In this document: piece by piece, positions 1 to 35,708 of the stretch
How positions within the stretch are numbered: the stretch's first letter is position 1
How the letters are laid out: each line of letters opens with the position of its first letter
Source: Prevotella sp.
GTDB lineage: Bacteria > Bacteroidota > Bacteroidia > Bacteroidales > Dysgonomonadaceae
Length of the DNA: 35,708 bases
Assembly (NCBI GenBank): GCA_031273295.1
Contig: JAISSD010000296.1
Coordinates: 1 to 35,708 of the forward strand
Direction: 5' to 3'
Translations under genes and position numbers: made by a program
Notes under the pieces: model-generated
What the model was told of the DNA's origin: nothing
Database searches by the model: none
The model's input: only the letters and a program-made list of their open reading frames with translations

Positions 1-1
1 G

Positions 2-199
2 GTTCAGGCTCGCGAGCATGTAAAGAGGCTAAAGATCCAGGCGGGACATCTTTTCACTACGCAACGGATTGATGCGAAGCAGCATGATGATGTTTTCCGG
101 CAGGCGGATTCTCTTTTGAGTCGGCTGTCGGACTGGCAGGAAGCTGGGGCGGCGCCTCCTGCCGCGCCATTGATGTCTGAACACGATTTGCAGGATTAA
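2..199 (+). CDS. 3' end of an unknown gene (5'-truncated by window edge)
   Basis: One frame is open from base 2 to a TAA at 197-199 and gives 65 residues without a stop. The peptide is rich in Gln, Arg, Asp and Leu and looks mostly helical. It ends in a Pro/Ala-rich stretch (AAPPAAPL) followed by an acidic tail. I do not recognise the family, and too little is present to assign one. The end of the frame coincides with the start of AT-rich repeat DNA, which fits a true gene end. Real coding is likely but not proven. Confidence 0.5.
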   Translation, partial: VQAREHVKRLKIQAGHLFTTQRIDAKQHDDVFRQADSLLSRLSDWQEAGAAPPAAPLMSEHDLQD

Positions 200-204
200 A
201 GGAT

Positions 205-262
205 TATTAAGAATTAAAAATTAAGAATTAGGAATTAAGAATTAAGAATTAAGAATTAAGAA
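205..262. repeat. AATTAAG heptanucleotide microsatellite
   Basis: Directly after the stop codon of the first gene, the motif AATTAAG is repeated with small variations about seven times, and the last four units are nearly perfect. It is non-coding and has no recognisable function. It may mark an insertion scar or replication slippage. Confidence 0.7.
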
Positions 263-792
263 TCAGCTGGAAACGAGGTTTTTTACCATTTTGCGGCGTG
301 GCGTTCTTCCTTGTTTTCAAGGAAATTCTTTGTGTCCTTTGTGTTACACTTTGTGCCCTTTGTGTTAAATGGATTTGACCGTTCTTTTTTTTGCAGTGCG
401 ACAATTTGAATTGCTTTGTGCATGGAAGATGTATGGTAAAAATGAGGTCTTTGTACTCCAAAATCCGCCATGATACAAATAAGATGTTCCTTTGCCGGGA
501 TTGTTTTGTTGGAAAAATCAGGTGAAAACGAGGTTTTTTACCATTTTGTGGCGTGGCGTTCTTCCTTGTTTTCAAGGAAATTCTTTGTGTCCTTTGTGAT
601 ACACTTTGTGCCCTTTGTGTTAAAAGGATTTGACCGTTCTTTTTTTTGCAGTGCGACAATTTGAATTGCTTTGTGCATGGAAGATATATGGTGGAAAAGA
701 GGTCTTTGTACTCTAAAATCCGCCATGATACAAATAAGATGTTCTTTTGCCGGGATTGTTTTGTTGGAAAAATCAGGTGAAAACGAGGTTAA
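261..792 (+). repeat. 255-bp direct repeat, two full copies plus the start of a third
   Basis: Units run 261-515 and 516-770, and a third begins at 771 and stops resembling the others after about 22 bases. Landmarks recur exactly 255 bases apart: GCGTTCTTCC at 301 and 556, CGCCATGATA at 466 and 721, AATCA at 261, 516 and 771. Each unit carries several imperfect copies of a CTTTGTG(T/C)CC motif and a T8 run. ORFs in this stretch arise from the repeat and differ between copies, so I do not call them genes. A related, shorter-period copy lies inverted at 35288-35545. Confidence 0.9.
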
Positions 793-1045
793 AAACGATG
801 TTTGCCTGCTTTTTTGCACGCAGATGGCGCAGATAAACGCAGATTATAGACGGTGAAGGATGTTTCGCATCCCCCAATCGCTACGCTTCATTGGGAGTAA
901 ATGTTAACACAAGGAACACGAAGCATGTCACAAGGGACACAAGGAAAAAGCGCTTTGCGCCCTTTGTGATACGCTTTGCGCTCTTAGTGTTGAAACAACA
1001 AGTGTTTGAAAAACGACAATTTTAGTAGCCTCCGGAAAATAAATA
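793..1045. other. Non-coding repeat flank with hairpins
   Basis: No gene seen. The stretch holds a small hairpin (GGATG 858-862 with CATCC 868-872). It also holds a CCCAAT/ATTGGG stem (873-878 with 890-895) that recurs as an improved copy at 2167-2193, and a quasi-palindrome at 906-991. At 994-1020 lies a TTTGAAAAACGACAA-type end sequence, found in inverted orientation at 35222-35254. Confidence 0.6.
906..991. repeat. Long quasi-palindrome (two 39-nt arms)
   Basis: The left arm (906-944) and right arm (953-991) are imperfect reverse complements separated by 8 bases. All differences but one are transitions, so part of them would still pair as G-U in RNA. The arms consist of the same CACAAAGG-type motif that fills the neighbouring repeats, so the palindrome could simply be two such repeats in opposite orientation. 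Confidence 0.6.
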
Positions 1046-1078
1046 TTTGTGTGTATTGTAATTAATTTATTACATTTG
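1046..1078 (+). promoter_or_regulatory. Bacteroidota-type promoter for the toxin-antitoxin remnant
   Basis: TTTG at 1046-1049 and TACATTTG at 1071-1078 are separated by 21 bases. This matches the Bacteroides consensus of a -33 TTTG and a -7 TAnnTTTG with 19-21 bp spacing. The toxin ATG starts only 5 bases after the -7 box, so a transcript would be leaderless or nearly so for the toxin. The site is otherwise well placed to drive the antitoxin. Confidence 0.5.
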
Positions 1079-1082
1079 TAGT

Positions 1083-1245
1083 ATGAAAGAAGAAATACGC
1101 CGTATATTGTATTCGGATGAATTTTACGAGTTCATGGAATCATTGGATGAACGTGCAATGAATAAACCGGATGAAAATTATTCTACTCAATGGATTCCTG
1201 AAAAAATCTTCAAAAGATTACGATAAACAGATAAAAAGCTATTAA
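1083..1245 (+). pseudogene. HigB/RelE-type toxin, inactivated by internal deletion and frameshift
   Basis: The frame from ATG 1083 encodes a 47-residue peptide starting MKEEIRRILYSDEFYEF, which resembles the N-terminus of Bacteroidales HigB-like toxins, and stops at 1224-1226. From about 1192, a different frame encodes GFLKKSSKDYDKQIK, which resembles the C-terminal end of the same toxins, and stops at 1243. The central catalytic part of a toxin of roughly 110 residues is missing. I read this as one gene that lost its middle and shifted frame. It lies 21 bases upstream of its antitoxin gene in the usual toxin-first order. The match to the family is from memory of conserved ends, not an alignment. 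Confidence 0.65.
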
Positions 1246-1266
1246 GCTATTAAACGCTATAGAATT

Positions 1267-1575
1267 ATGAAAAAGTTGAATCCTGAAAAAGTTGCAAGAC
1301 TTCATAGTTATGATGATTTGCTGAATAAAAAATACGGCAAGCGTGGAACGCCGGAGCGCGCCGCCTCTGAAAATAAAGCCATTGCTTACTATTTCGGCGA
1401 AATACTGAAAGCCCGGCGAAAGGAATTGAAGTTAACCCAGCAACAACTGGCGGATAAAGCAGGGAAGGAACGGAGCTATATTGCGCGTATTGAAAAAGGA
1501 GAAACCAATATGCAATTATCCAGCCTGCTAAAAATATCCGCCGCACTCGGGCTAAAGTTTTCTTTGCACGAATGA
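1267..1575 (+). CDS. HigA-like XRE-family antitoxin / helix-turn-helix regulator
   Basis: A 102-residue protein with a basic N-terminal extension and a classic HTH_XRE domain at about residues 47-97. The domain includes the signature LTQQQLADKAG, the recognition-helix region ERSYIARIEKGE and a third helix ending in SAALGL. This size and layout are usual for HigA-type antitoxins that bind their own promoter and neutralise a RelE-fold toxin. The gene appears intact, while the toxin gene upstream is destroyed. It may therefore persist as an orphan repressor, or as protection against related toxins elsewhere in the genome. Start chosen: the only ATG that includes the full conserved N-terminus. 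Confidence 0.85.
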   Translation: MKKLNPEKVARLHSYDDLLNKKYGKRGTPERAASENKAIAYYFGEILKARRKELKLTQQQLADKAGKERSYIARIEKGETNMQLSSLLKISAALGLKFSLHE

Positions 1576-1618
1576 GGGCGGAGGAATGAAGAATTGAAAA
1601 TGGAAAAACAGTTACGGA

Positions 1619-1963
1619 TTACGGGTAAAAAACCGGAATAAATTCTTTAACACAACGGACGGTGAGTCCGTACGTCCGAGGGTTGGAGTGGGCAGGGCCC
1701 ACGTAGCTACTGGTGAAGCCCGGGTGGTAATCGTTCGAACTACCAGCCGGCGAGGACGAATGGTAGAAGCCTTCGGAGCCTACGCGGTCCAGCACGCCGG
1801 TACTGTAGTCACGCCACCCGGCAGCGGGAAAAAAGCAGCCACTGGATTGAATGTATTTGCGGACAGGGCAATAATTCCCGAACACGAATACAGGCTTGAA
1901 TATATAACCAACGGGAAGCATATTTTCTGTTCCTGCTGGCGGGCTGCTGAATTTATTGGCCAC
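1619..1963 (-). pseudogene. Fragment of a FISUMP-domain (Fibrobacter major paralogous domain) protein
   Basis: The minus-strand frame contains the typical end of a FISUMP domain: FPAAGWRDYSTG, VGSEGFYHSSSP and GLTVRCVKE. The domain is found in secreted or surface proteins of Bacteroidota. The frame continues upstream of the ATG at 1963 as open but truncated sequence, up to a TAA near 2015, with no signal peptide and no upstream domains. About 115 residues remain, so I call it a 3' gene remnant. The rest of a normal FISUMP lipoprotein (several hundred residues) is absent. It sits in a flank full of repeats and other remnants. Confidence 0.6.
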
Positions 1964-2015
1964 ACTTCCATCAGGTGTGATCTCTGATGAAACTCCGGGC
2001 CTGGTTTTTTCTTTG

Positions 2016-2235
2016 TTTTATACTTTTCACTCGTCATATTGTCACATTAAACCAAAGAACTCTTGCAGCAGTGCAGTCAAATCCGGAAGGACGGGTGGAA
2101 CGCACGGCTTTTTCCCTGAACCGTTCAACCCCTGTGTCGGGGTTGGTAGGAGAGTGGCTGCGTTAGCCCCCAATCGCTTCACTTCATTGGGGGTTACTCA
2201 CATTAAAGACCTTCGGTCTTTGTATTTCCATGAGT
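2016..2235. other. Non-coding segment with several hairpins
   Basis: No gene seen between the FISUMP remnant and the end of the transglutaminase lipoprotein gene. Stems are CAACCCC/GGGGTTG (2126-2132 with 2139-2145), CCCCCAAT/ATTGGGGG (2167-2174 with 2186-2193, a second copy of the stem at 873-895), and AAAGACC/GGTCTTT (2205-2211 with 2215-2221). Confidence 0.6.
2167..2221 (-). terminator. Probable terminator of the transglutaminase lipoprotein gene
   Basis: Two stems follow the minus-strand stop codon at 2236. The first is a 7-bp AAAGACC/GGTCTTT stem with a 3-nt loop. The second is an 8-bp CCCCCAAT/ATTGGGGG stem with an 11-nt loop. The first has only a weak T-rich tail in the minus direction, so termination is plausible rather than clear. 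Confidence 0.4.
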
Positions 2236-4899
2236 TTATTTCCTGAACGCCTTTTCCTCTTCTATCGTTTTTAGAATATTTTCTCCGATGCCGATACGAT
2301 AACCCTGCGACGAATATAATATACCTCCGTTTGCAGATAAATAAACCGTCAGAGGGAAATTGTTGGAGAACTCTATTTGCAAAGCCCCGGCCACAGTATT
2401 CAGTAACATGCGGTTATTGTCGGTCATCCACAACGATTGTCCGGGCAGGCCTTTAAAAACAGAAGAGTCAAATGCCTTGCTCGATTTATCGTCAGGTACG
2501 GCAAACAGTATGCCTCCGCCCCATTCTTCCACGGCCTGTTGTACGGCAGGGAGATCTTGCAGGATGTGTTTGGTCGGTTCCTTGTCAGGGTCGGCGAAAC
2601 AGATAACCAATCCCTTTTGGTTGGTCAGTTCTTTCAATGATTTCCTGTCGCCGTTATTCAATGTAACCACTGTATTCGGATCCACGATTCCCTGTACCTG
2701 AATGCGCCCTTTCACGCCGGGTAATTTTATTTCTACAGATTCGGATCCCTTGCTTTTCACTTCCATGTAACGGGCGTGTATGGTTACCGAGCCGTCATTG
2801 CCCCGGCTGCCTGTCATTATCCGGTAATAACCTTCGTCAACGGATATTTTTGCAGGGAGGCTTTTTATTTCGTTTTCATAATCGAGTGTGACGAAGTTTC
2901 CGTTTTCGAAACGGGCAATTGTAAAATGCGTATAATAGCCCGGGGTTACAATATTATCCTTTGCATTTGTAAATGTTATTTCCGCTTTTGGTTTGTCTCC
3001 GCCTTTTTCTTCAAAATATACGTCAGTCCACACGTTATCCTCTACCCTGAGATACTGCGGGCGGGCGGTAGCGTCGTCGATACGCGCAGGTATATCCATC
3101 GAACGGCACAAAGCGACAAAGAATATGTTTCGGGAGAGTTTATCCGCGACTTTCAATTCATATACGCCTTGTGGCGAAACAGGGCATTTGAAATAGTTTT
3201 GCTCATTGTCTACTTTTACTTCGGCGCGTACAAAATCTATTACCGCCTGTATGTCGGAGCGGGATCTGTTAACGAGATCTTCGGGCAATTCCTTTTTGAA
3301 ATAGCTGCGCCACGGGCGAATCAGTTCAAGGCCGATGCGGGGTGACAATACATACCGGGCATAACGGTTCAGCAAATCGGGCGCTTTGGCGGCGGCCAAA
3401 TTGTCGCCTGCATCAATATGGTCTGCCAGATATTCGTACGGAGTGTCGCGCAGATCCTTGTCTCTGAGGGATTCGAGAAACGGAAACAGGAATATATTGT
3501 CCTTTTTTTCCTTCATAAAAGTCATGACGTCTTCCCGGTTACCCTGAGCCTTGGACAGATGATCCCATGTTTTATCAGGATCCAAATTGTTTTCGGCGGC
3601 ATATTTGCGCGCATCGGCCTCGTTTATGAACGTATTCATGCAAGCATTGCGGATAGAATCTTCATGAGCCAGGCGTTTCGCGTTTTCCGCAATTTTTTCG
3701 GCTGAAAGTTCTTTTACGGGTTGTTCGGCCGGAACTTCCATAACAAGGATCTCTTCAAATTCTCTTCCCTGTTTATTGTTTAGAGTAATGGTGAGTTCTC
3801 CGCTGTCAGGGGACGATTTCGCATAGCCGTATATATCGTTTTTATTCGCCCACACAAGTATATCGCCCATGCCGGAAACAATGGACGCGCTGCCGTCTTC
3901 TTTTGTGAGGCTTGTGGCAACGGGATAAAATTCGGCATAGTTGTATACATTGAACTTCACTGTCGCTCCTTCCACAGGCTTACCCGTTTCGTCCACAACT
4001 CTCACTTTCACATCGCGTGTCGCGGTATAATTTCCCAGCAGATTGATCACGGAATACAGACCGGACTGCACATTCTTTTCTTCAGGTCCGTTGTATGATC
4101 CGAAAACGTTGGTATGCACCATCATTGCGCGTTTTACAGGCGCGGAGAACCATGCTACGTCCAGTTCGGGTTCAGGTTCACATGCGCCGATGTAATGCCA
4201 CTTGCCATCGATCCAGGCTTCTACCCACGCATGATTGTCGTCGGTATGCACCCAGCGTGGCGTATAGCATTGGCGGGCCGGAATACCCACGGCGCGCAAG
4301 GCCGCTGTAGTGAATGTAGATTCTTCCCCGCAACGTCCCCATGAAGTTTTTACCAAAGCAAGGGGCGAAGATGTTCTTCCGTCTGTCCCCCGGTAAGTTA
4401 CCTTTTCGTGACACCAGTGATTGACTTCCAGCGCCGCCTGTTCCATGGTCAGGTTCTTCACGCGATCTTTCAATTCCTCGAAGAAGACCTGGCGCGCGGT
4501 ATCGAGATTTTCATTGTTCACACGGTAAACCAATACAAAATGGCGGAATATGTCGTCCGGTATTTTCTTTCCCCAATCGAAACAGTCGCGGGTTTTGAAA
4601 GCGGCGTTCACTTGTCCGAGGAAATATTCTCCGTCGTAGTCGGCCAGATCGGATAGCGGCATGTATGCATAAAGGAACTCGAGCGCTTCTTTTTGTTCCG
4701 TAGTCAGATCCGTTCTATCGAAAACAGAGAATAGCTGTTCGCTGCGTCCGGCAGCCAGTTCTTTCCGTTTCAGAAACTGCCGGTGTACTTCCTCCCTGTA
4801 TTTTCCGTCTTTGAGAAAACGGGAATTCGATTCGCCGCATGCAGTGATAAATATCAATATGGAAAATAAGAAAATAGCGTAAAGGTTGATTCTTTTCAT
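2236..4899 (-). CDS. Transglutaminase-like lipoprotein with a C-terminal thioredoxin-like region
   Basis: An 887-residue protein counted from the ATG at 4899, chosen because it gives a clean SPII signal ending in ITAC with the lipid Cys at 21. An ATG 30 bases further up would add ten residues before the signal. A transglutaminase/peptidase-like core lies at about 150-245, with the nucleophile Cys190 in WGRCGEEST and His223 in DNHAWVEAW. The segment WHYIGACEPEPELD is typical of a Bacteroidota subgroup. An Ig/carboxypeptidase-regulatory-like module follows at about 300-380. A second, degenerate transglutaminase-like stretch lies at about 555-630, and a thioredoxin-like region without a CXXC motif at about 745-885. 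The protein is likely periplasmic or outer-membrane bound. It is a monocistronic neighbour of lptD, and its substrate is unknown. A role in wall-peptide processing is possible but unproven. Confidence 0.85.
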   Translation of the reverse strand: MKRINLYAIFLFSILIFITACGESNSRFLKDGKYREEVHRQFLKRKELAAGRSEQLFSVFDRTDLTTEQKEALEFLYAYMPLSDLADYDGEYFLGQVNAAFKTRDCFDWGKKIPDDIFRHFVLVYRVNNENLDTARQVFFEELKDRVKNLTMEQAALEVNHWCHEKVTYRGTDGRTSSPLALVKTSWGRCGEESTFTTAALRAVGIPARQCYTPRWVHTDDNHAWVEAWIDGKWHYIGACEPEPELDVAWFSAPVKRAMMVHTNVFGSYNGPEEKNVQSGLYSVINLLGNYTATRDVKVRVVDETGKPVEGATVKFNVYNYAEFYPVATSLTKEDGSASIVSGMGDILVWANKNDIYGYAKSSPDSGELTITLNNKQGREFEEILVMEVPAEQPVKELSAEKIAENAKRLAHEDSIRNACMNTFINEADARKYAAENNLDPDKTWDHLSKAQGNREDVMTFMKEKKDNIFLFPFLESLRDKDLRDTPYEYLADHIDAGDNLAAAKAPDLLNRYARYVLSPRIGLELIRPWRSYFKKELPEDLVNRSRSDIQAVIDFVRAEVKVDNEQNYFKCPVSPQGVYELKVADKLSRNIFFVALCRSMDIPARIDDATARPQYLRVEDNVWTDVYFEEKGGDKPKAEITFTNAKDNIVTPGYYTHFTIARFENGNFVTLDYENEIKSLPAKISVDEGYYRIMTGSRGNDGSVTIHARYMEVKSKGSESVEIKLPGVKGRIQVQGIVDPNTVVTLNNGDRKSLKELTNQKGLVICFADPDKEPTKHILQDLPAVQQAVEEWGGGILFAVPDDKSSKAFDSSVFKGLPGQSLWMTDNNRMLLNTVAGALQIEFSNNFPLTVYLSANGGILYSSQGYRIGIGENILKTIEEEKAFRK

Positions 4900-5054
4900 G
4901 CCTGTCGATTTAAATGAATAAAGATACAAAAATTCAAGATCATTACAACAAATAGCGTTCTTTGTTTTTTGTTAACATACTGTATTTCAAGGAACGAAGA
5001 TTTTAAAATTAAAACAGTTCATCGTCGCAAAGCGGAAAGCAAGTTATATCCCGA

Positions 5055-7805
5055 TCAATCCCAGCGAGGATCGTAGCTGGACGTCTGGCCCCTTTGCTCG
5101 TACTTCAGATCCTGCAATAATGAAGAGCTTGCCCGCAACGATACATAATATGACTTGTATGCCCCGACAGGGTTGAAACTCGCCGTTATGGACCAGCAGT
5201 GCAGGTTCCGGGTCAGATTACAGCTCATGTGCGCGATTTTTTTTGCGTCGAAGTCATAGCCGGTATTGAAATTGAAGTTCCAGTTCCTGGTAGGTTGTAT
5301 GCTGCCGTTCAGCCCGAAATTTTTGGTTAAACGCCCTCTGTATTCCATCTTGTCATAATCAAAATCCCCGTAATTGTAATTCATGGAGAAGTTGAATGCC
5401 AGATTCCATTTTATTTCGCTTTTTACATAACCGTCTTCGTCATACTGGTTGTCATCCTTTTTCTTGTCCAGCAGGCCGCCTCTCTTTTGTCCTCCCGCTT
5501 CAGCGCCGGGACTGCCCGTATCGGAGGTCTGTTCTTCGTCTTTTTTGCTTCCTTCCTTGTCGTCGTCCTTGCCAAACAGTTTTTTGAATGTGTCTTGATT
5601 GATGGAAGGCGATACGGAGTATCCCGTACTTTTTAGCCGTCCGAATCCTTTACCGTGGCTTATGCGCAGTTTGTTTATTTTTGCAGGATTGCCGTATTCG
5701 TTCAGTCCGTACATATAGGGGTCGAAAGCCGCGCCTATGTTTACAACAAACGATTTGCTGAATTTGAAACGGGCGTTTACCGCTATATCGCTCCAATTGA
5801 GGGAATCGGCCATCAGGTTGTTGCTGAAATTCACACTCAGATTATCTATCAGGCTTATCTTTTTGAATCCGGTAGAGTCTTTTTCCGACGCCATTTTCAT
5901 TTCCAGGTTGTTCTCGAAATTGAACGAAACCATTCCCGAGGCTGCGCCCGGCGCAGTTCCAAACATACCTCTTTCATAGGGCGAGTAAGTATAGTTTTTG
6001 GCCTTGCCGTTTGAATCGTAATAGGTATATGTTTCATAGAATCCAAATACGGGGTTGCTGAAGTCGGGAGTATAACTCAGACTGACGCCGGGCGTAAAAA
6101 CATGCCGTATCCGCGTCGTTTTTGAAAAAACGGGAATGTATTCGCCATACATTTTTGTCTGGAAGCTCAGCGCCGCATTGAAATCATAAACGCGGTTAAA
6201 CGAGTATGACGTATCACCTTTCATACTGACATGCGCGTTTGTCTGAGGGTTCCACCGTTTGCTTATTTTCCGGGTATACCAGCGTTCCGTATAATTCATC
6301 GAAGGCGTGATATTCAGGTAGTTAAATGCGCTGAATGTAGCTGAAACAGGGATTGTATGCTTCATTGCGTTTTTCCAGTCTTTCTGTAAATTTGATTTCA
6401 ACAACAGGTTTTCTTTCGTATCTATACTGTTTCTGAAATCGCCTGTATAACTCATCTGTATTTTCTCGTACCAGCGTTCCGCGCCGGCGGCCTCTTTACG
6501 CTTAAACGGGGCAATGCGGCTCATTGTTACGGTCAGGTTGGGTAAAGTCATGGAGATGGACGAGTCCTGGCTGCGTTGCGCCACATTCATGGAGGCAGAC
6601 AGGCTCCACGCTGAATTTGGTATTTTCCGGGTCAGCGTAACGCTCGAACCTTTGGTATTGCTTGTGCCCGGACGGGTATATTTATTGTCGAGACTGTTTT
6701 GATTGTACGAGCTTGTCGAGAAATTCACGCTTGCCGACAGGGTTCTGAACATGTTTGCTTTCGGGTCTTGGGTGTGGGTCCAGTTGATGGACAGGTCTTT
6801 GCTGATGGTCTGGTCTATATCTTTTTCCCCGTATTTGTTATACAGATAATTGAAATCGAACGATCCGGAATATTTATATCGTTTACGGTACGACGAACGC
6901 GCTTTGAGTCCCCATGATCCTTTGGTGTATATATCGCCTGTCAGGGAGAGATCCACATTGTCGTTGAAGGCGAAGTAATATCCTCCGTCGTGCAGGTTAA
7001 ATCCTCTGTCCATCTCGTCTCCGTATGACGGCATGATGACTCCCGACGAATATTTATCGGAAAAAGGGAAGAATCCGAAAGGAAGTCCTATCGGCAGGGG
7101 CAATCCTTCTATAACCAGGTAGGCGGGACCTGTCACCACGTTTTTATTGGGATTGACCAATGCCTTTGTCATGGCGATGAAAAAGTGCGGATGTTCGTGG
7201 TCGTCGCAGGTCGTATATTTGCCGTCGAGCATAAAAAACGAGTTGTTTTCCTGCTTCTTGGCTTTTCCTGCCATCACATAACCTTCTCCCTGCGTGGTTA
7301 CAATGTTGGTACTGTATCCTTTTCCCGTCTTGAAGTTGTACGTCATGTTTTTCGACTCGTAATCCGTGTCTCCGTCGGAAAAGACAGGGTACCCGAATTC
7401 ATTGCCTGTCGAATCCGTTCCGAAAGTGGCATATACCAGACTGCTGTCCATATTCATGGACAGTTTTTCGCTTTTTAGCGTTATGTCCGTGTATTTTACT
7501 TCCGCCGAACCGTACAGATAACCCCAATTATCGGCTGCAAGCACAATGGAGTCGTTGGCTGTATAGTCTACAATGGCGTCCAGGGCATTCTTTTTCTGTT
7601 TGGTAGAGTCTTCCGGCAGTGAATCGTTCCGGAGCTTCAGCGAGTCGTTCTTTGGCAGGGAATCCCGATTGGAACGGGGCAAAGTATCATTGCCATGTAT
7701 CGAATCGACAGCACGATATTTTGTATGGGCATACTGTGCGCCTAAAAAAGGAGCAGAAAACAGTATACACAGAAAAACGTATGTTAAGACACGAATTTTT
7801 CTCAT
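5055..7805 (-). CDS. lptD: LPS-assembly outer-membrane protein LptD
   Basis: LptD inserts lipopolysaccharide into the outer leaflet at the end of the Lpt bridge. The 916-residue protein has a signal peptide of about 23 residues ending in GAQ, then a Ser/Asp/Asn-rich linker to about residue 75. An OstA/LptA-like beta-jellyroll follows at about 80-230 (AADNWGYLYGSAEVKY and following), then a large barrel to the C-terminus. The motif GLPLPIGLPFGFFPFSDKYSSG before the barrel is typical of Bacteroidota LptD. A Lys/Asp/Gly-rich low-complexity insert at about 738-790 is probably an exposed loop. Length fits the family. The gene is separated from murQ by that operon's terminator and has its own probable promoter. 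Confidence 0.9.
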   Translation of the reverse strand: MRKIRVLTYVFLCILFSAPFLGAQYAHTKYRAVDSIHGNDTLPRSNRDSLPKNDSLKLRNDSLPEDSTKQKKNALDAIVDYTANDSIVLAADNWGYLYGSAEVKYTDITLKSEKLSMNMDSSLVYATFGTDSTGNEFGYPVFSDGDTDYESKNMTYNFKTGKGYSTNIVTTQGEGYVMAGKAKKQENNSFFMLDGKYTTCDDHEHPHFFIAMTKALVNPNKNVVTGPAYLVIEGLPLPIGLPFGFFPFSDKYSSGVIMPSYGDEMDRGFNLHDGGYYFAFNDNVDLSLTGDIYTKGSWGLKARSSYRKRYKYSGSFDFNYLYNKYGEKDIDQTISKDLSINWTHTQDPKANMFRTLSASVNFSTSSYNQNSLDNKYTRPGTSNTKGSSVTLTRKIPNSAWSLSASMNVAQRSQDSSISMTLPNLTVTMSRIAPFKRKEAAGAERWYEKIQMSYTGDFRNSIDTKENLLLKSNLQKDWKNAMKHTIPVSATFSAFNYLNITPSMNYTERWYTRKISKRWNPQTNAHVSMKGDTSYSFNRVYDFNAALSFQTKMYGEYIPVFSKTTRIRHVFTPGVSLSYTPDFSNPVFGFYETYTYYDSNGKAKNYTYSPYERGMFGTAPGAASGMVSFNFENNLEMKMASEKDSTGFKKISLIDNLSVNFSNNLMADSLNWSDIAVNARFKFSKSFVVNIGAAFDPYMYGLNEYGNPAKINKLRISHGKGFGRLKSTGYSVSPSINQDTFKKLFGKDDDKEGSKKDEEQTSDTGSPGAEAGGQKRGGLLDKKKDDNQYDEDGYVKSEIKWNLAFNFSMNYNYGDFDYDKMEYRGRLTKNFGLNGSIQPTRNWNFNFNTGYDFDAKKIAHMSCNLTRNLHCWSITASFNPVGAYKSYYVSLRASSSLLQDLKYEQRGQTSSYDPRWD

Positions 7806-7841
7806 CTACAAGACCTCATGCTTATCTTATGTATTCGGATG

Positions 7842-7849
7842 CAAAGCTA
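7842..7849 (-). promoter_or_regulatory. Probable -7 box of the lptD promoter
   Basis: On the minus strand the sequence TAGCTTTG matches TAnnTTTG exactly and ends 36 bases before the lptD ATG. This spacing suits a short leader. No good TTTG is present at the -33 position, only a T-rich stretch. Confidence 0.45.
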
Positions 7850-7906
7850 ATCAATTAAACAGGAATGGAGAATACGAAAAATTAAAAAAAGTATAAATTT
7901 TCGGAC

Positions 7907-7953
7907 GGCGTTTCAAAAAGCGCGCTTTCCGGGCGCACTTTTTTAGAAACGCC
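7907..7953 (-). terminator. Strong hairpin terminator after murQ
   Basis: The outer stem GGCGTTTC/GAAACGCC (7907-7914 with 7946-7953) encloses an inner A5GCGCGC / GCGC(A)CT5 stem (915-925 with 933-943 within the 7900 block). It begins 3 bases after the murQ stop codon. It would end the ten-gene minus-strand transcript before lptD. Confidence 0.75.
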
Positions 7954-7955
7954 GC

Positions 7956-8777
7956 CTATTTGTTCTCTTCACGATAGGCGTCCACAGCCTTTTTTACGGA
8001 GCCATGCAGCAGCAGCAATCTGTTTGCCTGTTCATAACCCAGGCCAAGCTCTTCCGACACCATACGGGTACCCCGGTCAACGAGCTTGGAATTTGACAGT
8101 TGCATGTTTACCATACGGTTTCCTTTTACGCGTCCGAGTTTTATCATTGCAGTTGTGGTGATCATGTTCAGTATCATTTTTTGTCCTGTTCCCGATTTCA
8201 TGCGCGAGCTGCCCGTAACAAATTCGGGGCCGACGATCATTTCGATTGGAATATCGGCTTCCTGTGCAACCGGAGAATCGGGATTGCTGGAAATGGAAGC
8301 CGTCAGGATACCGGATTTGCGGGCTTCGCGCAAAGCTCCTATTACATAAGGAGTTGTTCCCGATGCGGCAATGCCGATCACAGTGTCTTTTTCATTGATG
8401 TTACAGGCTTGCAAGTCTCTCCACCCGGCTTCCATATTGTCTTCCGCTTTTTCCACAGGATTGCGTAAAGCCGTGTCTCCGCCGGCAATGAGGCCTGTTA
8501 CAAGCGTATTCGGCATACCGAAAGTGGGCGGGATCTCAGAAGCGTCCAACACTCCCAGCCGTCCACTGGTTCCTGCGCCCATGTAAAAGATACGGCCGCC
8601 TTGCTGCATGCGGGGAATTATCAGGGATACGAGCTTTTCGATTTGAGGGATGGCTTTTTCTACGGCCAAAGCTACTTTCCGGTCTTCTCTGTTTATATCC
8701 GCAAGCAATTCCGAAATCGATTTGTCTTCCAGATTGTCGTATAATGATGGCTGTTCGGTAATTTTTATGAATGTCAT
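7956..8777 (-). CDS. murQ: N-acetylmuramic acid 6-phosphate etherase MurQ
   Basis: MurQ removes the D-lactyl ether from MurNAc-6-phosphate and yields GlcNAc-6-phosphate and D-lactate in the cytoplasm. The 273-residue protein has the SIS sugar-isomerase fold. GAGTSGRLGVLDASEIPP carries Glu81, and AEDNMEAGW carries Glu112. These two are spaced exactly like the catalytic Glu83 and Glu114 of E. coli MurQ. The phosphate-binding GIAASGTTPYV loop and the family signature EFVTGSSRMKSGT are also present. It is the last gene of the operon, 12 bases after murK, and is followed by a strong hairpin. Length is slightly below the E. coli enzyme (298) but normal for Bacteroidota. Nothing unusual in the gene. 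Confidence 0.96.
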   Translation of the reverse strand: MTFIKITEQPSLYDNLEDKSISELLADINREDRKVALAVEKAIPQIEKLVSLIIPRMQQGGRIFYMGAGTSGRLGVLDASEIPPTFGMPNTLVTGLIAGGDTALRNPVEKAEDNMEAGWRDLQACNINEKDTVIGIAASGTTPYVIGALREARKSGILTASISSNPDSPVAQEADIPIEMIVGPEFVTGSSRMKSGTGQKMILNMITTTAMIKLGRVKGNRMVNMQLSNSKLVDRGTRMVSEELGLGYEQANRLLLLHGSVKKAVDAYREENK

Positions 8778-8789
8778 TTTATAGATCTG

Positions 8790-9662
8790 TTAAATTATTG
8801 ATGTTTTTTGACTGTCGACTGTTGGCCGGTTGCTGTAGAACCGTATCAATCCATTCATTGGAGACTGGACAATGTTTCCGGTTTTAATGCCTAGATCTGC
8901 TCCGGCATTACGCAAAACTTCCCGGTAATGATAAGCGACCGAACCTGTGAAATGCACTTCGTTATTTCTGTAATCATACTGCATTACGTTCTTGATGAAG
9001 AAATCCTGAAAAGCGTTGTATACGATGTTATAGATCGCCTTGTCCTGTATGTTGGCGACAAGAAAAGGCGACAGGCTTGCCAAAAAGCGGTTTGCCATCG
9101 GTTGTTTATATACCTTGTCGAGAATAAGGGCGGGAGTAAGTTCAAATTCTTTCAGGAATTTTTCTTTAAGTCCCGGCGTCAGTTGATTTTTGAGGCATGC
9201 TCCAAGAAACAGGCGTCCGATTACGGCGCCGCTGCCCTCGTCTCCCAATATATAACCCAGGGGGGAGATATTGTCTTTGATCTCTTTCCCGTCGTAAAAG
9301 CAGGAATTGGAACCTGTGCCAAGTATGCAAGCTATCCCTTTGTTTGTTCCGCACAGTCCCTTTGCCGCGGCCAGCAGATCGCTGTCGATACAAATACGGG
9401 ATGCGGGGATATTGTCGGAAATCGCATCCCTGACGATCCGGTTTTTGTCGGGAGACGCACAGCCGGCCCCGAAGAAATATACAGCGTCTATCGCGTATCC
9501 GTTGAGGACGGGCTTTATAATTGTTTTTATTTCCTCGCTTATATCCTCCCGCGTGCGAAAGAACGGATTGGCTCCTTTAGTGGAAAACCGTTTAATCTCT
9601 TTTTCACCTTCTACCAAACGCCAGTCGACTTTTGTAGAACCTCCATCTGCCAATAGTATCAT
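8790..9662 (-). CDS. murK: MurNAc/GlcNAc kinase MurK (BadF/BadG/BcrA ATPase family)
   Basis: A 290-residue cytoplasmic sugar kinase of the ASKHA fold. The phosphate-1 motif DGGSTK is at 6-11, GTGSNS at 115-120 and GDEGSG at 140-145. This is the arrangement of BadF/BadG-type N-acetylhexosamine kinases. In Tannerella forsythia and Clostridium, MurK phosphorylates MurNAc (and GlcNAc) at O-6. The position between murT and murQ supports that role here. The start codon overlaps the murT stop by 4 bases (ATGA), which indicates translational coupling. Length and motifs are complete. Confidence 0.92.
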   Translation of the reverse strand: MILLADGGSTKVDWRLVEGEKEIKRFSTKGANPFFRTREDISEEIKTIIKPVLNGYAIDAVYFFGAGCASPDKNRIVRDAISDNIPASRICIDSDLLAAAKGLCGTNKGIACILGTGSNSCFYDGKEIKDNISPLGYILGDEGSGAVIGRLFLGACLKNQLTPGLKEKFLKEFELTPALILDKVYKQPMANRFLASLSPFLVANIQDKAIYNIVYNAFQDFFIKNVMQYDYRNNEVHFTGSVAYHYREVLRNAGADLGIKTGNIVQSPMNGLIRFYSNRPTVDSQKTSII

Positions 9663-10828
9663 ATCTTTATATAGATTTTCTTTTTATACAATATATTACC
9701 GATCATCCGGTTGAATCCCACAAACAGCAATGCGTATGCCAATGAACCCGGATAGTCGCCCAAACAAGGCCGCATACATGCCTGATATATGAAATTCTTG
9801 ATGCTCTGGGTTGATCCATTATATGTAAACAGGATGTTGCCCAATATGATAGAGAACACGCCCGCCGCGACATAGATGAAAAGCGGATTTACGCCGAATG
9901 ATTCGAAAAACGCGCTCCATCTTTTATACCCTTTGATGTCGATGACCCATATCAGCAGCGCTAATGATGTGGCCGCTAACCCGCATGTTACCGAAACGAA
10001 TGTGGGAGACCATATCTTTTTGTTGACAGGACAGCCGTAACCAAGCAAGAATCCGAGAAATGCAAGGATGGCGCCAATAACGAACAGTTTTTTGACGCGA
10101 TCGTCATTGTCTTTTGCCGCCAGCAATACCCGACCGCAACAGAAGCCTGTGAGTACATGGCAAATAGCGGGTACGGTACTCAACAAGCCTTCGGGGTCGA
10201 TAGACAAGCCGCTGTCCCTGTACATGTGATCCGCGCCTAAAACAGCCCTGTCGAGAACAGAGACAATGTTGTTTTCGCTGAATTCGAATCCGTTGCCGAA
10301 AAGCAGCAGCAAGAAGTATCCGGTCAGCGTGGCGACAATGATACGGGGAATATATCTGTGCTTCACCGATATGGCAATCAACGCTGTGGCTCCGTAGGTG
10401 ATGGCGAGCCGTTGCATTACGCCCGGTATGCGTATGTGCCCGAAATTTGTAATGGATTGCAACAGCCTCTCATAGAGGCCGGTATCTTCTCCTCCCAGGC
10501 TATGGTATGTGCGGAATGACAGGGACAGCCAACCCAGTCCAAGCCCGATAACGAATATAACGATTGTCCGTTTGAGTATTTTTAACAGGGCCGGCCTGTT
10601 ACATTCGAAATTGAATTTATTTAGAGAAATATATGTGGATATTCCCATGATAAACATGAAGAAAGGAAAGACCAGATCGGTCGGGGTAAGCCCGTGCCAT
10701 GCGGCGTGTCCCAAAGGCTCGCAGACATACTTCCACGAACCGGGATTATTTACCATTATCATTCCTGCAATGGTAATTCCCCTTAGCACGTCGAGGGATA
10801 AGAGCCTGTCGCCCGGTTTACGAATCAT
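9659..10828 (-). CDS. murT: Inner-membrane MurNAc transporter MurT (DUF5009 / HGSNAT-like)
   Basis: A 389-residue polytopic protein with about ten hydrophobic segments. It starts RLLSLDVLRGITIAGMI, the hallmark of the DUF5009/heparan-alpha-glucosaminide acetyltransferase-like family, followed by PTDLVFPFFMF and the MQRLAITYG segment. In Tannerella forsythia the protein in the same position before murK and murQ was shown to be needed for MurNAc uptake without phosphorylation. Gene order here is identical: 4-base overlap with murK, and 13 bases after namZ1. An acyltransferase activity is the alternative, since the fold is that of transmembrane acetyl-CoA-dependent acyltransferases. I rank transport higher because of the context. 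Confidence 0.85.
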   Translation of the reverse strand: MIRKPGDRLLSLDVLRGITIAGMIMVNNPGSWKYVCEPLGHAAWHGLTPTDLVFPFFMFIMGISTYISLNKFNFECNRPALLKILKRTIVIFVIGLGLGWLSLSFRTYHSLGGEDTGLYERLLQSITNFGHIRIPGVMQRLAITYGATALIAISVKHRYIPRIIVATLTGYFLLLLFGNGFEFSENNIVSVLDRAVLGADHMYRDSGLSIDPEGLLSTVPAICHVLTGFCCGRVLLAAKDNDDRVKKLFVIGAILAFLGFLLGYGCPVNKKIWSPTFVSVTCGLAATSLALLIWVIDIKGYKRWSAFFESFGVNPLFIYVAAGVFSIILGNILFTYNGSTQSIKNFIYQACMRPCLGDYPGSLAYALLFVGFNRMIGNILYKKKIYIKI

Positions 10829-10841
10829 AACGCCTTGTTTT

Positions 10842-12071
10842 TTATTTATATAAATAGTACTTCTTCGACAGTTCTATAAATGATTCCCTGTCTTTATACC
10901 AAAAGTCCCTGATATCGTCGAATCTGTTGTTTTTCGCAAAAGTCAGCCTGACATGATCGCTTCCGGATACCTGATCAAACATCCTGAAACGCTTTTTATC
11001 GGCATTGGCAAAAACGGCCTTGTCCGGATAGAGCCTCGCGATTTCCTGCATCACATAGAATTGTATTTCGGATAATCCCGCCTTTTCATAATCCGTTATA
11101 TGTACCTGCACTCCTTCATATTGCCTGCCTTGTCCTACCGAATAGAAGGGTTTCAGGTGTATCGGCCTGAAGTGTACGCCCGGTAAGCCCAAGCCATTCA
11201 GACTGTCCGCAAACTCGCCGGCTTTTATCCAGTCGGAGGCAAACATCTGGAACGGAATGGTATAACCCACGCCGATAGACAGGTAACCCAATTCGCCCAG
11301 TATCCCCGATACCGGATAAAACACAGCTGAAGCGGCATGGGGTATGTGAGGGGAGGGCAGGATCCATTGCAGTCCCGTTTGGTCGTAAGTCATTTTTCGT
11401 TTCCATCCCTTCATTTTCACTATCTGCAACTTGCACTTGCTTTTCAGCATATTCTCGCCATTGAGCAGCAATGCCAGTTCTCCGCAGGTAAGCCCGTATA
11501 TGTAAGGTATTCCGAACCGGCTTACGAACGAGACAAAAGCGTCTTCCACAATGCATCCTTCGACCTTTTTTCCTCCTAATGGATTGGGCCTGTCCAGCAC
11601 TATAAATTCGATATTGTTTTCAGCGGCGGCCTGCATGGCCAAACCCATAGCGCTGATGTAGGTATAGGAACGACAGCCTGTATCCTGTATGTCGTATACC
11701 AGAGCGTCTATTCCTTTCAGCATGTCGGGTGTTGGCTTGTGGTTTTTTCCATAGAGGGAGTAGACGGGTAGCCCGGTATCGGGATCGATCGTGTTGTCCA
11801 CTTCGTCGCCGGCATGTGCGTCGCCACGTATGCCATGTTCGGGAGCGAATAGAGCCACGATCTGCACATTCGGCGCTTCATGGAGGATATCAACGGTTGA
11901 TTTCAGATTGTTGTCTACTCCTGTAGGGTTTGTGATGATCCCGACACGTTTTCCCTCCAGCGCTCTGAAGTTCTGTTCCTTTAGCATTTCGATTCCCGTC
12001 TTTGTCTTTTGCGCAAAAGAGGGTATGCCAAACAGGCAGAATGCGGATATTATAACTGATATACTTTTCAT
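10842..12071 (-). CDS. namZ: Exo-beta-N-acetylmuramidase NamZ, GH171 (DUF1343), first paralogue
   Basis: NamZ (GH171) releases MurNAc from the non-reducing end of peptide-free peptidoglycan glycan chains. The protein has 409 residues from the ATG at 12071. It begins with a Sec signal peptide (MKSISVIISAFCLFG, cleavage near FAQ), so it acts in the periplasm or outside. Family motifs are FAPEHGIRGDAHAG with Glu78, DIQDTGCRSYTYI, VLDRPNPLGG and SPHIPH. Glu78 of EHG(I/F)RG is the likely catalytic acid by family comparison. An alternative ATG two codons upstream (12077) exists. A repeat cassette (12072-12175) fills the gap to ampG and ends exactly at this start. Its small frame ends in a TGA that overlaps the namZ ATG. 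Confidence 0.93.
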   Translation of the reverse strand: MKSISVIISAFCLFGIPSFAQKTKTGIEMLKEQNFRALEGKRVGIITNPTGVDNNLKSTVDILHEAPNVQIVALFAPEHGIRGDAHAGDEVDNTIDPDTGLPVYSLYGKNHKPTPDMLKGIDALVYDIQDTGCRSYTYISAMGLAMQAAAENNIEFIVLDRPNPLGGKKVEGCIVEDAFVSFVSRFGIPYIYGLTCGELALLLNGENMLKSKCKLQIVKMKGWKRKMTYDQTGLQWILPSPHIPHAASAVFYPVSGILGELGYLSIGVGYTIPFQMFASDWIKAGEFADSLNGLGLPGVHFRPIHLKPFYSVGQGRQYEGVQVHITDYEKAGLSEIQFYVMQEIARLYPDKAVFANADKKRFRMFDQVSGSDHVRLTFAKNNRFDDIRDFWYKDRESFIELSKKYYLYK

Positions 12072-12175
12072 GTGCATACAATTTGTTTTTTACGGTCATA
12101 AGGAACTTGCAACATATTGGCTCCGCCGAGCGTTGTTTCATGCTTTTTGGCGCGACTTTTGCATGTCCGTTTCAT
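12072..12175 (-). repeat. Leader cassette, copy 1 (before namZ1)
   Basis: A 104-nt unit that starts ATGAAACGGACATGCAAAAG and runs to the base before the namZ1 ATG. It is aligned without gaps to copies 2 and 4 over the first 74 nt (12102-12175). It contains a 35-codon frame (first residues MKRTCKSRAKKHET) whose TGA overlaps the namZ ATG as ATGA. It begins 9 bases after the ampG stop. Confidence 0.9.
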
Positions 12176-12184
12176 GGTTGTTTT

Positions 12185-14053
12185 TTATTGATCTTCCGGT
12201 TCTCCGGCTTTTTCCGCTTTAGCTTTTCCGTAGTCGGGGTCGATCTTCAATAGCGATACGGCGACAATCGGAATAACGCTGCATATCATTACCCAGATAA
12301 AGAAATGGTTATATCCCAGTTGTTCCTGTAACCATCCTGCAAACATGCCCGGCAGCATCATTCCGGCGGCCATCAGGCCTGTACAGAACGCATAGTGGGC
12401 CGTTTTATGTTTTCCTTCCGAGAAATACATCAGGTAAAGCATGTAGGCGGTGAATCCGAAACCGTAACCAAACTGTTCTATGAACACGCATATATTGATC
12501 ACAAGCAAGTTGTCGGTTTGCGAGAAACTAAGGTATAAAAATGTGGCTATGGTGAGCAACATGCTTAAAGTCATGGGCCACAACCACTTTTTCAGGCCGC
12601 CTTTAGCTGCGGTCAATCCTCCGATGATTCCGCCGAGAGTAAGCCCGATGATCCCTACCGTACCGTATACCAGTCCGACTTCGCCTGTGGTAAGCCCGAT
12701 TCCTCCCGCATTTTTCGGGTCCAGGAGAAACGGATTTATCAGTTTGATAACCTGCGCTTCCGAAAACCGGAATGCGAGCATGAAAAATATGGCCGGCCAT
12801 ACTTGCGGTTTCTTGAAAAAAGCGGCGAAGGTGATACCGAATTCCCGGAATATGGATTTTGCGGTTACATGAGTATGCGGTTTGTCCGAATCCGGCTTTG
12901 GCAACATGACTTTATGATAAAAACCAAAGAAGATGAACAGGCCGGCCAGTACAAGGAAAGTTATCGACCATGCAAACGGGATGTTGCCCGATAGCCCCTT
13001 GTATTCGACAGAGCTGTCCGTAACCAGTTTCGAATCGACCTGAAATACCATGCAGGCAGGTTTGTTCCAGTTGTTTTCATTGAAAGACAAATGGTCTCCC
13101 TGTATCAGGGCGATGCTTTTATCTCCCCGGTTCATGGTTGTGTTCAGTATCATTTCCTTGCCATGCTCCGGCCGCTTCGACAATCTTACTACGGCAACGG
13201 AGACATTGCCCGCTTGCTCCGTTTGCTCGACATTCCTTTCCTCTCCGAATGTGTTTTTTATCCAGCCGCCGAAAGGCCCGGATATATTTGTTTTCCACCA
13301 TCCGTCGCCGTCTTTTTTGATATTCTCGTCTTTTGTCACAAAACCGTTGTTCAGATTCAACAGGGATATGCTGTCGAGGAATATTTTCAGGCTGTCTTTG
13401 TTGACGCCATGCGTCCCGATTTGCAGTTTGTCGTTGTATACAACAAAGCGGATCTCTCCATCCTGCGGCGCCATATCCTGAATTTGAGGTATATACAATG
13501 TGGATTGGGCGTATCGCGGAGAAGCCTCTATGTTTATCTTTACAGGCTCGCAACCTGTGCCGCTTTCGAGAAGTCCGGCCAGTATGATCAGTATTCCCTG
13601 CCCGAAGACAGTGGCAATGCGATAAAAGGTGCTTCTTATGCCTACATACCTGGCCTGCTGATTTGTATCCAACCCCAGCATATAAAAACCGTCGGCTGCA
13701 ATGTCATGTGTGGCCGAGCTGAATGCCAACAAGGCAAAGATTGCCAATGTGGCCTGAAAGAAAAAAGGGACGGGTATGGTGAATGCGATACCGGCAAAAC
13801 CGGCTCCGACAAGCAACTGCATGGTCACAATCCACCAGCGTTTGGTCTTTAATAGATCGACAAACGGGCTCCACAGGAACTTGATCACCCAGGGGAGATA
13901 CAGCCAGCTGGTATACAGGGCTATATCCGTATTCGATATACCCATCCGTTTGTACATAATGATGGATATCGTCTGCACGGCGACGTATGGTAATCCTTCG
14001 GCCAGATAGAGCGTAGGAATCCATGCCCACGGCGATTTCTTTTTTTCTTTCAT
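12185..14053 (-). CDS. ampG: AmpG-like MFS muropeptide permease with a large periplasmic insert
   Basis: A 622-residue major-facilitator protein. The N-terminus (WIPTLYLAEGLPYVAVQ) and the AATHDIAADG-like segment SSATHDIAADGFYML are typical of AmpG, which imports GlcNAc-anhydroMurNAc or its peptides. Helices 1-5 lie within about residues 10-160, and the remaining helices start at about 359. Between them sit about 195 hydrophilic residues (164-357) that ordinary AmpG (about 490 residues) lacks. By the positive-inside reading of an N-in MFS, this insert is periplasmic. The gene lies 12 bases after the SpoIID-like gene and 9 bases before leader cassette 1. AmpG of Tannerella forsythia contributes to muropeptide salvage. 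The exact substrate here is inferred. Confidence 0.8.
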   Translation of the reverse strand: MKEKKKSPWAWIPTLYLAEGLPYVAVQTISIIMYKRMGISNTDIALYTSWLYLPWVIKFLWSPFVDLLKTKRWWIVTMQLLVGAGFAGIAFTIPVPFFFQATLAIFALLAFSSATHDIAADGFYMLGLDTNQQARYVGIRSTFYRIATVFGQGILIILAGLLESGTGCEPVKINIEASPRYAQSTLYIPQIQDMAPQDGEIRFVVYNDKLQIGTHGVNKDSLKIFLDSISLLNLNNGFVTKDENIKKDGDGWWKTNISGPFGGWIKNTFGEERNVEQTEQAGNVSVAVVRLSKRPEHGKEMILNTTMNRGDKSIALIQGDHLSFNENNWNKPACMVFQVDSKLVTDSSVEYKGLSGNIPFAWSITFLVLAGLFIFFGFYHKVMLPKPDSDKPHTHVTAKSIFREFGITFAAFFKKPQVWPAIFFMLAFRFSEAQVIKLINPFLLDPKNAGGIGLTTGEVGLVYGTVGIIGLTLGGIIGGLTAAKGGLKKWLWPMTLSMLLTIATFLYLSFSQTDNLLVINICVFIEQFGYGFGFTAYMLYLMYFSEGKHKTAHYAFCTGLMAAGMMLPGMFAGWLQEQLGYNHFFIWVMICSVIPIVAVSLLKIDPDYGKAKAEKAGEPEDQ

Positions 14054-14065
14054 TTGCTTTTCTTT

Positions 14066-15385
14066 TTAGTACAGTTTTTCAATAGTTGCGCCCACATAAT
14101 AATGCAGCAATATCCGGTTGTAGGGATAACCCTTTTCTCCCATCACCGCCGCTCCTATCTGGCACAAGCCTACGCCATGTCCCCATCCGGCGCCTGTCAA
14201 TATGAACTTATTGTCTTTTTTGTCAACGACGAACGCGGAGCTATACAAATGGGATGCGGATAAAATACGGCGGATCTCCAGTTCTTTTCCGATGGTCATT
14301 GTTTTTTTGGAACCTACGATTTTCAGTTTCACCAGCCGGCCCGACGTACCTCTTTCCACAGGTACAAGTTCCTGTATGGCGCCGAAGTCCATGCCGGAAC
14401 GCTTGAAGATCAACGCGGATATTTCTTCTTGGGAATACGCTACCTGCCAACGGTAAAAATCGCTTGTTTCCTGATCGTAATTGTTCAATACCTGTCCCAA
14501 TATTTTCTTGTCCTGCGTATTACAAAACGCGGACGGGCTTGATTTTATCCATTTTGCGGCTTCGGATTCCATCGTAAGGCAGGGGATATCCCTTGTATTT
14601 TCATCTGTGTTTTCATCATCTCTCAGCTTTGCCAGATAAGGGTATTTTATATCTTCCCAGCAATTTTGAAATTCTTCCACCACTCCGCCGCAACATTTAG
14701 AGAAGCGGGCGTCACATATTTTGCCCTCCGATCTCAATACCTGCCCTCTTGTCTCCTTTATTGCCTGCCTTACAGTCTCGATATTGGCCGATGCGCGGGT
14801 TATACCCTGGTAACGCTGGCAATGGTCGTCGGCGCATACATCGAAATTCAGATGGTCTTCACGGTCGTACCAACGGATAATTTCATCCTCCGTTTCGGTG
14901 AATGTCGTATATTTTTCTTTGCTTGCGATGATCTCCCTGTTCTTTTCTATTTGGGCCAGCAGCCAGCTCCGCGATATTACCGCATGGGCTTTCAGCAGTT
15001 CCAACGAGGCTGTGGCGCTCATTTCGGAAGATATGACGCTGGTGAGGTAGCTTTCTGTTTTGACGAGGTTGACGGCTGTGATCCCGTCATTTTCCACAAT
15101 CAATTTTAGTCCTCCCTGAAACCGCTGGTCTTCTTTTCGCTCCCAGTGGAAGTTGACGCCGATAGTCACATTTTTAAGTGTGAATGAAGCCTGTTCTTCG
15201 TCTTCGGGCATAAAGAGCAATTCCTGCCAAAGCTTGCCGTTCCAAAGGATCAGGCCGTCCCGGTATGAAACGCTGTTTTTTCCCGTAACTTCATTTTCCC
15301 GGCAGATATACTTTCTGTCGAATACGAAAGTTATTTCTTTATTCCATAAAATGCCTACGCTTATTTCCGGTTCCATGTTTTTCAC
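14066..15385 (-). CDS. SpoIID/LytB-type peptidoglycan lytic transglycosylase-like protein, no signal peptide
   Basis: A 439-residue protein of the SpoIID family, whose members cut denuded peptidoglycan strands or stimulate amidases. The conserved core is seen in SYLTSVISSEMSATASLELL, where Glu121 matches the SpoIID catalytic Glu. KAHAVISRSWLL, CGGVVEEF and the C-terminal GAGWGHGVGLCQIGAAVMG follow. The N-terminus (MKNMEPEISVGILW) has no hydrophobic stretch, so the protein appears cytoplasmic unless the start is misread. No better upstream start exists because its ATG overlaps the DUF4922 stop by 4 bases. It is cotranscribed with ampG and DUF4922. Confidence 0.85.
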   Translation of the reverse strand: MKNMEPEISVGILWNKEITFVFDRKYICRENEVTGKNSVSYRDGLILWNGKLWQELLFMPEDEEQASFTLKNVTIGVNFHWERKEDQRFQGGLKLIVENDGITAVNLVKTESYLTSVISSEMSATASLELLKAHAVISRSWLLAQIEKNREIIASKEKYTTFTETEDEIIRWYDREDHLNFDVCADDHCQRYQGITRASANIETVRQAIKETRGQVLRSEGKICDARFSKCCGGVVEEFQNCWEDIKYPYLAKLRDDENTDENTRDIPCLTMESEAAKWIKSSPSAFCNTQDKKILGQVLNNYDQETSDFYRWQVAYSQEEISALIFKRSGMDFGAIQELVPVERGTSGRLVKLKIVGSKKTMTIGKELEIRRILSASHLYSSAFVVDKKDNKFILTGAGWGHGVGLCQIGAAVMGEKGYPYNRILLHYYVGATIEKLY

Positions 15386-16320
15386 AGATTTATTATTTTG
15401 TTAATGACAGCTTGCATTTTTTTGTCGCCGATACATATTTCTTTCAGTATGGCTTCAATATCTTTTGCGGTTATTTTACGATAGTCTTTTTCCAAAGGCA
15501 TGATAAATACTCCGCCCAGATCCACTGCGGCCGGGCTGATGAGCAGGTTGTCGTCTCCTTCGGCGAAGAAACATGCCGGACGATGTTTTTCACGGGGGAA
15601 TATACAACTGTAATACCTGTTCCCTTCGTACCAGGTCAGGACATTCATCATGGGTTCTTCATCTCCTTCTTTCCAATCCGGCAGAGCGCAAAGTTTCTTG
15701 AAAAAAAACACGGCGTCGTCTTTGTTTGTCGCCTCCAGCAGGAAAGAATTACGAAGATATTCTTTTATGGCATATACGGTTAATCCGTCCGACTTGTAAA
15801 TCTCTTCTTTCGCTATATATCTTATCTCTTTTTCGACAGGTAGAAAAGCTTTTATCCCTGCCTGAAAGTGAACGTGGTCGGGTGCGGACGCGCCGCACTT
15901 CGGACCATTGTAAAATATGGTATATTCCTCAAGACTTTTTGCCAAATCAAGCATATCGCCGTACCTGTCCAATATCGATTGGTCTGCATGCCTGTATGCC
16001 GGTATGGTGAAATGTTCGGGAAAAACGGGATAAGGGTTGACCAATACCTGATAGCCGGCGCCAAACGGGATCCCCTTTTGTTCAGACGGCAGGTTTTGCG
16101 GGCACAGGAAACATTTTCTTTCCTGAATGGACTTTGCGTCTACTTTTGCCGCAGAAGACTGAATGCGCGCAGGATTGAACTGCACCCTGACGGAAAAATT
16201 ACCGAACGAAAAATTTTTGGATTGAACGCCCTTGAGAGCATCAAAATTACTCCTTGCTAAAGGCCACTCGTTCAGCTGCGTGCAGAGTAGTTTTTTTATA
16301 TCTTTCGAAGTTAAATTCAT
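15382..16320 (-). CDS. DUF4922 protein, GalT/Ap4A-phosphorylase-like nucleotidyltransferase
   Basis: A 312-residue cytoplasmic protein recognised as the DUF4922 family. A probable metal site is CFLCP (Cys70, Cys73), with PEHFTIP (His103) and a downstream NGPKCGASAPDHVHFQAG segment. The HVHFQ sequence (His149, His151, Gln153) has the HxHxQ pattern of the GalT/histidine-triad superfamily, in which the second His takes up the nucleotidyl group. The family relation to GDP-hexose or Ap4A phosphorylases is established knowledge, but the substrate in Bacteroidales is not known to me. Coupling to the SpoIID-like gene (4-base overlap) and the murT-murK-murQ operon suggests a sugar-phosphate or nucleotide-sugar linked to wall recycling. 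That is inference. Confidence 0.75.
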   Translation of the reverse strand: MNLTSKDIKKLLCTQLNEWPLARSNFDALKGVQSKNFSFGNFSVRVQFNPARIQSSAAKVDAKSIQERKCFLCPQNLPSEQKGIPFGAGYQVLVNPYPVFPEHFTIPAYRHADQSILDRYGDMLDLAKSLEEYTIFYNGPKCGASAPDHVHFQAGIKAFLPVEKEIRYIAKEEIYKSDGLTVYAIKEYLRNSFLLEATNKDDAVFFFKKLCALPDWKEGDEEPMMNVLTWYEGNRYYSCIFPREKHRPACFFAEGDDNLLISPAAVDLGGVFIMPLEKDYRKITAKDIEAILKEICIGDKKMQAVINKIINL

Positions 16321-16337
16321 TCTTTTTCAGAGGGCGT

Positions 16338-17801
16338 TTAATTTCGATTGCTTTTGTTCAACGCAATACGGGCTTCAATTTCCCATGTGCGGATCCTGTC
16401 TTTATATGTATTGTGCGCATTCGTCTTCACTATATCCAGCGCGGCGTCGGAGTTGTCGTCCCAACGACGGCACAGGTACAGAACATCGTAGATGCGCCCT
16501 ATCCGATACTCCCGCGAGAAATACAAGCCCAGTGCGTAATCTTCTCCATAACTGGTATTCGGTACTTTGATTTCCCTCAATACAGGGGTATAGAATGCGC
16601 GCGGCGCGCCCAACCCGTTGATGCGAAGCGCATTATTCCGTCCATTGTCGGGAGTCCATTCCTTGTGGTCGATAATGCCCGGCGGTATCATCTTCATATC
16701 GAAGCCGGTAAGCATATATGCGCCTACTACCATCGCGCAATTTTGCTCGTAAAAGGCGTCTACTATTTTCTGCAATGAATTTTCGTCCGAATATACATCG
16801 TCGCTGTCGAGCTGCACTGCAAATTTTCCACATTCGGGATGATGTACGCCGGCATTCCAGCAACCGCCTATTCCCAGCTCTTTATTTTCGGGTATGATGT
16901 GTATCAACCGTTTATCGGATGCGAATTTATCGATGGCTTCCGTTGTGCCGTCGGTAGAATAGTTGTCGATGACAATGAGGTTGAATTTAAAATTCGTTTT
17001 TTGGTTCAGAACCGATTTTATGGCGTCGGCAATTGTCCTGATACGGTTGCGGACAGGAATGATAACAGAGGCTTCGTATTCAAAATTGTCGCGATCGAAC
17101 TCAACCTTCCTGAATCGGGGAGCAAGGTAAGCGCCGATTTTTTTCAGATGTCCGGTACAAACCTGTTCCATTTCGATCTGCATATCCCGGTTTTTAGGAT
17201 CCACATAGTCGAATATTTTTTCGCCGCTTTTGCGTGTGTCGTTCTCTATCTCGGTGTACAGGTATTCATTGATATGCACAGGGTCGGCAATGCGGGATAT
17301 TGCCAGCCGCAGATCGTACAGTCCTGCGAATTTGTATTCTTTATCCATGCCGGATACGGCCTTTTTCAACGCGTCGGATCTATATAGCAGTACCGAACCG
17401 AAATTGAAATCATCCCGCAAACTGCCTTTTTGATATGCGATGAGCGGATTGTTTTTCTTTTCTTCGCCAACAATCTGATAATGGTCGGCATATGCAAAGC
17501 CGGCTCCCGAGTCTTCAATTATTTGCAACATGCGGTCGAGCGCGAACATACCCGGGCGAAGAGCGGCAGACCTGGTGTAGATCAATGTGTATCCGGTATC
17601 GGATCTTGCCGCAATTTTTTTTATTGTAGCGGTCGAGTATAAAGAGTCTATATTTATTGTTTCACAGCCGCTTACAGTTTCTTTACAGTCATTACCGGCC
17701 AGCAAATAGATCTTGTTTGTCAATGGCGACCGTTTCAATGAAACGATTGTGCTTTTTGCCTGTCCGGCGCTTTTAAAAAGTATAAAACAATTGATCTTCA
17801 T
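16338..17801 (-). CDS. Tandem GT2-type glycosyltransferase
   Basis: A 487-residue protein. The C-terminal half (about 235-460) is a canonical GT-A family 2 domain, with EASVIIPVRNRIRTIADAI, VIDNYSTDGT, AVQLDSDD (metal and nucleotide-sugar site near residue 331) and an acceptor-side SYGEDYALG. The N-terminal half (about 1-200) resembles a second GT-A unit. It has TGYTLIYTRSAAL, FAYADHYQIV and FNFGSVLLYR but no clear DxD, so it may be degenerate. No signal or membrane segment. The start lies directly after leader cassette 2, and the gene is 17 bases before DUF4922. A glycosyltransferase inside a wall-salvage operon is unexpected, and donor and acceptor cannot be read from the sequence. Confidence 0.75.
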   Translation of the reverse strand: MKINCFILFKSAGQAKSTIVSLKRSPLTNKIYLLAGNDCKETVSGCETINIDSLYSTATIKKIAARSDTGYTLIYTRSAALRPGMFALDRMLQIIEDSGAGFAYADHYQIVGEEKKNNPLIAYQKGSLRDDFNFGSVLLYRSDALKKAVSGMDKEYKFAGLYDLRLAISRIADPVHINEYLYTEIENDTRKSGEKIFDYVDPKNRDMQIEMEQVCTGHLKKIGAYLAPRFRKVEFDRDNFEYEASVIIPVRNRIRTIADAIKSVLNQKTNFKFNLIVIDNYSTDGTTEAIDKFASDKRLIHIIPENKELGIGGCWNAGVHHPECGKFAVQLDSDDVYSDENSLQKIVDAFYEQNCAMVVGAYMLTGFDMKMIPPGIIDHKEWTPDNGRNNALRINGLGAPRAFYTPVLREIKVPNTSYGEDYALGLYFSREYRIGRIYDVLYLCRRWDDNSDAALDIVKTNAHNTYKDRIRTWEIEARIALNKSNRN

Positions 17802-17906
17802 GTGTCTATAATTTGTTTTTTAATGTTTGCATGGAACTTGCAACATATTGGCTCTGCCGAACATTGTTTCATGTTCTTTGGCGCTGGTTTTGCCTGCCCG
17901 TTTCAT
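17802..17906 (-). repeat. Leader cassette, copy 2 (before the GT2 gene)
   Basis: A 105-nt unit beginning ATGAAACGGGCAGGCAAAAC and ending at the base before the GT2 ATG. Its first ATG overlaps the symporter TGA as ATGA (17903-17906). The small frame has 28 residues, begins MKRAGKTSAKEHET and stops at 17820. Gapless alignment with copies 1 and 4 over 74 nt (17833-17906). Confidence 0.9.
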
Positions 17907-19402
17907 TTCAAGTCTGCTTGTTTTGGTTTGTTTTCTATTGCCGCAATTTGTTTGTTTTTCCGGATAAGTACCAGCAATCCGGTAAATGTAAGGATTGCAT
18001 TTATGATCAGTATTTCGTAACTGAATTTATATCCGTTGAACCACGCTTCGGAATTTTTATCCAATACAAAACAAATAACCGGAGCCGATACCGCCACCAG
18101 AGGTATGTATTTATCCCTGATACTTTTTTTGGTAAAGATACCGAAAGCAAACAGTCCGAGTATAGGCCCGTAAGTATAGCTTGCCAAAATATACACGGCG
18201 TCGATAACGGATGTATTGTTTAGCAGGTTTATCGCTATAATGACCAGCCCCATTACCACGGCCATGCCCGCATGTACTTTTTGGCGGATATAGGCTATGT
18301 CTTTTTCCGTTTTCCCTTTTTTGGTGCTTTCCAGTATGTCTACAGTAAAAGAGGTGGTAAGTGCGGTGAGCGCGGAGCCGGCCGCGGCATACGCAGCCGA
18401 TATAAGTCCTATTATAAACAATATGGACACAATTAACGGGAAATATCCGTTTGTGGCAAGCAAGGGAAACAATTCGTCGCTTTTTGCCGGAATGGCCACG
18501 TTATTCCGGTAGGCAAACGTATAAAGCAATACGCCCAGCATCAAAAACAGCGAAATGATGAATAATTGCAGTACGCCGCTTATTATCATGTTTTTCTGGG
18601 AATCTTTGTGGTTTTTGCAACTCATGTTTTTTTGCATCATATCCTGGTCCAGTCCTGTGGTTGCAATGACGGTGAATATCCCGGCCAAAAATTGTTTGAA
18701 GAAAAACTGCCTGTCATTGATATCGTCGAAAAAGAAAGTCCTGGAATACTCGTGATTGCCGATTGCCGACAGCATTCCGGAAAAATCAAAGCCCAGATTC
18801 GAGGCTATGCAGTATATGCACAAACCAATGGAAACGATCAGGCAAAAGGTTTTGAGCGAATCTGTCCAGATCAGCGACTTTACTCCTCCCCGGAATGTAT
18901 ATAGCCATACCAGTCCTACGGTGAATACTACATTCAGGATGAAAGGAAGTTGCAGCGGATCGAAAACCAGCAGTTGCAATACGATGCATACCAAAAATAA
19001 ACGGACGGCCGCTCCCAGCATTTTCGATATGAAGAAGAACCATGCCCCTGTTTTATAGGATGCGATACCGAAGCGGTTTTGCAGATATTCATAGATAGAG
19101 GTCAGGTTCATCCTGTAGAATAACGGAATAAGCACGAATGCAATGATCAGTTGGCCGACAACAAATCCCAAGACCATTTGCAGGTATGAAAATCCGGCGC
19201 CGGCAACCATTCCGGGCACGGAAACGAATGTGACCCCGGATATTGCGGAGCCGATCATTGCAAAAGCCACAACATACCATGGAGACTTTCGGTTCCCGGT
19301 GAAAAATCCCTGATTGTCCGCTTTACGTCCCGTAATATAGGATATTACAAATAGTACGGTGAAGTAAAGAACAATGGTTAGCAATACTGAAACAGGACTC
19401 AT
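17903..19402 (-). CDS. Sodium:solute symporter (SSS/SLC5 family)
   Basis: A 499-residue membrane protein with about 13 hydrophobic helices of the SSF family. The start VLLTIVLYFTVLFVISYITG and the segment SAISGVTFVSVPGMV, followed by YEYLQNRFG, are typical. Members use the Na+ gradient to import sugars, sialic acids, amino acids or vitamins. Position 35 bases after namZ2 in the salvage operon suggests MurNAc, an anhydro-sugar or another amino sugar as substrate, but specificity cannot be read from sequence. If so, it would be a third inner-membrane carrier beside MurT and AmpG. The stop overlaps the first ATG of cassette 2. Confidence 0.85.
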   Translation of the reverse strand: MSPVSVLLTIVLYFTVLFVISYITGRKADNQGFFTGNRKSPWYVVAFAMIGSAISGVTFVSVPGMVAGAGFSYLQMVLGFVVGQLIIAFVLIPLFYRMNLTSIYEYLQNRFGIASYKTGAWFFFISKMLGAAVRLFLVCIVLQLLVFDPLQLPFILNVVFTVGLVWLYTFRGGVKSLIWTDSLKTFCLIVSIGLCIYCIASNLGFDFSGMLSAIGNHEYSRTFFFDDINDRQFFFKQFLAGIFTVIATTGLDQDMMQKNMSCKNHKDSQKNMIISGVLQLFIISLFLMLGVLLYTFAYRNNVAIPAKSDELFPLLATNGYFPLIVSILFIIGLISAAYAAAGSALTALTTSFTVDILESTKKGKTEKDIAYIRQKVHAGMAVVMGLVIIAINLLNNTSVIDAVYILASYTYGPILGLFAFGIFTKKSIRDKYIPLVAVSAPVICFVLDKNSEAWFNGYKFSYEILIINAILTFTGLLVLIRKNKQIAAIENKPKQADLK

Positions 19403-19437
19403 AATTGGTTATCTATTGATTGTTATGTATTTGTATT

Positions 19438-20604
19438 TCATTCCGCGTATAAAAGATAGGGTTTGCGTTGTTGCTTGAATTTTTCCACATCGCTTTTCCA
19501 CATTTCCTTGATCTCTGTCGCGGACTTTCCATCCCTAATCATTTTGCGAATATAATCCACTCCCGCCAGCTTTTCAAAAAAAGGCGTAAAAAAACCGTCT
19601 CCCATATTCAGGTTATTGTAAGCGTCTATTATGTAGGAAAGATCAAATCCCCGTCTGAATATTTCTTCATCGGGTATCTCCCTTAAATCCACGCCGTGGC
19701 ACAGTCTGTTGAGAAGCGGAGGATTTTTTGCTCCGGCTATACTTTCCGGAGTGAAATCGAACGTACATCCTTTCATGTCGGGGTGACCGTATACCTGAAA
19801 CGGAAATGCGGTTCCCCTGCCTAAACTGGCCACTGTCCCTTCGAATAAACAAGTTGAAGGATACAGATATATGGATTTCATATTCGGCAGATTGGGAGAA
19901 GGCGTTATCGGCAGTTGGTACATTGTTTTGTGTGTGTAATTCTTGCATTTTATGATCGTCAGATCGCATGTCCTGTTGTCGGGCAACCAGCGCTCTCCGT
20001 TTATCATCATTGCCAGTTCGCCCAATGTCATGCCATGTACCACAGGTATCGGCAACCATCCTACTCCCGACTTGTGCTTCATGTCCAGTATGGGGCCGTC
20101 TACATAGTGTCCGTTAGGATTGGGGCGATCCAGTACTATAACCTTTTTGCCGTATTCGGCGCATGCGTCCATAAGTTTCGCCATGGTTATGTAATAGGTA
20201 TAGAACCGCAAACCTACATCCTGTATGTCTATTACAAGTATATCGAAGAGATCCATGGATCCTTTTCCCGGTTTCCGGTCTTTGCCGTCATATAGCGATT
20301 TGATTGGAATACCTGTTTTTCCGTCCACAGAGCCCGGCACATGCTCCCCGGCGTCGGCGTTTCCTCTAAAACCATGTTCAGGTGAAAATATGGCAACTGC
20401 TTTTATGTCTTTTTCCACCAGTATATCCACCAGATGTCTGTCATTTATCATTCCTGTGTGGTTTGACATGATGGCGACGTTTTTATTTTTCAACATTGGC
20501 AGGTATTCGTCGATTGATTCCGCGCCTGCCTTTGTTCGCCCGTCTTGAGAGTAAACAAAAAGAACTGCCGTTAACAGGACGAGAATGTGTACTAATCTTT
20601 TCAT
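19438..20604 (-). CDS. namZ: Exo-beta-N-acetylmuramidase NamZ, GH171 (DUF1343), second paralogue
   Basis: A 388-residue secreted GH171 enzyme with a Sec signal (MKRLVHILVLLTAVLFVYSQ). Motifs are FSPEHGFRGNADAGEHV with Glu76, DIQDVGLRFYTYY and VLDRPNPNGHY, then TPSPNLPN and LGRGTAFPF. It has the same fold and size as the paralogue at 10842-12071 but is clearly diverged, so the two may differ in chain length, peptide tolerance or location. It is the first gene of the minus-strand operon. Cassette copy 3 and a hairpin lie in its leader. Start: the only ATG giving an intact signal peptide. Confidence 0.92.
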   Translation of the reverse strand: MKRLVHILVLLTAVLFVYSQDGRTKAGAESIDEYLPMLKNKNVAIMSNHTGMINDRHLVDILVEKDIKAVAIFSPEHGFRGNADAGEHVPGSVDGKTGIPIKSLYDGKDRKPGKGSMDLFDILVIDIQDVGLRFYTYYITMAKLMDACAEYGKKVIVLDRPNPNGHYVDGPILDMKHKSGVGWLPIPVVHGMTLGELAMMINGERWLPDNRTCDLTIIKCKNYTHKTMYQLPITPSPNLPNMKSIYLYPSTCLFEGTVASLGRGTAFPFQVYGHPDMKGCTFDFTPESIAGAKNPPLLNRLCHGVDLREIPDEEIFRRGFDLSYIIDAYNNLNMGDGFFTPFFEKLAGVDYIRKMIRDGKSATEIKEMWKSDVEKFKQQRKPYLLYAE

Positions 20605-20799
20605 AAGATAATAATTTTGTTTTCAATTGACATATTGAACTTGCATGATTTTTATTATCACGGACTTTGGTAATTTGACAAAAATCATGCTTCGTTTCAT
20701 GCGTATATATTGTTTTTTTATGGTCATGACTTGCAACATATTGGCTCCGCCGAACCTTGTTTCATGCTCTTTGGCGCAACTATTGCATGCTTGTTTCAT
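20605..20799 (-). repeat. Leader cassette, copy 3, with a partial second copy and hairpin (before namZ2)
   Basis: The first 71 nt (20729-20799) match the other copies, beginning ATGAAACAAGCATGCAATAG. After 99 nt a second ATGAAACG appears, followed by a hairpin (20643-20690). The end resembles the last third of the cassette (CAAGTTCAATATG then AAACAAAATTATTA), up to the namZ2 ATG. The frame from 20799 runs 58 residues to a TGA at 20623. I read this as one complete unit plus a deleted or interrupted second one. Confidence 0.75.
20643..20690. repeat. Perfect 11-bp inverted repeat in the namZ2 leader
   Basis: GCATGATTTTT (20643-20653) and AAAAATCATGC (20680-20690) are exact reverse complements with 26 bases between them. 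The element interrupts the partial second cassette. It could be an operator, a hairpin in the leader RNA, or the ends of a tiny inserted element. Confidence 0.7.
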
Positions 20800-20872
20800 G
20801 GCGTACCTGTTCACTTGATTATTTAACCATAAAGATTATCTGATCCGCGGTTTTTTTCAATGATTTACAAGA

Positions 20873-20880
20873 CAAATATA
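20873..20880 (-). promoter_or_regulatory. Candidate -7 box for the minus-strand salvage operon
   Basis: TATATTTG on the minus strand fits TAnnTTTG exactly and lies about 270 bases before the namZ2 ATG, upstream of cassette copy 3. There is no clear -33 TTTG. In such AT-rich DNA a chance match is likely enough to keep confidence low. Confidence 0.3.
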
Positions 20881-21315
20881 AGATGATATATTTAAATAAA
20901 TATATTTGAATATCGGTAAAATCTTTATATTAACAATTATTTGTGGTTGTATACAATTATTTAGGATAATAGCGTTGTTGTTTCTCTTCGATTTTGCTAT
21001 TCTTCCGCGTATTTTGTTTTTTCGGCTTCCTGTCTGTGTTTTGTTCGTTTTTCTTGTACATTTGTATGTGTGAAATATATTGAAAATATTTATGTAAACG
21101 CTAAAATATATATTTATCAGTATCTTTGTATGCGACATAGCTGTTTTTCAACATTGACTTCAAGTGTTTATCATCTTTGCTTTTATATTAAAATATATGT
21201 ATTATCAATAATAAACCGTAAAATAAATAAATGATTCAAAAAAGATATGCGTAAATCATTTACTTTTGTGAAAGTCATACGAAGTATTTTGATTGTAAAT
21301 TAAAAGTCTGTTTCT
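20881..21315. other. AT-rich divergent intergenic DNA
   Basis: No gene seen. On the plus strand, TATCTTTG at 21121-21128 and TACTTTTG at 21261-21268 fit the -7 consensus but lack a good -33 TTTG. Either could start a long susC leader. Otherwise the stretch is low-complexity A/T. Confidence 0.4.
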
Positions 21316-21549
21316 ATGAAAGACGTTACTTCTCATCCGGTAATACTTGTTGTTGTTCCCTTTCGCATCATATCGGCGGGAAACGGGCTTGTATCCGCAA
21401 CGGATGCTGTAACCGGAAAACTGTTATGGAAGCATAAAACGGGAAATTCATTAGTTACATTAATAAATACAGTTGTGCCGCTAAATAGCAAAGATAGTCT
21501 ATTTACCTCTAGTGAAGGAATTGCAGGTTTATTATCCTATCAAGAATAA
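21316..21549 (+). pseudogene. Fragment of a PQQ-like beta-propeller repeat protein
   Basis: A 77-residue frame containing NGLVSATDAVTGKLLWKHKT, then GNSLVTLINTVVPL and FTSSEGIAGLL. The DAxTGKLLWKHK pattern is the core of a PQQ/YWTD-type propeller blade. There is no signal peptide and only about one and a half blades are present, so this is a remnant of a longer secreted protein. The N-terminal 15 residues look unrelated to the repeat. The fragment may now lie in the untranslated leader of susC. Confidence 0.55.
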
Positions 21550-21821
21550 ATAATGAGATAGAGATGTAATATCCGAAGGCCTTATTAAAGAAGAATGTTT
21601 TGTAAAACCCTTTAAAAATTACTTATGGAAAATAATTTACTATAAACCACCTTAAATTAATCTTCGGAATCTGTTTAAATTTTTCGAGAACATGATTTTG
21701 AGATATAAAACAGCCGGTATTCAAGAAATAAAACAATGACAATGTCAAATAAAACACAAAATTTAGCGATGTATAAATTCATTTTTTCGCCTGGAAATTT
21801 GGATATTAGCTGTGTTTTGTT
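21550..21821. other. Intergenic DNA, nothing recognised
   Basis: No gene or clear signal. Short frames here have no family resemblance. Confidence 0.4.
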
Positions 21822-21848
21822 AGAGAGAGAGAGAGAGAGAGAGAGAGA
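21822..21848. repeat. (AG)13 dinucleotide microsatellite
   Basis: Twenty-seven uninterrupted bases alternate A and G, about 240 bases upstream of the susC start. Such tracts change length by slippage. A 96-residue frame across it (RERERERE) is an artefact. Confidence 0.95.
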
Positions 21849-21945
21849 CACGCTTACAGACAGAAAAAGAGGTAAATATAAGAATAAAAATAGTGAAAGG
21901 ACAAAATATTCGAAAGATATATTTTGCCCCGGATATTTATTGTCC

Positions 21946-21993
21946 AAAAGCTTTACCCGGAGTATCGGCGAATACTTCGGGCAAAGCTTTTTG
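21946..21993 (+). terminator. Strong hairpin with T-run in the susC leader (terminator or attenuator)
   Basis: AAAAGCTTT / AAAGCTTTT form a 9-bp outer stem. After one A-C mismatch an inner 10-bp stem follows (CCCGGAGTAT with ATACTTCGGG, one G-U), with a loop of about 5-6 bases. The 3' arm ends in five T residues. It reads on the plus strand about 100 bases before susC. It is either the end of an upstream transcript or a conditional attenuator of the susC operon. Confidence 0.7.
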
Positions 21994-22089
21994 TCGTTAA
22001 CGGTTAAACCTGAAATTATTGATTGAAAAATTGGCGATATGATTTGTATTTAGTTAGTAAAAAGTATCAAATTTAATAAACAAAGCAGT

Positions 22090-25000
22090 ATGGAAATCTC
22101 TAAAAAACACAGAAAAACACTGTCAAGGAAGATTCTTTGTTTGTTGGTTGTTGGACTGGTATGCTCGTCTATGGGAAGTAGCTATGCGGGCGATACGGAT
22201 TCAGCCTCCGGCGGTATCATGGAGCAACAACAGGCAAAGATCACAATTAAAGGAAAAGTTTTGGATTCGAGTGGCGAACCTCTGACAGGAGTGAGCGTCT
22301 CGGTCAAAGGGACGACACAGGGAACGCTCAGTGACGCGGATGGGAATTATACCATTCTGGCGCCAGCGGGAGCAACTCTGTATTTTTCTTTTATCGGATT
22401 TGAACCTCAATCTATCGCGATAGGTTCTAAAACTACTATCAATGTGACATTAGCCGATAATGTGAAGGAACTCGCGGAAGTAGAAATCGTTGCCGAATTC
22501 GGTTTGAAACGTGTAGCGCGCTCCATGGGATCTTCCGTGCAGAACGTGAAAGCTTCCGACATCATCGAGTCGGGTCGCGATAATTTCGTGTCTGCATTGC
22601 AGGGCCGTGTGTCGGGGATGAACGTAGTATCCAGCGGCGGTGCGCCCGGCGCTTCTACAACCGTTACATTGCGCAGTATTACTTCCCTTTCGGGAAACAA
22701 TCAGCCGCTTTATGTTGTAGACGGTATCCCGATGAACAATTCATCTTTCAGCGCCTACAACTCTTTTGCCAAAGCGGATGCTTATTCTTCACGCGATTTG
22801 GACTTTTCATCGCGTGGCAATGACTTCAATCCCGAAGATATAGAATCGGTGACCGTGCTGAAAGGCGCCGCCGCCGCGGCTCTTTACGGATCGAACGCTT
22901 CCAATGGAGCCATTATTATTACCACAAAGAAAGGAACAAGCGGCAAGGGAAAGGTATCGTACAGCAATACATTCCGCTGGGACAATTCGTATGGGATTCC
23001 CGAATCGCAGACGAAATATGCGAACGGGGCATACGGGGCTACAAGTTATTACAATATTGCCCGTTTCGGAGGACTTTATCCCGAAGGCACGCAGTTTTAC
23101 GACAATGTAAATTCTATCTTGCAAACAGGCGTTACGCAGCGGCATAATTTATCCGTAGAAGCAGGGACGGATAAGACCTCGATCCGTGCGGCAGCCTCCT
23201 ATACTGATCAGACAGGTACGGTAAAGACTACCGCATATACGCGGACAAATGTTTCGTTGTCGGGCAAGGCAGAGATAACCAAATGGCTGAACGTCGAATC
23301 TTCCATGCAGTATGCGTCTACTACAAACAACAAAGTGAGAAAAGGCGCCTCCAGTCCGCTTTATTATGCGGTACGCTGGCCCGTGATCGACAATATGTCG
23401 AATTATCTCGCTCCCGTCCCTAATGAGGGCCACATGCGTTATCCGGAAAGATATGTCGATACGGATATGATCAATCCGTTTTTTTCCATGAATAAAAACA
23501 AGTATTACGACGAATCGGACCGTATTATCGGCAATGCGGCGGCAATTATCACACCGACCAAAAATACATTCGTCCGTGCGCAGTACGGTTGGGATCTCGG
23601 CGCGCAGACCTTCGAGGCGTCGGAGCATCCTTATTTTGCAAGCAATAATTACAATAGAGCGCCGGGCATAGGTGGTACGTACAATATATCGAAAGATAAT
23701 TTTATGGATCAGTCGCTGAATATTATTGCGGGCTGGAATGACAATTTTTTGGATAACAAGTTGACTTTGTCGGCCCAATTCGGTTATCACCAGCAGGAAA
23801 ATAAAGTGGCGCGCCTGTCTACTTATGGAGCGAATTTTTCCATTGCGGATTTTCAGTCTATCAACAATACTGACGTGGCTACCATCACCTCTGCGAAAAG
23901 AGCGACTAAACGGCGTATACAGGCTTTTTCGGGACAAATAGAAGCCGGCTACAACAATCTGGCTTTTCTTACATTGCGTGCACGCAACGACTGGGCCTCC
24001 ACATTACCGGCCGATAGCAGGGTGTTTTTTTATCCGGCGGCGGAAGTTGCATTTGTTGCATCGGAATTACCGTTTATGAAGAGCGCGACTAGCGTAATGA
24101 ATTTCCTGAAACTCCGGGGAGCGGTAGCGCAGGTAGGTAAAGACACGGATCCTATTTCTATCAATCCGGAACTTGAACGGACCGAATTGACGGGCGGTGG
24201 TTTTAAATATGGATTTACCGGTCCGAATCCTGATTTGAAGCCGGAAATGACTACGTCTTGGGAGGCTGGTTTTGAAGGCCGTTTTTTGAACGACCGGATT
24301 AACGCCGACTTTACGTATTTCAGTACCCGTTGCGCCGATCAGATCGTAAAAAATTACCGCATGAGTTATGCATCAGGATTCGTATTGAATACCCGTAATA
24401 TGGGTGATTTCAAAACATGGGGCTGGGAAAGTCATATCGATGGCAACATTATTGACCAGCGGGATTTACGATGGAATGTCGGAGTAAACTTGTCGCATAC
24501 AGGTTCCGAAACAACCAGCCTGCCGTCTGGAGAGTATTATGAAACCTATACGAATGGTAATACGGCAGGTATCCGCCTCGGCACAATGGTGGGAGCTCCT
24601 GTAACAGCGATTACCGGGAATGATTTTCAGCGGAACAACAAAGGGGAAGTTTTGATAGACCCTGCTTCCGGGCTTCCGCTTACTTCCGACAAGTGGACTA
24701 TATTGGGAGACCGCGAACCAAAATTGCGTTTTGGTTTTAATACAGCCGTTAGTTATAAAGCATTCCGTTTGTCTGCCATGTTTGCAGGAAAATATAAAAG
24801 CACGGTTATAAACGGAACAATGAGGTATATGATGCAGAATGGTATGAGTTGGGAGTCTGTGGCCAAGCGTGAACAGGGTCCGGTTGTATTCAGCGGGGTG
24901 GTAAAAGACGGTAACGAAAATACCGATCATCCGACCATAAATACCATATCGGTAACTTATGGCAGCGCCGGTACTACTACGCAATATGCGGGAGCCGCTC

Positions 25001-25284
25001 CGGACTGGATCGAGAAGAATATCAATTATGTCCGGTTGCAGGAATTGCGTCTTTCGTATACGATTCCGGCCAAGTTGTTGAAACAGTATTCCAATGGGCT
25101 TATCAGTTATGCAAATGTTTACGTTGCAGGAAACGACTTGTTTACTCTGACTAATTATACAGGTATCGACGCGGTGGGTAATACAATATCTGCGTCTTCC
25201 GGCGGTGTAGGCGGGGAAGGTTACGATACATGGGCGTTGCCGAATCCGCGTGGCCTTTCGTGTGGAGTCAGTCTGACATTCTAA
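22090..25284 (+). CDS. susC: SusC/RagA-family TonB-dependent outer-membrane transporter
   Basis: A 1064-residue outer-membrane importer. The signal peptide lies within residues 1-34 (KILCLLVVGLVCSSMG, cleavage near YAG). A carboxypeptidase-D-regulatory-like domain follows at about 48-130 (KGKVLDSSGEPLTGVSV), then the TonB plug (LQGRVSGMNVV, NQPLYVVDGIPM, VLKGAAAAALYGSNASNGAI) and a 22-strand barrel. The end is NPRGLSCGVSLTF with the terminal Phe usual for barrels. It works with the SusD lipoprotein encoded 26 bases downstream to take up oligomers at the cell surface. Divergent linkage to NamZ/Mur genes and cooperation with amidase and glycosidases point to peptidoglycan fragments. This is inference. 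Confidence 0.93.
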   Translation: MEISKKHRKTLSRKILCLLVVGLVCSSMGSSYAGDTDSASGGIMEQQQAKITIKGKVLDSSGEPLTGVSVSVKGTTQGTLSDADGNYTILAPAGATLYFSFIGFEPQSIAIGSKTTINVTLADNVKELAEVEIVAEFGLKRVARSMGSSVQNVKASDIIESGRDNFVSALQGRVSGMNVVSSGGAPGASTTVTLRSITSLSGNNQPLYVVDGIPMNNSSFSAYNSFAKADAYSSRDLDFSSRGNDFNPEDIESVTVLKGAAAAALYGSNASNGAIIITTKKGTSGKGKVSYSNTFRWDNSYGIPESQTKYANGAYGATSYYNIARFGGLYPEGTQFYDNVNSILQTGVTQRHNLSVEAGTDKTSIRAAASYTDQTGTVKTTAYTRTNVSLSGKAEITKWLNVESSMQYASTTNNKVRKGASSPLYYAVRWPVIDNMSNYLAPVPNEGHMRYPERYVDTDMINPFFSMNKNKYYDESDRIIGNAAAIITPTKNTFVRAQYGWDLGAQTFEASEHPYFASNNYNRAPGIGGTYNISKDNFMDQSLNIIAGWNDNFLDNKLTLSAQFGYHQQENKVARLSTYGANFSIADFQSINNTDVATITSAKRATKRRIQAFSGQIEAGYNNLAFLTLRARNDWASTLPADSRVFFYPAAEVAFVASELPFMKSATSVMNFLKLRGAVAQVGKDTDPISINPELERTELTGGGFKYGFTGPNPDLKPEMTTSWEAGFEGRFLNDRINADFTYFSTRCADQIVKNYRMSYASGFVLNTRNMGDFKTWGWESHIDGNIIDQRDLRWNVGVNLSHTGSETTSLPSGEYYETYTNGNTAGIRLGTMVGAPVTAITGNDFQRNNKGEVLIDPASGLPLTSDKWTILGDREPKLRFGFNTAVSYKAFRLSAMFAGKYKSTVINGTMRYMMQNGMSWESVAKREQGPVVFSGVVKDGNENTDHPTINTISVTYGSAGTTTQYAGAAPDWIEKNINYVRLQELRLSYTIPAKLLKQYSNGLISYANVYVAGNDLFTLTNYTGIDAVGNTISASSGGVGGEGYDTWALPNPRGLSCGVSLTF

Positions 25285-25310
25285 ATTTAAAATACTAAAA
25301 AACATTGAAT

Positions 25311-27215
25311 ATGAAAAATTTAACTATAATATCATTGTTATCCATGCTGCTGGTATTCAATACCGGATGCGAGGATTACCTGGATGTCAATAAAAATATA
25401 GACTCGCCGGATTATGTAGATGACTACGTATACCTGTCGGGTATTTTGCAGGCTTATCAGGATCGGTATAACGATATACTTTTTATTGCGCCGATGATCG
25501 AGATGTTCGGAGTAACAGCCACGAAAAATGCGAGTTATGCGAATCATTATTATGTACCGGCTGACGATGCCGGCGCTTTGATCTGGCGTACGGTATACTG
25601 GAACCAGGGGATGAATCTGGAGAATATGATCAATCAGGCTATGGCCGAAGAACGCTGGACGCTTGTCGGTATTGGCTATGCCGTGAAAGCATATAGCTGG
25701 GATATGTTGACAAAAATATACGGTGAAGTACCTATGAAACAGGCCTTGACTTACGATAAGCGGACGACGTTCGATTATGATTCCCAGGAGGAGGTTTATA
25801 CGCAGGTACGTGTTTGGGCGCGTGAAGCCGTCAAATATCTGGAAATGGAGGATAAAACGGTTTACGGCAGTGTAATATCCACTAACGATTGGATTTACAA
25901 AGGCGATAAGGATAAATGGAAAAAATTCGCTTATGCGGTGATTGTTAGAAATCTGTCTTCTTTGTCGAACAAAACGGATTTTACCGCGAAATATGCCGAT
26001 GAATTGATTGATGCGGCAGGCAAGTCGTTCCAAAGTATTGCCGACGACGCTACGGTAGCGATAGCCGGCGGATCCCAAAGCGTGCCCTATACCGGATACA
26101 ACAATTTTTGGGGAACTGCCAGAGGAAATTTGACTACAACCACTTTCCAACACGACTATGCCGTGCAAGTGATGACAGGTACAGTACCTAAATATCAATC
26201 GGACGGACAAAGAGCGGATGTTGAGAAACCTGCCAATCCCTATTATCCGTGGCAACTGATGGATGATCAGATTATCTGTGATACTGCAAAAACAGTAACA
26301 GGCCATTATGATCCGCGGGTAGTTGCAAAACTAAGCTCGACTACCAATCTGTATGACTATATCGATAATGCCGACAGCGTAAAGACCTACAAGTATTATG
26401 GAGGGCGCAATTCCACAAGCCGGACCAATCCTGTCGATTCAAAAGATGTGCCTCATCTTTACGGGCGTGTCGGAACCGTCCAGAATGGAACAATGGCACA
26501 GCCGAACGATGGCAAAGGACGCTGGCTGTACCGCGACGATGCGCCTTATATATTGACGACTTATGCCGAAATAAAATTCTGTCTGGCCGAAGCTTATTTG
26601 AAAAAGGGGCAACAAGATCTGGCTTATACGGCTTTTAAAGAAGCAGTGAAAGCCGATCTTGCTTTCACCGCCAAATACCTTTCGCCGGGCGTCAAGGGAC
26701 AGCAGGTAGGCGGTGATAAAGTGACCGTGCCCGTTTTCAATACGCTGGCGGATGAATATGCAAACGGCCCTTATGTTGACGGACTGGGACAGGATAACCT
26801 GACGCTTTCGCATGTCATGATGCAAAAATGGGTATCCCTGTATCCGTGGGGCGCCATAGAGGCCTGGGTAGATATGCGCAAATACCATTACGATATCCAA
26901 TACACAGGCGGCTATCCGACAAAAGGCAATGGATGGGAGGCCGACCGGAAAATAGACCAGAAAAACGATAATGATCCGTCTAAAGTATACAAAGGATTTT
27001 ATCTGGGCGCCGCACGTAATATAGAATTCCGTAATGCGGTCTATGATATTAACAATGATGGTTCTCCTTGTTACCGCATACGTCCGCGTTACAATTCCGA
27101 ATATGTGTGGAACATACCGTCTCTCGAAAAATTGAAACCTATTGCGGGGACTGCTCCGAACTACCAGTGTTCCATACCTTGGTTTGCTTATCCGGGTGAT
27201 TATCCGTCTAAATAG
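25311..27215 (+). CDS. susD: SusD-like surface lipoprotein (SusD/RagB superfamily)
   Basis: 634 residues from the ATG at 25311, which gives a lipoprotein signal ending FNTGC with the Cys near residue 20. An ATG two codons earlier is the alternative. EDYLDVNKNIDSPDYV followed by helical TPR-like segments (ENMINQAMAEERW, GIGYAVKAYSWDMLTKIYGEVPM) is typical of the SusD-like_2 branch. The C-terminal IPWFAYPGDYPSK is typical as well. It caps SusC and binds the ligand on the outside of the cell. Close spacing to susC indicates one transcript. Confidence 0.9.
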   Translation: MKNLTIISLLSMLLVFNTGCEDYLDVNKNIDSPDYVDDYVYLSGILQAYQDRYNDILFIAPMIEMFGVTATKNASYANHYYVPADDAGALIWRTVYWNQGMNLENMINQAMAEERWTLVGIGYAVKAYSWDMLTKIYGEVPMKQALTYDKRTTFDYDSQEEVYTQVRVWAREAVKYLEMEDKTVYGSVISTNDWIYKGDKDKWKKFAYAVIVRNLSSLSNKTDFTAKYADELIDAAGKSFQSIADDATVAIAGGSQSVPYTGYNNFWGTARGNLTTTTFQHDYAVQVMTGTVPKYQSDGQRADVEKPANPYYPWQLMDDQIICDTAKTVTGHYDPRVVAKLSSTTNLYDYIDNADSVKTYKYYGGRNSTSRTNPVDSKDVPHLYGRVGTVQNGTMAQPNDGKGRWLYRDDAPYILTTYAEIKFCLAEAYLKKGQQDLAYTAFKEAVKADLAFTAKYLSPGVKGQQVGGDKVTVPVFNTLADEYANGPYVDGLGQDNLTLSHVMMQKWVSLYPWGAIEAWVDMRKYHYDIQYTGGYPTKGNGWEADRKIDQKNDNDPSKVYKGFYLGAARNIEFRNAVYDINNDGSPCYRIRPRYNSEYVWNIPSLEKLKPIAGTAPNYQCSIPWFAYPGDYPSK

Positions 27216-27243
27216 ACATTAATTTATCTAAAAAATAAAAGAT

Positions 27244-28191
27244 ATGAAAATTATTAAGTATATAAGCATATTCCTGTTGGCGGCCTTTGTTTCCGTTTCC
27301 TGTTCAAAAGAGGATATTGAATATGGCGGCGCCGTACCGTTGACCGATGAAGCGGAATTTCAGTTACATTATATGGTTCCTGTAACAACTGCCAGTACGA
27401 ACGATATTTTCAAAGTGGATTTGAATGGCAAAACGATTACAAATAATACGACGCCGCTGTCGGTTTACAATGTTGTGCCTACTTCGATAGGCCGTTTCTT
27501 CACGACAAAGGCGGGAACGGTGAATTTGAAGTTATATCAAAGTACTGATTTGAACCTGATATACGACAAGGCGGTAACGCTCGGCTCGGGGAAGCAGAAT
27601 GTTGTCGTTTACGATTTTGACAAACCGCCGGTTGTTTTCGATAACGGTTATCCTTACCCTTATCCAAACGACCATACGTCTTATGATACGGATACCATAG
27701 CGTATGTCAAATTCTATAACTTTATGTATGATTCGCCGGGGGTAGCGACTACATTGAAGATACAATATCAGTACCAGTATACATTGCACCCGCTCTATAC
27801 GCTGGACGATGAAGCCAAAGGAAAGATACCGTCAGGAAAGAAAGTAGGCGATGCGACGGGCGATGCGACACTGAGCGCATGGCTTAATCTGGGCAAAGCG
27901 GTAGGTTTCGGTGAAACGACCGGCTGGCAAGTTATTCCGGTAAAGAAGGCAACCTATGTTAGCCAGGGCGCGGCGCGTTTAGATTACCGGGTTATAGTTA
28001 CGGCTGAAAACGGCGGTATACCGGGCGTAAACGTGGTGGACGACGGTACATGGCGGCTGATAAGAGGAAGTGGTACGGCCACATATGCTGACTATTGGAC
28101 CGCAACAATCGGACGCAGGTATCATCATTTTTTCAGGGGACACCGTACTGTAGCGCCATTAATTGATATCAGTCAAAAAGAGGCGCTCTAA
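27244..28191 (+). CDS. SusE/F-position surface lipoprotein, unknown family
   Basis: A 315-residue lipoprotein with signal MKIIKYISIFLLAAF and lipobox VSC (Cys20). The mature part is beta-rich with no clear enzymatic motif. Segments such as VNLKLYQSTDLNLIYDKAV and VVYDFDKPPVVFDNGYPYPY suggest one or two Ig-like or DUF4397-type sandwich domains. The position directly after susCD is that of surface glycan-binding proteins, so ligand binding at the cell surface is likely. Family and ligand are not established here. It is followed by a strong terminator, so it probably closes the susC transcript. Confidence 0.75.
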   Translation: MKIIKYISIFLLAAFVSVSCSKEDIEYGGAVPLTDEAEFQLHYMVPVTTASTNDIFKVDLNGKTITNNTTPLSVYNVVPTSIGRFFTTKAGTVNLKLYQSTDLNLIYDKAVTLGSGKQNVVVYDFDKPPVVFDNGYPYPYPNDHTSYDTDTIAYVKFYNFMYDSPGVATTLKIQYQYQYTLHPLYTLDDEAKGKIPSGKKVGDATGDATLSAWLNLGKAVGFGETTGWQVIPVKKATYVSQGAARLDYRVIVTAENGGIPGVNVVDDGTWRLIRGSGTATYADYWTATIGRRYHHFFRGHRTVAPLIDISQKEAL

Positions 28192-28230
28192 CAGAACTAA
28201 AGCATCCGAAAATGCTATGTTATAAATAAG

Positions 28231-28270
28231 AAAAGGAGGCATTTTTATATTTCGGCCTCCTTTTCTTTTC
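28231..28270 (+). terminator. Intrinsic terminator of the susC operon
   Basis: AAAAGGAGGC (28231-28240) and GCCTCCTTTT (28255-28264) form a perfect 10-bp stem with a 14-base loop. TTTTCTTTTC follows, 40 bases after the lipoprotein stop. Confidence 0.9.
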
Positions 28271-28308
28271 TCAAATGGGATTTGGAAAGTTACAGTATGG
28301 GAAGTTAG

Positions 28309-28375
28309 CGCTTTTTCATTACAGGTTGTGGCTATTGCCGCGTACAGCGACCGGTTAAGCCGAACCTGAAAAGCG
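28309..28375 (+). ncRNA. Candidate structured leader RNA before cassette copy 4
   Basis: Nested stems are CGCTTTT/AAAAGCG (28309-28315 with 28369-28375), CAGGTT/AACCTG (28322-28327 with 28363-28368), GGCT/AGCC (28330-28333 with 28358-28361), and a possible CCG/CGG. The stems stack on the 3' side with one 6-base bulge. It lies between the susC-operon terminator and the GHL10 gene, so it may be part of that gene's leader. I match it to no known riboswitch. Confidence 0.3.
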
Positions 28376-28405
28376 AGTATGGATAAAAGATTGAATTTTG
28401 GATAT

Positions 28406-28510
28406 ATGAAACGGGTATGCAAAACTTGCGCCAAAGAGCATGAAACAATGTCTGGCGGAGCCAATATGCTACGAGTTCCTTGTCGCCATTTAAAAACAAA
28501 TTATGTACAC
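28406..28510 (+). repeat. Leader cassette, copy 4 (before the GHL10 gene)
   Basis: A 105-nt unit beginning ATGAAACGGGTATGCAAAAC and ending at the base before the GHL10 ATG. The first 74 nt (28406-28479) align without gaps to copies 1 and 2. Here the small frame (MKRVCKTCAKEHET and following) stays open and runs in frame into the GHL10 gene, while in copies 1 and 2 it ends at or before the start codon. Confidence 0.9.
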
Positions 28511-30001
28511 ATGAAAAAACTCGCTTTATATTTGATTCTACTGATATTTCCGGCCTGTATTGTACATGCCCAAACAAATAAAAGGGCATTGCGCGGCGTG
28601 TGGATCGCTACCGTTGCCAATATCGACTGGCCTGCAAAAAAAGGGCTTGCGGCAGACGAACAGAGGCGGGAGATGATCTTTTTACTGGACAAGGTAAAAG
28701 ATCATAACATGAATGCTGTTATTTTTCAGATAAGACCGACTGCAGACGCCTTCTACAAATCCAAATACGAACCCTACAGCCATTGGCTGACTGGAGTACA
28801 GGGTCAGGATCCCGGATACGATCCTTTGCAGTTTACGATTGAAGAATGTCACAAACGGGGGCTGTATATACATGTATGGCTCAATCCGTATCGTATAAAC
28901 AACGATACGGTGGAGTACAATACCTATGCAAAAGACCATGTCATAAATAAACATCCCGAATGGGTTATAAATTACGGGAAAGCCAAATATTTCGATCCGG
29001 GACTGGACGGAGTACGCGATTTTACCTGTAAAGTAGTGGAAGACATAGTAAGCAATTATGATATCGATGCTATCCACATGGACGACTATTTCTATCCGTA
29101 TAAAATAGCAGGCCGGGAATTTCCCGATTCTCTCACATTCGCCGAATATCCGCGCGGATTTACAGACAAAGACGATTGGCGCAGAAACAATGTCAATATG
29201 ATCATCAAGGAAATCAACGCGACTGTAAAATCGGTCAAACCATGGGTGGAGTTTGGAATCTCTCCTTTTGCCATCTGGCGTAATAAAACAGAGGACCCCA
29301 GAGGTTCGGATACAAAAGCCATGACCAATTACGACGGATTGTACGCGGATATACTTTTATGGCAGGAAAAAGGCTGGATCGATTACGTGCTGCCTCAGTT
29401 ATATTTCAATATCGGATATCCAATCGCCGATTATGCCATATTGGCCGACTGGTGGTCGAAATACAATTACGGTGCGAATGTTTATGCCGGCTTGGCGCCT
29501 TACAGGGTATCTAAAAAAGCGAAACAAAAGGAATGGCGCAATTCGAAAGAACTTATCCGCCAGATAAACAGGAATATGACCGACCCGAATATCAAAGGCG
29601 AAATCTATTTCAGCGCCAAATCCCTGTTTGATAAGCCGGAAGCGGATCTGGAAAAGCGACTGACAAAAAAAGAATACAGGACTTTGAGCATTTCCCCGGA
29701 GAATAACAGAATACAGCGTGTCGAGCCTGAAAATCCGCAGGATATTTCATACCGGGTACAGGACGGACACAGTCTTGTTTTAAAATGGCGTCGCGGTAAA
29801 AACGCTAAACGTTTTGTCATTTATAAATTCGGTAGGAACAAGCCGGTAAATATAGATAATCCGGAAGCGATCGTTGCAGTCACAGGCTTGACGGAAGTAA
29901 CCTTGCCTTGTAAAAACAGGAAAGACCTGGAAAAGTATCGTTACGGCGTCACAAGCCTGAGCCCGTCTCATTCCGAAAGTCCCGTCGTATTTTTCAATTA
30001 G
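28511..30001 (+). CDS. GHL10 family glycosidase (DUF187), DigH/YngK-like
   Basis: 496 residues from the ATG at 28511, chosen because it gives a signal peptide (KKLALYLILLIFPACIVHA). The frame is open 44 codons further up, but that part is the repeat cassette. The GHL10 TIM-barrel follows: RALRGVWIATVANIDWP, FQIRPTADAFYKS, GLYIHVWLNPYR, DIDAIHMDDYFYPY, GISPFAIWRN and YVLPQLYFN. A beta-sandwich tail of about 100 residues ends the protein. E. coli DigH, of the same family, cleaves denuded peptidoglycan glycan. With an amidase two genes downstream, an equivalent periplasmic or surface role fits. It starts a second plus-strand group with GH9 and the amidase. Confidence 0.85.
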   Translation: MKKLALYLILLIFPACIVHAQTNKRALRGVWIATVANIDWPAKKGLAADEQRREMIFLLDKVKDHNMNAVIFQIRPTADAFYKSKYEPYSHWLTGVQGQDPGYDPLQFTIEECHKRGLYIHVWLNPYRINNDTVEYNTYAKDHVINKHPEWVINYGKAKYFDPGLDGVRDFTCKVVEDIVSNYDIDAIHMDDYFYPYKIAGREFPDSLTFAEYPRGFTDKDDWRRNNVNMIIKEINATVKSVKPWVEFGISPFAIWRNKTEDPRGSDTKAMTNYDGLYADILLWQEKGWIDYVLPQLYFNIGYPIADYAILADWWSKYNYGANVYAGLAPYRVSKKAKQKEWRNSKELIRQINRNMTDPNIKGEIYFSAKSLFDKPEADLEKRLTKKEYRTLSISPENNRIQRVEPENPQDISYRVQDGHSLVLKWRRGKNAKRFVIYKFGRNKPVNIDNPEAIVAVTGLTEVTLPCKNRKDLEKYRYGVTSLSPSHSESPVVFFN

Positions 30002-30097
30002 AATTTACTGTTGTGCGGAAAAAGAGGAAGATTCATGCTTTAACGGGCAGGATGGGTGGACTGCCGGGCGAGTCGGTTAATCAAAGTATCTGCTAAA

Positions 30098-31942
30098 ATG
30101 AAAATATCAGGAAATACAAAATACCGTTATTTGTTTATTGTTGGGCCGGTCTTCTTCTGTTTCATGACAGTAGCCGGACAAACAGCATGGCTAAGGATAA
30201 ACCAACTGGGATACTTGCCCCAAAGTGTGAAGGTTGCGGTATTTATATCTCAAAAAGAAACGGATGATTCTGTTTTTGAAGTCAAAGACGCCAAATCGTC
30301 CGAGGCTGTTTTTAAAGGAAAAGGTGTTGCAGCCAATGCCGGAAGATGGGGAATGAAGAAAGCGTTACGCCTCCGTTTTTCTTCATTGGAAAAAAGCGGC
30401 GAGTATTATGTGGAGTGTAATGGAGCCAGGTCTCCGGTATTCAGGATAGATACGGATGTATATGACGGTTCGGCGGATATTCTTCTCAAATATATGCGTC
30501 AGCAGCGTTGCGGATACAATCCGTATCTGGATACGCTGTGCCATCAGCATGACGGATATATTGTGGATCATCCTGCGCGTACGGGCGAGAAAATAGACGT
30601 CAAGGGAGGATGGCATGACGCCTCCGACTATTTGCAATACCTGCCAACCTCGGCAAACGCTACTTTCCAGATGCTGTTCGCATGGCAGCAAACACCGGAC
30701 AAGGCAATTTTCAAAGACGAATACAATGCCGCCGGAAAGAAGGGAAGCAACGGTATTCCCGATATTCTGGATGAAATACGCTGGGGATTGGAATGGATGG
30801 TACGGATGAATCCTGATTCCGCCATAATGTTTAATCAGATAGCCGACGACAGGGATCATGCCCTTATGCGTTATCCTTCGCGCGATTTTGTCGATTATGG
30901 CTGGGGCAAAGGAACCGGCCGGCCGGTTTATTTTATCACGGGAAAATCCCAGGGACTGGGAGAACACAAGAATCGTAGCGCCGGCGTGTCGTCGAGCGCT
31001 GCCAAATACGCTTCGGCTTTTGCGTTGGGTGCAAATGTTTTCAGGGACATGGACCCTGCTTTTTCGACTGTTCTGGAGGATAAGGCAGGGTCTGCGTTCG
31101 GTTTTGCCGAATCGGATTTGGGTAATTTCCAGACAGCATGTGTGGCGTCGCCTTATTTTTATGAAGAAGATAACTGGGTAGATGATATGGAACTGGCTGC
31201 GGCTGTAAGATATGCGCTAACAAAAGATGCGTCGTGGCTCAAAAAGGCGGATTACTGGGGACAACTCGAAGAAGTGACGCCATGGATGGAGCAGGGCCGG
31301 GCGCGTCATTATCAGTTTTATCCATTTATAAATCTGGGCCATTTTTACTTGTCCCGGTCAAGCGATCAAACGACAGGCGACAAGTATGCGGCATTTATGA
31401 AGAAAGGCCTTGACGCTATTTATAAAAGGGCGAAAGCAGACGATGATCCGTTCCTTAACGGCGTGCCGTTCATTTGGTGCTCAAACAATCTGGTTACCGC
31501 CGCTGTGACGCAAGCACGGTTGTATTACCTGACGTCGGGCGATGAAGCTTGTCTTGAAATGGAGGCTGCCCTGAGAGACTGGCTGTTTGGCTGTAATCCA
31601 TGGGGAACATCCATGATTTGCGGATTTCCTGAAAAGGGAGATTCCCCGTTGAGGCCACATTCATTTGTTTCGGAACTGGCAGGGGATATACCGTATGGAG
31701 GACTGGTAGACGGCCCTGTTTATAAATCCACATATGAAAGCCTGAGAGGAATTCATCTGAAATATGATGATCCCTATGCGCCTTTCCAGTTTGGAGTAGC
31801 TGTATATCATGATGATCCGGGCGATTATTCTTCCAATGAACCGACGATGGACGGTACAGCCGGTTTGAGTTTTTACCTTTCAACAATGGAAAAAACAGGT
31901 AAAACTCAAAAACGGGAAATGAATGCTGTAACTCGCAACTGA
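30098..31942 (+). CDS. Glycoside hydrolase family 9 enzyme with N-terminal Ig-like domain
   Basis: 614 residues from the ATG at 30098, which starts the signal peptide (YLFIVGPVFFCFMTVAGQ). An earlier ATG at 30056 adds 14 unlikely residues. A CelD-type Ig domain lies at about 30-120 (AWLRINQLGYLPQSVKVAV), then the (alpha/alpha)6 barrel. GGWHDASDY holds Asp174 and Asp177, the base and water-positioning residues in a DASD rather than the usual DAGD form. SSNEPTMDGTAGL holds the proton donor Glu581. FGCNPWGTSM and GGLVDGPVYKS are conserved in this Bacteroidota subgroup. GH9 enzymes are mostly cellulases, but exo-beta-glucosaminidases exist in the family. Here peptidoglycan or another GlcNAc-containing glycan is the likely target. 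Confidence 0.88.
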   Translation: MKISGNTKYRYLFIVGPVFFCFMTVAGQTAWLRINQLGYLPQSVKVAVFISQKETDDSVFEVKDAKSSEAVFKGKGVAANAGRWGMKKALRLRFSSLEKSGEYYVECNGARSPVFRIDTDVYDGSADILLKYMRQQRCGYNPYLDTLCHQHDGYIVDHPARTGEKIDVKGGWHDASDYLQYLPTSANATFQMLFAWQQTPDKAIFKDEYNAAGKKGSNGIPDILDEIRWGLEWMVRMNPDSAIMFNQIADDRDHALMRYPSRDFVDYGWGKGTGRPVYFITGKSQGLGEHKNRSAGVSSSAAKYASAFALGANVFRDMDPAFSTVLEDKAGSAFGFAESDLGNFQTACVASPYFYEEDNWVDDMELAAAVRYALTKDASWLKKADYWGQLEEVTPWMEQGRARHYQFYPFINLGHFYLSRSSDQTTGDKYAAFMKKGLDAIYKRAKADDDPFLNGVPFIWCSNNLVTAAVTQARLYYLTSGDEACLEMEAALRDWLFGCNPWGTSMICGFPEKGDSPLRPHSFVSELAGDIPYGGLVDGPVYKSTYESLRGIHLKYDDPYAPFQFGVAVYHDDPGDYSSNEPTMDGTAGLSFYLSTMEKTGKTQKREMNAVTRN

Positions 31943-31945
31943 AAT

Positions 31946-34900
31946 ATGATAATGAAGAAAATATTGTTTTTATACGTTTCCATCCTGTTGGCTTCATCTT
32001 CCGGAGCAGTATCTGAAGATCGGGGAATTCCGGATGGAATACGTTTCGAAATAGAAAAATATCTGACAGGCTTTGCCAATAAGGACGTCAGGATAGACGA
32101 GGTAAAGATCGATTCTGTGGACGTCGATAATAAAACGCTCAGTTTGTTTTTGGGCGTTAACCTGTCGTATATTCCTTTTACCCGAAAGGATGTGGAAAAC
32201 ATTTACAATGGGATAAAAAGCATACTGCCCGATGAATACGGGAAGTATAAGATACGGCTTGTAAGCGATACCCGCAAAATAGAGGATCTGGTTACTTTCA
32301 GCCGCGACAAAAAGGACCTGTTTGTAAATAAACTTGATAAACCGCTTGTAACGAATCTGTCCAGGCCCTGTTCTCCGGCTAAAGGCTTGCAAAATCACCA
32401 TATAGCCTTGTGGCAAAGCCACGGATGGTATTACGAGCAAAAGCTGGCCCGTTGGGAATGGCAACGCGCCCGTATTTTTCAAACGGTGGAAGACCTGTAC
32501 ACGCAAAGCTATGTGTTGCCTTATCTTGTGCCGATGCTGGAAAACGCGGGAGCGAACGTACTTCTGCCACGCGAAAGAGATACGCAAAGACACGAGGTGA
32601 TTGTGGATAACGATGGAAATAAAGACAGATCCGCATATAAAGAGACGAATGGCAAGGATAGCTGGACAGCCGGCGTCAGTGAAGGCTTTGCGCATTTGAA
32701 AGACTCGTACCGGGATGGAGAGAATCCGTTCGGAGCAGGCTCTTACAGACAGGTCAAGACTACGAATAAAGGCGTTGAAAGCCTCTGCGAATGGACGCCC
32801 GATATTCCCTGTAAAGGCAGGTATGCCGTTTATGTTTCGTATAAAACGCTTGATAACAGTACGGACGACGCCCGTTACAGCGTATATCATTCGGGAGGAA
32901 GAACCGATTTTAGCGTCAACCAAAAAATGGGAGGCGGCACATGGATCTTTCTGGGATTCTTTACTTTCGATAAGGGTGTGAATGAAAGATGCAGGATAAC
33001 GCTTGCCAACAAGAGCCGTAAAGCCGGCAGGATACTGACGGCGGACGCCGTAAAGATAGGCGGAGGAATGGGGAATATAGCCCGTCTGCCGCATCCCGGC
33101 GGCATTGCGACCGACAATATAAAGAGTTCGGAGGCAATAACGGACAATCATATCAGGAAATTGCCCGCAATAGATCATAAGCCGGAAACGAGCGGTTATC
33201 CGCGTTACACGGAAGGCGCCCGGTATTGGTTGCAATGGGCGGGCGCCCCCGACAGCGTTTATAATCGCAGCGGAAGCAAAAACGATTATACGGACGATTA
33301 TCAAAGCCGGGGATTTTGGGTAAACTACATTGCGGGAGGTTCTTCCGTCTTGCCCGACAGGAACGGATTGAACATACCTGTCGATCTGGCGATGGCCTTC
33401 CATACCGACGCGGGGACTACATACGGCGATTCCATTATCGGCACGCTGGGCGTTTACATGACTCATACCAACGATGAAAAGTTTGAGAACGGAAAGACTC
33501 GCTGGGTATCGCGCGACCTGACAATGGCCGTTATGGATGAAATAGTGGCTGATATCCGTCGTCAATATGAACCGGAGTGGACGCGTCGCCATGCGTGGAA
33601 CAGGTCTTATAGTGAAGCCCGCGTGCCAAATGTGCCGACCATGCTGCTGGAATTGCTGTCTCACCAGAATTTTGCGGATATGAAGTACGGGCTTGATCCG
33701 CGTTTCAGGTTTACGGTCGGCAGGTCTGTCTATAAAGGCATGCTCAAATTTGTGGCGCATCAGTATGGATATGATTATGTCGTGCAACCCTTGCCTGTAA
33801 AAAATTTCAGTGCGGTATTCTCCGGCGATGCGCAGGTTGAATTAAAGTGGTCTCCGGTAGAAGATGAGGCGGAACCGACAGCCGTGCCGGATAAATACAT
33901 TGTATATACGCGCACGGGAAGCGGCGATTTTGATAATGGCCGGATTGTAAATACTCCGTATGCGGCTTTTGACATACAAAAAGACAGGATATACAGTTTC
34001 AAGGTAGCGGCTATAAATAACGGAGGCGAAAGTTTCCCTTCCGAAATACTTTCCGTTTGCAGAAAGCCGGATGAAAAAGGACAGGTGTTGATTATCAACG
34101 GATTCGATCGCTTGTCCGCTCCTTTTAGCTTTACTGCAAAAGACAGTATAGGAGGCTTTGTGGACTTCATAGATCACGGAGTGCCGGATGGGACGGAATA
34201 TAATTATGTCGGCAGCCAGTATGAATTCAGAAGGATAATACCCTGGATGGATGACGATGCCGCCGGCTTTGGCGCAAGCAACGGCGATTACGAAACAACG
34301 GTTATTGCCGGAAATACTTTTGACTACCCTGCGATACACGGTGATGCGATTGCCGGCGCGGGATATTCTTTCGTTTCTGCCGGTCGGGACGCCGTAACAG
34401 CCGGTGACGTCGATATGAATGCGTATGCACTGGTCGATTTGATTCTTGGAAAGCAAAAACAAACCAAAACAGGCCGGGGATTTTATCCGGCCGGGTTTAA
34501 AACATTTCCGAAAGAGTTTCAGGACAGGATTTCCGCATATTGCAAGCAGGGCGGTAACATATTCGTAAGCGGCGCTTATGTGGCGTCCGATTTGTGGGAT
34601 ACCGAAAATCCGTTGAAAGAAGACCGGGTATTTGCTTCGGACGTGTTGAAATATAAATGGCGTGCAGGGCGTGCCGCAGTGAGAGGAAAAGTCAAAGGCG
34701 TAGCTTCTCCTTTTCCGGCGCTTTCGGGTAATTATGAGTTCCATACAAAATTAAATCCGGATTTCTATGCGGTGGAATCGCCCGATGCACTGGAGCCTGT
34801 CGGCGATAATAGCCATACCGTATTCAGATATTCTGAAAATAACCTGAGCGCAGGCGTTGCCCATGCCGGCGCTTATAAAACCGTCGTACTGGGTTTCCCG

Positions 34901-34972
34901 TTCGAAACGATAAAGAAAGAAGAAGCAAGGAATATGCTGATGCGGAACATTCTTTCGTTTATGTTTGATTGA
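31946..34972 (+). CDS. Split zinc N-acetylmuramoyl-L-alanine amidase with golvesin-like and FN3 domains (often named xanthan lyase)
   Basis: A 1008-residue secreted protein 3 bases after the GH9 stop. ATG 31952 is an equally good start. The signal peptide is in residues 1-22. Amidase_3-like metal ligands are spread out: HHIALWQSHGWYYE (His159), FQTVEDLYT (Glu182) and MAFHTDAG (His486). A late TMLLELLSHQNF (Glu569) is the likely catalytic Glu. Residues of about 250-382 (CEWTPDIPCKGRYAVYVSY, GTWIFLGFFTF) form a golvesin/xanthan-lyase-type beta domain inserted in the amidase fold. An FN3 domain is at about 626-715 and an alpha/beta domain of unknown role at about 716-1008. It would remove stem peptides and give the denuded glycan that the GHL10 and NamZ enzymes need. 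Confidence 0.82.
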   Translation: MIMKKILFLYVSILLASSSGAVSEDRGIPDGIRFEIEKYLTGFANKDVRIDEVKIDSVDVDNKTLSLFLGVNLSYIPFTRKDVENIYNGIKSILPDEYGKYKIRLVSDTRKIEDLVTFSRDKKDLFVNKLDKPLVTNLSRPCSPAKGLQNHHIALWQSHGWYYEQKLARWEWQRARIFQTVEDLYTQSYVLPYLVPMLENAGANVLLPRERDTQRHEVIVDNDGNKDRSAYKETNGKDSWTAGVSEGFAHLKDSYRDGENPFGAGSYRQVKTTNKGVESLCEWTPDIPCKGRYAVYVSYKTLDNSTDDARYSVYHSGGRTDFSVNQKMGGGTWIFLGFFTFDKGVNERCRITLANKSRKAGRILTADAVKIGGGMGNIARLPHPGGIATDNIKSSEAITDNHIRKLPAIDHKPETSGYPRYTEGARYWLQWAGAPDSVYNRSGSKNDYTDDYQSRGFWVNYIAGGSSVLPDRNGLNIPVDLAMAFHTDAGTTYGDSIIGTLGVYMTHTNDEKFENGKTRWVSRDLTMAVMDEIVADIRRQYEPEWTRRHAWNRSYSEARVPNVPTMLLELLSHQNFADMKYGLDPRFRFTVGRSVYKGMLKFVAHQYGYDYVVQPLPVKNFSAVFSGDAQVELKWSPVEDEAEPTAVPDKYIVYTRTGSGDFDNGRIVNTPYAAFDIQKDRIYSFKVAAINNGGESFPSEILSVCRKPDEKGQVLIINGFDRLSAPFSFTAKDSIGGFVDFIDHGVPDGTEYNYVGSQYEFRRIIPWMDDDAAGFGASNGDYETTVIAGNTFDYPAIHGDAIAGAGYSFVSAGRDAVTAGDVDMNAYALVDLILGKQKQTKTGRGFYPAGFKTFPKEFQDRISAYCKQGGNIFVSGAYVASDLWDTENPLKEDRVFASDVLKYKWRAGRAAVRGKVKGVASPFPALSGNYEFHTKLNPDFYAVESPDALEPVGDNSHTVFRYSENNLSAGVAHAGAYKTVVLGFPFETIKKEEARNMLMRNILSFMFD

Positions 34973-35287
34973 TCCCCGAATGTCCATCAGGATAACTGTC
35001 GACAAATATGCGGTTTCCTGATGGACGCCATTGGAAAACGGTCGCTTGTCTCTCCCGGGCATAGCCGTCAGGCCAAGGGAGTAAACGTGTAGTTTATAGG
35101 GCTTTATCCAGTGCCGCAGATTTGCTTCCTCCCTGCGCACAGAGTGCATTTGGCGCCGCCGGTTTTGACTGCCGGTTTTTGACTACGTCGATTTTGGCTC
35201 CGCCGATTTTCAATTCAATTCAATTTGTCGTTTTTCAAACAATTGTTGTTTTATACTGTGCACGGCATGGTTTTGTGCATGGATGGT
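34973..35287. other. Non-coding right flank with inverted repeats
   Basis: No gene seen. A perfect 11-bp inverted repeat (GTCCATCAGGA 34982-34992 with TCCTGATGGAC 35026-35036) follows the amidase gene but lacks a T-run, so termination is uncertain. At 35150-35210 lie degenerate GCCGGTTTT-type direct repeats that include TTGGCTCCGCCGA, shared with the leader cassettes. An inner end sequence (35222-35254) is the reverse complement of 994-1020. Confidence 0.6.
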
Positions 35288-35545
35288 AATGGTAAAAAAC
35301 CTCGTTTCCACCTAATTTTTTCCAGCAAAACAACCTCGTAGAGCTATGGGATCATATAGCCTCCCAACCTCATTAAAATTGTCGCACAGCAAAAAAAGAA
35401 CGGTCAAATCCATTTAACACAAAGAGCAGAAAGGTATCACAAAGGACACAAAGAATTTCCTTGAAAATCAGGAAGAACGCCACGCCTCAAAATGGTAAAA
35501 ACCTCATTTCCACCTAATTCCAATAAACAAAACAACCTCAGTAGA
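35288..35545 (-). repeat. Inverted relative of the left-flank 255-bp repeat
   Basis: Read on the minus strand, this shows the same order of motifs as 261-792: GAGGTTTTTTACCATT, GGCGTGGCGTTCTTCC, CAAGGAAATTCTTTGTGTCC, then ATGGATTTGACCGTTC and GTGCGACAATTT. The period is about 202 bases here because one internal segment is shorter. Frames in it are accidental. Confidence 0.85.
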
Positions 35546-35592
35546 GAGCAATGTAATATCATAGCCCCCCAACCTCTTATGTAACATCTCCC

Positions 35593-35706
35593 TCAAGCCG
35601 TTTTTAATTTTTCCAGAAGAGCTTCTAACTGTCTTATTCTCCGATCATTGTATTTTTTTTGATAGGCGGTTAATTCGTCCGGATTAAATGCTTGTTTTGT
35701 AGTAAT
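35593..35706 (-). CDS. 3' end of an unknown gene (truncated by window edge)
   Basis: The minus strand is open from the window end to a TGA at 35593-35595 and gives 37 residues. The peptide includes NPDELTAYQKKYNDRRI and then QLEALLEKLKTA, so it is likely a helical or coiled-coil C-terminus. The family is not recognised. The frame ends just inside the repeat flank, mirroring the truncated gene at the left edge. Confidence 0.45.
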   Translation of the reverse strand: MTTKQAFNPDELTAYQKKYNDRRIRQLEALLEKLKTA

Positions 35707-35708
35707 CA

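Follow-up and report, generated by a model that had tools for sequence, protein, structure and literature searches.

The window, that is, the whole 35,708-nucleotide stretch of the Prevotella sp. contig JAISSD010000296.1 (assembly GCA_031273295.1), contains four copies of a short repeat, lying upstream of two NamZ genes, a GT2 gene and a GHL10 gene (Table 1). The initial annotation had marked all four, and blastn (E < 0.01) recovers them at the positions given, with no further matches in the window. The right-end motif control described below places the repeat beyond chance. The copies are 79–85% identical in pairwise comparison and all are of type A, the third being followed by a type B. As had been noted, each lies on the strand of its downstream gene, and the two internal copies occupy the only gaps above 50 bases among ten minus-strand genes (20604 to 7956 in the ORF list). 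In copy 2 the left pentamer still includes the TGA with which the upstream SSF gene (17903-19402) terminates.

The layout differs from that first description in two respects. The copies do not stop at the ATG of the following gene; the ATG lies within the element, which ends ...ATGAA. Copy 3, described as rearranged, is an A element with a B element seated at its terminal ATGAA, and the terminal ATGAA of the B element (20604-20600) provides the start codon of the second NamZ gene.

Table 1. Repeat elements, left pentamers and downstream genes in the window.
Feature	Position	Strand	Comment
Type A, copy 1	12067..12170	-	Terminal ATGAA 12071-12067 is the NamZ start; site empty in relatives
Left pentamer ATGAA, copy 1	12171..12175	-	Read as target, earlier NamZ start
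Type A, copy 2	17797..17901	-	Terminal ATGAA 17801-17797 is the GT2 start; site empty in relatives
Left pentamer ATGAA, copy 2	17902..17906	-	Site empty in relatives
Type A, copy 3, first of tandem pair	20696..20794	-	
Left pentamer ATGAA, copy 3	20795..20799	-	Target of the A element
Type B, at terminal ATGAA of copy 3 A	20600..20695	-	Empty in relatives
Type A, copy 4	28411..28515	+	Terminal ATGAA 28511-28515 is the GHL10 start; no relative placed
Left pentamer ATGAA, copy 4	28406..28410	+	Read as target
NamZ, after copy 1	10842-12071	-	
GT2, after copy 2	16338-17801	-	
NamZ, after copy 3 A+B	19438-20604	-	
GHL10, after copy 4	28511-30001	+	

The window copies are part of a large repeat family. 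A and B elements number 147 in the 1.17 Mb sampled (28% of the host genome), and the right-end motif, allowing up to two mismatches, has 138 matches in the genome vs 2 for the reversed control. Members occur in many Bacteroidales, cultured species such as Breznakibacter xylanolyticus DSM 6779 and Natronoflexus pectinivorans DSM 24179 among them, measure ~75–110 nt and follow the general plan ACGA-X...X'-GAGTTYCATNNG-(A-rich, AAAACAAATTAT)-CNNATGAA, with interiors that vary between clades and can be reduced to a bare hairpin (L308, L317). The right pentamer is ATGAA in 133/139 copies and the left pentamer in 91/139, while 13 left pentamers could not be called. Both read in one direction and thus form direct repeats; the inverted match is internal. 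Where a gene follows, the terminal ATG is its start. In the sampled sequence, A is always first in tandem pairs (24/24), and 12 A-to-B pairs are joined at the terminal ATGAA of A. A scan of the sampled sequence for unpaired end motifs, which could mark longer gene-carrying versions, gave nothing convincing, and the exact B hairpin had no match in the genome contigs. No description of these elements was found in the literature searched.

The elements are absent from orthologous sites. Congeners lack the inserts of copies 1, 2 and 3, and their leader continues directly into ATGAA, as at the copy 1 site of relative L149 (...CAATAAAAAACAATCAACA|ATGAAAAAAGTA). A relative could be placed for 22 of 77 queried host copies, and in 21 of these 22 it has a native ATGAA start with no element within the upstream bases shown; among called starts of the host as a whole, ATGAA accounts for 307/875. 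Seven copies carry ATGGA as the left pentamer. It was set aside as a native target because the two relatives placed, those of e52 and e90, start with ATGAA; judging from these sequences, the ATGGA pentamers are probably later changes.

Since ATGAA flanks most copies on both sides, we first favored duplication of an ATGAA target, which would make the family derivatives of a classical DNA transposon (MITE). Paralogous sites that are empty and have a different target pentamer led us to drop this. C49 (left AGGAA, right ATGAA) aligns gap-free across the joint with the empty site C169, CAATCAGGAA|AATCCTG, and C154 (left TTGAA) does so with C7, GTTTTGAG|AATTC. The AGGAA and TTGAG/TTGAA sites hold a single target copy without duplication. 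The target is therefore the left pentamer, and the right ATGAA is part of the element, which in this way imports its own start codon; this proof depends on a small number of unusual sites, most left pentamers being equal to the element end. The two pentamers are also unlike in a copy within a Y1 gene of genome G052 (left TTGAA, right AAGAA). A duplicating MITE is thus very unlikely, and the simple case of terminal repeats plus target duplication is excluded by the empty sites. The suggestion of a MITE-like element inserting at gene starts nevertheless came closest of the three functions first proposed: the elements are mobile and often sit at ATGAA starts, though they are not classical MITEs.

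Two hairpins characterize the element. HP2, the start-codon hairpin, pairs the bases before the ATG with an internal segment, and its arms co-vary. In other Bacteroidales the co-variation holds at 156 of 168 positions, vs a shuffle mean of 68, with 0/20000 shuffles reaching the observed value; slid partners give 21–69 of 168. Within assemblies the count is 83/90 vs 66.9, again with 0/20000 shuffles. Of 75 folds, 45 pair the start codon to the internal segment and only 10 leave it free. HP1, near the left end, has at least four pairs in 59/75 folds and yielded no left arm for 14/84 elements, and weighs less than HP2 because its pairing came from a search that selects for pairing. We considered that the internal segment might switch its pairing between the two ends, but the folds give two adjacent hairpins that are able to form together. 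A candidate for an IS608-like guide sequence is the internal segment TTYCAT, which is complementary to ATGAA-type ends apart from one constant mismatch, a position that pairs in 2/84 elements.

Does the element then persist as a portable translational leader, retained because its hairpins, HP2 with the start codon in particular, regulate translation of the downstream gene? In effect the initial annotation was partly right in proposing a leader, as the element brings a start codon and the bases preceding it. Co-variation around the ATG and its pairing in folds are consistent with regulation, as is the ORF of at least 60 codons that follows 68/84 elements vs 613/2317 control ATGAA sites. However, in the host A family the copy-by-copy HP2 match is lost, which speaks against a maintained regulatory role there, and HP2 pairing is kept in 12/16 copies without a downstream ORF vs 61/68 with one, a small difference. 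Moreover, the G052 copy lies inside a gene and others lie in non-coding DNA, the orthologs of relatives manage without an element, and Rfam has no match to it. Retention for regulation is unlikely.

For an RNA-processing site, another of the functions first proposed, we found no evidence. At the gathering score Rfam placed no family in the window and, for 18 of the 80 loci, only a tRNA. As to promoter function, inspection of the sense strand by eye turned up no Bacteroidetes -7 motif (TAnnTTTG). That the repeat encodes a small peptide (MKRxCK...) is extremely improbable. A frame does open at the left ATG and runs for 25 codons in 19/31 B copies, but the frame is not conserved: of 87 end-complete A copies it has 28 codons in 14, 19 codons in 13 others and 35 in 9. 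Indels scatter the frame lengths, the left ATG is missing in 10 A and 5 B copies, and the clade-specific interiors, some of them bare hairpins, argue likewise.

Placement relative to genes, proposed as a test of the start-codon association, gave a mixed answer. Of 103 resolved single copies, 63 end at a called start, 35 are non-coding away from a called start and 5 lie in coding DNA. Start placements thus make up 63 of 98 start-or-non-coding copies vs 363 of 1286 control ATGAA sites, but we claim no excess beyond target and harmlessness because the simple gene caller misses genes. The start placement can be explained by an ATGAA target together with harmlessness, although the element may also prefer start contexts, and the hairpin may play a part in translation.

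Taken together, these elements are probably non-autonomous and mobile. Each copy would insert immediately 3′ of a pentamer, usually ATGAA, with a fixed orientation and no target duplication, and would end in an ATGAA of its own. On landing at ATGAA|A at a gene start, the old start would stay ahead of the element and the new ATGAA would fall in exact register, making the insertion nearly harmless and the sense orientation automatic. By analogy with IS200/IS605, the mobilizer would be an HUH/Y1-like single-strand transposase acting in trans and reading both hairpins. No mobilizing enzyme was found: PF01797 lacks a match in the high-copy genomes G280 and G295. It is present in 204/295 genomes of the order and, being so common, is no marker for the element; motif scans found the element ends absent from all four host PF01797 loci. 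The A-first order of tandem pairs is unexplained by a bare ATGAA target. A variant in which the elements are adapted to start codons, the co-varying hairpin serving both as transposition end and as portable translational switch that rewires translation of many genes without breaking them, appears rather unlikely.

That the elements are REP-like repeats mobilized by Bacteroidetes RAYT (TnpA-REP) enzymes is decidedly unlikely. Such genes do occur in the host and several high-copy genomes, and PMC6006769 reports that Bacteroidetes subclass 2.6 has atypical secondary structures on its flanks, of which the genome holds further copies at other places. However, the RAYT genes inspected carry other palindromes in their flanks, none of 80 loci has a match at 1e-5 (tblastn, one G052 query), and the high-copy genomes G280 and G295 have no Y1 match in a PF01797 search. 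A RAYT mobilizer had also been suggested by weak PF01797 matches adjoining the motif in G052, where the element proved to lie inside the Y1 gene.

Start-replacing repeats in many Bacteroidales call for gene starts and 5′ leaders there to be annotated differently. They offer a natural case of a parasite avoiding harm by providing the part it displaces. In addition, a single genome offers dozens of genes whose native leader and start codon have been parted, so that the effect on translation can be tested directly.

Among known systems, bacterial MITEs, of which the Porphyromonas gingivalis MITE is reportedly an example, are likewise small, repeated and non-autonomous, whereas the present ends are direct rather than terminal inverted repeats and the informative sites show no target duplication. 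REP/RAYT repeats share the short, high-copy, palindromic, single-strand-folding and non-autonomous character, but the present element is longer, has two adjacent hairpins and lacks RAYT linkage. The GT[AG]G tetranucleotide that REPs carry at the hairpin foot was not seen by eye in the element consensus; it is absent or atypical in the Bacteroidetes RAYT subclass according to PMC6006769. Unlike IS200/IS605 members (IS608, ISDra2), the element is ~100 nt long, has no transposase gene and bears an end motif that acts as a start codon. According to PMC5934647, IS608 inserts 3′ of a short motif, which stays in its left flank, and hairpins at its ends are read. The element resembles this family in its insertion 3′ of a short fixed left-flank motif, its fixed orientation, the lack of duplication at the empty sites examined (C49/C169 and C154/C7, few being informative), the hairpins near both ends (HP2 by co-variation, HP1 by folds) and, at its own 3′ end, a cleavage-site-like motif that resembles the target.

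The four element copies in the window lie where the initial annotation placed them, all in sense orientation relative to the next gene. Copy 3, read there as a rearranged form, is instead two elements in a row, A then B, which are distinct types of ~100-base repeat. At the joint of copy 2, the upstream gene still takes its TGA stop from the left ATGAA, and the right ATGAA is the start of the next gene. The operon holds two genes for NamZ (exo-β-N-acetylmuramidase), both started by elements.

Positions of element copies and associated features
Feature	Sequence	Positions	Strand	Gene 3' of copy
Copy 1	window	12072-12175	minus	NamZ
Copy 2	window	17802-17906	minus	GT2
Copy 3 (A then B)	window	20605-20799		NamZ
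Copy 4	window	28406-28510	plus	GHL10
NamZ gene	window	10842-12071		
NamZ gene	window	19438-20604		
Element breaking Y1 gene	L238 (G052)	about 1362-1455		
Element pattern	viral contig L426 (IMGVR_UViG_3300033562_001108)	185-227		

The search for further copies that the initial annotation had proposed found many of both types in the host genome (4.17 Mb in 312 contigs, one being the window). The A query gave at least 46 matches (40 of 127 candidates scored) and the B query at least 40 (40 of 64 scored), while the right-end motif AAANAAATTATNNNCRCATGAA, with up to two mismatches, matched 138 times vs 2 for the reversed control. Sampled host sequence (1,168,505 bases in 90 stretches, 28% of the genome, mostly picked for holding matches) contains 108 A and 39 B elements, 147 in all. 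Host B copies are 86-98% identical to that of the window, and several lie at contig ends (C98, C70, C4, C127, C233 and C248), where young, assembly-breaking repeats should be found; the host assembly probably broke at them.

Placement was scored for 139 of the 147 elements, leaving out eight cut at the 3' end. By simple gene calls that miss some genes, the right end of 63 coincides with a called gene start and a second element follows 24; 35 fall within non-coding sequence but not at a called start, and 5 within coding sequence; six lack the right ATGAA and another six lie near a stretch end. Of the 4142 control ATGAA sites outside elements, 363 are gene starts, another 923 are in non-coding and 2856 in coding sequence. 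On the right, 133 of the 139 elements have ATGAA as their pentamer. The left pentamer, the target, is ATGAA in 91, TTGAA in 7, ATGGA in 7, CTGAA in 4 and others in the remainder (13 without a call), and 307 of 875 called host starts are ATGAA; the sense orientation of the elements follows from this target. Tandem pairs divide equally between A then A and A then B (12 each), with B first in none of the 24.

The window operon is also found in same-genus relatives, where elements 1, 2 and 3 with its B are missing at the junctions read; at one such empty site (L149), the leader ...CAATAAAAAACAATCAACA continues straight into ATGAAAAAAGTA. When 77 host copies were queried against 0.8 Mb of relative G003 and further relative loci, a relative could be placed for 22, with a native ATGAA start in 21 and a poor match in the other. 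Because most targets equal the element's own end, only unusual targets separate insertion with target duplication, as in the MITE suggested by the initial annotation, from insertion without it. A search for paralogous empty sites with 112 joined-flank queries gave the following among the matches listed. The occupied site on C49 reads ...CAATCAGGAA, element, ...CATATGAA, then AATCCTG, and its empty paralogue on C169 reads ...CAATCAGGAAAATCCTG. C154 (TTGAA) aligns with empty C7 (TTGAG) with no gap at the joint, and the CTGAA-target sites on C258 and C65 resemble their own unoccupied paralogues. In genome G052, a copy splits a Y1 transposase gene with TTGAA on its left and AAGAA on its right; the G166 homologue is uninterrupted at that point. 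The target is thus unduplicated at these sites, and the right pentamer is part of the element. A further host repeat around CAATCCTGTAATCCTTTAATCC...TTCAGACAG received B insertions (C49, C65, C169, C256, C97, C258 and others), and elements break Y1 (RAYT-like) genes at three G052 loci (L234, L236 and L238).

Among relatives, the A query matched 5 of 41 genomes when the host is counted, with partial matches in the four others. The congeners G001, G003, G008, G009 and G020 carry B-like copies. A broader right-end motif (up to two mismatches) was present in 125 of 295 genomes of the order, led by the host (105), G166 (72), G081 (42), G295 (32) and G052 (29); controls gave 0-2 per strand, and genomes with only one to three matches may have them by chance. 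A stricter exact pattern matched none of 394 other genomes across the phylum, only five of them same-order, and at least 80 loci in genome_contigs, where named assemblies among those listed include Prolixibacteraceae, Marinilabiliaceae, Dysgonamonadaceae and Paludibacter. Both A-like and B-like copies occur in Dysgonamonadaceae assemblies (L262, L271, L303 and L270), which suggests that the host belongs near this family. The pattern also appears near the end of one viral contig, possibly as host-derived sequence.

The 80 listed loci yielded 84 elements with a frame constant across clades, ACGA-X...X'-GAGTTYCATNNG...AAAACAAATTAT...CNNATGAA, many letters of which are set by the search pattern itself, the NN bases being free. 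Interiors vary by clade and are reduced to bare hairpins in L308 and L317. The left arm was identified in 70 elements and is preceded by ATGAA in 61; 68 of 84 lead into an ORF of 60 codons or more, vs 613 of 2317 control ATGAA sites. The two bases after CAT are complementary to the two before ATG at 156 of 168 positions (both in 73 of 84 elements), vs a mean of 68 when partners are shuffled, with 156 reached in 0 of 20000 shuffles. Within the 13 of 43 assemblies holding more than one type (45 elements), 83 of 90 positions are complementary vs 66.9 shuffled (0 of 20000). In the full set, shifting the partner by 1 to 4 lowers complementarity to 21-69 of 168. Folds of 75 of the 84 elements give two adjacent hairpins, the first present in 59; the start codon pairs with the internal segment in 45, is otherwise paired in 20 and is free in 10. 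The host's own A family no longer shows the copy-by-copy match. Pairing is retained in 12 of 16 copies without a following ORF vs 61 of 68 with one, a comparison that does not discriminate a DNA role from an RNA role.

The elements are mobile, with a defined target that stays unduplicated at informative sites, an ATGAA of their own and a co-varying start-codon hairpin. They would be moved by single-strand transposition in trans. The Y1 domain PF01797 occurs at four host loci and in 204 of 295 genomes of the order, with no match in the high-copy genomes G280 and G295. Two host RAYT-like genes (L045 on C242, L046 on C126) have their own palindromes, CTGCCTTTCAGGCAG and CAGGTCGCTGACCTGCGG, a separate repeat family. 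An ATGAA target does not by itself account for the A-first tandem order. A literature search, with subscription journals mostly outside its reach, found no earlier description of these elements. IS608 inserts 3' of TTAC, leaves this motif in its left flank and relies on hairpins at its ends together with guides (PMC5934647).
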